Source: Ianthella basta (lineage: Eukaryota > Porifera > Demospongiae > Verongiida > Ianthellidae). From it: a stretch of DNA of 64,000 nucleotides. Position 1 is the stretch's first letter; every line of letters begins with the position of its first letter. Where the stretch lies: positions 2,075,512 to 2,139,511 of the forward strand of contig OZ025874.1 of the NCBI GenBank assembly GCA_964019415.1. The letters are read 5' to 3'. Shown here one piece after another: positions 1 through 64,000 of the stretch. Below the pieces are notes generated by a model. It was not told where the DNA came from. It saw nothing but the letters and a program-made list of their open reading frames with translations, and did not search any database. Made by a program: the position numbers and the translations under genes.

Positions 1-287
1 TGGGAACTTGTCTTTTGAAGTTCCACTGGTAGCTCGCAGACTCGTTGAGTTTGGCACAACGGGTCATCCTGGGTCCTCTGAGCGGTCTCCTTGACAGACT
101 CCAGTTCTGCAAGTCTCTCATCAGCCAGCTGGGTAACTTCACTGAGCTTACTCTCAGCTCTCGTGACGGAACTCTTGAACTCTTCCAGTTCATCATCCTT
201 ACTCTGCAGCTCCGCACGCAGACGCTCTAGCTCAGCTTGAAGTGTCGCCATAGCTTGCTCTGAATCTTGAGACTTATCCATCGACAT
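1..287 (-). CDS. Partial coiled-coil ORF, possibly gag-like, running off the left edge
   Basis: Read on the minus strand, an ATG at 287-285 opens a frame that stays open to position 1, about 95 codons, and continues outside the window. The product is strongly helical and charged: leucines recur at heptad-like spacing between residues 15 and 75, with many Glu, Lys and Arg (for example LQAELERLRAELQSKDDELE), so a coiled coil is likely. Just 5' of it on the minus strand is TGGCGAGCC following a ...CTACAA sequence, the arrangement of an LTR end followed by a primer-binding site. The first nine bases could pair with the 3' end of an Arg tRNA. A gag ORF of an LTR retrotransposon is therefore the favoured guess, but no protease or RT is in view. 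It could equally be the N-terminus of a cellular coiled-coil protein. Confidence 0.45.
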   Translation of the reverse strand, partial: MSMDKSQDSEQAMATLQAELERLRAELQSKDDELEEFKSSVTRAESKLSEVTQLADERLAELESVKETAQRTQDDPLCQTQRVCELPVELQKTSS

Positions 288-655
288 GTTCGCCTCAGGT
301 GAGTCCTGTGTAGCTCTAGACTTTCCCGAATGTAGCCTCGACGGGGGTAGTGATCCTGGCTGTCCTCGATGGGACATTCACTGTTGCTTCCGTGTAGCTG
401 GTTGCACTTTTGCCGTCTGAATTCTGCCAGGCTCGCCAATTGTAGCGATTCACTATACTAAATGTAGCTCGTGGGTGCCGGCTACCAGTAAGCTAGTTGC
501 TACAAACAACTGTAACAACAGTTCCCTCAAGAATTGTTCAGAGATGCACCCAACATATCTACTCGCATCATGAAGGAACAGGACTGAGCCATGAGGCAAA
601 TTACGTAATAATGACACAGCATAACACAGCAGTAATGACGTAATGTGAAATGTGA
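288..655 (-). mobile_element. Possible LTR and leader interrupting a transmembrane exon
   Basis: Homology between the transmembrane exon at 656-917 and its relatives at 30,827 and 2,150 stops abruptly at about 656. The sequence to the left is unrelated to the other copies. The minus-strand junction near 441 reads CGCTACA then ATTGGCGAGCC, like the end of a 5' LTR next to a primer-binding site. Only one end is inside the window, so LTR length and target-site duplication cannot be tested. Apart from this nothing coding was seen here. Confidence 0.3.
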
Positions 656-917
656 GAGAAACCTGAAGCTAACTCGCTATCATTATCCTCACGTTCAGCC
701 TCCTCGTGCTCGCCCTCAAAGTTACTAACTCTTATACTTTCTTTTACTGTTCCTGTGGTGGTCATTCCATGTGCTGCTGTGGTAGTCAAGGGACTACCCA
801 TCTGTGTTCCCCCGTGGCCTTTCACTAACATCTGGCAGCAACAGGTGTGCTGGGAAGGCATGCCTTGGACCTGGGGTACCAGTGTGGAAGAAAGTCGACT
901 CTCCACAGCCACTCCAG
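656..917 (+). CDS. Transmembrane plus Trp/Cys exon, 5'-truncated copy
   Basis: The frame is open from the break at 656 to a splice donor at 917/918 (CCAG|GTACATG, phase 1). It encodes a Ser-rich linker, a hydrophobic segment (LLTLILSFTVPVVVIPCAAV) long enough to span a membrane, then a conserved block with PPWPFTNIW, CWEGMPWTW and a short acidic Ser/Thr tail. The same block occurs at 31,574-31,804 and 62,295-62,543, so it is a real repeated exon of the modular family. The 5' part, which in 2,034-2,327 encodes a CARD-like domain, was cut off by the sequence on the left. The fold of the Trp/Cys block is not recognised. Confidence 0.55.
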
Positions 918-987
918 GTACATGTATTTGTTTGCAGCTAGTACTAGACCATGGTAGATTGATAGGCATACATAGACTATATGTGGT

Positions 988-1510
988 AACATGTTTGTTT
1001 AGCCCCAAATGGTCCCTTTTCGCAAATCCGGTCACATTTTATTATAATAGACGTAACACACATTTTCGTTGTTCGGGATATGCTCCTTCAATTCTGGACA
1101 GAACATCACGAAACTTGGTAGGATTACAAAGAGGCATACTGTGAATAGCCTTGCTGAGCCAAAGTTTGGTTTAAGGACGTTCTGTCGGAGTTCTTGCCAC
1201 TTTTACGGTCGCCGCCATATCTAAGAGATAGGGAAAAGAACATATTTCCTCCTCCTTCAATTTTCCACCAATCTTTGCCAAACTTGGAAGAGTATACAAC
1301 GGAAATATGGGGGGTGACCTAAGGTGGGTAGTGTCTTGGTCGTTGAACTCCTTAACCTGAAATGGATTAACATAAGTTAATTCTGTACGCACGGAGTTTT
1401 ACAGAGCAAGTCTACGGAATGCTCCCAATTAAATGGACGGTTTTGATTGGTTAAACGCTCAAATTACGAACCATAGACTAGGAACCCACCCAAAGGGTGG
1501 GCATTCAGCT
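988..1510 (+). repeat. Dispersed repeat of about 0.5 kb, also at 34,471 and inverted at 19,268
   Basis: This stretch, from AACATGTTTGTTTAG to the CTAGTTTTAG near 1,510, recurs almost unchanged at 34,471-34,993 and in opposite orientation, more diverged, at about 19,268-19,775. One end carries ACCCACCCAAAGGGTGGG, a short palindrome that could form a hairpin. No ORF is conserved between the copies. It behaves like a non-autonomous mobile element or SINE-like repeat of unknown class. Confidence 0.6.
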
Positions 1511-1815
1511 AGTTTTAGTAAACAAATGAATATACAAGTGTGAATGTTAACCCTAACTGGTTTTAGACCACTTCAAATCAGGTTAATGTTGGCACACATT
1601 GTGAACACCCCCTATAAAATTATAGTCTTGCGTCCCAGACCCCCTGTGGAAAGGTCTGGTATTGTTGCGTACACCAACTTGTGTCTAGGACAAGATCGTA
1701 TCCTGGCCAATCAGATTTGCTGATTGCTATATGACATCAGCTTAAATTTAGAGACATTGTTTGACGTGCTGCGGCTTTACTCGGGCACACTCTAAAAGCA
1801 GAGCAATTAAGAATG
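1510..1815 (+). pseudogene. Relic of promoter and start exon; ATG deleted
   Basis: The stretch is homologous to 34,090-34,404, where an intact CCAAT box, a TGACGTCA element and a start exon are found. Here the TGACGTCA equivalent reads TGACATCA (1,732-1,739), and about two dozen bases spanning the start codon are missing after GAGACAT. The exon remnant continues to about 1,815 without an obvious donor. The same degenerate version is at 34,993-35,298. A hairpin CCAGACC...GGTCTGG lies at about 1,637-1,662. Confidence 0.55.
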
Positions 1816-2033
1816 AGCCGTACAAGCAAAACAAAGTGAATTCGTGTACTCAAGAGTAGATAAGAGATGAGAGTACACAACCACGTATGCCCGCCTGTAA
1901 CAGCATTTTTCTAAAGTGACACAGCAAAACATCACACGTTGGCATGGCAACATATCATTTATTTTGATGTAATGGCAATAGCTGCGTAGCTACGTAAAGT
2001 GACACCTGCAGCAGACAGAATGAGTTCTAACAG

Positions 2034-2327
2034 AGAAAATTGAGCTTGAAATTCGATTACAAGATGCGCAAACGGCACGGGGGACACTTTATGACCACTT
2101 AGAGAGTGATTGCACACTTCAGCAGTTAGAGAATCTGGCCGAGGTGCTGGTGGGTGTCGATAGAGGCTTTGGCACAACAAGGGAAGTTGGCCAAGAACTA
2201 CAGAAACGAATCCAAGGTTCTGATGCGCACAAAAGAAGGTCACCTTTACCTGAGGCTAACTCACCATCATTATCTTCAATCTGGGTTACCAGTATGGACG
2301 AAAGTGGACTCTCCACAGTCACTCCAG
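2034..2327 (+). CDS. CARD-like (death-fold) exon, phase 1-1, transmembrane part missing
   Basis: This is a 294-nt open exon between an acceptor (TTCTAACAG|AG, with a CTAAC branch-like motif) and a donor (CCAG|GTATATG), both phase 1. The first ~60 residues are helical and resemble a death-fold/CARD module: LQDAQTARGTLYDHLE, CTLQQLENLAEVL and REVGQELQKRIQ line up with LYDYLRQNCTLDQIV and LGQRLHARTQ of the exon at 61,623. The end (DESGLSTVTPG) matches the end of the transmembrane exons, but the hydrophobic and Trp/Cys part in between is absent. This is therefore an internally deleted version of a longer CARD-plus-transmembrane exon. Its twin at 35,517-35,810 is identical as far as I can see. In a splice chain it would follow a start exon and precede the Ser/Thr exons at 4,817 and 5,046. 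Confidence 0.6.
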
Positions 2328-2819
2328 GTATATGTATATGTTTGCAGCCAGTACTATACCATGGTAGATTGATAGGCATACATAGACTATATGTGGTTTC
2401 ATGGGTATATGCATAATGTTGTCAAGAGCATGAATGAAAGAAGGATCACTGAATTTACCAGTCTATTACACCAGTATTGGTTTCACAGTTGACTGGTTGT
2501 AGCTATGCATGTTTCTGCCCATAGTGACACTGTGACATCATACATAGCACAAAGTGCCCCCTCTTCTCACATTCATCACATTTACTTGTAGAAGAATCTT
2601 TAGAGCTATATGTACTGTACAGTGGGAAATATAGGCAGAAATATAATTTGGCAGATTTGTCATGAAGGGGTTCTGGCAGGTTTTAAATCTGACAGATTCT
2701 GCATCCTAAGCACCAATAACATCACAGAAAATGGTGACAATGGAGCATCGTTGGCTCTGGTTTCATGTCATTTCAGCAGCATACCTTCATATAATATACT
2801 ATTATTTCTCTCATCAAGT

Positions 2820-3170
2820 GGTGTAGCTGATGTAGATGTTGTGAGTCGCACTGTGCTTCTTTCAGGCCTTAACTTGCGCCCTCATCCAGCACAAGAGCTC
2901 GCCCTCTCAAGGCACATGTTCATTCATTGGCTCTGTCTCCATCTTGAGAAAGGACCGCACTAGAGCTACTTTACTTGTGGATAGTGAAGTCATATTAATT
3001 GCAAACATTATGTACACGTTGACTGCCTTGTAACTGAGCCGCCTACACATCATACTTCGGTACACAGGCAGAAATATTGGTGAGGAATTAAATTTGGCGG
3101 TTTTTGAAATCTGCCAATCTGCCAAATTTAAAACCCTGTCAATATTTCCCGCTATGTACAGGCTATAGTT
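2820..3170. repeat. Dispersed non-coding block (four copies)
   Basis: A conserved block beginning near GAGCTCGCCCTCTCAAGG and ending near AATATTTCCCGCTAT recurs at about 32,270-32,620, 36,300-36,655 and 53,080-53,360, each time between a transmembrane/CARD exon and a Ser/Thr exon. It contains an internal inverted motif (GGCGGTTTTTGAAATCTGCC). No shared ORF is preserved. It is best read as intron sequence copied with the gene unit. Confidence 0.55.
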
Positions 3171-4816
3171 CCGCGCTCGCTCCGCATCACGTCGCCCAGT
3201 GGAGAACGTAGGCCATTCATCACCGTTTGGGTGATTGCAGCTGGGTGACACTGCCTGGGTATAGTGCTGATCTTGTTTGCACTGACATTGGCCACTGTCA
3301 TACGCTTGCATGCACATATACATTTAGCTCACTACACCTACACCAATGTTAAAAGAATTGCTTGGTCATGTATTTCCTTAGCCTATAAGGCAGTGCTGAA
3401 GTCAAGCAAGCTCTGCCCAATAGCATACTTCACCATAAAGAAAGAGCTTTCAGCAGCCCGGAACGCTGACAGCTAAAGTACCCAAATAACGAAACAAAAA
3501 TACCCACGTACCGATAGCCAGAGCAGTTCCCTCGCACCAGACAATAACAGTAAACTTCTTCGCAAGTGTGCGTCGCACCTGGAGACCCAAACTGCGAAGC
3601 GCGAGTGTCTAAGAGACGGCTGGCTGCGAGGCACCTGCACACTGCCAGATTGGCCATGTTTGTGGTTACATCATTGCGTCGTCCAATCAAATGCCCGTTT
3701 TTACTGCCGCGCACAAGCAAACAAACGAACGAACGAACGCACAGACTGGAAAAAATTAAATATATTAAGGATTATGGCCACGAGGACATTATCTAATTTA
3801 ACCATGAGGGCGCAATGCACCCAAGTGATTAATTAGATTAAAGCTCAAGCGTGCCATAATATAACTGGCTTGTTGTTTTTCAAATGAGAATGGTTTGCAT
3901 CGTCAAACAAATTGAGCTACAACGTCGTTTCCTAGGTACCAATGGCAGGCGCTTTTGAACTCACGAGTATATGGCGAAACAAACGCACTGTGTGAAAAGG
4001 AAGTGATTAGTGATGGTGCCGGATCAAGTAGCTCCAAGAAGCCTGCTTCTTTGCTGAACATTGAACATTTCGTTGCCAGCGCATAGTGAACCAGATCAGA
4101 AGGAATGTGCAAGAGCTCAGAAAGAGTCTTCTGTAGAAGAAGCACTGTTCTTGTTTTCACCTCAACCAAAGGAACTTAGTAGCTAGCTACGTACATAGTT
4201 TTACCAGAAAAGATGCTCCACAAAGGGTGTTTGTGTAGCAACACAGCCACTGATTTCAAGGTAGTTGCACATGCCAGGCCTTACCAAGTTACCTGAATTT
4301 GCTGTAATAAAATTCACATGGCCCAAATGTCTAGCTAGCTAGTTCCATATGTAGCTAGCTACAAGGAAATTAGGAATGCAGAGTGAACTTCACAGGAATG
4401 TGGTCTATCATGGTGTTGAGTTACTGTTGCTTGTTTCTGTGCTTTTTCTGCTGGCCATTCCTAAATCCCTCAAATTCTAAAGGAATTTTTATACACTAAT
4501 TTGTACAGTTTTTGCATATCCAAAGGACTGTGGCTACATCAGATTAATATCAGCGCTGACTAATACCAGTGTCCCTTCGTTAAATTATAGATGAAGATTG
4601 TGCAGAACATCGAGCACAGTTATGCCACTCTAGATAAACCAGCTGCTGTGTTACCTTAACAGTATACCGGCGCAACAAAATGGTAGCATTGGGTTATCTT
4701 ACTGTATTGTCCCTAATATTTCGGCAGAATAAAACACAGATCCAAGTCAGCACTTAGGTTGGCACACATTGTGAACACTCCCATATACGTAGCTATTGCA
4801 TATTTTCTGTATGCAG
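3171..4816. other. Intronic or intergenic stretch, no supported gene
   Basis: Short ORFs on both strands are not conserved in frame in copy B (36,656-37,700), where part of this stretch (about 3,180-3,770) is missing altogether. I see no domain, no splice-bounded exon and no repeat beyond TAGCTAGC-type simple sequence around 4,330-4,375. Confidence 0.5.
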
Positions 4817-4900
4817 ATGAGTCACTGAGTACAAGTTCTGTGGCTTTCACTACCGGCAACCCACAGCCAACGTTGTCTAACAGTGAATTGGATGCTGAAG
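4817..4900 (+). CDS. Ser/Thr-rich stalk exon R1, 84 nt
   Basis: The exon follows the acceptor TATGCAG and precedes the donor GAAG|GTTTGT, both phase 1, and encodes 28 residues beginning DESLSTSSVAFTT and ending LDAEG. It is one of eight related exons in the window, at 5,046, 32,691, 37,701, 37,949, 53,431, 53,964 and 54,192. Lengths are 66, 72 or 84 nt, all multiples of three. The composition (Ser, Thr, Pro, Asn) suggests an extended, possibly O-glycosylated spacer, as in mucin-like stalks. Confidence 0.7.
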
Positions 4901-5045
4901 GTTTGTTTTGCGTCGCCTAAGTGTTGTGGATATAATGAGGGATATACTGTATACGGTCTTTACTTGGGCTTTCGAGCTCTAGAGTTAAAATTCTTCTTTG
5001 TATAACTGTGGCTAGCTCTATTGCATATTTTGCTTGTGCACGTAG

Positions 5046-5111
5046 ATACACCATTAAGTACAAGTTCTGCGGCTACTGCTACCAATCAGCCAAAGCCAAC
5101 GAACACTGAAG
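5046..5111 (+). CDS. Ser/Thr-rich stalk exon R2, 66 nt
   Basis: This is a shorter member of the stalk-exon series (22 residues, starting DTPLSTSSAATA), between acceptor CACGTAG and donor GAAG|GTTTGT, phase 1-1. Its counterpart in copy B (37,949-38,020) is 72 nt, so the two copies differ by exactly two codons in an ACT/GCT run. Confidence 0.65.
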
Positions 5112-5360
5112 GTTTGTATTGCTTGTTCACCAAGCTATTTGTGCACAGGTATGAGGATTCATGCTATCAGTTCTTGCTTCCATCTTGTAACATGGATGAT
5201 ATGAATGTATCATGGACCTTTGTTGGCACTTTGTTCATTCATTTAATCCTCTGTCAAACTACCTGTATAGTGCTGATAATGCCTGCACCTCCGATTAGAA
5301 CTGTATACAAGCTGGGCTGAATTGCTTGTTTGCTATATACTATGGTCTATGTAGGTACAG

Positions 5361-5454
5361 CAAATGCTAGTGACCCATGTGGGTCTAGCTGGAAGCCCAT
5401 CTTTCCACTGTATGTACCTCAGTAGAGCCATCTCTTGCAGTTCCATCAACAGAG
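5361..5454 (+). pseudogene. Small Cys exon, frameshifted copy
   Basis: The acceptor GGTACAG and donor AGAG|GTGATT match the intact 96-nt exon at 38,269-38,364, but this copy is 94 nt. Two bases are missing after CCATGTG, which shifts the frame and exposes a TAG before the donor. The unit-A transcript would have to skip it to stay in frame. Confidence 0.55.
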
Positions 5455-7350
5455 GTGATTCAGATACAGAATGTCAGTATTCTAGTAGATATTTTTGGGG
5501 CTCGCTTCGCTCACCCCTTTATAAATCGGTAGGTAGCTCGACTCAACACTTTGGGCGGGACTTATTTCTACTGGTTTGTTCATTTGTTTCTACCATGTCG
5601 TAACTATCCTATTTGTGCAATGTCCACTTTACCTGTGTTATATGGCAGCCAAGTATCATTTGTACCAGTACACATTCATTATACAAGCATTGCTGTTGCA
5701 CTATCAGACATTTTATACACACAACACACGCTGAATTGCATTTGGGTCTTGGAATGAAAGGTTTGCCCGGTTACCATGAGCGATGCCGCTGAGCCATCGG
5801 CAGTGCAAAAGGCCTAACTGCCAAGCAAGCACAGCTTCAGCTAGCTAAGGCCAGACAACGTCAGCATGCGTGCAGTCAGGCAGAAACTGAAGCGCAGACA
5901 CAGATTCGGGTTGAAGCCACAGCATCCTGCTGATTCAGCTTGTCTATCCGTAGCTCCCACTTTGTCCCTATTCCAATGGCCCCTTACCACTCCTTCCCCC
6001 ATCTGTATCTCCCACTCCTCCCATGTATATACCTAGAGTAACTGTGTGCACCATCATGTCTTGCTTTCAAGGAACTTCTAACTTCTGACCCACATGAGAT
6101 AATGGCCCTTGTGCACTCCTCCATTGTCCTCTCCCCTCCCTAGCTCTTACAAGTCTGTTTACACTCATCTTGCAGCCTCTCCAGCTCTTCAACACTCACG
6201 CACATGGCTTTTGTTTCATGCACTATGGCTACAACTCATTTGGCTTGCTCAGGCTCACCCCCACGATGCAATGCATCTGCCCAGTCTATATATTATGAGC
6301 TGCTTTGTACATTAGCATAACTTTTGTGTGCATAACTTTCATGGATTGAGGCAACCATGAAATTTCTGTGTACAAACTGTGGGTAACCTAACATTAATGT
6401 GGATAGACTCTGAGGCTGTATAATCTTTGGTATAGATGGGGCATGGTCCATGCAACACCTTGACATTGTCCCAATCCACCAGATGATACATAGTATACAT
6501 GTGCCTCCCAGGCATGCTGTGCCAGTGCAGAGGTGGCTGCTTCACATGAATCTGGATCCACTGCCCACATGTGAGTGTGCTCACACAACTGCTGGTTCAT
6601 GAGGCATCAGCTTGTCTGTCCAACAAAAGTGACAGGGCAGCCAACCCATCTTACACCAAAGACTTTTCGTCAAGTCTATCCACATTAGGTCACAGACTAT
6701 ATAGCCAGGCCTCTAAACTAATACATAGGATCAATGCCTTAGATTTGCAATCTTTTACTTTTCAAGTAAACTGCCAACCCTAGGCCAACTCCTGCTCAAA
6801 TTAATTTACTTGTAGGTGTTAGTTCAACTAGTAGCTATTCCGTGTCGAGAAGTCTCGTTCGCCACATTCCCATCGCTCATGTCAGCGAATATCCCTTCAC
6901 GAGCCCCGAACTTGGTGACCAGGCACTATATCAACCTCAATCCATGACCATCAGGTGCATATTCATGCAAACCATTCAGCTGAGCCATCTAAATGGGAAC
7001 ATTCAGCACGAAGCGCTCGAGGCTGCCAGTGCAACACCTTTTTGCCTATCTTTTTCAATGTATTAACCTGCCACCAGTGATGACATCATATGCAATTATG
7101 ATGTACTGCATTCCTTAACGCTTATATGCAACTGGTCTATTGCATTCCTGAGCGTGACCAACATACATACAAATGCTAGTCAAACCAGATTCAGAGTCAT
7201 GCTAATGCTTGACAATTAAAGAGCTCTGAGACTCTGACCACTTCACTTCTTCCCTCTCTGTAATCCTGCTATATTTGAGCCTCAATACATGAGCTCCCAG
7301 AAATGTGAGACTGAAATTAAACATCCCTTATGCATCTTCAGTGAAGTATG
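5455..7350. other. Long intron or spacer, no supported gene
   Basis: This stretch lies between the small Cys exon and the AIG1 exon and is conserved at roughly the level of the rest of the duplication in copy B (38,365-40,265). A 74-codon frame at 6,842-7,066 is open in both copies, but it has no domain and no splice sites I can defend, and two copies this similar are weak evidence. Nothing else was recognised. Confidence 0.45.
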
Positions 7351-8207
7351 CGCATGTGGGTTATGGCACTATGTAAACAATGGGGCGTGTTCGCAGCCGA
7401 TTTTTTACCTCCGTATAATTGCTTATATCTCCTGCAAGCATTGTTCAATCGACGTCAGGCGAGTACCAGAAGAAAGAACAACTTCCGCTCTTTACGTCTA
7501 CGTATGATATGTACTGATGGCGCCTTGCCTCACTGAGCAATGTCGCCGCTAACGAAGCCATCTAATTAGCGGGAAATATCTTTCTGGCTATTGGAGGAAC
7601 ATCTAAACGGAACAAAACGAACATTAATCTGTTCATACACGTGCGATCTAAGTTTTGCATGCATGCATTGTTGTTAAACTAATCCTATCCAAAGTTACAG
7701 CAAGAAAACTAACTTTCGTTTCTCTTTGGCCAACTTCTGCGCCTTGTAACTCCTCACAGGAAGCGAGCACGAACAATGCATGCATGGAAAAGTTAGATAA
7801 TTTCCTTAGCATGCGAAACGAGCCATCGACGTGCCTCTACCTAGCAATACCGATAGCCAGAAAGATATTTTCGCTAACGACCGTAACAGCATGCCTTCAG
7901 GGGCAATGTCTCGTGACGTCCTTGTGATATTTTCAAAAAATGGCTGACGGCAATATAGCACATCGCGCAGTTAGGCATTTTCGCTCGAACGATTAGATCA
8001 AATATGCTTGGTAAAGCTTGTTTTCGTCCTTAGGTACATACCTAGCTGCCAGATACGACGTTCTAGGACAATTTCTTTCCTAAAATAATCGCAGATCATG
8101 CGCATATCACATGACATTGCGCAAGTAGTCATGGTAACAGAGGAATTCACACCTTTATGTTATGATTTGCCTTATGTAAACAAAAACTGCCATAACCTAC
8201 AAGCGTG
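7351..8207. mobile_element. 0.86 kb insertion with short terminal inverted repeats, copy A only
   Basis: Copy B reads straight through (GTGAAGTATGTGGTTCAG near 40,256-40,273), while copy A has this block inserted after GTGAAGTATG. The ends are imperfect inverted repeats, CGCATGTGGGTTATGGCA at the left and the complement of TGCCATAACCTACAAGCG at the right, followed inside by GTAAACAA on both sides. The duplicated target looks very short (TG). A related left end sits inside the 54,385 element. No transposase is encoded; short ORFs within are not recognisable. This is a non-autonomous DNA transposon of uncertain superfamily. Confidence 0.6.
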
Positions 8208-8686
8208 TGGTTCAGTAGCTTCTATAGAGCTGGGACACAACAACACAACAATGTACATTTAAACACTGAATGAAAGCCATACCCAGTTTGTGCACATGTG
8301 TCAATTGCTAGGTACAAAGACACCATCCCTACACAGACTGCTACGTATGTGTGAATGACTATTAGGAATATTGGGCATTTTTTATGCATCAAGCCACCAC
8401 TTGTACACGATTGGCTGGCAATGACGCTGATGATGTTAAATCACGTCATTGCTCGAAATACAGAGGGAGATTCATGCACGGGTGAACAAAAATACAATAA
8501 AAGACTTGGCTAGACTACTCCCTGCGAGTTATCTGCACCTAGGTGCAGTACACATCCACCATAGTGGCATAAAAGAGCTATCTGCTCCCACAATTGTTAT
8601 CATATGATAACGTCATAGATCAAAGGCACCGACACGCAGGTAAACAGGTTACTGCAGTGGCAATCACGTAAGCGCCCTTAACACCT

Positions 8687-8792
8687 CCATATACAGAAGG
8701 TGGTGTGGGAGCAAAACACTTACCAGCAGTGCTGGTAAGCTTGCAGAAGTGCATGGTAAGCGTTTTGCTCCCACGCCACCTTCCATATATGG
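8687..8792. mobile_element. Fold-back MITE, about 105 bp
   Basis: The two arms (CCATATACAGAAGGTGG... and ...CCACCTTCCATATATGG) are inverted repeats over about 40 bp, with a central GCAGTGCTGGTAAGC, so single strands could fold into a long hairpin. The copy-B version is split by the Ty3/gypsy element at 40,839. Confidence 0.75.
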
Positions 8793-9344
8793 CTACTGTC
8801 ACATCAATGTAACAGGCACACTCTCCAAAGGTCATGGGGAAGCTGCATGAACCCATTCAAATCAGCGAATGGCTTGCAACAAGAAAGAAGCATGCACATG
8901 TTTCAGTGTCCCAAAAGATGGATTCACAACCAAGGATTGACAGAACAGATTGTTGGCGACGATACAGTGTATTAATTGCTTACCCCTTCACTGCCGCTGT
9001 TGTACTGGGCTAAACCAAATCTTTTCTAGCACGCTTGATCCAGTAACTGATCTGAAGTCGAAACGTATGCACCTACGCCTTCCTAACGTATCTGCGCACT
9101 CTGGCATCAGTCATTGTGCGGAATATCATGGACACAAATCGCCAGCTCTTCCTAAATGGCCCTGGATAGCTTGCGAAGGCGCAGAAGACGTCTGCCACAA
9201 CGTCTTACGGCGCTCGGCAGTGTTGCTAGTCAATGAGGACAGGATCTAAAGCGCTCCTCCCTGTTCTAGGATGGGATTACCACCAGGTCCGTCTCGCATC
9301 CCCAACAGAAGTCACACTAAGATTCAAATCTGATGATAAGCCAC
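8793..9344. other. Spacer upstream of the AIG1 exon, no supported gene
   Basis: It is conserved in copy B (45,473-46,037). The open frame 8,950-9,249 has a related but shorter frame at 45,747-45,929. No domain or splice structure was recognised. Confidence 0.4.
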
Positions 9345-9452
9345 TTACTACACGCTATCAATGCCATACCGCATTTACTGCATGTCCCGAGGGCACGAAC
9401 CGCCCGAGGGGGAATGCAGTAAATATGGTACTGCATTGATAGCGTGTAGTAA
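9345..9452. mobile_element. Fold-back MITE, about 108 bp
   Basis: TTACTACACGCTATCAATGC at the left is the near-perfect reverse complement of the right end GCATTGATAGCGTGTAGTAA, with a G/C-rich hairpin loop (CCCGAGGGCACG...CGAGGGGG) at the centre. The same element is at 46,038-46,147 in copy B, so it predates the duplication. Confidence 0.75.
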
Positions 9453-9604
9453 CTAGTGCATATATCATGTCAAGTTCAAGTGTTACCAACATTATTTTGC
9501 CACACTCCAGATGTTACTCAGTTGCCATGGTAGCATGCTATATAATGGTGACTGCAGTATATACGATACTTTGTTATGGTACTTTCTGCTCCATATTAAT
9601 GCAG

Positions 9605-10929
9605 GTGTGGAAGTGGTGAAAACAGACATGAATCTTACAGGAGAAGAGCTGCATGCCCTTCAGACTGTTAGTAGTGATGATACTGTGTGGCAAATGGTTG
9701 GTGTGACCGGAGTGGGAAAGAGCTTGTTAGGGAACTTCTTGCGTGAAAAGGATGAGTTCAAGGTCAAACGTCCAGGTGTTGCCGGCTCTGTGACTGATAC
9801 AGTTCAAGTGGGCTGCTCTGTGCTGAACAGCCAGCGATTGTGCATCGTGGATACTCCTGGCTGCTTTGATACTCGGCGCGGGAGAATGCAGAATGAAGAA
9901 GCTGAGAACTTGGCAAATGATGTAACCCATTTGGCTGTAGATCTCAGCAAAACTATTCTGATGGCTCGGCATGGCATTCACGCTTTCTTGGTGGTGGTTC
10001 GAGCTGATGTAACAGAATTGGTTAGCACCACAGTGCTGTTGGACCTGTTTGGCATTATTGGTAACTTCTGGAACCACACCATTGTGGTGTTCACACATGG
10101 AAAGAGGTTTGACGAAACAAGTGAGGATAAGAAACACACTGCACTGGAGGCAACGCTAAACAGTCCCAACAATTGCCCTGAAGACTGGAAGACTCTCATT
10201 GAGAAAGCTGGCAATCGGTATGTGATCGTTGAGTCGAAGGAGTGGAGAGATGACAAGGAATACCACAAGAGAAAGGTGAAAGAATTTATAAAGCACTCTT
10301 CTGCTATTGTTTCTTCTCATGGCCCATACAATGATACATTGCTTTCTTTGGTCCGGGTTCACATTGAGAATGCCAAGCTTGAATTGCGCTATGATTTCAG
10401 TAACGTGGACAGTCCAGAGGCACAGGTTGCAGCACTGCAGATTGCATTTCCAAACATCAAACGCTCGCTTCACAAGATTATTAGCATGAAGCTGGCTGGA
10501 GGGGTTGATGTTGAAGCAAAGGAAGAAGAATTGTTGGAAGCTCACAGGCGAAATGACCAGTTGCATCAGCAGGTTCAGAAGGAGCAAGCAGAAAAGCGCA
10601 AGGCTCAGGAAGCAGAAGACAGAGCAAGGGAGGAACAAAGAGTGGCCGAGGAACAAGCAAGAGTGGATCGTGAGGCAGCAGAGAAGGCTAGAAGGGAATT
10701 GGAAGAGTACCTAAAGAAGCCTACATTTGCGGAAAGGATTGTAGAGACACGTATTACCCGTGAGGGATTCTATAAGTGGGAGTATGTGTACACTGCTGAG
10801 GCTGTAGATGTGGCTACAGAGATAACAGCTAAGGCTAGGAATTACCAATCCAAAGGTGGGGCCAAGGAACATGCAAGAATTAATCTCAAGGCTATTCTAC
10901 TGGAGAGAGGCATCATCCGCAAAGATTGA
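9605..10929 (+). CDS. AIG1/GIMAP-family GTPase, large 3' exon (unit A)
   Basis: The exon starts at acceptor ATGCAG|GT (phase 1), as expected if a Ser/Thr exon ending GAAG precedes it, and ends at TGA 10,927-10,929 (441 codons). Residues 33-40 are the P-loop GVTGVGKS (G1), 83-86 are DTPG (G3), and 164-167 are THGK in the G4 position. The AIG1-type box (NLANDVTHLAVDLSKT, then ARHGIHAFLVVVRAD) lies between. From about residue 305 an acidic/basic coiled coil (EEELLEAHRRNDQLHQQ to about 390) leads to a conserved C-terminal ~65 residues (FAERIVETRITREGFYKWEY, then SKGGAKEHARINLKAILLER). GIMAP proteins bind GTP, can oligomerise on membranes and act in immune-cell survival in vertebrates; the role here is unknown. 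Translation could alternatively start upstream at 9,511 (read-through of the intron) or at the internal ATG at 9,628. About 95% identical to the exon at 46,479. Confidence 0.88.
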
Positions 10930-10940
10930 GTGATCTTCTG

Positions 10941-10998
10941 CAATTAACCTTCATCCACAATTAACTTTCATCCACAATTAACTTTCATCCACAATTAA
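10941..10998 (+). repeat. 17-bp tandem repeat just after the AIG1 stop codon
   Basis: TTCATCCACAATTAACT is repeated three times here and four times in copy B (47,820-47,892). It lies within 15 bases of the stop and is therefore likely in the 3' UTR. The unit-number difference is the only obvious 3' UTR length change between the twins. Confidence 0.75.
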
Positions 10999-11619
10999 TC
11001 TGCAATCATGAGTGATTGTAATGCAGCTAATTACATGGTTGTATGATTTAGCTTTGTCTAGCTGTAATAGTTATGCTTTGCACATTTGCTGTATATTGGT
11101 AAGCAAATTTAGCTCATTGTAATTATATCAATTGGTGCAGAATTACAATGGTATTGTACGTACATCAATGGCCAGAACATATGCAATTGGGCATGCATTA
11201 ATGAACTCAATTGCATGATTGTATTAGGTGTATGCAAATTAATGCATGTGATGTCTTCATCATAACATTATAGTATAGATATAGTTGCGCCTATATATAT
11301 ATATAATTATATAGTAATAAAATATGTAGCTTGATCTATTCCATGACAAAAACGAATGATTATGCTCCAGTCTGGTCCCATACCCCAAAATGAACTATAT
11401 ATATAATTTAATTATAATACTGTTATTATATTATACACTGCATGAATTATAGCATGACGATGGGTATAAGATTATAACAGAAATGCAGCATGTGTACACA
11501 AATGTTGCGTTAGTGTGACAACTGTCAGTAACATGCATGCAAACAAGAACTTAGTGCACATGTGAGTGAAACACAGTACAGCCATTGTAATCAAATACAT
11601 GCAGCATATGTTGCCATGG
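10999..11619. other. Convergent 3' region, AT-rich, no gene
   Basis: The 3' ends of the AIG1 gene (+) and the coiled-coil gene (-) face each other across this stretch. It contains AATAAA-type signals, for example AATAAAATATG near 11,316, and an AT-only run around 11,295-11,320. No coding frame was seen. Confidence 0.5.
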
Positions 11620-12581
11620 CTACATATCATCCATGCCACTCGGCATGTAGTCGTGGTCAAACTCCTCCCCACTGTTTCTCGCTTTCTGCCCTTGCAGTGC
11701 CATTGTCTCAATGACAAGGTGACCACTGGCGTCACTATCATCAGAGTCTTCGTCATCCCGTAACGGCACTCCCATGTAGCCGTCCTCGAGATCATCAAGG
11801 TCGTCTAGGTCCTCCAAATCATCTTCCATCTCATCCACATCGGGCTGCTCAGCAGAAGTGCGTTTCGCAGTCTCCTTTGGAAATGATGACACCACCTTCT
11901 GTTCGGGTGATCTGTGGGTATGGACGGGAGAGGTGGGGTCATTTTGTGGCTGTGGGGCATTGTGTACTGGTGACTTGATTATGCTCCCAGTGTCAATGCT
12001 GACTGAGCGTCGTGGTGAGAGCAACAATCTGGGCCCTTCCTTCTTCAAAGGAGACTGTTGAGGTGTCAAGCTGACACCTCCTCTGGACGGACTTGAAGTT
12101 GGAACTTCACTACTTGCAATCGAAGGACCGATAGGGATGTCCTCTAGTGGTGGAGCAGGGTTGCTGTCCTCCTCTTCCTCAGCTACAATTCCTTCTTGTG
12201 GGCTGTGGGCGTGGTCAGAAGAGGGGGTGTGGTCAGCGGGAGGTGATGGAGGGAGCTCCTCATCACCATCAGATAGCTCTTCCTGTATTGCATCATCATC
12301 TTCCTCTTCCAAATCTGTTGGTTTCTTCTGATCATACACCAGTGGTATTATGGCAAGAGCTTCCTTGCAAAACTTTGCTCTCTTCCTTGTGTCCTCATAC
12401 CTGGCACCCAGTCTGTCCCTCTTCCTCCGCAGACGCTCTTCCTTGTTACAAGTGTTCCTGACTTCTTCCCTCAAACTCTCCAGCTCTTTATTGCGTTTTG
12501 CAATCTCTGCGTTCACCTGTGTGAGTTCGGTTTGGAGCTGAGGTGCCTTCTGGCGTCAATACCTGTAGGTCTTTAGAGCAC
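11620..12581 (-). pseudogene. Coiled-coil/acidic-tail protein, last exon, copy A with in-frame TGA
   Basis: The exon runs from acceptor TACCAG|GTGC (12,582/12,581, phase 1) to a stop at 11,620, 962 nt, exactly as long as copy B (48,443-49,404). It encodes a helical N-part (AEIAKRNKELESLREEVRN, KEERLRRKRDRL), an acidic and Pro/Ser-rich middle with SPSRGG and SPRRSVS motifs, and a very acidic tail (DDLEDLDDLDDLED). The codon at 12,558-12,556 is TGA where copy B has TGT (Cys, 49,381-49,379), nine codons into the exon. No ATG follows until far downstream, so this copy would lose most of the protein. The family is not recognised; composition suggests a cytoskeletal or nuclear scaffold protein. Confidence 0.65.
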
Positions 12582-12639
12582 CTGGTAGCAGTAGAAAGGG
12601 AGGAGTCAATGACAGAGCAGTATGAAGTGGAAGATGGAG

Positions 12640-12983
12640 CAAGGCAGTGTTTCATACAAGCAAACTGAACCTTCTCGTACGTACATACATGACATTGTCC
12701 CACACACACACCACACACACTGCGAATGCGCACACACTAACCCACACCCACCCACCCACCACTGCGATATTGGTCAGCCACACAATCACCATACATCACA
12801 ATGTCACAAACACACACTGCACACACTGTGAGTACACACACACAACACACACACACACACACATACACCACACTCTTCAGCCACCGTCAGCACCCTGAAA
12901 GCCATCAATACACTTCATGTCACATGTATGTACTGTGTACATTCCTCCCTACACACCACACACTCCACACACACACACACACT

Positions 12984-13017
<34 letters not shown>

Positions 13018-13020
13018 CGC

Positions 13021-13056
<36 letters not shown>

Positions 13057-13110
13057 ATGTGCACATACACACACACACGTACACATGCACATACGTACAC
13101 ATACTATCCC
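12640..13110. repeat. (CA)n-rich microsatellite block
   Basis: Long interrupted CA/CACA runs, the densest at about 12,960-13,080, fill the intron between the two minus-strand coiled-coil exons. The H/T and C/V repeat ORFs seen in it are artefacts of the repeat. Confidence 0.9.
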
Positions 13111-13122
13111 TCACAGCCTTAC

Positions 13123-13332
13123 CATCCAGCAACTTCTTCACCCTCTGCAGTTCCTGCTCTGCCTGGCAATGTTGGTCGGCCACCATTGCTCAAATAGTGC
13201 TCACAGGCACTGCCTTGGTCAGCAGAGAGATAAACTCGCTCTCCCCACTACCAGCACCATTGGGCACTCCAGCTGTGGGACATTCAGCTCCCTCTACATC
13301 ACTCACAGTGCCATTCTCCTCAGTCTTTGATG
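13123..13332 (-). pseudogene. Upstream exon of the coiled-coil gene (copy A) with in-frame TGA
   Basis: On the minus strand an acceptor (GCATACAG|CATCAAAG) and a donor (GGATG|GTAAGG) delimit 210 nt. The frame encodes an acidic linker followed by a helix (DQHCQAEQELQRVKKLLD) that continues in phase 1 into the helix of the next exon (ALKTYRYC...). A TGA at 13,192-13,190 splits the linker from the helix; ATG 13,186-13,184 directly follows it and could restart translation. The exon has no counterpart in copy B, where the sequence right of 49,620 was replaced. Confidence 0.5.
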
Positions 13333-14299
13333 CTGTATGCAAAAGGCAGAACACATAACATGAACAGACCAGGTCAAAGTACATGGTAGCACACATGGAA
13401 GATACAGTGTATTACAATATTGACTACCACACATGAACGGGAGTGTCATGTACTGTGAAGGTGACACTGAATTGGGCACAGTGTGAAGAGTACAGTGTTA
13501 GTCACTGGAGACATTCACTGAAACATTCTAACTTTGTTTGAATGACTGGGGGATGGATGATTTACCAATCAACAAGGCCGATTACCCCCCCCCCCCCCCC
13601 CCCCAGCCTTGTTACCATAAGCTTGTTATCATATTCTAGTCATAAACTACTATGGTATATATAGACGTCGTAGTGACATTCCACTATTGGGTGTGGCCAA
13701 GACATCACAATTCTCACCACGCTCTGGATGGCACAGTAAATTACAACATGCATGCATGGGCTCAGCCTTACGGAAATGTGGCTGTGGGTGCTGTGCCATT
13801 GAAGATACTGACACAATGCCCGCACCCAAATAGCACTTATTCTGTGACCACCATTATACACCCTTTAGGGTTTTATGTGTTACATGCATTTGTGTATCAC
13901 CTTCTACATCTGAACGAAGGACAAGAGGTATCGGATCCTTTTGCTTCCTCAATACTCAAAGCCTGGAGAAATTGGGGGATAACAGCCGGCGTTGTAGCCA
14001 TCTTAACCACAAGGGGATTCCCAGACGCTTATTAATTTTCGTCCTAATTTCCATAGCAACCCTGCATGTGGAATCACCCACCAATTGATAGGGGGCATCA
14101 CCACTGCAGCAGACCGATGTGTCATTGGTGATCTCGAGCTCTAAGCACCCTCCACTTGCACATCCCCTATCATGGGAATCACATGTGTGCCGTGGAGGGG
14201 GGACAACTGCAGGCAGGCAGAGCTTGGCTGAAGGACGATCTACACTGGTGGGATACTCAGCAGTGCATTCTGTTGCTCCTAAAATTTACCTAGAAGGGA
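13333..14299. other. Spacer with a 20-base C run, no supported gene
   Basis: It contains a homopolymer of 20 C at 13,585-13,604; copy B has a shorter, interrupted C tract at about 57,248. The stretch 13,440-14,260 is conserved in copy B at about 57,090-57,960. Open frames are not conserved between the copies. Confidence 0.5.
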
Positions 14300-15013
14300 A
14301 GGGAGATAGGATGAATCCCAACCTGGTCATATCCCCGCCTAACTCATCTATCTTCGTTACTCAACGGAGCAATATTCTCAACATTTCAAGTACCATGTTC
14401 AAGGTAGTGTAGACGGGGACGTGGAAAGTGGCTCTATTTTCATTTTACTACAGTTGGTTACCCAAATGACAAATGGTAAATCACACATGGTAAATGGCAA
14501 ATGGCGTGACATCATTGTGCAACTTCATAAAATGTGATGACTACTGCATCATTTTAGTCACACGTGCCACTAAGAACAAATGCACTAGACGTCACTATAC
14601 GATGCCACACTACTACATACATACTACTACATACCATTCGCAATCTATCATTTGACATTAGGACAACCTTCCTGAAATAGACAGTAGATCACAGAGAGTA
14701 TGCTTACATGAAATTGTATATTTATGCATCATCAAAATGATGCATAATTGTCAGTCCACACGGTGGTATGGTAAACAACATCTTTCTAGGGTAACAGCAG
14801 CAACAACGTCAGCAGCAACAACGTCAGCAGCAACAACGTCAGCAGTAGCTCTAACTCATCCTTTAGCACAGCTCAGCATTAGTTGTCAGAATCCTCTGAT
14901 AGGGGTGTCCTGAATCGCTTGGAAATCCCCTTCCCTAAGTCCCTTAAGTACTGCACCAACACATCCCATGCCCTTACATTATTGCTATATACAAGTACTG
15001 CACTATGTGTGTG

Positions 15014-15051
<38 letters not shown>

Positions 15052-15605
15052 TGTGTGTGTGTGTGGTTGCATGCACACACAGGATTGCTCATTCCACTTC
15101 AGAATGCTCTGAAGCTGTTCGGCATACAACTCTGCAGGGAAAATGGCAAATGGTCAGCGGTAGTGTATGCATACAGTCAATATGAAGCATTCAACACACC
15201 TAAGGACAACACAAGGTAGAGATTGTCCCAAGGTGAATCACAATGTTTATTCTCCGCAACACATGATGAAAGTAGACTTGTGGTTTATACACATCAGTGT
15301 AAACTGAGCAGTCCCTATATGCCAATGTGTCAAATTTCACTGATTGAAAAATACAGCTGGGTGCATATTGTCATCCTTCCCAACCTTTATTGTACATAAT
15401 AACCCTACACTACTTGAAGTGGCAGGGGGTGGGGGGCTACAGTGTATGTAACACCATTGGAGGATCCATAATGTAGCTACACCATGGAGTGTCCTCTACA
15501 GCCATGTCGTGACTGCCACTACTACTAAAGCTGTCAGGAATCCAGATTTTCTCAGAGAGCAGACTCACAGTTTTAAATGTACGTGGATAGATGGAGCGCT
15601 GTAGC
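14300..15605. repeat. Segment present three times (also 20,460-21,722 and about 57,960-59,150)
   Basis: The segment runs from AGGATGAATCCCAACCTGG to the GATGGAGCGCTGTAGCT near 15,605. It contains a (GT)n run (15,005-15,066), and at 14,796-14,840 three copies of AGCAGCAACAACGTC; the other two versions have only one. The downstream neighbour of copies 1 and 3 is the CARD-like exon on the minus strand. The second copy stops just before that exon. No preserved ORF spans it. Confidence 0.75.
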
Positions 15606-15636
15606 TACATGCATGCATATAAAGAGCATTAGCTAC

Positions 15637-16210
15637 CTTGCAAATCTGATACAATTGGGTGAAGGAGTTGGAATTCTCCCAGAATGCTGAGGAAATCTTG
15701 GAATCCTTGCACACCAGTGACAGTGATGGCGTTCTTAACACTCTGTAGTATGCGTGAGTTCTTGGCTTCCTTGACCTCCTGGAAGTCCCTCACTGCCTCC
15801 AAGTCGTTATCGCTAAGTGGATGCTTTTGATGAAGCTTTAACGCCACTGACAAACTATCCATGCCACTACAAAGCATCCCAGTCCTTTCGTAATGGCTTC
15901 CTTGGCAGCTAGGCTGCAAGGATCTTTGACGAGGAAGCGCTGTTGTGTGTAAGATAGGTAAGGGGTTTCCGAACAAGACGGGTCCGAATAGGGCGCTGCG
16001 TTTCGCCTGCACTCAGTAGCACAGCTTCCGTTTCTGTATGCAGTTAGCACAAGAGTCAATGTATAAACTGACACAACGAGAAGCGCTGTTCCTTCGATGC
16101 AGACGGAGCGCGGCGCAGTGTTCGGAAACCCCCTACTTAACCTTACCCAACAACACTGGGAATGGGTGGGCTCCGAGCCATTAACAGATTCACAAACGAC
16201 TCAACCACTG
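15637..16210 (-). pseudogene. CARD-like exon, copy A, broken by a MITE and a 1-base deletion
   Basis: The exon lies between acceptor CCTTAG|CAG (16,210) and donor CAAG|GTAGCT (15,637), both phase 1. The conserved helices read SLSVALKLHQKHPLSDNDLE, FQEVKEAKNSRILQSVKNAI and GVQGFQDFLSILGEF, the six-helix, leucine-spaced pattern of a CARD. CARDs assemble signalling filaments in apoptosis and innate immunity. Without the inserted MITE and its TA duplication the exon would be 380 nt against 381 in copy B: one base is missing near 15,890, in the stretch corresponding to CTATAACGGCG of copy B. The N-terminal third is therefore out of frame as well as split. Confidence 0.65.
15952..16143. mobile_element. 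192-bp MITE with TA target duplication inside the CARD exon
   Basis: Copy B has the uninterrupted sequence (TGTGTGTACCCAACAAC). Here a block starting AGATAGGTAAGGGGTTTCC and ending with the inverted GGAAACCCCCTACTTAACCT sits between two TA dinucleotides (15,950-15,951 and 16,144-16,145). TA duplication and short TIRs fit a Tc1/mariner-type non-autonomous element. Confidence 0.7.
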
Positions 16211-16344
16211 CTAAGGTTGTAGCTGTGCCATTGATTTATGCGTCCTCCGGCCAAATAACTAGTCACTTCCCACACCCACACACGAAATAGAGGGCATGCA
16301 TGTTTCGATCTTCCACTGGCGCGACGACGGCCATTTCCCAAAGG

Positions 16345-17020
16345 GATTCACTATGCTCACCAATGTTGAAGTACGAAAGTAATTTTAGGATGCACGTGAC
16401 ATGACTATATTCTAAACTGTATAAATTCCGTTACTTACTCAGTCCCTAAGTAACTAGTATAAAATACTGTTGCTCACAGTGGCGGGTTGCTTTTGGCGGT
16501 TCGTTCTGGTGGTTCGCTTGGTCGACTGCTTGCTGCATTTCCTGGCTTGTTTAGCTACGTTGTAGCAATAGAGTAGGACGGGAGCAGTTGAGTTCGGTGG
16601 TACCATTACCGTTACCGTTCGCTGTCCTCGCTGGTGGCTCGCTTGGAATCTGCTCATCTGGCTTGCCCCCACTGGGGTTAGCTCGCTCGGCCACTGGGGT
16701 TAGCATGCTCGGCCACTGGGGTTAGCTCGCTCGACCACTGGGGTTAGCTTGCTAGGCCACTGGGGGTAGCTCGCTCGGCCAATGTGCTTAGCATGCTTGG
16801 ATTTTAGTGTTAGGGTTAGGGTTATGGCTGGTTTTATTTTTAGTCTCTTACATTTAGTCATCCTATATGGTAGGCCTGGTATACCTAGGCATTTGTTTGC
16901 CCTAGGACTGCTGTCCATGGTCACGGTCGCTCTGACATCATCTCGCCCCGATACGTAGAAGAGTGCTTGCGCAACATCTAGTCACGTGCATCCTACTTCC
17001 GTACTTCAACATTGGTCATT
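16345..17020. mobile_element. TIR-flanked insertion with internal minisatellite, copy A only
   Basis: The arms CCAATGTTGAAGTACG...GGATGCACGTGAC (from about 16,359) and GTCACGTGCATCC...CGTACTTCAACATTGG (to about 17,017) are inverted repeats of about 38 bp. The flank CATTTCCCAAAG occurs on both sides. Copy B (60,364-60,400) lacks the whole block. No transposase is encoded. Confidence 0.65.
16669..16800. repeat. 22-bp minisatellite inside the insertion
   Basis: About six imperfect copies of CCACTGGGGTTAGCTCGCTCGG, followed by a telomere-like TTAGGGTTAGGGTTA stretch at about 16,808-16,823. The latter is too short to be a telomere relic with confidence. Confidence 0.75.
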
Positions 17021-17129
17021 TCCCAAAGATGACGCAATCTCAACTTGCAGGGATTATGAAAGGGAAAGTCCGCTATCAGAGCTTACCGAGATCGATCACC
17101 GGCCGACAACTACCCTGGACGGAGACCAA

Positions 17130-17139
17130 ATGACTTCTG
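17130..17139 (+). CDS. Short start exon remnant (copy A)
   Basis: ATGACTTCTG directly precedes the donor GTAAGC. In copy B the homologous exon (60,469-60,493) begins eight codons upstream at ATGGACGG; here that first ATG is CTG (17,115-17,117). The reading frame still ends in phase 1, so a shortened start could be used. Confidence 0.35.
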
Positions 17140-18653
17140 GTAAGCAATTGTCCAGTCTCACACGCCCACGCATCTTTATATTCACCAGCGACCACATCAG
17201 AGAGTACAAAGTACTCTCTATGCAGGGATAGTGCAGGGTGTTTCTGATTCACAATACATAGGTAGAGCATAGATAGAGGAACGAAATCGCGAAAAGCGCT
17301 GAAAACCGCCAAAACAAGGCTTATTAGGGTTAAATACAAACTATTCTTACACTAAACTGACCTGGAAGGCAAGCGAACGTGGTCTGTCAGCGAGAAAATG
17401 GCACTCGAAAACATCCTTTTACGTTTATCAAATAATTCGATGAGCAATACTGCAGCTTGAAGAAAGGAGGGTCGCGGGACGTTTCGGCTCGAGAGCCTTT
17501 ATCAACTGCTTACTGACAAACGCTCTTGAGCGTATTGCTCATCTCGTGTTATGTGGTCAGTATACCTTGCCTGATCTGCTCCTGATGCACAGGAGTAGGT
17601 GCATGTTCCTTTCTCCATAAATCCAAGATGGCAGACAGTTGGTTCATGGTTTCTGCTGTTCTGTCTTCGACAGCAGCTTATTCGTGTACCCGACCACTTT
17701 AGATCGAGATGTGATGCAGTGTTTGACAACTGGGAAAGTTTGGTTGTGATGCGTCGATGCTCGCGAGTGGAGTTTGCAACAACCATTGGAGCTCCTTTTT
17801 TGTGTTGCAGCATAGGATTCAGCCCTGTCTCAGCAAGACACTGTCCTGATTGCATCAGGTAAAGAACAACACATTTTATGATTCCAATGAGCCAGTGTAC
17901 AGATATTTTATATACTAGGCATACGCTAAGCGCATAAGAATTGCCTCGCAGCCTGAATATTACTTGGCCAGTAGACAAGTGTATTGTGATGTTACAGAAT
18001 GGAGCTGTCTTAGCAGCCAAGCGCCTTGTTTGTTACTGCCAAAGCTCCCCAAGCCTGGACTGCCGCTGCTCGTCCATCGCTGATGCCAGTAGCCTTGCAC
18101 CTATCCGCCGCATTCAATTCTAGTCTATCTTTGCCCCGCTGTCTCCGTATCAAGTCACGCGCACTGTTATGCAGCGTGGCCCCCTCGGCGTGCTGGATGC
18201 AGCCTCGTCGTTGCCATTCCCATCTCTGGCTTTCCTCTCCTTCTGTGCCCCTGATCCGTGGGAGCATGCCGGCAAAGATGAGCAGCCGAACAGGAGCAGA
18301 AGCATCCTTTGAAAGACGAGCCGTCACGTGACGGAGTCACATGCGCAGTCACATGTCGTGCGATATAAATATTGGATATATATCGCCAAGGCTCGAATAG
18401 ACAGCGATCATTAGCCTCGCTTCGCTCGCTTACGCTCGCCGCTCGGCAATTAACAGTATTGTGCAATAGTGAGATGTACCATACTGCACAAGGCAGTCTA
18501 TATACGTATGGTCCATATTCCAAACACATTTCAGAATATGTCTCTCTCTTCTATAGTGAAGTGATCATATTTCTACAATTCATCTTCCGTAAGAAGCATC
18601 TACGTTTCCTCCTTCTGTGACTGTATGAGAATCATTGAAAGCCAGTGGATGCA
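17140..18653. other. Unassigned stretch between duplication end and RecQ-carrying transposon
   Basis: Scattered ORFs on both strands have no recognisable domain. An AAATCCAAGATGGC motif at about 17,619-17,632 and a similar CCATCTTGGATTTACGG at about 21,760 suggest a second dispersed repeat family. Nothing else can be supported. Confidence 0.35.
17474..17512 (-). ncRNA. Degenerate hammerhead-ribozyme motif of Penelope type
   Basis: On the minus strand the sequence reads TTGATAAAGGCTCTCGAGCC followed by GAAACGTC. This is the hammerhead layout (core, GGCT/AGCC stem II, GAAA, C, GTC), but the core CTGATGA is changed to TTGATAA and stem I does not pair well. It is probably a fossil of a Penelope-like element related to the intact copies at 22,675 and 25,258. 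Confidence 0.4.
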
Positions 18654-18662
18654 TGGCCAATT

Positions 18663-19215
18663 TAGTCAGGCGGCGCTTGACCCCTCCTCACGGAAGGGTC
18701 AGGTTAAGTCTAATACATTGACTTGTCCACGTGGAATGTAATTATTGCACAACATTATGCCTTGCTTGTGGCCGCAAGTACGCGCGACAGCTCGCAACAC
18801 TTACCTGATCTTTCATAATAGCCGTCAAATGAGCGACAGCGAGGTCTATCGATGTCCCTTCGACCGGCAACACCAGGCCGAACACTGTCGGCGAGCGCGC
18901 GTAGCAATGGTTCTTGCCGAAGCCGGTCGGCGAAACAGCGAAAACGTCCCTCCCAGAAACAATGCCAGACACGACCTGAAGTTGCTCTGGCTTCATGGTA
19001 GAATAACCAAGGCGCTGGATGGCTTCTGTCACAGCGTATAATACTCTCTGGTCTATGCTCTGGTCTGCTACCATTTGCGGACATGCAAGCAATAAATATT
19101 TCACACCTTTCCTGCAATCTGATTGGGCACGCAACCATTGTGGTGTGCTGCACAAGTCAATGTATTAGACTTAACCTGACCCTTCAGCAAGGAGGGGTCA
19201 CGCAACGCCTGACTA
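18663..19215. mobile_element. 553-bp TIR transposon with 9-bp target duplication carrying a RecQ exon
   Basis: The left end TAGTCAGGCGGCGCTTGACC and right end ...CGCCTGACTA form inverted repeats of about 70 bp that continue through GGGTCAGGTTAAGTCTAATA. Both flanks are TGGCCAATT (18,654-18,662 and 19,216-19,224), a 9-bp target-site duplication typical of Mutator-like elements. The inside carries no transposase but a fragment of a helicase gene with a splice donor, so it resembles a Pack-MULE. Confidence 0.8.
18803..19074 (-). pseudogene. Captured exon of a RecQ-type DNA helicase
   Basis: From an ATG at 19,074 the minus strand encodes AIQRLGYSTMKPEQLQVVSG, then the Walker A-like PTGFGKN and, after a scrambled stretch, LTAIMKDQ, followed directly by a GTAAGT donor at 18,802. 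This order (Q-motif-like PEQ, motif I, then LxALMKDQ of motif Ia) is that of RecQ helicases, which unwind DNA in repair. Lys-Ser of the usual motif I is Lys-Asn here, and the part between motifs I and Ia has drifted. It is only one exon of a full-length gene and lies wholly between transposon ends, so it is a transduced fragment rather than a working gene. Confidence 0.7.
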
Positions 19216-19267
19216 TGGCCAATTATTGTCCATGGCCCTAATTCCAGACTAGAAATAATAAAATTTT

Positions 19268-19775
19268 CTGCAAACATTGTAAGGACTAGCTGAATGCCCG
19301 TCCTTTGGGTGGGTTCCCAGCATATCATTTTGAATTTGGAGCATTTAACCAATCAAAACCGTCCATTTAATTGGGAGCATTCTGTAAACTCGCTCCGTAA
19401 AACTCCGTGCGTACAGAACTTACTTATGTTAATCCATTTCGCCTAAAGGAGTTCAGCGGCCAAGGCGATACCCACCTTAGATCACCCCCCGTATTGCCGT
19501 GATATACTATTCCAAGTTTGCCAAAGATTGGTGGGAAATTGAAGGAGGAGTTTCTGGAAAACGAAGCACGATCTTTTCCCTACCTCTTAGATACGGCGGC
19601 GACCGTAAAAGTGGCAAGAACTCGGATGGAACGACTTTAAACCAAATTTCAGCTCGGCGAGGTTACTCACAGCACGCCCCTTTGTAATCCTACCAAGTTT
19701 CATCCAGAATTGAAGGAGATTATCCCGAACAACAAAAATGTGCGTTACGTTTATTATAATAAGATGTAGGGATGG
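19268..19775 (-). repeat. Inverted, diverged copy of the 988-1,510 repeat
   Basis: CTAGCTGAATGCCCGTCC through TTATTATAATAAG matches the reverse complement of 1,510-1,035 with many differences. It includes the same GGGTGGGTTCCCAG palindromic end. Confidence 0.6.
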
Positions 19776-20459
19776 CATAATAAGTAATTCGAGTTAAAAA
19801 AAGCTTGTGGGGCACCCCTGAACTCGAACTACTTGCTAACAACTTCCCTGTGTATGTTCAATAGTTCAGATAGCTGGGTATGCAGCATTGCTGCTGGTTT
19901 GAAAGATACATCACAATGCCAAAAACTGGGGCTGCAAGAGTTTCTAGTCTCAAGACCAGGAAGTCATCCAGTGAAAGCACCCCTACAAACTTCCAAAATG
20001 CTTTGCTGATGCTTTTGATCTACATAACATTCTGAATGAGTATGTACATGTTGTTTTGTGCCTGGAGGAGGAGTGTGGTGTCTAAAAACGCTACCCTATT
20101 AGGCTAAGAAGGAATGCCATGATTTGTCTCTCATTGGCCAACGAGTTGTTCGACCTCTGTTGTATTTGGGGCTGTACCTCGTAGGAGAATAGTTAGATAA
20201 GCTTTCTGCTACAATACTATTACTTAAACATGTTCTAGAAAGACTTTACGTTCTTCGGGTTTACGGCGATATACGAAGAAAGATGATTATGAGCCTAGCA
20301 AAGAGAGAGAGTCGAGCGCGGCCATTTTAGAATGTCCGTCAGTAACAATTGGAGCGGTATCTCGCAGAATAGTCTTTCGTTAGGCTTTTTACGAGTATGA
20401 CTCTATCAACACATCTTCTTGAACACATTTCGTTCGATTGAGAGATGGCAAAACGCCAT
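19776..20459. other. No supported feature
   Basis: No ORF of useful length, no splice-bounded exon and no repeat shared with the rest of the window were seen. Confidence 0.4.
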
Positions 20460-21127
20460 TAAAGATAGGATGAATCCCAACCTGGTCATATCCCCACGTA
20501 ACTCATCCATCTTCATTACTCAGCGGAGCAATATTCCCGTACCATGTTCAAGGTAATGTAGACGGGGACATGGAAGTAGCTCCATTTTCACCTTACTACA
20601 GTTAATTTCAGAATGGTTACCCAAATTACAAATGGTAAATCACACATGGTAACTGGCAAATGGAGTGACATCATTGTGCAACTTCATAAAATTTGATGCC
20701 TAGTGTGTCATTTTAGTCACATGTGCCACTCAAGACAAGCACACTAGACAGCACTCTACAACGCCACACTACTTGCTACATACCATTCGCAATCTACCAT
20801 TTGACATTAGGGCAACCTTTCTGAAATAGACAGTAGATCACAGAGAGTATGCTTACATGAAATTGTATAATTATGCATCATCAAAATGACTGTCCCACAC
20901 GGTGGTATGGTAAACAACATCTTTCTGGAGTAACAGCAGCAACAACGTCAGCAGTAGCTCTAACTCATCTTTCACCACAACTCAGCATTAGTTGTCAGAG
21001 ATTCCTCTAATAGGGGTTTCCTGAATCGCTTGGAAATCCCCTTCCCTAAGTCCCTGAAGTACTGCAGCAACGCAACCCATGCCCCTACATTATTGCTATA
21101 TACAAGCACTGCACTGTGTTTGTGTGT

Positions 21128-21161
<34 letters not shown>

Positions 21162-21722
21162 GTGTGTGTGTGTGTGGTTGCATGCACACACAGGATTGCT
21201 CGTTCCACTTCAGAATGCTCTGAAGCTGTTCGGCATACAACTCTGCAGGGAAAATGGCAAATGGTCAGCGGTAGTGTATGCATACAGTCAATATGAAGCA
21301 TTCAACACACCTAAGGACAACACAGGGTAGAGATTGTCCCAAGGTGAATCACAATGTTTATTCTCCGCGACACATGATGAAAGTAGACTTTTGGTTTATA
21401 CACATCAGTGTAAACTGAGCAGTCCCTATATGCCAATGTGTCAAATTTCACTGATTGAAAAATACAGCTGGGTGCATATTGTCATCCCTTACAACCTTGA
21501 TTGTACATAATAACCCTACACTGCTTGAAGTGGCAGGGGGTGGGGGGCTACAGTGCATGTAACACCATTGGGGTTTGAGGATTCATGATGTAGCTACACC
21601 ACGGAGTGTCCTCTACAGCCATGTCGTGACTGCCACTACTACTAAGGCTGTCAGGAATCCAGATTTTCTCAGAGAGCAGACTCATAGTTTAAAAGGTACG
21701 TGGATAGATGGAGCGCTGTAGC
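20460..21722. repeat. Second copy of the 14,300-15,605 segment
   Basis: Direct-orientation copy, about 93-95% similar by eye, including a (GT)n run at 21,117-21,177. It ends at the point where the other copies continue into the CARD-like exon, so it never gained or has lost that exon. Confidence 0.75.
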
Positions 21723-22460
21723 TGCCGAGGAGTGTGTGGCGAAAAACCTCCAAACGACCGTCCATCTTGGATTTACGGAGAAAATATACGGTTTTCCGCG
21801 CACGCTCCCATGCTGCCAATACAGACCCCAACCCCCAACCGTTGTTCGCGAACTTCGACGAAACGTGCCCAAACGTTCCCAGCCATGGCACGCTGTACCT
21901 CACATCAATATAAGGTGGTAGACGTGCTAACATAAGCTGCTACCAAGGAGCGCGTGGCGATAACCCAGAATGAACCGACCGTCGGCCATCTTGGATCTTG
22001 GAAGAAAGTATGCCGTATCCTAGGCGTTCGCGCAGGTGCAAGGATTGCACCTAAGCTAGCGCGATGCCGAAGCGGAGAAAAGAGGAAGGGGGGTAATTGT
22101 CTCACACACAGAAACCATCAGCTTCTTACAACTATCCGTTGTTTGTCTACGGTGATCTTCAATGTAAATTTGCATGCACACATGGTAACTAGGTCAGTCA
22201 CACTGACATCACCAGGCCAGCCTGGACTATCCTTTGCCAGAGCATGCATGACCAGCCAGTGCATTACTAGCTGGGGCCTGAGTAGCAATGGCATTACCAG
22301 CCTGTGTCCGACCAGCTGGCATACGCTGAGCATGCGGAGAGACCTGCCCAAAGGGCAGGTCTGTCCGCTAGTATTATTAATATAATTATACGAACATGAA
22401 GCCATACAAATACCTAAATCTGAAACAATATAGGGGCGCCTTTGGCGCCCCAAGAATGAC
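21723..22460. other. Spacer with small hairpins, no gene
   Basis: It contains GACCTGCCCAAAGGGCAGGTC (22,341-22,361) and GGGGCGCCTTTGGCGCCCC (22,433-22,451), perfect short hairpins that may mark the ends of fold-back elements. No conserved frame was seen. Confidence 0.4.
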
Positions 22461-22594
22461 GGAAACAAGTAAGGCTGTTACACAGTGGTGTATTAACCAT
22501 GGTTCCTACGTGCAAGAATGTCACACCTTATAGTCCTACACCCTTGTATGTAGGGACGATGGTTAATGCTCCACTGTGTAACAGTCTTTACTTG
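22461..22594. mobile_element. Fold-back element used as target by the Penelope-like element
   Basis: The left arm GAAACAAGTAAGGCTGTTAC...GGTTAA is complementary to the right arm TTAACC...GTAACAG, which is completed by TTACTTGTTTC on the far side of the Penelope-like element (25,678-25,688). The retroelement therefore landed inside an older palindromic MITE. Confidence 0.6.
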
Positions 22595-23091
22595 CGAAGT
22601 GAGATTCTCGGTTGGCAGTTATTAGTCATGTAGTCAATGTTCAATCGATTCCAACCATGCAATAATTCAAAAAAGGATTACTGACGTTTCGGCCACAATT
22701 CTTTGGCCTTCATCAGAGTAACACTGGACAAAACAACAGGATTACACAATTAATAGTACTTATACACTGGTCAGATTGGTGTCTGTTGATCTCATGTACT
22801 GTCATAAATGTGTCAACAGTTGACATCACCTAGGCCTACTCTGCTCTGCTGCTGCCTTCTTGGTCATTTGACAAGAAACTAGATGCTTCCAACAACAATC
22901 AATGTCAAGCCCCCGGTCACGGTTAAGCAATTCTGTCGGGTCCCTGAGGGAGATGTGAATAGCTTCCTTGATCAGCAAGGTGATGTTGTGGCTAGCCCGG
23001 TCCAGCACCCTGGTCTCTTCCCAGAGGGGCTGGTGATGCTGGGACCAGGCATGCTCGGCGATTGCTGATTTTTCTGTCTCACCTCTTCTCG
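22595..23091 (-). repeat. Penelope pseudo-LTR, downstream copy
   Basis: It is identical to 25,179-25,673 apart from a one-base indel (GGTTGGCAG against GGTTGGAG) and a handful of substitutions. It includes the last ~90 codons of the ORF, the 3' UTR and a hammerhead motif. Confidence 0.85.
22675..22724 (-). ncRNA. Hammerhead ribozyme, downstream pseudo-LTR
   Basis: The minus strand reads TTACT-CTGATGA-AGGCC...GGCC-GAAA-C-GTC-AGTAA. The core CTGATGA and GAAA, a GGCC/GGCC stem II with an AAAGAATTGT loop, and a TTACT/AGTAA stem I are all present, with cleavage expected after GTC. Helix III is almost absent, as in the minimal hammerheads described in Penelope-like elements, which are thought to cleave best as dimers. 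Confidence 0.8.
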
Positions 23092-25177
23092 TAGCTGCCT
23101 GGTGCTCTTTCAGGCGCGTCTTCAATGCCCTCTTCGTTTCCCCTATGTACTTCAGTCCGCAACTACAGGGGATCTCATACACTACCCCAGATGTCTTCAG
23201 TGGAGGGTCTCTATCCTTAGTTCTGCTTAATTCCTGTCTGAGGGTGGATGATGTCCTGAAAACAGTTCTGATGTTATACTTTCTGCAGACCCTCCTGAGA
23301 TCCTCACCTAGGCCTGATACATAGGGGATGTAGAGGGTATGGCGTGGCTGCTCCTCCTGTGTCCTTTGCAGTCTTGGTCGAGATGCAGTCCTGACCACTT
23401 CATATGGGTATCCATTCTCTTGCAGTACCTGAGTGAGGTGTTCCTCCTCTCTCTCCCTGTTCTGTCCTTGTGTGATGGCCCTGGCTCTGTGAAACAGACC
23501 GGAAACCATACCTCTTTTCACATGGCAGGGGTGATGGGAAGAGTACTGCAAGTAGCGGTCCGTATGTGTGGGTTTCCTGTACACACCGAAATCTATCATC
23601 CCTCCATCTCCACGTTTGACCAGTGTGTCTAGGAAGGGCAGGCTGTTGTTCTCTTCCATCTCCATAGTGAATTGAATTGATGGTCGCAGGCTATTGAGGT
23701 GTACGAGGAAGGCCTTCACGTGTCTGTTCTGCGCTGAGCTCAGTGCCTGATCCTCGAACATCTCCATATAGATGTTGGCAACTACTGGAGAGACTGGGGA
23801 TCCCATTGCTGCTCCATCCTGCTGTTGGAAGAATTCACTGCGGAAGGTGAAATACATTGTCCGGAGGCACAATTCAAGGAGATGGGTGATGCGCTCTGGT
23901 GGTAGGAGAGTCCTGTCTTTTAATGCACTGTCCTCTCTGAGTCCTAGGAGAGTCACTTCCAAGGCTTCACATACAGGTACATTGGTGAACAAGGACTTCA
24001 CATCAAAGCTCACCATCACCTCCTCCGGCTGTAGACATACTCCGCTCAGCATTTCCACAAAGTGCTTCAAGTTCTGCACAAAAGAGTCTGTCTGGCCAGT
24101 CAGGGGGGCGATCAGTTCTGTGATGTGTTTGGACAGTTGATATGTAGATGATCCAATACTAGACACAATGGGCCTCAAGGGAACATCCGGCTTGTGAATC
24201 TTAGGGAGTCCGTACAGCTTGGGTGGTAGGCTAGCGCTAGGCTTCAGTCTTCTACCCAGCTCGTTGGGTACAAGACCTTCTTGCTCAAGCTGTCTAACTT
24301 CTTTTAGGACTTTTCTCTCAGTGGCTGGGGTGGGGTCTTTTTTCATCTTTCTGTAGACATTGTCATTGAGTAGACTTTTCATTTTTTCTTCATAATCACT
24401 GCTGTCCATCACTACTGTTGCATTTCCTTTATCTGCTGAGAGGATCACGATGTTTTCCTTCTCCTTCAATGTTCCTAATGCTGCTCTCTCATCCTTAGTG
24501 ATGTTAGATGGTGGTGGTTTGGACCTCTTCAAAACACTGCAGACGCTTCCGCGTAGCTCGCTAGCTTCCAATTCATTCATTTTTCGGGCTACTCCTTCCA
24601 CTGCAGCCGCTATCTCGAGCGTTGGTATCTTCCGCGGCGCAAGTGCGAAGTTCAATCCCTGTTGGAGTACAGTCTCTTCAGCCTCCGTGAGGTCCTGTGA
24701 GGAAAGGTTGACCAACCATCTCTCTCTGTCCACAGTGTTAGACCGTCGCTCTGGGGGATGTTCCAGAGCCTCCTTGAGCCGGTTGAATTTGGCTACGTGT
24801 CGGTCTCTTGTGGTCACGAACGTTCTGTCGGCGCACCTCTTACACTTTCCCACAATGTTCTCGTAATCTTCCTTGTCCAGAGCGCTTTCTAGGGTCTTCT
24901 TCCGACGCTCAGCATCTGCCTGGAGGATTGTCTTCCTGAAATGGGTCGAGCGAATCCTCTCCTGAAGAAACTGCCAGCCCGCTCTCTCCGCGATGCGGTA
25001 ACCGTTCCTCGTCCTGATCCATGGTTGGATCACGAGGCTGGGCGGCAGTATCTTGCTCTTGCTGCAGCGTAGGTTGAAGATTAGATGATTCTTGTGTCTA
25101 GCCAATTTGTGTAGAGTCTTCTCAAAGTCCCGTACTGTGGTCGCTGTTTCCCTGTCGTACTTCGAACTGATATAATC
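22826..25177 (-). CDS. Penelope RT/GIY-YIG protein lacking the catalytic RT block
   Basis: The frame is open from the pseudo-LTR border, where ISSKYDRET resembles the usual N-terminus, to a stop at 22,826; the first internal start is near 25,105. Landmarks in order: LSADKGNATVVMD, LPPKLYGLPKIHKPDVPLRP, SFDVKSLFTNVP (motif A), DGAAMGSPVSPVVANIYME (motif B), NSLPFLDTLVKR, then the GIY-YIG endonuclease (VYEIPCSCGLKYIGETKRAL, RLKEHQ). Between FEDQALSSAQNR and VKAFLVHLNSL the family normally has the block with the RYVDD motif C; it is missing here without loss of frame. The protein should therefore be inactive as a reverse transcriptase although otherwise complete. The endonuclease residues look intact. 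Confidence 0.85.
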   Translation of the reverse strand, partial: DYISSKYDRETATTVRDFEKTLHKLARHKNHLIFNLRCSKSKILPPSLVIQPWIRTRNGYRIAERAGWQFLQERIRSTHFRKTILQADAERRKKTLESALDKEDYENIVGKCKRCADRTFVTTRDRHVAKFNRLKEALEHPPERRSNTVDRERWLVNLSSQDLTEAEETVLQQGLNFALAPRKIPTLEIAAAVEGVARKMNELEASELRGSVCSVLKRSKPPPSNITKDERAALGTLKEKENIVILSADKGNATVVMDSSDYEEKMKSLLNDNVYRKMKKDPTPATERKVLKEVRQLEQEGLVPNELGRRLKPSASLPPKLYGLPKIHKPDVPLRPIVSSIGSSTYQLSKHITELIAPLTGQTDSFVQNLKHFVEMLSGVCLQPEEVMVSFDVKSLFTNVPVCEALEVTLLGLREDSALKDRTLLPPERITHLLELCLRTMYFTFRSEFFQQQDGAAMGSPVSPVVANIYMEMFEDQALSSAQNRHVKAFLVHLNSLRPSIQFTMEMEENNSLPFLDTLVKRGDGGMIDFGVYRKPTHTDRYLQYSSHHPCHVKRGMVSGLFHRARAITQGQNREREEEHLTQVLQENGYPYEVVRTASRPRLQRTQEEQPRHTLYIPYVSGLGEDLRRVCRKYNIRTVFRTSSTLRQELSRTKDRDPPLKTSGVVYEIPCSCGLKYIGETKRALKTRLKEHQAATRRGETEKSAIAEHAWSQHHQPLWEETRVLDRASHNITLLIKEAIHISLRDPTELLNRDRGLDIDCCWKHLVSCQMTKKAAAEQSRPR

Positions 25178-25178
25178 G

Positions 25179-25673
25179 CGAAGTGAGATTCTCGGTTGGA
25201 GTTATTAGTCATGTAGTCAATGTTCACTCGATTCCAACCATGCAATAATTCAAAAAAGGATTACTGACGTTTCGGCCACAATTCTTTGGCCTTCATCAGA
25301 GTAACACTGAACAAAACAACAGGATTACACAATTAATAGTACTTCTACACTGGTCAGATTGGTGTCTGTTGATCTCATGTACTGTCATAAATGTGTCAAC
25401 AGTTGACATCACCTAGGCCTACTCTGCTCTGCTGCTGCCTTCTTGGTCATTTGACAAGAAACTAGATGCTTCCAACAACAATCAATGTCAAGCCCCCGGT
25501 CACGGTTAAGCAATTCTGTCGGGTCCCTGAGGGAGATGTGAATAGCTTCCTTGATCAGCAAGGTGATGTTGTGGCTAGCCCGGTCCAGCACCCTGGTCTC
25601 TTCCCAGAGGGGCTGGTGATGCTGGGACCAGGCATGCTCGGCGATTGCTGATTTTTCTGTCTCACCTCTTCTC
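25179..25673 (-). repeat. Penelope pseudo-LTR, upstream copy
   Basis: This is the truncated 3' end of an upstream tandem unit. It contains the ORF tail from MLDRASHNITLL onward (25,409-25,591) but no endonuclease core. Confidence 0.85.
25258..25307 (-). ncRNA. Hammerhead ribozyme, upstream pseudo-LTR
   Basis: Same sequence as the copy 2,583 bases to the left: core, stem II, GAAA and GTC are all intact. With two sites in one transcript, cleavage would release a unit of about 2.58 kb. Confidence 0.8.
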
Positions 25674-25684
25674 GTCTTTACTTG

Positions 25685-27345
25685 TTTCTATCCTTTTTAT
25701 GCCATCCCTACATCCTTACAATTTTTGCAGAAAATGTTTATCATTTCTGGTTTCTGTACTTTTGATGGAGCATGAGTTAAGATGCACGATATGGCTATTT
25801 TAACTTTAACCTTGTGTAGCTCCTGATAGAATTAGCTGAGAAATAATATTGACATTGTAAATAATTCATTCCACAAGTCAAATGTCATGACAAGTCGTAG
25901 AGCAAGGCGAAGAATTCCACAGTATTGCAAAGCAACGGAAGAAGGAGCCTTCTCGCAATAGCACCAGTCACGCCAGTGTCATCCAGTTGCATTACGTAAT
26001 TTGAAAATGGCGTCCGGCCCGCTTGGCCAAGTAACGCGGCTGGAGTTGTGGCAAGCGTCGTCTTCTGCACTACATTATGCCGTCTTCTAACCTACAAAGG
26101 AATGCAGCCAGCCAAAATGGAGCAAAATAGTGCGAGAAGTATTCTCTTGGTCCCTTTGGTTTGTGCATTATGGCTGTCAGTGAAGAAGAAGAAGAAGAGG
26201 AAGAAGACGGAACATGGGGAAAAGGCAAGGGCGCTCTCTACATGTTGGCGCGCCTTCGCTTGGAAGCAAGATTAGCTATTAATCTGGCCTGCTGCGACCG
26301 TCCCAACAAGCGCCCGGGGGGCGGATTAAGGAAGGGACGGTCTAGCAAGCCAGACTAGATTAGCTATATGCTCTGTTCAGTCCCCGTTTCTTCATGGGAA
26401 GCTTTGTGTGCCAGTTTTCGGTTCCATTTAGGAGTAGCACAACTTTTTGTTTGTATTACAGCATACAGACAACCACCACCATCCCTACAAAGAAAGCACT
26501 ACCTTGCTGTCTGATACACAGTACTTACACAGCAGTGGTAGCTCGTACCGCTTACCGAAGTAGTCAAGAACATGGTCAAGAATTCCTTATGGTAGCTAGA
26601 CAAAGCCCCAAGTAGATTGTTTTTGCTGATATGACAAAGCCCCAAAAGTGTAGCTGTGAGTTGTTTCTTGTGAGTCCTTACAGCCCACGCTTAATCATGT
26701 GATGTCATTGCTTGTGGCAAATTTCCCCAACGGTGCAAGTGTCACCTGCCAGAAGGCCCAGCTGTATCCAGTATGAAGATTCACTACACAGACATACTTT
26801 TATTAACCTTTTGTGAGGGAAATCAACGAGCCAAGCACTGCAATATTTCAGTGAGGCGTAGTTCTTCGGAGAATAATTTGATGTGAAACACTTATGACCG
26901 AAGATTTTCCTTATTGTAGAATACTATGGTAAACATCCGCAGTCACTTTGCCAACAACAACTTATTATTCAAGCAACAAAGAGCATTGTCTAAGATGATA
27001 CTAAGTACAGTCACAATCAACGCTTGACATGACTAAGATAGTAGCACAGCTATGACTAGTACAGTCAGTAATTAACACTACATAGTTAGTGTTCAGCTTA
27101 TGCCACACTTATGACTAAGGGGTTAGTTGTGTCTTTGCAAAGTTCGTTGACATAATATAGTTGAAGCCCCATAGATTGAGGATTTGGCACACTATTGTAC
27201 ACCAGTATACTTGGATGTGTTATACATGGTGTGCATGTTGTAGGTTAAAACATTTAATGCTCCTTCTCCTTGATAAATGAATTTGCTGAGTGGTTCCATG
27301 GCTGCAGTGTTTGACCCCTCACACATCCCTCATTTCATTCCACAG
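25685..27345. other. Spacer upstream of the Death-domain exons
   Basis: It contains a possible first exon (next entry) and GACCGTCCC...GGGACGGTC inverted ends at 26,298-26,342. Beyond that no exon with recognisable content was found, although the Death-domain gene must have a start exon to the left. Confidence 0.35.
26170..26358 (+). CDS. Small acidic/basic ORF, possible first exon
   Basis: An ATG in fair context (GCATTATGG) opens 62 codons beginning MAVSEEEEEEEEDGTWGKGK, then a basic stretch ending at TAG. It could be the first coding exon of the Death-domain gene to its right, but no donor in the right phase stands out and the second half overlaps inverted-repeat sequence. No domain was recognised. 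Confidence 0.2.
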   Translation: MAVSEEEEEEEEDGTWGKGKGALYMLARLRLEARLAINLACCDRPNKRPGGGLRKGRSSKPD

Positions 27346-27417
27346 CTGTACATGTCCCACCACCTGGTGGAGCTGGTGGACAAGTGACCAGTATGCAAGA
27401 TGTAACCCATCCATCTG
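27346..27417 (+). CDS. Linker exon of a Death-domain gene, phase 1-1
   Basis: 72 nt between acceptor TTCCACAG and donor ATCTG|GTAAGG. It encodes a Pro/Gly-rich linker (VHVPPPGGAGGQVTSMQDVT) and joins the next exon in phase 1 without a stop. Confidence 0.5.
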
Positions 27418-27485
27418 GTAAGGGCATTGAATACAATGACTTGTTATTATCATAAGATGTTAACTTCATTGTTTGCCTATGACAG

Positions 27486-27758
27486 ATGTAATACAGGCCC
27501 TTGGGGGGAAACTTGATGCAAAGTGGAGACAGTTTGGCACTGCTCTTCATTTTGAGGGCTCACTGATGGACACAATTGAGAGTAACCATGGCAAGAGTGT
27601 CACTGACTGTATGCTAGACCTGGTCACCAAGTGGGTGGACAACTACAAAGGAAGTGGTGACTTCCCGCGCACATGGCAGACAGTGGTGGAAGCAGTGAGG
27701 AATACAAAGTATATGAAACTGGCAAAGGAATTGGAGAAGGCATATGTAGTGAGCAGCT
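27486..27758 (+). CDS. Death-domain exon, phase 1-1
   Basis: 273 nt between acceptor CTATGACAG and donor AGCAGCT|GTAAGT. The product has the Death-domain pattern: KWRQFGTALHFEGSLMDTIE (helices 1-2, with the conserved W and L positions), then DCMLDLVTKWVDN (helix 4), TWQTVVEAVRN (helix 5) and LAKELEKAY (helix 6). Death domains bind other Death domains in apoptosis and NF-kB-type signalling. If the donor is not used, a stop follows six bases later and this would be the last exon. Immediately downstream lie a (GT)n tract and a dead retroelement, so later exons, if any, are beyond 30,053 or lost. Confidence 0.75.
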
Positions 27759-27799
27759 GTAAGTGAGCGAGCAGTTTTATTTGATATATCTACCCTCTC

Positions 27800-28002
<203 letters not shown>

Positions 28003-28007
28003 TCAAG

Positions 28008-30053
28008 ATGTGCCCGGCCATAGTACTAATTCTTGTACATCATTTCAATATGGCTTGGTGCACTGGATCCATCCCAACATCGTGGCAGGTAGCAGTAATC
28101 GAACTATTACCAAAGAACACTAGTACAAGTGATCCAGCTGACCCTTCACTTTTCCGACCAATAGCCCTGACATTGTGTATAGGCAAACTTTACACATCCA
28201 TTCTAAAACGCGCCTGATGGCTCTAACAGATGCTCATCATAACCAACGGAATATACATGTTTGCTGGTTGGATATAGCTAATGCTTATGGCAGCGTACAC
28301 CATAACCTGATATTACATGCTTTACATCATTATCATCTCCCTGCGCATTTCATCCGCATTGTGAGCAGTCTTTATTCCAATCTTTGCGCGTTAGTATCCA
28401 CACACCAATGGATATCGAATTCTATTCATCTTCAGATTGGTGTTTATCAAGGTGACCCCCTATCTGCTGCCATTTTCAATGTTGTAATAAATCTATTGTT
28501 GGATACCATTCAATCCCAATGTCATCACATATGGTATCGTTTCAGCAGCTCCTCAGTGGTCATTCCAACTTTACAGTAGGCTGATGACACTTGCCTTGTC
28601 TCCAATAGTAAATAAAACTGTCAGACCATGTTAGATGTTACACAACGTTGGTTATATAGTGGGCTTTAATGAAGGCAAAGGTGAACAAATGTGTAGCAGT
28701 GGCAATCACAGGTCAAACAGGCAGGGTATATGACCCAAGCTGGCAATGGCTGGGGAACCCTTACCTTTTCTAGCAAACAAAGCTGTCAAATTTCTTGGTC
28801 TTCCCATTACCACACGATTTGACAGTGAAGAGATCAAATCTAGCTTAATCTAAACTAGAAAGCTACCTCACTCGGGTTCATGAAGCACCTCTTACCAGGC
28901 AACAGAAGTTACGCATCTACAAAGAAGCTCTGATCCCTCGTCTTAACTGGCTACTAACCATAGCTGATCTTCCTCTAACATAACGCACTTTAGAGCCACT
29001 AGCCAGGAAGTACCTAAAGATATGGAGTGGGCTTCCAAGATGTGCACACCCCTTTTGGGCATATCTTCCAAGATCATTAGGAAGTCTGGAGATGCCGTCT
29101 TTGCCAACAGTTTTTAAGAAGCTACAAGTTACCAGATACACTGGATTACTGACATCCCGAGATGCATGCTGCAGATTTCTAGCCCAAAGACAGAGTGATC
29201 ATGACAAAGGAATGGCAAAGAAATTCATAGCTGCAGTAGAAGCAAACCAGATTGTATCCCAACACCCTGAACTATCCAGGAAGCAAATTTCCAAGCATGC
29301 AGCAACTGAAGTAACTGAGGCAGACACTCAAGCTCACTTGCACCATGCATGAAGCCTACAGAGAGAGAAGGATCTCATACAACAAGAGAACAAAGCAGAT
29401 GATCAGTGGACAGTAGCTACAACCAAGCTACCTGAGAACATTTTTGCTTTTGGCATGAAAGCCATTACTGACACTCTCCCACACAATAGCAACCTTTGCC
29501 TTTGGAAGAAGATCCAAAGTGACCACTACCCAATATGTTCCAGTGACAGCATCCAACATCGTCAGACGCAATTACATGTACTGAACAACTGTCCCACTGC
29601 ACTCAAGCAAGACCGATACAATGTCAGACACGACAAGGTCCTGTTGATCCTTTTTCATCATTTGCAGGCCAATGTACCACCCTCGTTTTGTGTTACGGCA
29701 GACCTAGATGGTACAGACTATCGTATCCCCCAATACCTACTGACCGACCTGTTCATCAGATACATATTTTTGAGCTCACTGTTTGCTGGGAAGAAAATTT
29801 CCAGGATGTTGCAATCAGGAAGGAGGCAAAATATCTATACCTTCTAGAAGTAGTGAGGCAGAAAGGTATTGCAGGAAGCCTGCATACCATACAGGTTGGC
29901 AGCAGAGGCTTCCTAGATGTTCGAAGCCTAGACTATCTCTTTAACCTAACAAACACCAACAGAATCACAAGACATCAAGTGCAAGAGCAACTCATACAAG
30001 CAGCGCTATGTGGCTCATACATTATCTGGGCACTGAGAAACACAGCAAGTTAA
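28008..30053 (+). pseudogene. 5'-truncated, decayed non-LTR retrotransposon
   Basis: Fragments in several frames follow the order of a LINE-type pol: FRPIALTLCIGKLYTSILKR (28,141-28,214), CWLDIANAYGSVHHN (motif A) and GVYQGDPLSAAIFNVVIN (motif B) in 28,175-28,579, then a thumb-like region (28,900-29,350) and a C-terminal part with FELTVCWEENFQDVAI...KYLYLLEVV (29,770-29,860), the helical end of a restriction-like endonuclease domain. Stops and frame changes at 28,217, 28,580, 28,980 and 29,350 show it is dead. It starts directly after the GT tract, so it is 5'-truncated. It is not the same family as the element at 49,625. Confidence 0.75.
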
Positions 30054-30826
30054 ACCCATAACACATTGTTCACTGTAACACGTTTTTCAAGCAGAATCAT
30101 AGTGTACATGTAGTGTCATTACTATAGTCTCTGTAGCTTATAGGTTATTGTTGTTGAGGTCAGGACTAACTGATGTGCCATGTGTTCCACAGCATGCTGA
30201 GCATTACCTGTTTTAAACTCAACACCATTTCTTTTGCTCTGTACTGTTGTTAAGAAATGAAATGTGAATTAAAAAAAGAAAGGTGTGTGTGTTTCCTACA
30301 ATAATGCAAAGCTGCTGTAGTCACACACTGCAATGATGCAATGAGCAATGATAATCCAGAACCACTTTCCATTGATGTGAATAAAATGATTAACTCTGTT
30401 GTGCACTGATTCATGGCAGTATTCCTTTTGTGTGTAAGAAGCAGACTTTCAACCACCTTCACTACAAGGGGAATGTCCTCGGAGTGATCTACGGTATAAG
30501 AAGTCGTTGTAGTTGACACTTCCACTGCAGTTCCTGGAGCACCTTCTCTAGGCACAGCATACTAGGTAGCCGAGTGTGTCACAGTATGTATCAGTCATCT
30601 TCTGTGACTGCCTAGTCCAATTGATCAAAGACAACTCAATTCATGAAACAGTACGACGGCTTCAGCCCTATACTTGTAATTTTCTTTTGCAACAGTACAA
30701 AATGCACAAAAAACATGTTATTATTTATGAAATGGTCTATAGTGAGTGATCTTTTAATAAACATTTAGGTGATGTGGTGTAAGGTGTGATTCAACATCAC
30801 CCTTCTCATAAATGCTCTAGGTGGTG
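30054..30826. other. Spacer, no supported gene
   Basis: A minus-strand frame at 30,555-30,250 (starting PREGAPGTAVEVSTTTTSY) is acidic and Thr-rich but has no domain or convincing splice sites. Confidence 0.35.
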
Positions 30827-31070
30827 GCCAACAATTGCAGAAACAAATCCAAGGTTCTGATACACACAAAAGACGGTCACCTTCACCTGAAGCTAACTCG
30901 CCATCATTAATTATCTTCAAGTTCAGCCTCAAAGTTATTAACCCTTAAACTTGTAATTTATATTGCTGTTCCTGTGGTGGTCATTCCATGTGCTGCTGTG
31001 GTAGTCAAGAGACTACCCATCTGTCTTCCCCCATGGCCTTTCACTAACATCTGGCAGCATCAGATGTGCA
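30827..31070 (+). pseudogene. CARD-tail/transmembrane exon fragment, frameshifted
   Basis: It begins after GCTCTAG with GQQLQKQIQGSDTHKRRS, matching the end of the CARD-like exon at 2,034, and continues into the transmembrane exon sequence, including CCCCCATGGCCTTTCACTAAC. A small deletion puts the hydrophobic part out of frame, and a fold-back element cuts the exon at CAGATGTGC. It shows that CARD, linker and transmembrane block once formed one continuous exon. Confidence 0.6.
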
Positions 31071-31072
31071 CA

Positions 31073-31173
31073 CGCATAGCTAGCTAGGAGGCAGAGAGCG
31101 AAGCGGCCGCGAAGTAAATTACTTCAGTTGCTTTTCACTCTCTGCCTCCTAGCATAAGGAAGACAGCTATGCG
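31073..31173. mobile_element. Fold-back element with NotI-like centre
   Basis: CGCATAGCTAGCTAGGAGGC at the left is mirrored by GCCTCCTAGC...AGCTATGCG at the right, with GAGAGCGAAGC/GCTTTTCACTCTC continuing the stem. Confidence 0.65.
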
Positions 31174-31573
31174 TTCATTCTATTCAGCTCTAGCCTATAT
31201 TACCCTGCTCTCAAAGCATGCCAAGTTAAAATCTCTGGCTCCTCTTAGCTATAGCTATAATATTACGAAGAAGGGGCGGCCGAAGTACCGAATGCTAGCT
31301 GTGATCATCGTTATGTTACTGTGACTAGACTATAACTACAACAACGCCGCATAATTACAATACTGTCGCCTACAGCTTTTGCCTTACGCTAGGCCGGTGA
31401 CGTCATCTCATGTGACCCTCGGGAAAAATGGTCTATGTATTGATGATCAATAGAAGAACCTATAATTAGGGAAGTTCCCTATCCTTAAGATACTATCAGT
31501 AGGTTATAGGTACTATACCTTAAGCTATAAAGTTAAGCTTGTATAACTTTTACTTTGAACTCTGTTACTCCAG

Positions 31574-31804
31574 TTAATGGCAACAGAAGAGCATCTTTGA
31601 TCTCAGATTCCCCACCCCTATCAACTCGACGACCTGCATGTGTTCTGCTTCTTTTTGCTGTGGTAATCATGGGATCCGGACTACCCATCTGTGTTCCCCC
31701 GTGGCCTTTCACTAACATCTGGCAGCAACAGGTGTGCTGGGAAGGCATGCCTTGGACCTGGGTTACTGGTATGGAAGAAAGTCGACTCTCCACTGCCACT
31801 CCAG
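31574..31804 (+). CDS. Transmembrane plus Trp/Cys exon, phase 1-1
   Basis: 231 nt between acceptor ACTCCAG and donor CCAG|GTACGTG. It encodes NGNRRASLISDSPPLSTRR (basic), a hydrophobic segment ACVLLLFAVVIMGSGL, then LPICVPPWPFTNIWQQQVCW, EGMPWTW and an acidic Ser/Thr tail. The basic residues before and acidic residues after the hydrophobic segment favour N-in/C-out topology. It precedes the stalk exon at 32,691. Confidence 0.65.
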
Positions 31805-32690
31805 GTACGTGCATGTTTGCAGCCAGTATCAGTGTAGATTGATAGGCATACATGTATAGACTATATGTATGCGATCACTTAAACACATAATGTTGTCAAG
31901 AGTATGTATCATAATGAAAGACGTATTGGTGGATTTACCATCCTATTACACCAGTGTTTGTGTCACAGTTGACTGGTTGTAGCTATATGCATGTTTTCCC
32001 ATAATGACACATCATACATAGCGCAAAGCGCCCGTCTTCTCCAATTCATCACATTTACTTGTAGAAGTATCTTTAGAGTTATAGCTGTATACAGTGGGAA
32101 ATAGTGGAGCTAGGCTTTTGGCAAGTTAACATTTGGCAGATTCCACATCCTAAACACCGATGATGTCATTGAGTATGGCAATGATGGAGAACCGTTTGCT
32201 CTGGTTTCATCTCATTTTAGCAGTGTACCTTCATATCTTAGATCTCTCTCCAGGTGTCACTCTCTCATTGGTGGTGTAGCTGATGTATGTGCTGTGAGTC
32301 GCACTGTGCTTCTTTCAGGCCTTAACTTGCGTCCTCATCCAGCACAAGAGCTCGCCCTCTCAAGGCACATGTTCATTCATCGGCTCTGTCTCCATCTTGA
32401 GAAAGGACCACACTAGAGCACAGCTACTTTACTTGTGGATACTGAAGTCCATATCAATTGCAAACATTGCATACACATTGACTGCCTTGTAAATGAGCCG
32501 CCTACACATCATACTTCAGTACAGGGTGGTAATATTGGTAAGGAATTAAGTTTGGCGATTTTCAGAAATCCACCAAACTGCCAAAGTTAAAACCCTGCCA
32601 ATAGTTCCCACTATATACGGTATATAATTAATTTGTAAAATATGGCTATACACATAATTGTTTCATATTTTGCTTGTGTTGAATTAATAG

Positions 32691-32774
32691 ATGAGTCATT
32701 GAGTACAAGTTCTGTGGTTTTCACTACCGACCACCCGCAGCCAACGTTGACTGACAGTAGATTGGACGCTGAAG
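32691..32774 (+). CDS. Ser/Thr-rich stalk exon R3, 84 nt
   Basis: Acceptor GAATTAATAG, donor GAAG|GTTTGT, phase 1-1. It encodes DESLSTSSVVFTTDHPQPTL and ends LDAEG. It lies between the transmembrane exon at 31,574 and the next start exon at 34,320, so it belongs to a separate, earlier unit with no AIG1 exon directly after it. Confidence 0.65.
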
Positions 32775-34269
32775 GTTTGTCTTGTGTGTTCACCTACGTA
32801 AGTGTTGTGGTTAGGTGATGTAATGGGTAAGAAGTATTTGTGAGGGTTGCCAGTAGAGATCGCACTTTAGCGCATTTGGCCAATTTTGACATTTTTCACT
32901 ATTTAGGTAGCTACAAGTGTCCTTCGTACATTCAACAAGTTTAAAGTGAATCCGCACTTCTATCGGCGAGTAATCGTCAGTCAGGCAACCCCCCTCGCCA
33001 TTATATTTACATACGCAGGATACAAAATAGCAATAAAAATGGTGGTGTGTTGTTTACTCCTGTCTAGTTTCGTCTCATTTTCCACTGTAATGTTGTTTGT
33101 CAATGCTATAACAGCAGTCATCGTGTAGTATAGTGGTAATGAGCCAGTTAGTAGATGGATACTGACATTTCTAGCTATGAGAAGCCCATTCAGATAACTG
33201 CAAGTGGACTTGGAATACCGTACTGATCAGTTGTTAAGTGCATGTGATTATAGCTCTGGCAGGAAAAAATATGCGCCTAATAAAGCATATGCGCTTAACA
33301 AACGAATGGGTCAAGAAATTATAATGATATGCAAATGTCATATTAAGATGGCCGCCGCGTAGCGCAGTAACTGAGTTCTCATTCAAGCATTATTTTTACT
33401 ACCTTATAGTCATTATTACACTGCAGGCGAGTGGCTAGGTTACCAGGGAGTCCTTTTATGTGCCTAATAGAAGGGGTGAACCCTTGAAATCACTATGCGC
33501 CTAACAGTTAGGGTGAAAATTGGTAAAGAAATGTGCGCTTAACAGAGGTTATGCGCTTATAAGAGGGGTGCACTTAACAACTGATCAGTACGGTATACCA
33601 ATTCAAGGCCGATTTCTACAATCAAAAGGTACACATTGCATTGTGAATTATGTAAATGGCATGCATAATTGCTGCGCAGTTGTTCAAACTCCGCGACAGT
33701 ATCATTGAATGTTCCTTGAAAGTTGCCAATTTTCGGCGGCCATTTTCCAAAAATGCTGATTCGTGCTAAGGTGCGATTTCTACTGGCGACGCTCACATTT
33801 GCTTATGATTAATTGTTTACATAATGTGAAAAGCTTTAGAGCTGAAATTACTAATTATTGGTATCTGGATTTCACTGTGAAACCAGTTTGCTTAAATCAC
33901 TTTCCAAAGTCAGCCTCAAAAAGTTTCCTTGTGATGTCTAAAATTATCAGCAAAGGAATTTCTTTACTATCCAAGTGACCGCCAAGGTGTCAATTATACA
34001 AGAGCTGAACCATTGCAACTGAACTGGGCTGGTTGTACTGTAGTGGTTGCAAGGGCCTGCATGGGCCAAGCTGATTAAAGTAAACAAATGAATATGCAAG
34101 TGTGAATTTTACTCTCTCTGGATTTGGACCACTTCAAATCGCATTAGTGCTGGCACACATTGTGAACACCCCCTATATAGTCCTGTGTGCCAGACCTCCC
34201 TCCGGAAGGGTCTGGTATTATTGCGTACATTAACTTCAAGCTGTGTATGTAGGACAAGATCCATCCTGG
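32775..34269. other. Spacer between units, no supported gene
   Basis: It contains interspersed inverted motifs (CCGTACTGATCAGTTGTTAA at 33,220 and its complement near 33,577-33,595) that bound a TIR-like block of about 0.38 kb with ATGCGC(C/T)TAA repeats inside. No ORF with recognisable content was seen. Confidence 0.4.
33213..33600. mobile_element. TIR-like block, about 0.39 kb
   Basis: GGAATACCGTACTGATCAGTTGTTAAG at the left end is mirrored by CTTAACAACTGATCAGTACGGTATACC at the right. Inside are repeated ATGCGC(C/T)TAA motifs in both orientations. No coding capacity was seen. Target duplication not determined. Confidence 0.6.
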
Positions 34270-34303
34270 CCAATCAGATTTGCTGAGTGCTATTATGACG
34301 TCA
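34270..34303 (+). promoter_or_regulatory. CCAAT box and CRE palindrome upstream of a start exon
   Basis: CCAAT at 34,270-34,274 and a perfect TGACGTCA at 34,296-34,303 lie 17 bases before the ATG at 34,320. CRE sites bind CREB/ATF factors. In the two degenerate paralogues (1,732 and 35,215) the palindrome has become TGACATCA and the ATG is gone. Confidence 0.5.
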
Positions 34304-34319
34304 GCCTAAATTTAGAGAC

Positions 34320-34404
34320 ATGGCACTGGCTCGCTTGAAGGATATCATTGGACGTACTGCGACTTCACTGGGGTACACTGTAACAGCAGAGCAAGCCATA
34401 CAAG
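34320..34404 (+). CDS. Start exon of the modular gene, phase-1 donor
   Basis: The ATG begins 28 codons (MALARLKDIIGRTATSLGYT...EQAIQ) and one extra base before the donor CAAG|GTATGA. Joined in phase 1 to the CARD-like exon (AG AAA ATT...), it would supply the first helix of a death-fold: LKDIIGRTATSLGYTVTAEQ is amphipathic. It sits just left of the border where the duplication starts (34,471). In copy A only a version without ATG survives. Confidence 0.5.
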
Positions 34405-35516
34405 GTATGAATGATACAATAAACCATGAGTGCGTGAAATATCACCTCCTTGCGAGTTTACTCTCATACCAACATGTTTGTTTAGCCCCAAATGGTCCCT
34501 TTTCGCAAATCCGGTCACATCTTATTATAATAGACGTAACACACATTTTCGTTGTTCGGGATATGCTCCTTCAATTCTGGACAGAACATCACGAAACTTG
34601 GTAGGATTACAAAGAGGCATACTGTGAATAGCCTTGCTGAGCCAAAGTTTGGTTTAAGGACGTTCTGTCGGAGTTCTTGCCACTTTTACGGTCGCCGCCA
34701 TATCTAAGAGATAGGGAAAAGAACATATTTCCTCCTCCTTCAATTTTCCACCAATCTTTGCCAAACTTGGAAGAGTATACAACGGAAATATGGGGGGTGA
34801 CCTAAGGTGGGTAGTGTCTTGGTCGTTGAACTCCTTAACCTGAAATGGATTAACATAAGTTAATTCTGTACGCACGGAGTTTTACAGAGCAAGTCTACGG
34901 AATGCTCCCAATTAAATGGACGGTTTTGATTGGTTAAACGCTCAAATTACGAACTATAGACTAGGAACCCACCCAAAGGGTGGGCATTCAGCTAGTTTTA
35001 GTAAACAAATGAATATACAAGTGTGAATGTTAACCCTAACTGGTTTTAGACCACTTCAAATCAGGTTAATGTTGGCACACATTGTGAACACCCCCTATAA
35101 AATTATAGTCTTGCGTCCCAGACCCCCTGTGGAAAGGTCTGGTATTGTTGCGTACACCAACTTGTGTCTAGGACAAGATCGTATCCTGGCCAATCAGATT
35201 TGCTGATTGCTATATGACATCAGCTTAAATTTAGAGACATTGTTTGACGTGCTGCGGCTTTACTCGGGCACACTCTAAAAGCAGAGCAATTAAGAATGAG
35301 CCGTACAAGCAAAACAAAGTGAATTCGTGTACTCAAGAGTAGATAAGAGATGAGAGTACACAACCACGTATGCCCGCCTGTAACAGCATTTTTCTAAAGT
35401 GACACAGCAAAACATCACACGTTGGCATGGCAACATATCATTTATTTTGATGTAATGGCAATAGCTGCGTAGCTACGTAAAGTGACACCTGCAGCAGACA
35501 GAATGAGTTCTAACAG

Positions 35517-35810
35517 AGAAAATTGAGCTTGAAATTCGATTACAAGATGCGCAAACGGCACGGGGGACACTTTATGACCACTTAGAGAGTGATTGCACAC
35601 TTCAGCAGTTAGAGAATCTGGCCGAGGTGCTGGTGGGTGTCGATAGAGGCTTTGGCACAACAAGGGAAGTTGGCCAAGAACTACAGAAACGAATCCAAGG
35701 TTCTGATGCGCACAAAAGAAGGTCACCTTTACCTGAGGCTAACTCACCATCATTATCTTCAATCTGGGTTACCAGTATGGACGAAAGTGGACTCTCCACA
35801 GTCACTCCAG
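35517..35810 (+). CDS. CARD-like exon, phase 1-1 (copy B)
   Basis: Identical in all the features described for 2,034-2,327, including acceptor TTCTAACAG, donor CCAG|GTATATG and the missing transmembrane part. It follows the intact start exon at 34,320, so in this unit a chain start exon, CARD-like exon, stalk exons (37,701; 37,949), Cys exon (38,269), AIG1 exon (46,479) is fully open in phase 1. This chain has no transmembrane block and would give a soluble protein. Confidence 0.6.
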
Positions 35811-37700
35811 GTATATGTATATGTTTGCAGCCAGTACTATACCATGGTAGATTGATAGGCATACATAGACTATATGTGGTTTCATGGGTATATGCATAAT
35901 GTTGTCAAGAGCATGAATGAAAGAAGGATCACTGAATTGACCAGCCTATTACACCAGTATTGGTGTCACAGTTGACTGGTTGTAGCTATGTTTCTGCCCA
36001 TAGTGACACTGTGACATCATACATAGCACAAAGTGTCTCCTCTTCTCACATTCATCACATTTACTTGTACAAGAATCTTTAGAGCTATATGTACTGTACA
36101 GTGGGAAATATAGGCAGAAATATAATTTGGCAGATTTGTCATGAAGGGGTTCTGGCAGGTTTTAAATCTGACAGATTCTGCATCCTAAGCACTGATAACA
36201 TCACAGAAAATGCCGACAATGGAGCATCGTTGGCTCTGGTTTCATGTCATTTCAGCAGCATACCTTCATTTAATATATTATTGGAGACATTAAGATCTCT
36301 CTCTCATTGGTGGTGTAGCTGATGTAGGTACTGTGACTTGCACAGTGCTTCTTTCAGGCCTTAACTAGTGTCCTCATGCAGCACAAGAGCTCACCCTCTC
36401 AATGCACATGTTCATTCACTTGCTCTGTCTTAGCACACTAGAGCACGGCTACTTTACTCTGTACGTAGTTACTGAAGTCCATATCAATTGCAAACATTAT
36501 GTACACGTTGACTGCCTTGTAACTAAGCTGCCTACACATCATACTTCGGTACACAGGCAGAAATATTGATGAGGAATTAAATTTGGCGGTTTTTGAAATC
36601 TGCCAATCTGCCAAATAATTATTTAAACCCTGTCAATATTTCCCGCTATATACAATTTATAGTTATATTATGGCCGCAAGGGCATTATCTAATTTAACCA
36701 CGAGGGCGCAATGCACCCAAGTGATTAAATAGATTAATGCCCAACCATGCCATAATATAACTGGCTTCTTGTTTTTCGAATGAGAATGGTTTGCATCATC
36801 GAAGAAATCAAGCTACAACGTCGTTTCCTAGGTACCGATGGCAGACACTTTTAAAATCATGAGTATATTGCGAAACGAAGGCACTGTGTGAAAAGGAAGC
36901 AATTAGTGATGATGCAGGACCGAGTAGCTCCAAGAAGCCTGCTTCTTTGCTGAACATTGAACGTTTCATTGCCAAGCGCATAGCTGACCAGATCAGAAGG
37001 AATGCACAAGAGCTCAGAAGGAGTCTTCTGTAGAAGAGGCACTGTTCTTGTTTTCACCTCAACCAAAGGAACTTAGTAGCTAGCTACGTAGTTTTACCAG
37101 AAAAGAGGCTCCACAAAGGGTGTTTGGGTAGCAACACAGCCACTGATTTCAAGGTAGTTGCACATGCCAGGCCTTACCAAGTTACCTGATTTTGCTGTAA
37201 TAAAATTTGCATGGGCCCAAATGTCTAGCTAGCTAGTCCCATATGTAGCTAGCTACAAGGAAATTAGGAATGCAGAGTGAACTTCACGGGAATGTGGTCT
37301 ATCATGGTGTTGAGTTACTGTTGCTTGTTTCTGTGCTTTTTCTGCTGGCCATTCCTAAATCCCTTTTAATTCTAAAGGAATTTTTATACACTAGTTTGTA
37401 CAGTTTTTGCATATCCAAAGGACTGTGGCTACATCAGATTAATACCAGTGCTGACTAATACCCCTTTGTTAAATTATAGATGAAGATTGTGCAGAACATC
37501 GAGCACAGTTATGCCACTCTAGATAAACCAGCTGCTGTGTTACCTTAACAGTATACCGGCACAACAAAATGGTGGCATTGGGGTATCTTACCGTATTGTC
37601 CCTAATTATTCGGCAGAATAAAACACAGAGTTGGCACTTAGGTTGGCACACATTGTGAACACTCCCATATACGTAGCTATTGCATATTTTCTGTATGCAG

Positions 37701-37784
37701 ATGAGTCATCGAGTACAAGTTCTGTGGCTTTCACTACCGGCAACCCACAGCCAACGTTGTCTAACAGTGTGTTGGATGCTGAAG
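37701..37784 (+). CDS. Ser/Thr-rich stalk exon R4, 84 nt
   Basis: Acceptor GTATGCAG, donor GAAG|GTTTGT, phase 1-1. Counterpart of 4,817-4,900 with a few replacements (DESSSTSSVAFTT at the start). Confidence 0.7.
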
Positions 37785-37948
37785 GTTTGTTTTGCATGTT
37801 GCCTATGCATGTCGCCTAAGTGTTGTGCATATAATGAGGGATATACTGTATATAACAGGCCTTTACTTGGGCTTTCGAGCTCTAGAGTTAAAATTCTTCT
37901 TTGTATAACTGTGGCTAGCTCTATTGCATATTTTGCTTGTGCACGTAG

Positions 37949-38020
37949 ATACACCATTGAGTACAAGTTCTGCGGCTACCACTACTGCTACCAATCACCC
38001 AGAGCCAACAAACACTGAAG
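37949..38020 (+). CDS. Ser/Thr-rich stalk exon R5, 72 nt
   Basis: Acceptor GCACGTAG, donor GAAG|GTTTGT, phase 1-1. It encodes DTPLSTSSAATTTATNHPEP and ends NTEG. It is two codons longer than copy A (5,046-5,111). Confidence 0.7.
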
Positions 38021-38268
38021 GTTTGTATTGCTTGTTCACCAAGCTATTTGTGCACAGGTATGAGGATTCATGCTATCAGTTCTTGCTTCCATCTTGTAAC
38101 ATGGATGATATGAACATATCATGGACCTTTGTTGGCACTCTGTTCCTTCATTCAATCCTCTGTCAAACTACCTGTATAGTGCTGATAATGCCTGCACCTC
38201 CAATTAGAACTGTGTACAAGCTGGGCTGAATTTCTTGTTCGCCACTATAATGGTCTATGTAGGTACAG

Positions 38269-38364
38269 CAAATGCTAGTGACCCATGTGTGGGTCTAACT
38301 GGAATTCAATCTTTCCACTGTGTGTACCTCAGTAGAGCCATCTCTTGCAGTTCCGTCAACAGAG
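38269..38364 (+). CDS. Small Cys exon, intact copy, phase 1-1
   Basis: 96 nt between acceptor GGTACAG and donor AGAG|GTAATT, encoding 32 residues with three cysteines (SDPCVGLTG, FHCVYLSRAISC). The copy in unit A lost two bases and is out of frame. Function unknown; the cysteines could form disulphides if extracellular. Confidence 0.5.
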
Positions 38365-40737
38365 GTAATTCAGATGCAGAATGTCAGTATTCTAGTAGAC
38401 ATTTTTGGGGCTCGCTTCGCTCACCCCTTTATCAATCAGTAGGTAGCTTGACTCAACGCTTTGGGCGGGGCTTATTTCTATTGGTCTGTTCGTTTGCTTC
38501 TACCACACCGTAACTATGCTATTTGTGCAATGTCCACTTCCCCTGTGTCGTATATATGCCAGCCAAATATCATTTATACCAGTACACATTCATTATACAT
38601 GCATTGCTGTTGCACTATCAGACATTTTATACACACAACACACACTGTAGTGTATTTGGGTCTTGGAATGAAAGATTTGCCCAGTTACAGTTAGCGCTGC
38701 CGCTGAGCCATCGGCAATGCAAAAGGCCTAACTGCCAAGCAAGCACAGCTTCAGCTAGCTAAGGCCAGGCAACACCAGTGAGCATGCAGTCAGGCAGAAA
38801 CTGAAGCGCAGACACAGATTCGGCTCGAAGTCCACAGCATCCTGCTGAGTTGGCTTATCTATCCGTAGCTCCCACTTTGTCCCTACTCCCATGGCCCTTC
38901 CCACTCCTTCCTCCATCTGTATCTCCCACTCCTCCCATGTATATACCTAGAGTAACTGTGTGCACCATAATGTCTTGCTTTCAAGGAACTCCTAACTCCT
39001 GACCCACATGCAGATAAGGGCCCTTGTGTGCTCATCCATTGTCCTCTTCCCTCCCTAGCTCTTACAAGTCTGTTTACGCTCATCTTGCAGCCTCTCCAGC
39101 TCTTTAACACTCACGCATGCGCACATGGCTTGTGTTCATGCACTATGGCTACAACTCATTTGGCTTGCTCAGGCTCGCCCCCACGATGCAATGCATCTGC
39201 CCAGTCCATTATGAGCTGCTTTGTACATTAGCATAAATTTTGTGTACATAACTATCATGGATTGAGGCAACCATGAAATTTCTCTGTACAAAATGTCTGT
39301 AACCTAACGTTAATGTGGAGAGACTCTGAGGCTGTATAATCTTTGGTATAGATGGGGCATGGTCCATGCAACACCTTGACATTGGCCCAATCCGGCCACC
39401 TGATAGTACATAGTATGCATGTCCCAGTGCTGAGGTGGCTGCTTCACATGAATCGGGATCCACTGCCCACATGTGAGTGTGCTCACACAACTGCTGGTTC
39501 ATGAGGCATCTGCTTGTCTGTCCAACAAAGTGACACCTAGGGCAGCTAGCCCATCTTACACCAAAGACTTTTCATCAAGTCTATCCACATTAGGTCACAG
39601 ACTATATAGCCAGGCTACTAAACTAATACATAGGATCAATGCCTTAGATTTGCAATTCTTTACTTTCAAGTAGACTACCAACCCTAGGCCAACTCCTGCT
39701 CAAATTAATTTACTTGTAGGTGTTAGTTCAACTAGTAGCTATTCCGTGTCGAGACGTCTTGTTCGCCACATTCTCGTCGCTCATGTCAGCGAATACCCCT
39801 TCACGACCCCCGAACTTGGTGACCATACACCATATCAACCTCAATCCATGACCATCAGGTGCATATTCATGCGAACCATTCAGCTGAGCCGTCTAAATGG
39901 GAACATTCAGCACAAAGCACTCGAGGCTGCTGGTGCAACACCTTTTTGCCTATCTTTTTCAATGTATTAACCTGCCAACAGTGATGACATGATATGCAAT
40001 TATGACGTACTGCATTCCTTAACGCTTATATGCAACTGGTCTATTGCATTCCTGAGCGTGACCATACATACATACAAATGCTAGTCAAGACCATGCAGAT
40101 TCAGCTTATGATTCAGATTATGCTTGGCAATTAAAGAGCTCTGAGACTCTGACCACTGCACTTCTTCCCTCTCTGTAATCCTGCTATATCTGAACATCAA
40201 TACATGAGCTCCCAGAAATGTGAGACTGAAATTAAACATCCCTTATGCATCTTCAGTGAAGTATGTGGTTCAGTAGCTTCTATAGAGCTGAGACACAACA
40301 ACACAACAATGTACATTTAAACACTGAATGAAAGCCATACCCAGTTTGTGTGTCAATTGCTAGGTACAGAGACACCATCCCTACACAGACGGATAAATAT
40401 GTGTGAATGACTATTAGGATTATTGGGCATTTTTTATGCATCAAGCCACCACTTGTACATGATTGGCTGGCAATGACGCTGATGATGTTAAATCACGTCA
40501 TTGCTCGAAATACAGAGGGAGATTCGTGCAGGTTGAACAAAAATACAATAAAAGACTTGGCTAGACTACTCCCTGCGAGTTCTCTGCACCTAGATGCAGT
40601 ACACATCCACCATAGTGGCATAAAAGAGCTATCTGGTCCCACGATTGTTATCATATGATAACGTCATAGATCAAAGGCAGCGACACGCAGGTAAACAGGT
40701 TACTGCAGTGGCAATCACGTAAGCACCCTTAACACCT
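38365..40737. other. Intron/spacer of copy B, no supported gene
   Basis: Counterpart of 5,455-8,686 without the 0.86 kb insertion. The frame 39,746-39,970 parallels 6,842-7,066 but has no domain. Confidence 0.4.
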
Positions 40738-40838
40738 CCATATACGGAAGGTGGTGTGGGAGCAAAACACTTACCAGCAGTGCTGGTAAGCTTGCAGAAG
40801 TGCATGGTAAGCGTTTTGCTCACACGCCGCCTTCCATA
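40738..40838. mobile_element. Left part of the fold-back MITE split by the gypsy element
   Basis: Counterpart of 8,687-8,792. The right arm resumes at 45,463 (CATATATGGCTACTG). Confidence 0.7.
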
Positions 40839-41058
40839 TGTAACTGGTGCTCTGCGTTTCGCAAGGCGGACACGGGTCGAACAGTAACACGGACACAATC
40901 ATTGACTCCCTCCAAATCTGAGGTCAAAAGCACTGCGCATGCGCATACAAAACCAATTATGACATCACAACACTAATACGTACAGCAACACAAGGTAAGC
41001 ACAAGATAAGGGTACAAGAGCATGCACACACTGTTCATACACATGTAACAGTTCTACA
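40839..41058 (-). repeat. Gypsy 3' LTR, 220 bp
   Basis: TG...CA termini; differs from the other LTR at a single position. Confidence 0.93.
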
Positions 41059-41072
41059 CACGTTCCCCCTTA
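41059..41072 (-). promoter_or_regulatory. Polypurine tract
   Basis: On the minus strand AAGGGGGAACG lies just before the 3' LTR, the usual primer site for plus-strand DNA synthesis. Confidence 0.75.
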
Positions 41073-44000
41073 GTTCAAGCTCGACCCCGAGCTTACAAAG
41101 CGGTTCGGGGGTCGTCTGTCTCTCTGAGGATAACGCCGGACCAATTGTTCAGGTGGTGGCTGTGGTGGAGGTGGCAGCGGTGGTTGCACTGGTGGAAGGA
41201 CTACATGATCAACTTGTGGAGGATGCCAGCCTTGACTTGAGTCTGCCCCATTTGGAGCTACTGTGACCGTGGGCTGCACTCTGTGTCTTAGCCGATTAAC
41301 GTGAACTACCCTGGTGCGCTGGCCATCTGTAATCTCCATTGTACAGGAGCTCTTGACTGACTTGACTCTCCATTCTCCTTCCCACCGAGGTTCTAACTTG
41401 CCTGCTGTAGGCCGAGATAACCAGACTGTGTCTCCTGTTTGGAATGATCTTGGAGTGGCCCGCTGATCGTAAGTGGCCTTTTGGTGCTCTGCTGCTGAGA
41501 CCATGTTGGCTTCCACGAAGTCTTGCAACTCAGCAAACCTAGCACGAACATGAGCTTGATAAGTTTCTTTGTCAAATGCCATTGGGTGCGAGAGATCCGC
41601 GACCTTGGGTTGTCGCCCAAACATGAGGACAAATGGAGAGACTCCTGTGGATGAGTGGACTGCTGAGCGATACGCATACAATATCAGCGGTAGATATTGT
41701 TCCCAGTCTGTGTACTTGTCAATGTATGCCCGCAACATCTGTAAGAGAGACCTGTTGAAACGCTACACGAGACCATCTCTCTGCGGGTGGTAAGCTGTGG
41801 TACGAGACTTGTTGGTACCAAATGCCTCCAATGTTTGGCGCAAAATGGTGCTCTCAAAATTTCGCCCTTGGTCGGAATGGAGGGATTCTGGTTGGCCATA
41901 TGTTGCAAACAACTTCACCAGTTCCTCTGTTATTCGACTAGCTGTTTGGTCCTGCATAGGAACGGCATCCGCCCATTTGGTGAAGTAATCTTGCACCACC
42001 AATAAGTATCGGTGGTTTCTAGAGGACACTGGAACCTCTAGAATGTCCACGGCAACCATTTGCCATGGTCTCCCAATGGGCACATTGGTGAGGGGAACCT
42101 GCTGAGGTGCAGGTGGCTTTGTTTGTTGGCATGTGGTACACTCCCTGCAGTGCTGGTCAACATCTTGTGCCATGCTAACCCAGTACGCCTCTTGGCGAAG
42201 TCGCTTCAATGTGCGATCTGGGCCTTGATGTCCCGCACCTGGAGCATCATGATTTCGTTGGAGTGCTTCTTTCCGTAGACTGTCTGGGAGAATGGGGACC
42301 ATGATTTGATCTGATGTCGGTTCTGGAGAGTAGCACCTGCACAGAATACCATCCTTCACCTGCAGCTGAGACCACAGTTGTCTGTAGCGCTGCATAGGTT
42401 GCTTCCGCCATTCTGTCCCTGTGGGGCGGAGTGAGGACTGGGAACGAGCTTGTAGCAACTTAGAAATGTTACTGTCTGCTTGCTGAGCTTGGCGAAGCTC
42501 TGGTGTGAGGGTGTGTGGCATTGCTGACGTGACTGCACATGGGTCCGCTTCTGGCCAGTTGCGTCGAGAAAGAGCATCCGCGTTGGTGTTGAGAGCTCCC
42601 TTGCGATACAAAATCTGCATGTCATACTCCTGCATGGCTAGAGCCCAACGGCACAACATCCCTTCCATCTTTTGTGCTGACAGCCACTGTAAAGGTGCAT
42701 GATCCGTGATGAGCTGAAAGGAACGTCCCAGTAAGTAGTGCCGAAATTGTTTCAGTGCAAACACCACGGCTAGACACTCCTTTTGGATAACGCTATACTG
42801 GCGCTTTGGTCCTGTCAGTGCTCGGCTGGCGTAGGCTACCACATGACCCTCCTGCTCAAGAATGGCTCCCAAGCCCACTGCACTAGCATCCGTTTGCAGT
42901 TTGAATTGGCTAGCGTCTTGGTCAAAACGAGGATAACCCAGGACTGGTGCAGTCATCAATTTGTCCTTTAGTGTGGCAAAGGCTTGTGCACACTCTGAGG
43001 TCCACGCAAATGATGCACCTTTCCGGGTCAAGGCATACATGGGTGCTGCAATGTCCGCAAACTGACAGATGTATCTCCGATAGTACGATGCTAAGCCCAG
43101 AAATTTCTGCACCTCTGTGATGCTGGTAGGTGTTGGCCAGTTTTTCACTGCTTGGACCTTCTGCGGGTCAGGGAGCATTCCCACGTCTGAGAACACATGC
43201 CCCAAGTAGGACACTTCGGTCATACCAATGTGGCACTTCCTCCCCTTCAATGTTAGGCCTGCCTCCTTCAGGCGTTGGAACACTTCTCTGAGATGTTGTT
43301 TGTGTTCCTCTTCACTCACTGAGTGTACCAAGATGTCATCCACGTAGGTAGTGGCAAAGGTCAGACCTCGCAACACTTTGTCCATAAGACGTTGGAAGGA
43401 ACTGGGTGCTCCTGACAAACCGAATGGCATCCTGCAAAACTGGTACAGCCCTAGACCTGGGCCCGGGCAAAAGGCTGTCTTCATACGGTCTTCTGGATGC
43501 ACGGGTAGTTGCCAGTACCCACTCTTAAGGTTTAGTGTGGAGAAGATCACGGACCTTGCCAACTGATCTTGAACTTCATCGGGCAATGGAAGTGGGTATG
43601 CATCCTTTGTTGTACGCTTATTGAGCTCACGATAGTCTACACACATGCGCAGCTCACCGGACTTCTTACGTACATACACCGCCGGTGCCATCCATGGACT
43701 GCTACTTTCTTCAATGATGCCTTGGTCTAGCATCTTTTCAAGCTGTCTCTGAACTTCTTCTCGGTACTGGGCCGGGATGCGTTGGGGTGGGACCCTGGCA
43801 GGATTTCCTGTAGTGGGAATGAAGTGGCAGGTGATGTCTGTTGCACCAGGGGCCATTCGAAAGAGGTCACGATACTCCTCTACAATGGTTGTGAACCCCA
43901 TCCCTGCATGTTCTGGGAGTTCAATGCTGGAAGTCGACCCAAATTCGGGGATTGCGCACTCATCAACAACGTCTTCTGGGGTTTCCTCCGCTGGAGCAAC

Positions 44001-44452
44001 TGCACATGACTCTGCAGTGGCTCTGTGCACCTGGACTGGCGATTGAGTGAAGTCAAGCACCAACCCATTGTCATGCAAAAAGTCTACACCCAGGATCACA
44101 GGGGCCACCAACTCCCTTACAACTACAAAGGAGTGCACCAATTCTATCTCACCTACTTGGATGGAGCTTCGGATGTGTCCCAGAATTGGTAGGGGAGCTC
44201 CTGATGCGGTCACTAGTTGCAGGTGTTTTTCACCCTCGATTTGCTCAACATCTCCCGCCCTTGACAACACCTGCTGCTGCACCAGAGACACTGATGAGCC
44301 AGAGTCCAACATCACCTCCACTCCGGTGCCTCCCAGTTCACCCCACACAGTGGCTACCCTTGATTTTGTAACTGCCACCGTGACCATGTTGCTGTGAGGG
44401 CTTACTGTGGAGGTTGGGGGCGCCTGTTGCCCTTGACAGACGCCCCTTGGTC
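41070..44452 (-). pseudogene. pol: Gypsy pol: protease, RT, RNase H, integrase, with two active-site lesions
   Basis: Expressed from gag by -1 frameshifting. In order: aspartic protease (VMLDSGSSVSLV), RT with SSPWMAPAVYVRKKSGELRM, motif B-like FCRMPFGLSGAPSSFQRLMD and YVDD (TTYVDDILVHS), RNase H (FKLQTDASAVGLGAIL), integrase zinc finger (HDAPGAGHQG...CRECTTCQQ) and core (VAVDILEVPV, SLHSDQGRNF), then a C-terminal part with VVHVNRLRHRV. Motif A reads FSTLNLKSGYWQ: the family's catalytic Asp is Asn (codon AAC, 43,532-43,530). A TAG at 41,765-41,763 ends the frame exactly 36 residues after the Asp of HSDQG, the position of the third acidic residue of the D,D-35-E triad; the same frame is open again down to 41,070. 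Confidence 0.92.
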
Positions 44453-45205
44453 GTTTCCCTGACGGCATTCTCTGGCCAAGTGGCCTTGTCTGCCACATGT
44501 GAAGCACCGGCGACCTTCTGAGCCTTGGTGGCGGAAAGGGCAGTCACGCTGCATGTGACCCATGCGGTTGCAGGCAAAACAGCGCCTCTGCTCCCGGTTG
44601 GTAGTGCGAAGTGACGCTGTTGTCAGAGCTGCAACTTGTTCAGTTAGCTTCCCAATCTGCTCTTTAAGCTGTTCCACATCACCTGCTCCTTCCCTGACAA
44701 CTGCTGCGTGGGCCTGGTCGTCCAAGGTCATCAGGAGTCGGGCCCGCTCCACTGCTGCTTTCAATGTCTTAGCCTCTCCCGTTGCTCTAAGTTGCCGCCC
44801 TATGACTGGGGGTATGCCTGCTAGGAACTGGTGCAGGAGTAGTTGGTCCCGAGCCTCTGCATCTAGATTTGACATTGCCTGCCCCAGCAACTTCTTCAAA
44901 TCATGCACAAATACAGACAGGGCCTCGCCTGGAAGTAACTTCCGTCGGTGGAACTCGTCCAGCGTTACGAACGGGGCGGGCATTAACTTGCCCGTCTTCT
45001 TGGCGGTCTCAAAGTTTCCTCGCTCCTCCTTGCTCAGATCCAGCCACGTTGCGAGGGCCTCTCCCTCCAACAGTGTCAGCAGCTTCAAGGCCATGGTGGC
45101 TGCGTCCCAACCGTTTGCCCTGCTGCATATCTCGAACCGCTGGAACCACTCCAGTGCGTCACCGCTGGCGAAGGACTTGGGTATGCTGATATGACGCTCT
45201 GCCAT
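44402..45205 (-). CDS. gag: Gypsy Gag with two CCHC zinc knuckles
   Basis: The first ATG (MAERHISIPK) is at 45,205; an upstream in-frame GTG at 45,229 overlaps the primer-binding site and is unlikely. The N-terminal part (FASGDALEWFQRFEICSRAN, then LTLLEGEALATWL) is the capsid-like region of Ty3/gypsy Gag, which packages the RNA. The C-terminus has CFACNRMGHMQRDC and CFTCGRQGHLAREC, two zinc knuckles. The stop is at 44,402, 51 bases after the frameshift site. Confidence 0.9.
   Translation of the reverse strand: MAERHISIPKSFASGDALEWFQRFEICSRANGWDAATMALKLLTLLEGEALATWLDLSKEERGNFETAKKTGKLMPAPFVTLDEFHRRKLLPGEALSVFVHDLKKLLGQAMSNLDAEARDQLLLHQFLAGIPPVIGRQLRATGEAKTLKAAVERARLLMTLDDQAHAAVVREGAGDVEQLKEQIGKLTEQVAALTTASLRTTNREQRRCFACNRMGHMQRDCPFRHQGSEGRRCFTCGRQGHLARECRQGNDQGASVKGNRRPQPPQ
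44417..44446 (-). promoter_or_regulatory. Hairpin stimulating the frameshift
   Basis: GGGGCGTCTGT and ACAGGCGCCCC pair over 11 bp (one T/G wobble) around the loop CAAGGGCA, starting six bases after the slippery site, as expected for a frameshift stimulator. Confidence 0.8.
44453..44459 (-). promoter_or_regulatory. -1 ribosomal frameshift site GGGAAAC
   Basis: In the Gag frame the minus strand reads CAG GGA AAC GAC, i.e. G GGA AAC, a classical slippery heptamer. A slip back of one base leads into the pol frame (CGA CCA AGG). Spacing to the hairpin is six bases. Confidence 0.88.
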
Positions 45206-45221
45206 CGCGCTCTCCTGCTCT

Positions 45222-45242
45222 CGAACCACCCTCTGCTACCAA
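45222..45242 (-). promoter_or_regulatory. Primer-binding site, initiator tRNA-Met type
   Basis: The minus strand next to the 5' LTR reads TGGTAGCAGAGGGTGGTT. The first 12 bases match the complement of the metazoan initiator tRNA-Met 3' end, and most of the remainder matches with one change. Confidence 0.75.
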
Positions 45243-45462
45243 TGTAACTGGTGCTCTGCGTTTCGCAAGGCGGACACGGGTCGAACAGTAACACGGACAC
45301 AATTATTGACTCCCTCCAAATCTGAGGTCAAAAGCACTGCGCATGCGCATACAAAACCAATTATGACATCACAACACTAATACGTACAGCAACACAAGGT
45401 AAGCACAAGATAAGGGTACAAGAGCATGCACACACTGTTCATACACATGTAACAGTTCTACA
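45243..45462 (-). repeat. Gypsy 5' LTR, 220 bp
   Basis: It contains the element's promoter by analogy; no unambiguous TATA box was identified. Confidence 0.93.
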
Positions 45463-46037
45463 CATATATGGCTACTGTCACATCAATGTAACAGGTACAC
45501 TCTCCAAAGGTCATGGGGAAGCTGCATGAACCAATTCTAATCAGCAAATGGCTTGCAACAAAAGTGGAGCATGCACATGTTTCAGTGTCCCAAAAGATGG
45601 ATTCACAACCGAGGATTGACAGAACAGATCGTCGGCGACGATACTGTGAATCAATTGCTTACCCCTTCACTGCCGCTGTTGTACTGGGCTGAACCAAATT
45701 CTTTCCTAACACACTTGATCCAGTAACTGATCTGAAGTCGAAACATATGCACCTACGCCTTCCTAACGTGTCCGTGCACTCTGGCGTCAGTCATTGTGCG
45801 GAATATCATGGACACAAATCGCCAGCTCTTTATAGATGGCCCTGGATAGGTTGCGAAGGTGCAGAAGACGTCTGCCACAGCGTCTTACGGTGCTCAGCAG
45901 TGTTGCTAGTCAACGAAGACAGGGTCTAAAGTGTTCTTCCCTGTTCTAGTATGGGATTACCACCAGGTCCGTCTCATATCCCCAACAGAAGTCACACTAA
46001 GATTCAAATCTGAGGGTGCTTATTTACGATAAGCCAC
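45463..46037. other. Spacer of copy B, right arm of split MITE at its start
   Basis: Counterpart of 8,780-9,344. No supported gene. Confidence 0.4.
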
Positions 46038-46147
46038 TTACTACACGCTATCAATGCCATGCCGCATTTACTGCATGAGTCCCGAGGGCACGAAGTGCCT
46101 GAGGGGGAATGCAGTAAATATGGTACTGCATTGATAGCGTGTAGTAA
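46038..46147. mobile_element. Fold-back MITE, copy B
   Basis: Counterpart of 9,345-9,452 with the same TTACTACACGC / GCGTGTAGTAA ends. Confidence 0.75.
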
Positions 46148-46478
46148 CTAGTACTTATTGCAAGTTCACCTGCATATTATGCGTTAGGAGTTAACTCCAT
46201 TTCATTCCGTCTTGTATGTGGTATCTATATACCACACTCAAGTGTAATGCATATAAGTGATAGCCACTGAAAGCAAAGGCCAAGGGTGGATATCATATAG
46301 CATCATGCATGAAGTATAAGTAAAAAATACTGTATATATCACGTCAAGTTCAAGTGTTACCAACATTATTTTGCCGCACTCCAGATGTCACCCAGTTGCT
46401 ATGGTAGCATGTTATATAATGGTGACTGCAGTATATAAGATACTTTGTTATGGTACTATCTGTTCCATATCCATGCAG
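46148..46478. other. Intron just upstream of AIG1 exon, copy B
   Basis: It includes about 0.18 kb (46,156-46,340) absent from copy A, with an ATATACCACACT/AGTGTAATG region. No exon seen. Confidence 0.4.
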
Positions 46479-47803
46479 GTGTGGAAGTGGTGAAAACAGA
46501 CATGAATCTTACAGGAGAAGAGCTGCATGCCCTTCAGACTGTTAGTAGTGATGATACTGTGTGGCAAATGGTTGGTGTGACCGGAGTGGGAAAGAGCTTG
46601 TTAGGGAACTTCTTGCTTGAAAAGGATAAGTTCAAGGTCAAAGGTTCAGGTGTTGCAGGCTCTGTGACTGATAAAGTTCAAGTGGGCTGCTCTGTGCTGA
46701 ACAGCCAGCGATTGTGCATCGTGGATACTCCTGGCTGCTTTGATACTCGGCGCGGGAGAATGCAGAATGAAGAAGCTGAGAACTTGGCAAATGATCTAGC
46801 CCATTTGGCTGTAGATCTCAGCAAAACTATTCTGATGGCTCGGCATGGCATTCACGCTTTCTTGGTGGTGGTTCGAGCTGACGTAACAGAATTGGTTAGC
46901 ACCACAGTGCTGTTGGACCTGTTTGGCATTATTGGTAACTTCTGGAACCACACCATTGTGGTGTTCACACATGGAAAGAGGTTTGACGAAACAAGTGAGG
47001 ATAAGAAACACACTGCACTGGAGGCAACGCTAAACAGTCCCACCAATTGCCCTGATGACTGGAAGACCCTCATTGAGAAGGCTGGCAATCGGTATGTGAT
47101 TGTTGAGTCGAAGGAGTGGCGAGATGACAAGGAATACCACAAGAGAAAGGTGAAAGAATTTATAAAGCACTCTTCTGCTATTGTTTCTTCTCATGGCCCA
47201 TACAATGATGCATTGCTTTCTTTGGTCCGGGTTCACATTGAGAATGCCAAGCTTGAATTACGCCATGATTTCAGTAACGTGGACAGTCCAGAGGCACAGG
47301 TTGCAGCACTGCAGATTGCATTTCCAAACATCAAACGCTCGCTTCACACGATTATTAGCATCAAGCTGGCTGGAGGGGTTGATGTTGAAGCAAAGGAAGA
47401 AGAATTGTTGGAAGCTCGCAGGCGAAATGACCAGTTGCATCAGCAGGTCCTGAAGGAGCAAGCAGAAAAGCGCAAGGCTCAGGAAGCAGAAGTCAGAGCA
47501 AGGGAGGAACAAAGAGTGGCCGAGGAACAAGCAAGAGTGGAACGTGAGGCAGCAGAAAAGGCTAGAAGGGAATTGGAAGAGTACCTAAAGAAGCCTACAT
47601 TTGCAGAAAGGGTTGTAGAGACACGTATTACCCGTGAAGGATTCTATAAGTGGGAGTATGTGTACACTGCTGAGGCTGTAGATGTGGCTACAGAGATAAC
47701 AGCTAAGGCAAGGAATTACCAATCCAAAGGTGGGGCCAAGGAACATGCTAGAATTAATCTCAAGGCCAAGCTACTGGACAGAGGCATCATCCGCAAAGAT
47801 TGA
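46479..47803 (+). CDS. AIG1/GIMAP-family GTPase, large 3' exon (unit B)
   Basis: Same length (1,325 nt) and structure as 9,605-10,929: acceptor CATGCAG|GT in phase 1, P-loop GVTGVGKS, DTPG, THGK, coiled coil and the conserved C-terminal domain, ending at TGA 47,801-47,803. Replacements relative to unit A cluster around the switch-I-like region (LEKDKFKVKGSGVAGSVTDK against REKDEFKVKRPGVAGSVTDT) and in the coiled coil. All nucleotide-binding motifs are unchanged, so both copies look functional. The internal ATG at 46,502 offers an alternative start. Confidence 0.88.
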
Positions 47804-47819
47804 GTGATCTTCTGCAATT

Positions 47820-47892
47820 AACCTTCATCCACAATTAACTTTCATCCACAATTAACTTTCATCCACAATTAACTTTCATCCACAATTAATCT
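47820..47892 (+). repeat. 17-bp tandem repeat after the stop, four units
   Basis: Counterpart of 10,941-10,998 with one extra unit. Confidence 0.75.
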
Positions 47893-48442
47893 GCAATCAT
47901 GAGTGATTGTAATGCAGCTGATTACATGGTTGTATTGTTTAGCTTTGTCTAGCTGTAATAGTTATGCTTTGCACATTTGCTGTACATTGGTAAGCAAATT
48001 TAGCTCTTTGTAATTATATCAATTGGTGCAGAATTACAATGGTATTGTACGTACATCAATGGCCAGAACATATGCAATTGGGCATGCATGCATTAATGAA
48101 CTCTATTGCATGATTGTATTAGGTGTATGCAAATTAATGCATGTGATGTCTTCATCATAGCATTATAGTATAGATATATAGTTGCGCCTATTATATAGTA
48201 ATAAAATATGTAGCTTGATCATTATAATCATCAAAATATGTAGCTTGATTACATTATAGACTGCAAGAATTATAGCATGACGATGGGTATAAGATTATAA
48301 CAGAAATGCAGTATGTGTACACAAATGTTGCGTTAGTGTGACAACTGTCAGTAACATGCATGCAAACAAGAACTTAGTGCACATGTGAGTGAAACACAGT
48401 ACAGACATTGTAATCAAATACATGCAGCATATGTTGCCATGG

Positions 48443-49404
48443 CTACATATCGTCCATGCCACTCGGCATGTAGTCGTGGTCAAACTCCTCCCCACTGTTT
48501 CTCGCTTTCTGCCCTTGCAGTGCCATTGTCTCAATGACAAGGTGACCACTGGCGTCACTATCGTCAGAGTCCTCGTCATCCCGTAACGGCACTCCCATGT
48601 AGCCATCCTCGAGATCATCAAGGTCGTCTAGGTCCTCCAAATCATCTTCCATCTCATCCACATCGGGCTGCTCAGCAGAAGTGCGTTTCGCAGTCTCCTT
48701 TGGAAATGATGACACCACCTTCTGTTCGGGTGATCTGTGGGTATGGACGGGAGAGGTGGGGTCATTTTGTGGCTGTGGGGCATTGTGTACTGGTGACTTG
48801 ATTATGCTCCCAGTGTCAATGCTGACTGAGCGTCGTGGTGAGAGCAACAATCTGGGCCCTTCATTCTTCAAAGGAGACTGTTGAGGTGTCAAGCTGACAC
48901 CTCCTCTGGACGGACTTGAAGTTGGAACTTCACTACTTGCAATCGAAGGACCGATAGGGATGTCCTCTAGGGGTGGAGCAGGGTTGCTGTCCTCCTCTTC
49001 CTCAGCTACAATTCCTTCTTGTGGGCTGTGGGCGTGGTCAGAAGAGGGGGTGTGGTCAGCGGGAGGTGATGGAGGGAGCTCCTCATCACCATCAGATAGC
49101 TCTTCCTGTATTGCATCATCATCTTCTTCGTCCAAATCTGTTGGTTTCTTCTGATCATACACCAGTGGTATTATGGCAAGAGCTTCCTTGCAGAACTTTG
49201 CTCTCTTCCTCATGTCCTCATACTTGGCACTCAGTCTGTCCCTCTTCCTCCGCAGACGCTCTTCCTTGTTACAAGTATCCCTGACTTCTTTCCTCAAACT
49301 CTCCAGCTCTTTATTGCGTTTTGCGATCTCTGCGTTCACCTGTGTGAGTTCGGTTTGGAGCTGAGGTGCCTTCTGACGACAATACCTGTAGGTCTTTAGA
49401 GCAC
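48443..49404 (-). CDS. Coiled-coil/acidic-tail protein, last exon, intact frame (copy B)
   Basis: The exon runs from acceptor TACTACCAG|GTGC (phase 1) to the stop after PSGMDDM. The frame is open throughout: ALKTYRYCRQKAPQLQTELT, a long helix (AEIAKRNKELESLRKEVRD, RLRRKRDRL), KFCKEALAIIPLVYDQKKPT, an acidic linker, a Ser/Pro-rich middle and a DDLEDLDDLDDLED tail. The frame can be followed upstream to 49,465, but that is intron. The upstream coiled-coil exon known from copy A (13,123-13,332) is missing, because homology ends at about 49,620 where the non-LTR element begins. The gene is not recognised. Confidence 0.6.
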
Positions 49405-49834
49405 CTGGTAGTAGTGGAAAAGGAGGAGTCAATGACGGAGCAGTATGAAGTGTAAGATGGAGCAAGGCAGTGTTTCATACAAGCAAACTGTACCTTCCCA
49501 TACATACATAAATGACATTGTCACACACACACACCGTACACAAACCACACACACTGCGAGTACACACACACACAACACACACCACACTCTTCGGCCACCG
49601 TCAGCACCCTGAAAGCCATTAATATATATTATTATTAATATTATTATTATGAATAGGTAATAATGGTATGAGTGTACGTAAGTGCTTTACATTATAATAA
49701 AATACAATAATAGATTAACCACAATAATAATACCACATGTACAGATTCTGACACACAGTGCTTAAACACTAAATAGTGCTAAAAGTACAGTACACCCTAA
49801 ATAAGCATGCATGCAAAATGCTAAAACAGAATCG

Positions 49835-52624
49835 TCAGAGATCAAAACTGATGTCAACATTAGCACTGTCAGGGAGGGATGCAATCACCGATGCTGCATT
49901 TCCGACCTGAATGGCAATGGAGATTCTCTGCAGTAGAAAGGTACATGACCGTGCTTCCCCAGTAACCATCTTGAGCCGCTGGCTAGGCTCCCTCAGAAAA
50001 TCCCTGGACTTTGGACCAATGGTACCACAAGTCTCCAGAGCAACTGGCTGGAAAAGATACATGCTGTCCAGGTGAGCATACTTCTTGGCCTTCTCTTCTT
50101 CAGCATGTGCCGCTGCTCCTCCTGGCTCTGTGGCTGCTCTTCGACGGTGCGACTGACAAAACGTATCGACACATGTGGCATCCCATACTAGATACTTTCC
50201 TTGTTCCCAGGGAACCATGGTCATCCCATCAGGACGCTTCCCATCTGCCCGGTGCAGCCCTGAAGGCTCTAGCCGAGAGGGGATTTTCGCAGCTGTGAGA
50301 GCGTGTTGGATGAGACTATTCACAGTGTTGTGACGCGACAATCTCCCCTGGCTGAAACGACAACTTAGACCATGTCTGAAAAATTGGTCAACATCACTGC
50401 CACAGTGTACACACTGGTGAGGCTGTCCAAGGGGAGCTCCCACTCTCAAACCCACAGCAATCCTGATGGCCTCATCACTCATTCTCAGTCCAAGGGAAGA
50501 AACTGGCGGAGCATTCAGCCATGCTCCAGATTCTGCTGAGCCAGCAGCCAGCAACCTGGCTTTGGATTCATCATCATTGCAGAGTGTGAGGATGGTGTCA
50601 AACAGAGCATCAATCCTTGGCCTATCCCAGACTTTCTGCCTACTCGATGTAGTGGGTGCAGGCATCTCGGGTGGTAGGTCTTGCTTCCACACCCTCAAAG
50701 CAAAATCTCTTTCCTCATACTGAGTTGTTGATAGGTGAGCTGGTAACAGGTCTAGCATAAGCGACAGGGCTCCATCAGCTGAAGCCAAAAAGGCAGTAGG
50801 TGCAAGATGGGAGGCCCTTCGTATGCCAAGACCACCACACCAGACAGGGAGAGTGGCCTGAAGCCAGCAGGGATCATCTGGATGGAAGTTGAGGTTGGTG
50901 ATCTTAGACAAGATGGATAGCAGCAGATGGTCCCAAGAAATTAACAAAGGTGTCAGGAAAGCTGGTGATGTACGCAAAATATGTAGTAGTTTTGGGACAG
51001 AGAATGAATGCCGAAGGAGAGTAAGAGCATCATGTGCATGGAGGTGGTGCAGGCATTCTCCTATCAATTGAAGCTGGCTAATTTGGCAATCCAAAACTTT
51101 CTTCAATGACATAGCCCCCAAAGGAGACCCCAGTAACATTGCTTGATCAGGACTAACATACTGCAGATCAGCCAGCACAGGCATATCCTGTGTATCAAAA
51201 CCATCATTACAGATCAGTTCAGACTTTGCTACATTAAGTCGCAAGCCTAGTTGCTCCCCTGCTTCTTCGATGAATGACAGGTCCGCAGAGATGTCCTCAA
51301 GTGTGCCTCCTATTGTACCATCATCAAGATAGAAGATCTTGTACTCTGACTTCAAACTAGAGACAAGGTCATGGATGGATAAGCAGAACAACAATGGGCC
51401 AATAGGGTCTCCTTGTTGTATACCCTCTAATGAGATGATCTTCACTTTCTCCCATAAAAGCACTGACTCGGTAGAGTAGGCTGAGTGGACATATGGCAAT
51501 AGTTCTGGAATGAACTTCTTCACTGCATAAAGCATCTTGTCACGCCTGACACTGTTGAATGCATTTTCAAAATCTACCTTAATGAGGGCTTTGTTGGATG
51601 GTAGGTTGTGCAAATTAATCCTTGTGGCATGCACTGCTGCTTCCACTCCACTGGAAATTCCAAACCCTAATTGGTGCGGAGCCAGGATATCTGGAATGGT
51701 GTTGAGAGCATGAAGGCATGCACACTTAGAAGCAAGCCTCCTGATGGTACTTCCCACAGCAATTGGGCGAAGGCCACCATTTTCTTTTGTGAGCGCTGTA
51801 AGTTTAGCACCGAACAATAAACTGCGTACTGCTACAGGTGTTCTACCTTCTAGAATCAAGGTAATCAAGGCAGTTAGTGCATTCAAAACACTTACAGCAC
51901 CATCCTCTGCTGCAGGTCCAATAAGATCCTTCAGGTGTTGTGGCAACAAACCATCAGTTCCCCCACTAGAGCCACTGGGAAACAACATGATTGCTCTTCT
52001 AATCAATTCTTCATTAACAGTGAAACCCAAGGGAGCCGGGTGTGGCTGATCCTCAATGATGGAATTCAAATTCCGCGGGGGATGCTTCAGTTTCATGGCT
52101 TCAATTGTAGAAGGGGACTGCTCTGCTATTGTGTCCCTGCTACAAGCCAACCTCACTGCACCTCTGTAGTCCCCTTCCTCCAACTTGCTGCTGACTCTGG
52201 CCGCCAATGCCTCCGTGGAATTCCGCGATTTTGGCCATCTTCCATAGCTTCCAGTACTGTACGACTCGTTGGGATCACCGTTCTCTTCGGACACTTGCTT
52301 ACTAACTGAAGAAGCCAAACTCCACCGCCTATCCCCTTGCTCAGGACGGCGAAGACACCTTCTGGGAAATTGGAGAAGCCTGGCCCAGGATGGGACGTCA
52401 TTACGAGACACAACTTGTTCAATAATGGCGGCGAGCTTTCTAGCAGCAGATGGTCGAGACAGGCGGGGTATCCTTCTTAAAATCCTTGTAGGCTTGGCTA
52501 AAAATTTAAGCAGTTCTCCAATTTCCGAACCGATAGATTCTGAATCTTCTGAGTGAGTGCAATCCGGTATGCGAGGGCTTTCAACGTTACTTCTTACGCG
52601 AGATTCTGCGACTGGAATCGGTGT
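49835..52624 (-). CDS. Reverse transcriptase with C-terminal zinc finger and restriction-like endonuclease
   Basis: The frame is open from just after the TAA at 52,627-52,625 to the stop at 49,835; a usable start may be at about 52,411. RT blocks: LLFGAKLTALTKENGGLRPI and GSTIRRLASKCA (motif 1-2), ALIKVDFENAFNSVRR (motif A), EGIQQGDPIGPLLFCLSIHD (motif B), YKIFYLDDGTIGG (motif C with both Asp). Then a large thumb, a zinc-binding CVHCG...FFRHGLSC, and GKRPDGMTMVPWEQGKYLVW followed by DATCVDTF, which fits the PD-(D/E)XK endonuclease core. Such proteins nick the target and prime cDNA synthesis from it. All catalytic residues I can identify are present. Confidence 0.82.
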   Translation of the reverse strand, partial: TPIPVAESRVRSNVESPRIPDCTHSEDSESIGSEIGELLKFLAKPTRILRRIPRLSRPSAARKLAAIIEQVVSRNDVPSWARLLQFPRRCLRRPEQGDRRWSLASSVSKQVSEENGDPNESYSTGSYGRWPKSRNSTEALAARVSSKLEEGDYRGAVRLACSRDTIAEQSPSTIEAMKLKHPPRNLNSIIEDQPHPAPLGFTVNEELIRRAIMLFPSGSSGGTDGLLPQHLKDLIGPAAEDGAVSVLNALTALITLILEGRTPVAVRSLLFGAKLTALTKENGGLRPIAVGSTIRRLASKCACLHALNTIPDILAPHQLGFGISSGVEAAVHATRINLHNLPSNKALIKVDFENAFNSVRRDKMLYAVKKFIPELLPYVHSAYSTESVLLWEKVKIISLEGIQQGDPIGPLLFCLSIHDLVSSLKSEYKIFYLDDGTIGGTLEDISADLSFIEEAGEQLGLRLNVAKSELICNDGFDTQDMPVLADLQYVSPDQAMLLGSPLGAMSLKKVLDCQISQLQLIGECLHHLHAHDALTLLRHSFSVPKLLHILRTSPAFLTPLLISWDHLLLSILSKITNLNFHPDDPCWLQATLPVWCGGLGIRRASHLAPTAFLASADGALSLMLDLLPAHLSTTQYEERDFALRVWKQDLPPEMPAPTTSSRQKVWDRPRIDALFDTILTLCNDDESKARLLAAGSAESGAWLNAPPVSSLGLRMSDEAIRIAVGLRVGAPLGQPHQCVHCGSDVDQFFRHGLSCRFSQGRLSRHNTVNSLIQHALTAAKIPSRLEPSGLHRADGKRPDGMTMVPWEQGKYLVWDATCVDTFCQSHRRRAATEPGGAAAHAEEEKAKKYAHLDSMYLFQPVALETCGTIGPKSRDFLREPSQRLKMVTGEARSCTFLLQRISIAIQVGNAASVIASLPDSANVDISFDL

Positions 52625-52786
52625 TTAAGGTGAGTGCTTCAAATTCTGGCATCTAATTGGGTTTGACAGCGATGGCCAACAATCGACACACGATAGCTTA
52701 TTCTTCACGCACTGACACCTCACACAGCGACCAGTCTTCATACATGGGCAACATCTTTGCGATCGTGCTTGAGATCTTTCCGCCAT
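52625..52786 (-). CDS. Cys-rich N-terminal ORF of the non-LTR element
   Basis: ATG at 52,786, 53 codons, with CCPCMKTGRCVRCQC and CVDCWPSLSNPIRCQN: a CxC-type metal-binding pattern, probably nucleic-acid binding. It is in the same frame as the RT ORF and separated from it only by one TAA. Either the stop is a recent mutation or the two parts are linked by readthrough. Confidence 0.6.
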   Translation of the reverse strand: MAERSQARSQRCCPCMKTGRCVRCQCVKNKLSCVDCWPSLSNPIRCQNLKHSP

Positions 52787-52806
52787 TTTCCCATCATCAT
52801 CCGTCA

Positions 52807-52807
52807 C

Positions 52808-52844
<37 letters not shown>

Positions 52845-52845
52845 G
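52807..52845. repeat. (TTA)n microsatellite at the 5' end of the non-LTR element
   Basis: About 12 TTA units. The first element-specific bases (GTGACGGATG on the minus strand) follow at once. Confidence 0.9.
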
Positions 52846-53430
52846 TATAGATGGTACGTATGCTTTGGCCCCTGGGGCCGATTTCTTTCGTGACATCGCC
52901 ATTTAAATGACTGCTGCTCGCGCACCACTTTGAATATTTGCAGCGGCAAGCCTCAAACGGTAAGTTATGCAACAACAAGCGCTGAAGACCTGCTACCCTT
53001 AACACGCCCATCCTTTCCTGGAGCGACTTTGGGAGAAGATCAGTGAATGTTCTTCCTACAATGTTTAGAACTTCACAAGCACAAGAGCTCACCCTCATGG
53101 TGCACACATTTTGTTCACCTGCTCTGTCTAGATCTCCTTCTTGAGAAAGTGCCACACTTGAGCAAAGATACTTTACTCTGTAGATATTAGAAGTCCATAT
53201 CAATTGCAAACATTTATGCACATTGACTGTCCTGTAGCCAAATTGCCTATGCACCGTAATTCGGTACATGGGTGGAAATATTGGTGACGAAATTAATTTG
53301 GTAGATTTTCTGAAATCTTCTAAGCTGCCAAATAAAAAACCCATCAATATTTTCTCTATACAGTATATAAATAATTCTTACTATATGGCTATACATGTAT
53401 TATTTCATATTTGCTTGTGTGGAATTGTAG
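52846..53430. other. Start of the third unit, no exon recognised
   Basis: Contains the dispersed block also seen at 2,820, 32,270 and 36,300. No CARD-like or transmembrane exon was found for this unit. Confidence 0.4.
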
Positions 53431-53514
53431 ATGAATCATTGATTACAAGTTCTGTGGCTATCACTACTGATCACACTCAGCCAACGTTACCTGACAGCGG
53501 AGTGGACACTGAAG
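53431..53514 (+). CDS. Ser/Thr-rich stalk exon R6, 84 nt
   Basis: Acceptor GAATTGTAG, donor GAAG|GTTTGT, phase 1-1. Encodes DESLITSSVAITTDHTQPTL and ends VDTEG. Confidence 0.68.
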
Positions 53515-53963
53515 GTTTGTCTTGTGTGTTCACCTACGTGTTGTGGACAAGGAGATTTAATTGCTAAGAGGATTGTTTTTCATGTAAAGAAAGCTTTAGA
53601 GCTTTAATTACTGATCCTTTGTATCAGGATTTTCACTGTGAAACCAGTTTGCCTGAATCACTTTCCAAATTTAGCTTTGAAAGTCTGCTACTGAAATCAG
53701 AAATTATCAGCAAAGGCATTTTCTTTACCATCCAAGTCCATGCCAAGTTGTCAATTATGCAAGAGTTGAACGATTTCAAATGAAGTGTGCCAGTTGTGCC
53801 AAATTGGTTGCATGGGCTAAACTGATTTCCAGTATAACAATTGCATGTGAGTGTACCAAACTGGTTTAGGACCACTTCAAATTGGGTTAAAGTTGGCACA
53901 CATATGCATTGGGAACATCCCCTACAATTATAATTATAGTTATTGCACATTATCTGTTTACAG

Positions 53964-54047
53964 ATGAGTCATTGAGTACAACTTCTGTGGCTGTCACTAC
54001 TGACCACCCTCAGCCAACGTTGCCTAGCAGTGGAGTGGGCACTGAAG
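53964..54047 (+). CDS. Ser/Thr-rich stalk exon R7, 84 nt
   Basis: Acceptor GTTTACAG, donor GAAG|GTTTGT, phase 1-1. Encodes DESLSTTSVAVTTDHPQPTL and ends VGTEG. Confidence 0.68.
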
Positions 54048-54191
54048 GTTTGTCTTGCGTTCACTTAAGTGTTGTGGATATAATGAGGGATATATAATTG
54101 GTGACAGGTCTTTGCCTGGGCTGTGAAGCTGTAGAGTTAAAATTACATAATTATGGCTATATGTTGCATATTTTTCTTAATATGCACATAG

Positions 54192-54275
54192 ATACACCAT
54201 TGAGTACAAGTTCTGTGGCTACCACTGTCGATCACCCACAGCCAACGTTGACTAGCACTGGGGTGGACACTGAAG
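54192..54275 (+). CDS. Ser/Thr-rich stalk exon R8, 84 nt
   Basis: Acceptor TGCACATAG, donor GAAG|GTTTGT, phase 1-1. Encodes DTPLSTSSVATTVDHPQPTL and ends VDTEG. This is the last stalk exon before the AIG1 exon of unit C. Confidence 0.68.
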
Positions 54276-54384
54276 GTTTGTCTTGTTTGTTCACCTAGCT
54301 GTTCATGCATTTGTAGGTGGTGATAATGATTCATGCTATTAATTTCTGCTTCCATCTTGTAACATGCATAATATATGAATGGAT

Positions 54385-54925
54385 TAGTCTCATTCCCAGC
54401 CCACCACTTCCGCTAACAAAATGGCCACGGAATAGGTGGTCTGGTATCTTTGGGCCAATTTCTTGGCTCTCGCCATCCAAAATAATTCTGGCCAATCAGA
54501 TTGCTACTTGGTCACGTGTCTACCGAAAGCCATGCACAAACCTTGTATATACGTGAAGTTGAATAGGGAGGATCAGGAGTGTCAAGGTGTAAGCGTTCTA
54601 TCTTGGATTATGAATAGTCCATGATTGAGATCCAATTCTGTGGCATATCTAGGAGCCAAAAAAGAATGTTTGAGCGCATGTGGGACATATCCATTATGTA
54701 AACAATGTGGCCTCCGTGCTGCCGATTTTGCCCTTTGAATGTTTGCTTATATCTTCGCGTAAGAGGCTCATGCGTGGTTTTGTAGGCACGTGATCAAGCG
54801 GCAATCTGATTGGCCAAATGTATTCGAGATGCGTCAAGGCGAGCCAAGGAATGAGCCCAAAGATACCAGACCACTTTTTCTGCAGCCATTTTGTTAGCGG
54901 AAGTAGTGGGCTGGGAACTAGACTA
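54385..54925. mobile_element. 541-bp TIR transposon with 9-bp target duplication
   Basis: Ends TAGTCTCATTCCCAGCCC and GGGCTGGGAACTAGACTA; the inverted repeats extend for about 90 bp through CTTCCGCTAACAAAATGG and GGTCTGGTATCTTTGGGCC. Flanks are TGAATGGAT (54,376-54,384 and 54,926-54,934). No transposase. It sits in the last intron, 58 bp before the AIG1 acceptor of unit C. It shares TAG...CTA termini and the 9-bp duplication with 18,663 and 59,334. Confidence 0.8.
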
Positions 54926-54983
54926 TGAATGGATCATGGACATCTGTTAGCACTCTGTTCATTCTGCTCTTGGATACATACAG

Positions 54984-56398
54984 ATTTACAGATGGAAAAG
55001 CCAGACGTGAAGCTTACAAGAGAAGAGCTGCATTCCCTTCAGACTGCTAATAAAGATGATCTTGTGTGGATAGAGATTGGTGTGACCGGAGTAGGGAAAA
55101 GCACGTTAGGGAACTTTCTCCTTGGAAAGCATGTGTTTGAGGTTGGGGGTGCCCTTGTTTCTGTGACTGATAAAGCTCAAGTGGGCTGCTCTGTGCTGGA
55201 CGGACTTCGCATGTGCATTGTGGATACTCCTGGCTTTGGCGACACTCATCGCATGGGAACACAGAACACTGAAGCGGAGAACCTGGCCAATGATGCAGCC
55301 CATTTGGTTGTGGAGCTCAGCAAGACCATGCTGATGGCAAGGCATGGAGTTCATGCTTTCTTCGTGGTTGTTCGAGCTGACAGCAGAGAATTGTTTAGCA
55401 CCACAAAGCTGTTGGACCTGCTTGATATTCTGGGCAACTATTGGAACCACACCATTCTAGTGTTCACCCACGGAAAGAAGTTTGACAAGACAAGTGAGGA
55501 TAAGCAATATGAGAAATTTGAGGCAATGTTAAACAGCCCCAGCTGCCCTGAAGTATGGAAGACTCTTGTTGAGAAAGTTAACAAGCGATACGTGATTGTA
55601 GAGCCAGAGGATTGGAAAGATGACAGAGAATATCATGCAAGAAAGGTTAAGGAGCATAAAGAGCACTCCTCTGCCATTGCTGCCACTCATGGTCCATACA
55701 ATGACACATTACATTCCTTGTTAAAAGAATACATTGAGACTGCCAAACTTGAGTTGCACAATGAGTTCGAAGATATGGACAGCCCAGAGGCCCAGGTTGC
55801 TGCACTGCAGGTTGCCTTTCAGAACGTCACGGCCATGCTGTACAAGCTCATTCGCATTAAACTTGCAGGGGGAGTTGACAATGAGCTGTTACAAGAGATG
55901 GCTAAAACAAAAGAAGAAGAACTTTTAGAAGTTCGCAGGCAAAGAGACCAGTTATATCAGCAGTTCTTGAAAGAGCAGGAAGAAAAGCGCAAGGCTCAGA
56001 AGCAGTTCTTGAAAGAGCAGGAAGAAAAGCGCAAGGCTCAGAAGCAGTTCTTGAAAGAGCAGGAAGAAAAGCGCAGGGCTCAGGAAGCAGAGGATAGAGC
56101 AAAGGAGGCACAAAGAGTGGTCGAGGAACAAGCGAGGGTAGCACGTGAGGCGGAGGAAAAGGCTAGAAGGGAATTGGAGGAGTATCTAAAGAAGCCTACA
56201 TTTGCAGAAAGAGTAGTAGAAACACGCATTACCCGTAAAGGATTCCATAAGTGGAAGTATAAGTACACTGCTGAGGCTGTAGATGTGGCTACAGGGATAA
56301 CAGCTAAGGCTAAGAAAAAATCCAGAAGTGGTGCCAAGGAGCATGCTAGGAATAATCTCAAGGCCATTCTATTGGAGAGAGGCATTATCCGTAATTAA
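54984..56398 (+). CDS. AIG1/GIMAP-family GTPase, large 3' exon (unit C)
   Basis: Acceptor ATACAG|AT (phase 1), stop TAA at 56,396-56,398, 471 codons. P-loop GVTGVGKS, DTPGFGDTH (closer to the usual DTPG(L/F) box than units A and B), AIG1 box and THGK are all present. It is clearly related to but much more diverged than the A/B pair (about 70% by eye). The coiled coil is longer because a 14-residue unit QFLKEQEEKRKAQK occurs three times in tandem (55,965-56,085); A and B have one. The C-terminal domain (RITRKGFHKWKYKYTAEAVD, SGAKEHARNNLKAILLERGI) is well conserved. The internal ATG (MEKPDVKLTREEL) is an alternative start. Three stalk exons precede it. Confidence 0.88.
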
Positions 56399-56883
56399 CC
56401 TTAATCATGATTGATTAGTAGGAGTGACAAACGTAATGCAGCTAATAGTTTCATGGTGGTATGGGTAGGCTTTCATTTGCTGCACATTTGCAAGCATAAT
56501 AACTATAGCACCTTGTGAATTACATAACGGTATTATGTAGTTATTATATTGTACATGTGAGTGCATTACAATATGTTACTGGAACATAAATTACCTGGTC
56601 ATGCACAGCAAAACTGCATGTACGACTTGATTCTTCATGCATATGCATAATGTACTTATAATAAATGTCTCTAGCACAGGCAGAAGAAGATGGCTGAATT
56701 GCTGCATGGAAATTCGCAAGTAAATGTATAGACCAGTTGCATACACTGGTCTTCATGGAACAAAGAAAAGTGTAGGCCAGGATTGAAGCAGAGAGACAGG
56801 CTAGCAAACAAGCAAGGCTGCATGGCATGTACATGTGAGGAAGCAAAGAAACCTAGAAGGGAATGAAGGAGTGTGTTTAGTGC

Positions 56884-56906
56884 AATTGCACTGTGTGTGC
56901 TTGTGC

Positions 56907-56975
<69 letters not shown>

Positions 56976-56990
56976 TGTGTGTGTGTGCAT
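56884..56990. repeat. (GT)n microsatellite
   Basis: Almost pure GT from 56,907 to 56,966 and onward. No coding significance. Confidence 0.95.
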
Positions 56991-57089
56991 TCAAATGGCA
57001 TGACACCACATGACTACTCTTGTGTGGCCACATCCTTTCCTTCACGGTTGAACAACACTGAAGTGGAGGCTAGGCCCTGGTCACATGAG

Positions 57090-58539
57090 ACTACCACAAT
57101 GAAGGAGAGTGTACTGTGAAGGTGACATTGAATGGGGCACAATGTGGAGGGTACAGTGTTAGTCACTGGAGACATTCACCGAACCATCCTAAGTTTTGCT
57201 TGGCTAACCAGGGGATAATTATTGGTTGACCAATCAACAAGGCCAATTTCCCTCCCTCCCCAGCCTTGTTAGCATGAGCTTGTTATCATTTTCTAGTCTA
57301 GTCATAAACTACTCTGATCCATACAGATGTGGCTGTGACATTCCATCACTCGCTGTGGCCAAGAGGTCCAAATTCTCACCATGCTCTGGATGGCGCAGTC
57401 AATTACAACATGCAAGCATGGTTGATGCTCTTCCCACTAGTACAACCTCAACCAAAATATGATTAGGCTCCCCGGAAGGAAAGTGGCTGCGGTTGCTGTG
57501 CCATTGAAGATACTGACACAATGCCCGCACCCAAATAGCACTTATTCTGGGACCACCATTAAGCACCCTTTTGGTTTTTATGTGTTACATGTGTTTGCGT
57601 ATCACCTTCTACATCTGAATGAAGGGCAGGAGGTATCGGATCCTCTCACTTCTTGAGCCTCAAAGCCTGGAGAAATTGGGCAGCCTGCATTGTAGCCATC
57701 TTAATCATATGGTGATTCCCTGGCGCTGCTTAATTTCTGTTCCAATTTCCATAGCAATCCTGCAGAACCGCCCACCGATTGCTAGGGGTGTCACCGTTGC
57801 AGCAGACCAATGTGTCATCGGTGATCTCCAGCTCTAAGCACCCTCCCCTTGCACATCCACTATCATGGGAATCACATGTGAGCCGTGGAGGGAGGACAAT
57901 TAACTGCTGGCAGGTAGAACTCGGCTGAAGGATGCTTTGCACTGGTGGGATACAACCTAGTTCATCTATTTTCATTACCTAATGGAGCAATATTCCCAAT
58001 ACTTCAAGTACCATGCTCAAGGTAGTGTAGACGGGGTATAGAAGGGGATAGGGGAGTAGCTCTATTTTCACTTTACTACAGAAGATTACTACAGATTCCA
58101 GAATGGTTGCCCAAATAACAACTAGTAAATCACAAACAAAAGGTACATGGCAAACGGCGTGACATCATTGTGTAAAAAGTTATGTCTACTGTATCATTTT
58201 AGTCACATGTGCCACTCAGGACTAGCACACTAGATATCACACTGCCACACTATCTGCCATATACCATTCACAATCTACCATTAGCCATTAGGACAACCTT
58301 TCTGAAATAGACTGTAAGTCACAGAGAGTATGCTTACATGAAATTGTTTATGCAACACCAAAATGGCTGCCTCACACAGTGGTACAGTAAACACCATCTT
58401 TCTAGAGTAACAGCAACAACGTCAGCAGTAGCTCTAACTCATCCTTTAGCACAGCTCAGTATTAGTTGTCAGAATCCTCTGATAGGGGCTTCCTGAATTG
58501 CTCAGAAACCCCCTTCTTAAATGTCTGAAAAATACTGCA

Positions 58540-58605
<66 letters not shown>

Positions 58606-59180
58606 GGTTGCACATACAGAATTGCTCGTTCCACTTCAGAATGCTCTGGTGCTGTTCAGCATACAACTCTGCAGGGAAGATGGCAGATGGTCAGTGGCAG
58701 TGTAAGCACGCAGTCAATATGAAGCAGATGCATTCAGCAAAGGACAACACAAAACAGTGAGTGTCCCAAGGCGAACCGAAATAGTTATTCTCCATGACAC
58801 ATGATGAAACTGGACTTGTGGTTTTATGACAGTGTACACTGAGCAGTCCCTATAGCTATGCCAATGTATCTAAAAATGTTAACTGACAGAGAAAAACAGC
58901 TGGGTGCATTTTGTCATGCTATCCAACCTTTATTGTACATAATAACCCTACACTGTTTTAAGGGGTAGGGGGAGGGGGGGCTATAGTGCATGTAAACACC
59001 TTTGGGATTGGAGGATCCATGATATACACCACAGAGTCTCTTCTACGGCCATCTGGTGACTACCACTACTAAAGCTGTCCAGAATCCTAATTTTTCTAGA
59101 GAGTGGACTCACAGTTTTAAATGTACGTGGATAGATAGAGTGCTGTAGCTACATGCATGCATACAAAGAACATTAGCTAC
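57090..59180. repeat. Return to duplication homology (copy B of 13,440-15,636)
   Basis: From GTACTGTGAAGGTGACATTG onward the sequence follows copy A again, with a (GT)n run at 58,542-58,600 and one AACAACGTC unit at 58,416. No gene on either strand until the CARD exon. Confidence 0.75.
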
Positions 59181-60248
59181 CTTGTAAATCATTGACAATT
59201 GGGTGAAGAAGTTGGTACTCCCCCAGAATGCTGAGAAAATCTTGGAATCCTTGCACACCAGTGACAGTGATGGCGTTCTTAACACTCTGTAGTATACGTG
59301 AGTTCTTCGCTTCTTTGACTTCCTGGAAGTCTCTAGCCTCGTTCCCAGGCCGTCCGAGTTAATTAGCGCGGGGGCGGAAAGGACGGCCTGGGCACCACTG
59401 TTCCTGCGCCCCCCCAAAACTGGGGGGGCGCCGGAAAACTTCGTATATGTTTCCGTAATCTACATGTAGAAGAGTATAGGTGTCCATGAAATGGACAGCT
59501 GGGAAACGCTCAGAACAGTCGGAACCGGTCCACTTTGGGTAGAAAATTACCGACGTTAGTCAGTTTGCCGAGATGCTTCGATATGTGGTGCCAGTGATTT
59601 TCAAACACTGCGCACGGGACTGACGGGAGCAAAGCAGTCTCGCTAACGTCGTCTGGATCTAATACGGCTCGCGGTGAGGTTGTGCGCCGATCATTGCATA
59701 CATGTGAGCCTGTCTGACTCTCCATCTCGTTCCAAAATAGCATTTCTCTGCTATTGTAAGCTTAGCCATTCCTGCTAGCTGCTACGTATGCGAGTGCAAA
59801 AGGATATCCACAGCAAGGAAGCTTCCAGAAGCCGCGCTCTTCGCGACAGCCTTGCCGTACGTCTTCTCTAAGGCAAGGCAGGCAAATAACTAGAGCTGAA
59901 GCTCTTACGAGCTAGTTATTTGCTGGAAAATCTTTGCGCATGCGCAAACAGTGGTTCCCAGGCCTTTCCGCCCCCGCGCTAATTAACATGGACGGCCTGG
60001 GAACGAGGCTAGGAAGTCTCTCACTGCCTCCAGGTCGTTATCGCTAAGTAGATGCTTTTGATGAAGCTTTAACGCCACTGACAAACTATCCATTCCACTA
60101 CACAGCTTTCCAGTCCTTTCTATAACGGCGTTCCTGGCAGCTAGGCTACAAGGATCTGTGATGAAGGAGCGCTGTTGTGTGTACCCAACAACATGGGGAA
60201 TGGGTTGGCTCTGAGCCATTAACGGATTCACAAACGACTCGACCACCG
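59181..60248 (-). pseudogene. CARD-like exon, copy B, split by a TIR transposon
   Basis: Acceptor CCTCAG|CGG at 60,248 and donor CAAG|GTAGC at 59,181, both phase 1. Without the insertion and its 9-bp duplication the exon is 381 nt, in frame. The N-terminal part is intact (VESFVNPLMAQSQPIPHVVG, DPCSLAARNAVIERTGKLCS, SLSVALKLHQKHLLSDNDLE) and is cut after EAVRDF. The remaining helices (VKEAKNSRILQSVKNAI, GFQDFLSILGEYQ-like) continue at 59,324 and below. Translation through the insertion adds LASFPGRPC and a stop, so the product would lack the second half of the domain. Confidence 0.65.
59334..60011. mobile_element. 678-bp TIR transposon with 9-bp target duplication in the CARD exon
   Basis: TAGCCTCGTTCCCAGGCCGT at the left is the exact complement of the right end ACGGCCTGGGAACGAGGCTA; the TIRs reach about 65 bp through the AATTAGCGCGGGGGCGGAAA region. 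Flanks are GGAAGTCTC (59,325-59,333 and 60,012-60,020). An inner palindrome (GCAAATAACTAG...CTAGTTATTTGC) and CCCCCCCAAAACTGGGGGGG hairpin lie inside. A minus-strand frame at 59,743-59,510 is not recognisable. A non-autonomous, Mutator-like type is likely. Confidence 0.82.
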
Positions 60249-60468
60249 CTGAGGCTGTAGCTGTCCCATTGATTTATGCGTCCTCCAGCCAAATTAACAG
60301 TCACTGCCTACACCCATACACGAAATAGAGGACACGTTCGATCTTTCTTGAGCATTGACGGCCATTTCCCATAGAAGATTATAAGATGACGCAATCGAAA
60401 CTTGCGGGAATAGTGGAAGGGAAAGTCCGTTATCATCGCTGGCCGACAACTAGATTAACAAGGTGACC

Positions 60469-60493
60469 ATGGACGGAGATGAAATGACTTCTG
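60469..60493 (+). CDS. 25-nt start exon, phase-1 donor
   Basis: ATGGACGGAGATGAAATGAC...TCTG|GTAAGC: eight codons plus one base. It is conserved in copy A (17,115-17,139, first ATG lost) and in a diverged copy at 61,210. The CARD-like minus-strand exon begins only 220 bp away on the other strand, so a shared bidirectional promoter is possible. Confidence 0.45.
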
Positions 60494-61209
60494 GTAAGCA
60501 ATTGTCCCGTCTCACACGCTAGACTATCTTTATATTTACCATTGACCACGTATAAGAGTTGAACTAGAGAAGTTGAGGAGTAATAAATTGGGTCCCATGG
60601 CCTTCGGGAGCGTTGTGCCAATACCATAGACCCTACAAGGGTCAATGGTAATACGCAGGCTCCTATTTATAAAAACGAGCTAAGGCTGAAATAGTGATTT
60701 TGCCTCCGAAATGATTCGGCTATGAGACCGGAAGTTTCCAATAGCTACATAGATTTAACCCTAATTAGACTTCTGTAGCTCAGCTATGTGTGGTAATGTT
60801 TGTAGTGGGAGGAGCGCAACAAATGTTGTTGTAGTCTCTTGTAACTGATTCCTCTTTTTGTTGGTAAGGATGTTGGTAAGATGGGCACATGCCATCATTG
60901 TTACAAAAGAAACGATTGAGAACAGTTGGTAGCGGCCATTTTCTGAAATTATCCGCCCAGGGCGTTCCAGGCCGAGACATGAAAACATAATTAGAAAGTC
61001 ACGTTCCACGACTTCTGGAGATTGCTAGGCAACTCTGGAGCGGAAGGTTCGCCATTACAATATTAGTTAGCGCTTCGCCTTGGCAGTTACCATTTTCAAA
61101 TAATTAATTTCATTCAATTGTATGGTCTTTCTCTCTCTCTTGCTGGCCGACTAGCAAGGCTGACTAGCAATCTTCTATGGCATGGGCATGCCATAGAAGA
61201 TCTGTGCTC
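60494..61209. other. Intron or promoter region, no supported exon
   Basis: Contains ATGGCATGGGCATGCCAT-type palindromes near 61,178-61,195 and short conserved pieces shared with 61,240-61,600 (GGAGGAG(C/G)GCAACAAATGT), which shows that the start-exon region was itself duplicated in tandem. Confidence 0.4.
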
Positions 61210-61234
61210 ATGCGGAGATATAACATGGCATCTG
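61210..61234 (+). CDS. 25-nt start exon, second copy, phase-1 donor
   Basis: ATGCGGAGATATAACATGGC...TCTG|GTAAGT. Same length and phase as 60,469-60,493. The next exon downstream is the death-fold exon at 61,623, which it can join in frame (G|AT AAT TCA). Confidence 0.5.
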
Positions 61235-61622
61235 GTAAGTTATTGTCCCATCTTACGCACCCATACCATCTTTATTGGCGGCCAAGCATAAATAGTTGAA
61301 TAAGCTTAATGTTCAGTGGTCACTGGTAGCTAACTAATTTGTCACATTCCCGAGCGATATGCGCTCCTAGTCACACAACAAGTCACTTACCCCATAGGCA
61401 TTGAAGATGGACAGCTCGTTTCCAAACATTCCACGCTCCGAAATGACTCAATCAGCGCTACTGTTGAGAATTTTTGAGGCCGTAGTTTTTGTACGTAGAT
61501 TCAGCATCTGTAGCTCAGCTAACTAGCTATGTGTGATATTATTTGTAATGGGAGGAGGGCAACAAATGTCCTTGTAACCTCTAGTAACTGATTCCTTTAT
61601 TGTGAATACTAAAACTCTACAG

Positions 61623-62000
61623 ATAATTCAGTGGTTGCAATTCTACAAGAATTCAGAGCTGACATTTTGAAGGATGTGAATGTCGAAGTGTGTGCTCCAG
61701 AGGTGAGACGTGAAGAGGTAATAGCAGAGAGCACAGACACTGACATTAATCAAGCAAGATCTGTGAAAAGAGCAAATGGAATACTTTATGACTACCTACG
61801 TCAGAATTGTACGTTGGATCAGATAGTGATGCTGTCCAGAGTACTGATGGATGTTGATAATGCCTATAGAAGAACAAGGACACTTGGTCAGCGATTGCAT
61901 GCAAGAACTCAGGGCCTTGGAGATGGTGGCACATATCAGCAAGAAAGCCAAAATGGATCACAAATCCACCAATCACAGCCCTAGAATGAAACAAGCGCAG
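61623..62000 (+). pseudogene. Death-fold (CARD-like) exon of unit D with in-frame TAG
   Basis: Acceptor CTCTACAG and donor GCGCAG|GTGAGG bound 378 nt, 126 codons, phase 1-1. It encodes NSVVAILQEFRADILKDVNV, ANGILYDYLRQNCTLDQIVM and LGQRLHARTQGLGDGG, an all-helical pattern matching the exon at 2,034-2,327. A TAG at 61,982-61,984, six codons before the donor, interrupts an otherwise open symmetric exon. Either this is a recent nonsense change, or the exon is used as a short terminal exon giving a soluble death-fold protein. Confidence 0.55.
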
Positions 62001-62151
62001 GTGAGGATTGCTTCATGCATGAGGCAATAACGTTTCTGTAGCATCATGTCCCATGCAATACAATGGTGTTAGCACCTTGCACATTGAGAGGTGTTAACAT
62101 TGTTGCATTGGGCACCCCATGTATTGTACATGTAAGTGTGTATGTGTGTGT

Positions 62152-62170
62152 GGGGGGGGGGGGGGGGGGG
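62152..62170. repeat. Homopolymer of 19 G
   Basis: Follows a short GT run; a likely site of sequencing-length error. Confidence 0.9.
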
Positions 62171-62294
62171 CTGCATGATGAAACCATGTATTGATGATCA
62201 ATAGAAGATCCTATAATTAGGGAAGTTCCCTATCCTTAAGATAAGCAATAAAGTTAAGCTTCTATTACTGTTACTTTGTACTCTGTTACTCTAG

Positions 62295-62543
62295 GTAATA
62301 GCAACAGAAGAGCATCTCTGATCTTCTCAGATTCCCAACCCCCTTTAAAGCTACAGCGTACGCATGTTCTGCTTGTTTTTGCTGTTATCATTCCTTGTGC
62401 TGCTGTGATAATCAATGGGATACCCATCTGTCTACCTCCATGGCCTTTCACTAACATTTGGCAGCGTCAGATGTGCTGGGAAGGCATGCCTTGGACCTGG
62501 GATACCAGTACGGAAGAATGTGAACTCTCCACAGCCACTCCAG
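62295..62543 (+). CDS. Transmembrane plus Trp/Cys exon of unit D, phase 1-1
   Basis: Acceptor TACTCTAG, donor CCAG|GTATATG, 249 nt. Encodes NSNRRASLIFSDSQPPLKLQ, a clear hydrophobic span HVLLVFAVIIPCAAVII, then ICLPPWPFTNIWQRQMCW, EGMPWTW and an acidic tail (DTSTEECELSTATPG). The best-preserved example of this exon. Positive charges before the span and acidic residues after it favour N-terminus inside. No stalk exon was found between it and the AIG1 fragment at 63,156. Confidence 0.65.
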
Positions 62544-63155
62544 GTATATGCAGAGTGATAGGCATACTTATAATTATAGACTATGTGTGGGACATAATGT
62601 TGTCAAGAGCATGTATCATAATGAAAGAAGTATTGCTGGATTTACCATTCTATTACATTAGTGTTTGTGTCACAGTTGGTCATTTGTAGCTATATGCATG
62701 TTTTTCCCTTAATGAAACATTATACATAGCGCAAATGCCCCCTCTTCTCAAATTCATCACATTTACTTGTAGAAGAATCTTTAGAGCTATAGCTGTATAC
62801 AGTGGAAAATGTTAGCAGGCATGAAATTTGGCTGATTTGCTATAAAAACTAGGCTTTTGGCAAGTTAAAATTTAGCAGATTCTGCATCCTAAATACTGGT
62901 GATGTCGTTGAATATGGAACTTTTCGCTCTGGTTTCATCTCATGTTAGCAGTGTACTTTAATTCATATCTTAGTTCTCTCTTTAGGCATCACTCTCTCAT
63001 TGGTGGTTTAGCTGATGTATGTGCTGTGAGTCGCACTGTGCACGGTGTCAATTATGCAAGAGCCAAACCATTTCAGCTGAACTGGGCTGGTTGTGCCATA
63101 TTGGTTGCAGGGGCCAGCTTGATTTAAGTAAACAAATGAATGTACAAGTGTGAAT
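62544..63155. other. Intron remnant, no exon found
   Basis: Contains GTGCTGTGAGTCGCACTGTG and AGTAAACAAATGAATGTACAAGTG pieces shared with the other units. The stalk exons expected here are absent. Confidence 0.45.
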
Positions 63156-63343
63156 GCGGAAAGAGTAGTAGAGGCACGCATTATCCGTGAAGGATTCTAT
63201 AAGTGGAAGTATGCTGAGGCTGTAGATGTGGCTACAGGAATAAAGGCTGAGGCTAAGAATTACGAGTCCAAAAGTGGTGCTAAGGAACATGCAAGGATCT
63301 CAAGGCCATTTTACTGGATAGAGGCATCATCCGCAAAGATTGA
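63156..63343 (+). pseudogene. Fragment of a fourth AIG1 exon (C-terminal domain only)
   Basis: Begins abruptly after GTGTGAAT with the conserved C-terminal domain (ERVVEARIIREGFYKWKYAE, SKSGAKEHARI), nine bases shorter in the middle, then a four-base deletion shifts the frame; the old TGA is at 63,341-63,343. No GTPase part exists upstream. It is a deletion relic showing that unit D once had the same 3' exon. Confidence 0.75.
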
Positions 63344-63696
63344 GTGATCTTGTTATTCCACTAGATATGCTCTGTGCACTGCTGCACTATAAACTACGTA
63401 TACATAACCTGCCCTAGAGATGATTACCCATAGTTGATCAATTATTGCAAATCATTTGTATCTTAGTAGTATGCATGTTGTTCAGATCATTACTTTCTTA
63501 ATTCACATCGGATGTCCATTATAGTATATAGTTGGGCTGGGGGGGAGGGGGTGCATGGGTAATGCTGTCAATATTAAGTGTGGCAATGGGGAGGTTTTAT
63601 ATAGCACAGTCATGCTTTAATACATACAGCAGAACCATGCATGCATGATACTAGTTCCAGTGCAGAACACAAAGTGGCATAATTATAATTGTCTGC
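63344..63696. other. AT-rich 3' region, no gene
   Basis: Downstream of the AIG1 relic; a GGGCTGGGGGGGAGGGGG tract at 63,533-63,551 is the only unusual sequence. Confidence 0.45.
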
Positions 63697-63888
<192 letters not shown>

Positions 63889-64000
63889 GTATGAAGCTAT
63901 CTCCATGCAGGGAGGCTTGCACACTATAATTTCATATAATATAGCAGACTTTGTTTCCGCGTGGACATGTGCCTTCGTGTAGACAACCAGCACCCTCAAC

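Follow-up and report, generated by a model that had tools for sequence, protein, structure and literature searches.

A tandem array of same-phase CARD, transmembrane, Ser/Thr-rich linker and AIG1 GTPase exons on a sponge chromosome

GIMAP-type GTPases are patchily distributed and have uncertain roles in invertebrates; the sponge Amphimedon is reported to lack them (PMC7053062, in the excerpts available). The same excerpts describe proteins from the snail Biomphalaria that combine a CARD with AIG1 and a coiled coil, or transmembrane (TM) segments with AIG1, while CARD, AIG1 and HINT are found together in lancelets (PMC12373286, in excerpt). The first-pass annotation of the DNA studied here did not know its architecture from any GIMAP family, which holds for the full combination (CARD, membrane segment, Ser/Thr linker and AIG1), for which our literature search found no report, but not for the partial combinations listed above. 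Here, we describe a tandem gene array that spans 0.4 Mb of a sponge chromosome (Ianthella basta) and comprises 15 AIG1 loci (units), built from same-phase, interchangeable exons for a predicted CARD, a TM segment, a Ser/Thr-rich linker and an AIG1 GTPase. The features found in the window (the whole stretch of 64,000 nucleotides that was analysed) are collected in Table 1.

Table 1. Exons and related features in the window (positions within the window; ^ marks an exon border).
Feature	Position	Strand	Evidence or remark
CARD-TM exon, 3' part (TM segment)	656..917	+	ends CTCCAG^gtac
Truncated class A CARD exon, no TM, phase 1-1	2034..2327	+	homology, borders
Ser/Thr stalk exon	4817..4900	+	borders, copy alignment
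Ser/Thr stalk exon	5046..5111	+	borders, copy alignment
Small Cys exon, unit 1, 2-nt deletion, frame broken	5355..5454	+	end placed by aligning it to 38263-38364
AIG1 GTPase + coiled-coil 3' exon, class A	9605..10929	+	gcag^GTGTGG; frame runs on to the stop codon
First exon MTS^, closest upstream start of this type for units 2 and 3	17130..17139	+	ATGACTTCTG^gtaagc
CARD-TM exon remnant (CARD end 30826-30909, TM 30938-31069)	30826..31069	+	homology
TM exon with shortened hydrophobic stretch, 231 nt, phase 1-1	31574..31804	+	homology, borders
Ser/Thr stalk exon	32691..32774	+	borders, copy alignment
First-pass 'start exon', belonging to a dispersed repeat	34320..34404	+	206 genome-wide candidates for 34230-34420
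Truncated class A CARD exon, no TM, phase 1-1	35517..35810	+	homology, borders; protein identical to 2034-2327
Ser/Thr stalk exon	37701..37784	+	borders, copy alignment
Ser/Thr stalk exon	37949..38020	+	borders, copy alignment
Small Cys exon	38263..38364	+	alternative acceptor gives 38269
AIG1 GTPase + coiled-coil 3' exon, class A	46479..47803	+	AIG1 E 6.6e-22; PDB GIMAP4, 5, 7; borders
Ser/Thr stalk exon	53431..53514	+	borders, copy alignment
Ser/Thr stalk exon	53964..54047	+	borders, copy alignment
Ser/Thr stalk exon	54192..54275	+	borders, copy alignment
AIG1 GTPase + coiled-coil 3' exon, class B	54984..56398	+	AIG1 E 4.7e-19; acag^AT
First exon MDGDEMTS^G, phase-1 end	60469..60493	+	ATG..CTTCTG^gtaagc; core ATGACTTCTG at 60484
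CARD exon class B, 378 nt, phase 1-1	61623..62000	+	acag^AT..GCGCAG^gtga
TM/PPWPFTNIW exon, 249 nt, phase 1-1	62295..62543	+	ctag^..CTCCAG^gtat; homology

The AIG1 exons encode a predicted GIMAP-type GTPase, which may bind GTP and oligomerise in a GTP-dependent manner. Two of the window's exons score 78.3 and 69.0 bits against PF04548 (cut-off 27), and the solved structures nearest to them are GIMAPs, namely GIMAP4 (E 6.4e-8), GIMAP5 (6.7e-6) and GIMAP7 (2.2e-4), with GTPase Der in second place (5.3e-6). Both the P-loop and DTPG patterns are present at 14 of the 15 array loci (L001 matched DTPG and not the P-loop pattern), and the loose G4 pattern had no match in L017. All three AIG1 exons of the window are open to their ends; across the array, the frame is short (203-254 aa) in three of 15. 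The dN/dS of AIG1 was 0.42 (nine copies compared); the calculation left the Cys exon aside and, after broken and partial copies had been dropped, took in 9 CARD rows (of 11 seen, truncated ones not counted) and, from the 254 kb, 9 of the 13 TM, 14 of the 18 stalk and all nine AIG1 copies, so that the absence of stops in this set is partly due to the choice of rows.

Structure prediction makes it highly likely that the N-terminal domain is a CARD: a six-helix death fold with a split first helix, nearest to CARDs, is predicted for a class A relative (P0038). The Pfam scan of the sequences returned no death-fold match (the Pfam CARD model being a detection aid rather than a definition), and in PDB a CARD profile matched solely BCL10 (E 0.15-0.4), a narrower one BCL10 (E 0.56) and PCNA (E 1.7). 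In the two CARD exons that precede the window's class A AIG1 exons, roughly the N-terminal third of the domain is missing, as is the whole TM. The start-exon pattern ATGAC[AT]TCTGGT occurs seven times on the + strand of the 254 kb and never on the - strand. The segment that the first-pass annotation took for the start exon of the kit (34320-34404) was ruled out as a member, for it belongs to a dispersed genomic repeat (40 of the 206 candidates were scored, those on 15 contigs). Genome-wide, 18 of the 19 TM exons found and all 17 stalk exons found sit in the AIG1 array, and AG^AT and G^GTTT are retained in 17 of 18 stalk copies (254 kb). The stalk repeats have the Ser/Thr/Pro-rich make-up of a mucin-like stalk, with 36% S+T and 45% S+T+P (56 residues spliced from two unit-8 stalk exons); they may be extracellular and O-glycosylated or serve as a cytosolic linker.

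The phase-1 edges and AG/GT borders that had been noted earlier were recovered in the eight stalk exons, both truncated CARD exons, the intact Cys exon and the AIG1 3' exons, and the internal stalk, truncated CARD and Cys exons checked have lengths divisible by three. The junction coordinates stand as well, apart from the start of the Cys exon, for which 38263 is as possible as 38269 (both AG, phase 1). The supposed common exon order was not confirmed: the window's units are rearranged and all incomplete, and the complete order CARD-TM-stalk-AIG1 was found only outside the window. As the exon copies are paralogs, their common phase is inherited and does not amount to many independent coincidences. 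In three units, the proposed CARD/membrane/Ser-Thr/AIG1 gene can be modelled free of stops and in frame, with GT-AG introns and phase-1 junctions. Neither TM nor stalk exons were found beside distant AIG1 relatives (55-77% identity to any compared sequence, on contigs that are partly very short), and no protein spanning CARD to AIG1 occurred among the best 8000 candidates scored from a set of 5.8 billion proteins. The 24 close protein matches cover 49-63% of the query, and the 14 of them that were inspected all start at the AIG1 exon or shortly ahead of it.

We favour the reading in which each array unit represents a single gene, belonging to a sponge CARD-AIG1 (GIMAP-like) family with lineage-specific expansion, and give it, mechanism included, a probability of roughly 0.53. 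It builds on the exons, their frames, the AIG1 identity and the clustering of TM and stalk exons within the array, all observed, and on the predicted CARD fold. That each unit harbours one gene is probable, and the odds of a single mRNA joining CARD, TM, linker and AIG1 are about even. We infer that transcripts would lead from a tiny first exon (ATGACTTCTG^gt) through CARD, TM, Ser/Thr linker and sometimes Cys exons to AIG1, and because the borders are in phase 1, splicing could retain or skip kit exons without loss of frame. Most likely, such a product would be a GTPase of immune signalling: its AIG1/coiled-coil part would assemble in a GTP-driven manner and bring the CARDs together, and these could seed a CARD complex of the caspase or BCL10 type; a TM segment, if included, would tether the CARD to a membrane. 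The concern over topology raised in the first-pass annotation stands, as K+R are more numerous on the N side than on the C side of the segment in three of three proteins, which predicts a non-cytosolic AIG1. Since a working GTPase must face the cytosol, TM-containing transcripts and TM-free AIG1 transcripts would be expected from one gene, the former as CARD-TM-linker, possibly with other 3' ends; in the main product AIG1 is very probably cytosolic.

Two interleaved, co-amplified families could also have produced such an array, one being a CARD-TM-stalk receptor with a separate 3' end, the other a plain AIG1 gene translated from a Met of its own or from a first exon that escaped detection. An in-frame Met does precede the P-loop in 12 of 14 AIG1 copies (after the acceptor in seven, including the window's three, and upstream of it in five), unit 3 of the window has stalk exons alone before AIG1, the paralog on C1 joins CARD and TM without AIG1, and one Biomphalaria AIG gene yields transcripts with and without the CARD (PMC7053062, in excerpt). 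We nevertheless hold this to be rather unlikely: only L020 and L013 have no such Met, and while the frame of L020 is short (203 aa), that of L013 is full-length and therefore needs an upstream coding exon; moreover, stalk exons were found in the AIG1 array only, lying 330-885 nt upstream of the AIG1 match in six of 15 units, and in the models each AIG1 exon retains a phase-1 AG that fits the stalk donors. The AIG1 GTPase should need cytosolic GTP, its motifs are retained in most copies under the above dN/dS, and the window's units have lost the TM while AIG1 stays open, all of which makes it improbable that the full CARD-TM-stalk-AIG1 protein is the sole or main product, with the GTPase non-cytosolic or the protein inverted and the CARD outside. 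Such a product would accord with the complete frames of the models, the hydrophobic segments (best 19-mer means of 2.62 and 2.83 in two AIG1 models and 2.25 in the C1 paralog), their N-side excess of K+R, and the prediction of Biomphalaria AIG1 domains on either side of the membrane (PMC7053062, in excerpt).

A doubtful but conceivable view, compatible with the other readings, is that the array holds mostly decaying duplicates, units 6, 8 and 15 being genes and those of the window fragments or pseudogenes. Several units are degenerate, and the in-frame TAG at 61982-61984 in the class B CARD exon, the frameshifted Cys exon at 5355, the truncated CARDs, the retroelement-like ORFs inside introns and the three short AIG1 frames point in this direction; the window's three open AIG1 exons and the dN/dS over nine copies argue against it. 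The array might even work as a combinatorial immune locus, in which phase-1-compatible exons, and start, CARD, TM, stalk and AIG1 exons supplied unevenly from unit to unit, would let transcripts combine exons of adjacent units and take on other 3' ends; we deem this very improbable, although, if true, it would provide a sponge with a repertoire of membrane-bound and cytosolic CARD-GTPases.

If, as in the favoured one-gene reading, uniform phase-1 exons couple CARD, membrane segment and AIG1, the array would show how exon shuffling equips immune GTPases with signalling domains in an animal lineage that branched off early. The AIG1 domain is shared with vertebrate GIMAP4, 5 and 7, as the PDB sequence matches indicate; to our knowledge, vertebrate GIMAPs have neither a CARD nor an N-terminal TM, and some carry C-terminal anchors. 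Among sponges, the GIMAP/IAN genes of Dysidea avara are likewise GIMAP-type and respond to microbes (PMC11229196, in excerpt). Lancelet CARD+AIG1(+HINT) proteins, an expanded and dispensable family, resemble the array in the fusion of an N-terminal CARD to AIG1 and differ in their C-terminal HINT, with no TM or Ser/Thr linker described in the excerpts of PMC12373286. The AIG/GIMAP family of Biomphalaria glabrata shares AIG1 GTPases with coiled coils, tandem arrays and, in some members, an N-terminal CARD, along with one to three TM segments in some and CARD inclusion or skipping by alternative splicing, whereas the excerpts of PMC7053062 describe neither CARD, TM, Ser/Thr linker and AIG1 together nor a phase-1 stalk exon kit. 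Going by its in-frame gene models, the array would share with this snail/lancelet type a CARD and AIG1 in one transcript. Within the same genome, the paralog at C1:12431094-12434625 (L041) has the same type of first exon and the same CARD and TM exons, phases and order, and carries a DUF5648 3' exon in place of AIG1.

The in-frame exon kit is real: it belongs to an expanded sponge CARD-AIG1 family, whose copies in the window are incomplete and whose complete units lie nearby. The gene models built for units 6, 8 and 15 of the tandem array have GT-AG, phase-1 junctions throughout. By searching for each kit exon across 254 kb (the window plus neighbouring sequence), we found the border motifs AG/AT and G/GTTT (slash, exon border) kept in 17 of 18 stalk copies and the AG acceptor in all 11 CARD exons inspected, two of which have broken frames (near C7:2046 and 2226 kb). 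In the window, the borders and frames proposed in the first-pass annotation hold, with some exceptions, for the stalk, truncated CARD, transmembrane (TM), Cys and AIG1 exons. Its start exon had to be abandoned as a kit member, since it falls within a repeat that has 206 candidates (40 were scored, and these lie on 15 contigs). The first exon is likely a different one, ATGACTTCTG followed by gt, present in seven plus-strand copies and no minus-strand copy within the 254 kb, with two further copies beyond it.

Coordinates of array units, the C1 paralog and neighbouring exons (C1 and C7, contigs)
Feature	Location	Strand	Description
Window	C7:2075512-2139511	+	part of 209-Mb, 96-contig genome
Unit 6 gene model	C7:2174024-2181842		one 780-nt exon for CARD, TM and a partial second CARD, then two stalk exons, Cys exon and AIG1 exon; 790 residues
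Unit 8 gene model	C7:2211556-2216875		first exon, 378-nt CARD exon, 246-nt TM exon, two 84-nt stalk exons, AIG1 exon; 712 residues
Unit 15 gene model	C7:2442335-2451073		688 residues
Likely first exon	window 17130		
Likely first exon	window 60469-60493		
CARD-TM-DUF5648 gene	L041 2094-5625 = C1:12431094-12434625		
Helical exon, CARD-like by eye, or its 5' neighbour	window 15862-15635; 60093-60013; 59334-59179	-	
Coiled-coil/acidic exon	window 12555-11623; 49474-48446	-	

AIG1 matches number at least 119 genome-wide (150 scored among 162 candidates), and 15 of them, all on the plus strand and 3 inside the window, form the tandem array at C7:2.05-2.45 Mb, where three copies have short open frames (203, 250 and 254 aa). 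The array also holds 18 of the 19 TM exon matches and all 17 stalk matches, the latter a lower bound (six array copies found by the 254-kb search were missed). A TM exon separates 13 of the 15 array AIG1 exons from the preceding one, and the order CARD, TM, stalk precedes seven of the 15, both counts being built on lower-bound match lists with partial copies included. We consider it probable that each array unit is one gene.

The single TM exon outside the array lies on C1, preceded in identical phases by a CARD exon of the array kind and a first exon (ATGACATCTG followed by gt), and in the gene model it splices to a DUF5648 exon (PF18885, E 1.6e-27; a domain found at only three genomic sites, each on C1) in place of AIG1. 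The first-CARD-TM block thus looks like a reusable 5' module with an exchanged 3' exon. Exons related to the array CARD exon are common and spread over many contigs, giving at least 120 matches with E no higher than 0.001 (150 scored among 425 candidates), with identities of 51-59% on C3 near 2.4-4.2 Mb and at C1 12.43 Mb and mostly 21-35% elsewhere; C1, C3, C4, C5, C6, C10, C13 and C17 are among the contigs carrying them.

Within the window, blocks 33-37 kb apart are 99-100% identical (988-1287 and 34471-34770; 9787-10086 and 46661-46960), which marks a segmental duplication. Among the ORFs listed, we recognized by eye large reverse-transcriptase-like frames and a gag-like one with zinc knuckles (25201-22829, 52624-49838 and about 40-45 kb, minus strand); the group at about 40-45 kb sits in the long intron 5' of AIG1 exon 46479. 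A conserved helical exon (MDSLSVALKLHQKH..), which resembles a CARD by eye but gives no Pfam match above cut-off, or its 5' neighbour, lies on the other strand at most 1.3 kb upstream of six of the seven copies of the first exon within the 254 kb, and a coiled-coil/acidic minus-strand exon recurs adjoining AIG1 exons; some minus-strand copies contain stops, and an insert interrupts one of them. The mitochondrial contig is C96: its cox1 reads with code 4 (TGA = Trp), four tRNA genes lie in 4.3 kb, and we take the neighbourhood to be nad3-trnR-nad4L-cox1-cox2-trnK-atp8. Code 4 combined with several mitochondrial tRNAs is as expected of a sponge rather than of a cnidarian or bilaterian.

The best hydrophobic segments have mean hydropathies of 2.62 (unit 8), 2.83 (unit 6) and 2.25 (C1 paralog). 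The earlier concern that basic residues before the span would place the GTPase outside stands: in all three proteins K+R is higher on the N than on the C side (4 v 1, 2 v 1 and 3 v 2, respectively), so that CARD would be expected inside and AIG1 outside. With its motifs intact, an AIG1 GTPase would be expected to depend on GTP in the cytosol. In the window, an in-frame loss has removed the TM segment from CARD exons 2034 and 35517, and in unit 3 an open AIG1 exon is preceded by stalks alone, so AIG1 persists there without a TM segment. The conflict would be reconciled most simply by in-frame exon skipping: where CARD and TM are separate exons (class B) the TM exon may be skipped, and where they share one (class A) the first exon may be joined directly to the stalk.

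We reason that the best explanation, at a probability of roughly 0.53, is that each unit is one gene of the expanded family with in-frame skippable phase-1 exons. Two interleaved families, a CARD-TM-stalk gene with its own 3' end and a plain AIG1 gene, appear unlikely. The AIG1 start codons bear on both, and the thinness of that evidence slightly lowers the odds of the first reading, and of one gene per unit, and raises those of the second. AIG1 transcripts free of upstream exons could arise in the window, as all three of its AIG1 exons have their own Met. Among 14 array copies (the 15th, L001, failed the P-loop pattern), a Met falls between acceptor and P-loop in seven; L003, L004, L005, L006, L013, L017 and L020 lack one there, except that L003 and L006 carry a Met two residues ahead of the P-loop. 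In five of these seven, translation could begin without splicing, at an in-frame Met that precedes the acceptor. L013 and L020 alone show no in-frame Met as far back as the preceding stop, and, the L020 frame being short, L013 is the sole clean case.

Comparing database proteins with every extracted locus separated one group 99-100% identical to the present genome from a second at 83-94% (P0001 and P0004, AIG1; P0028, CARD; P0037, CARD-TM). A second, related genome or haplotype thus also seems to have CARD-TM and AIG1 exons in company. P0020, P0021 and P0024, protein sequences only, read '..TD' at the expected AG/AT acceptor position. No TM or stalk matches accompanied the more distant AIG1 relatives (55-77% identity). 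The last 66 residues of the AIG1 exon (e.g., before 47803; ..AKEHARxNLKAILLERGIIRKD) are strongly conserved, also among database relatives; no Pfam family scored above cut-off for them, and the PDB matches were all weak.

Our search of the open-licence PMC literature found no published description of the full CARD, TM, Ser/Thr stalk and AIG1 combination. One study (PMC7053062) lists AIGs as absent from the sponge Amphimedon, and another reports GIMAP-family genes in Dysidea avara (PMC11229196). The former describes, in Biomphalaria, CARD+AIG1+coiled-coil proteins with alternatively included CARD and TM-bearing proteins with AIG1 on either membrane side (PMC7053062), and CARD+AIG1+HINT proteins are described in lancelets (PMC12373286). 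CARD-AIG1 and TM-AIG1 are already known in other animals, and the array is a variant of this known architecture.
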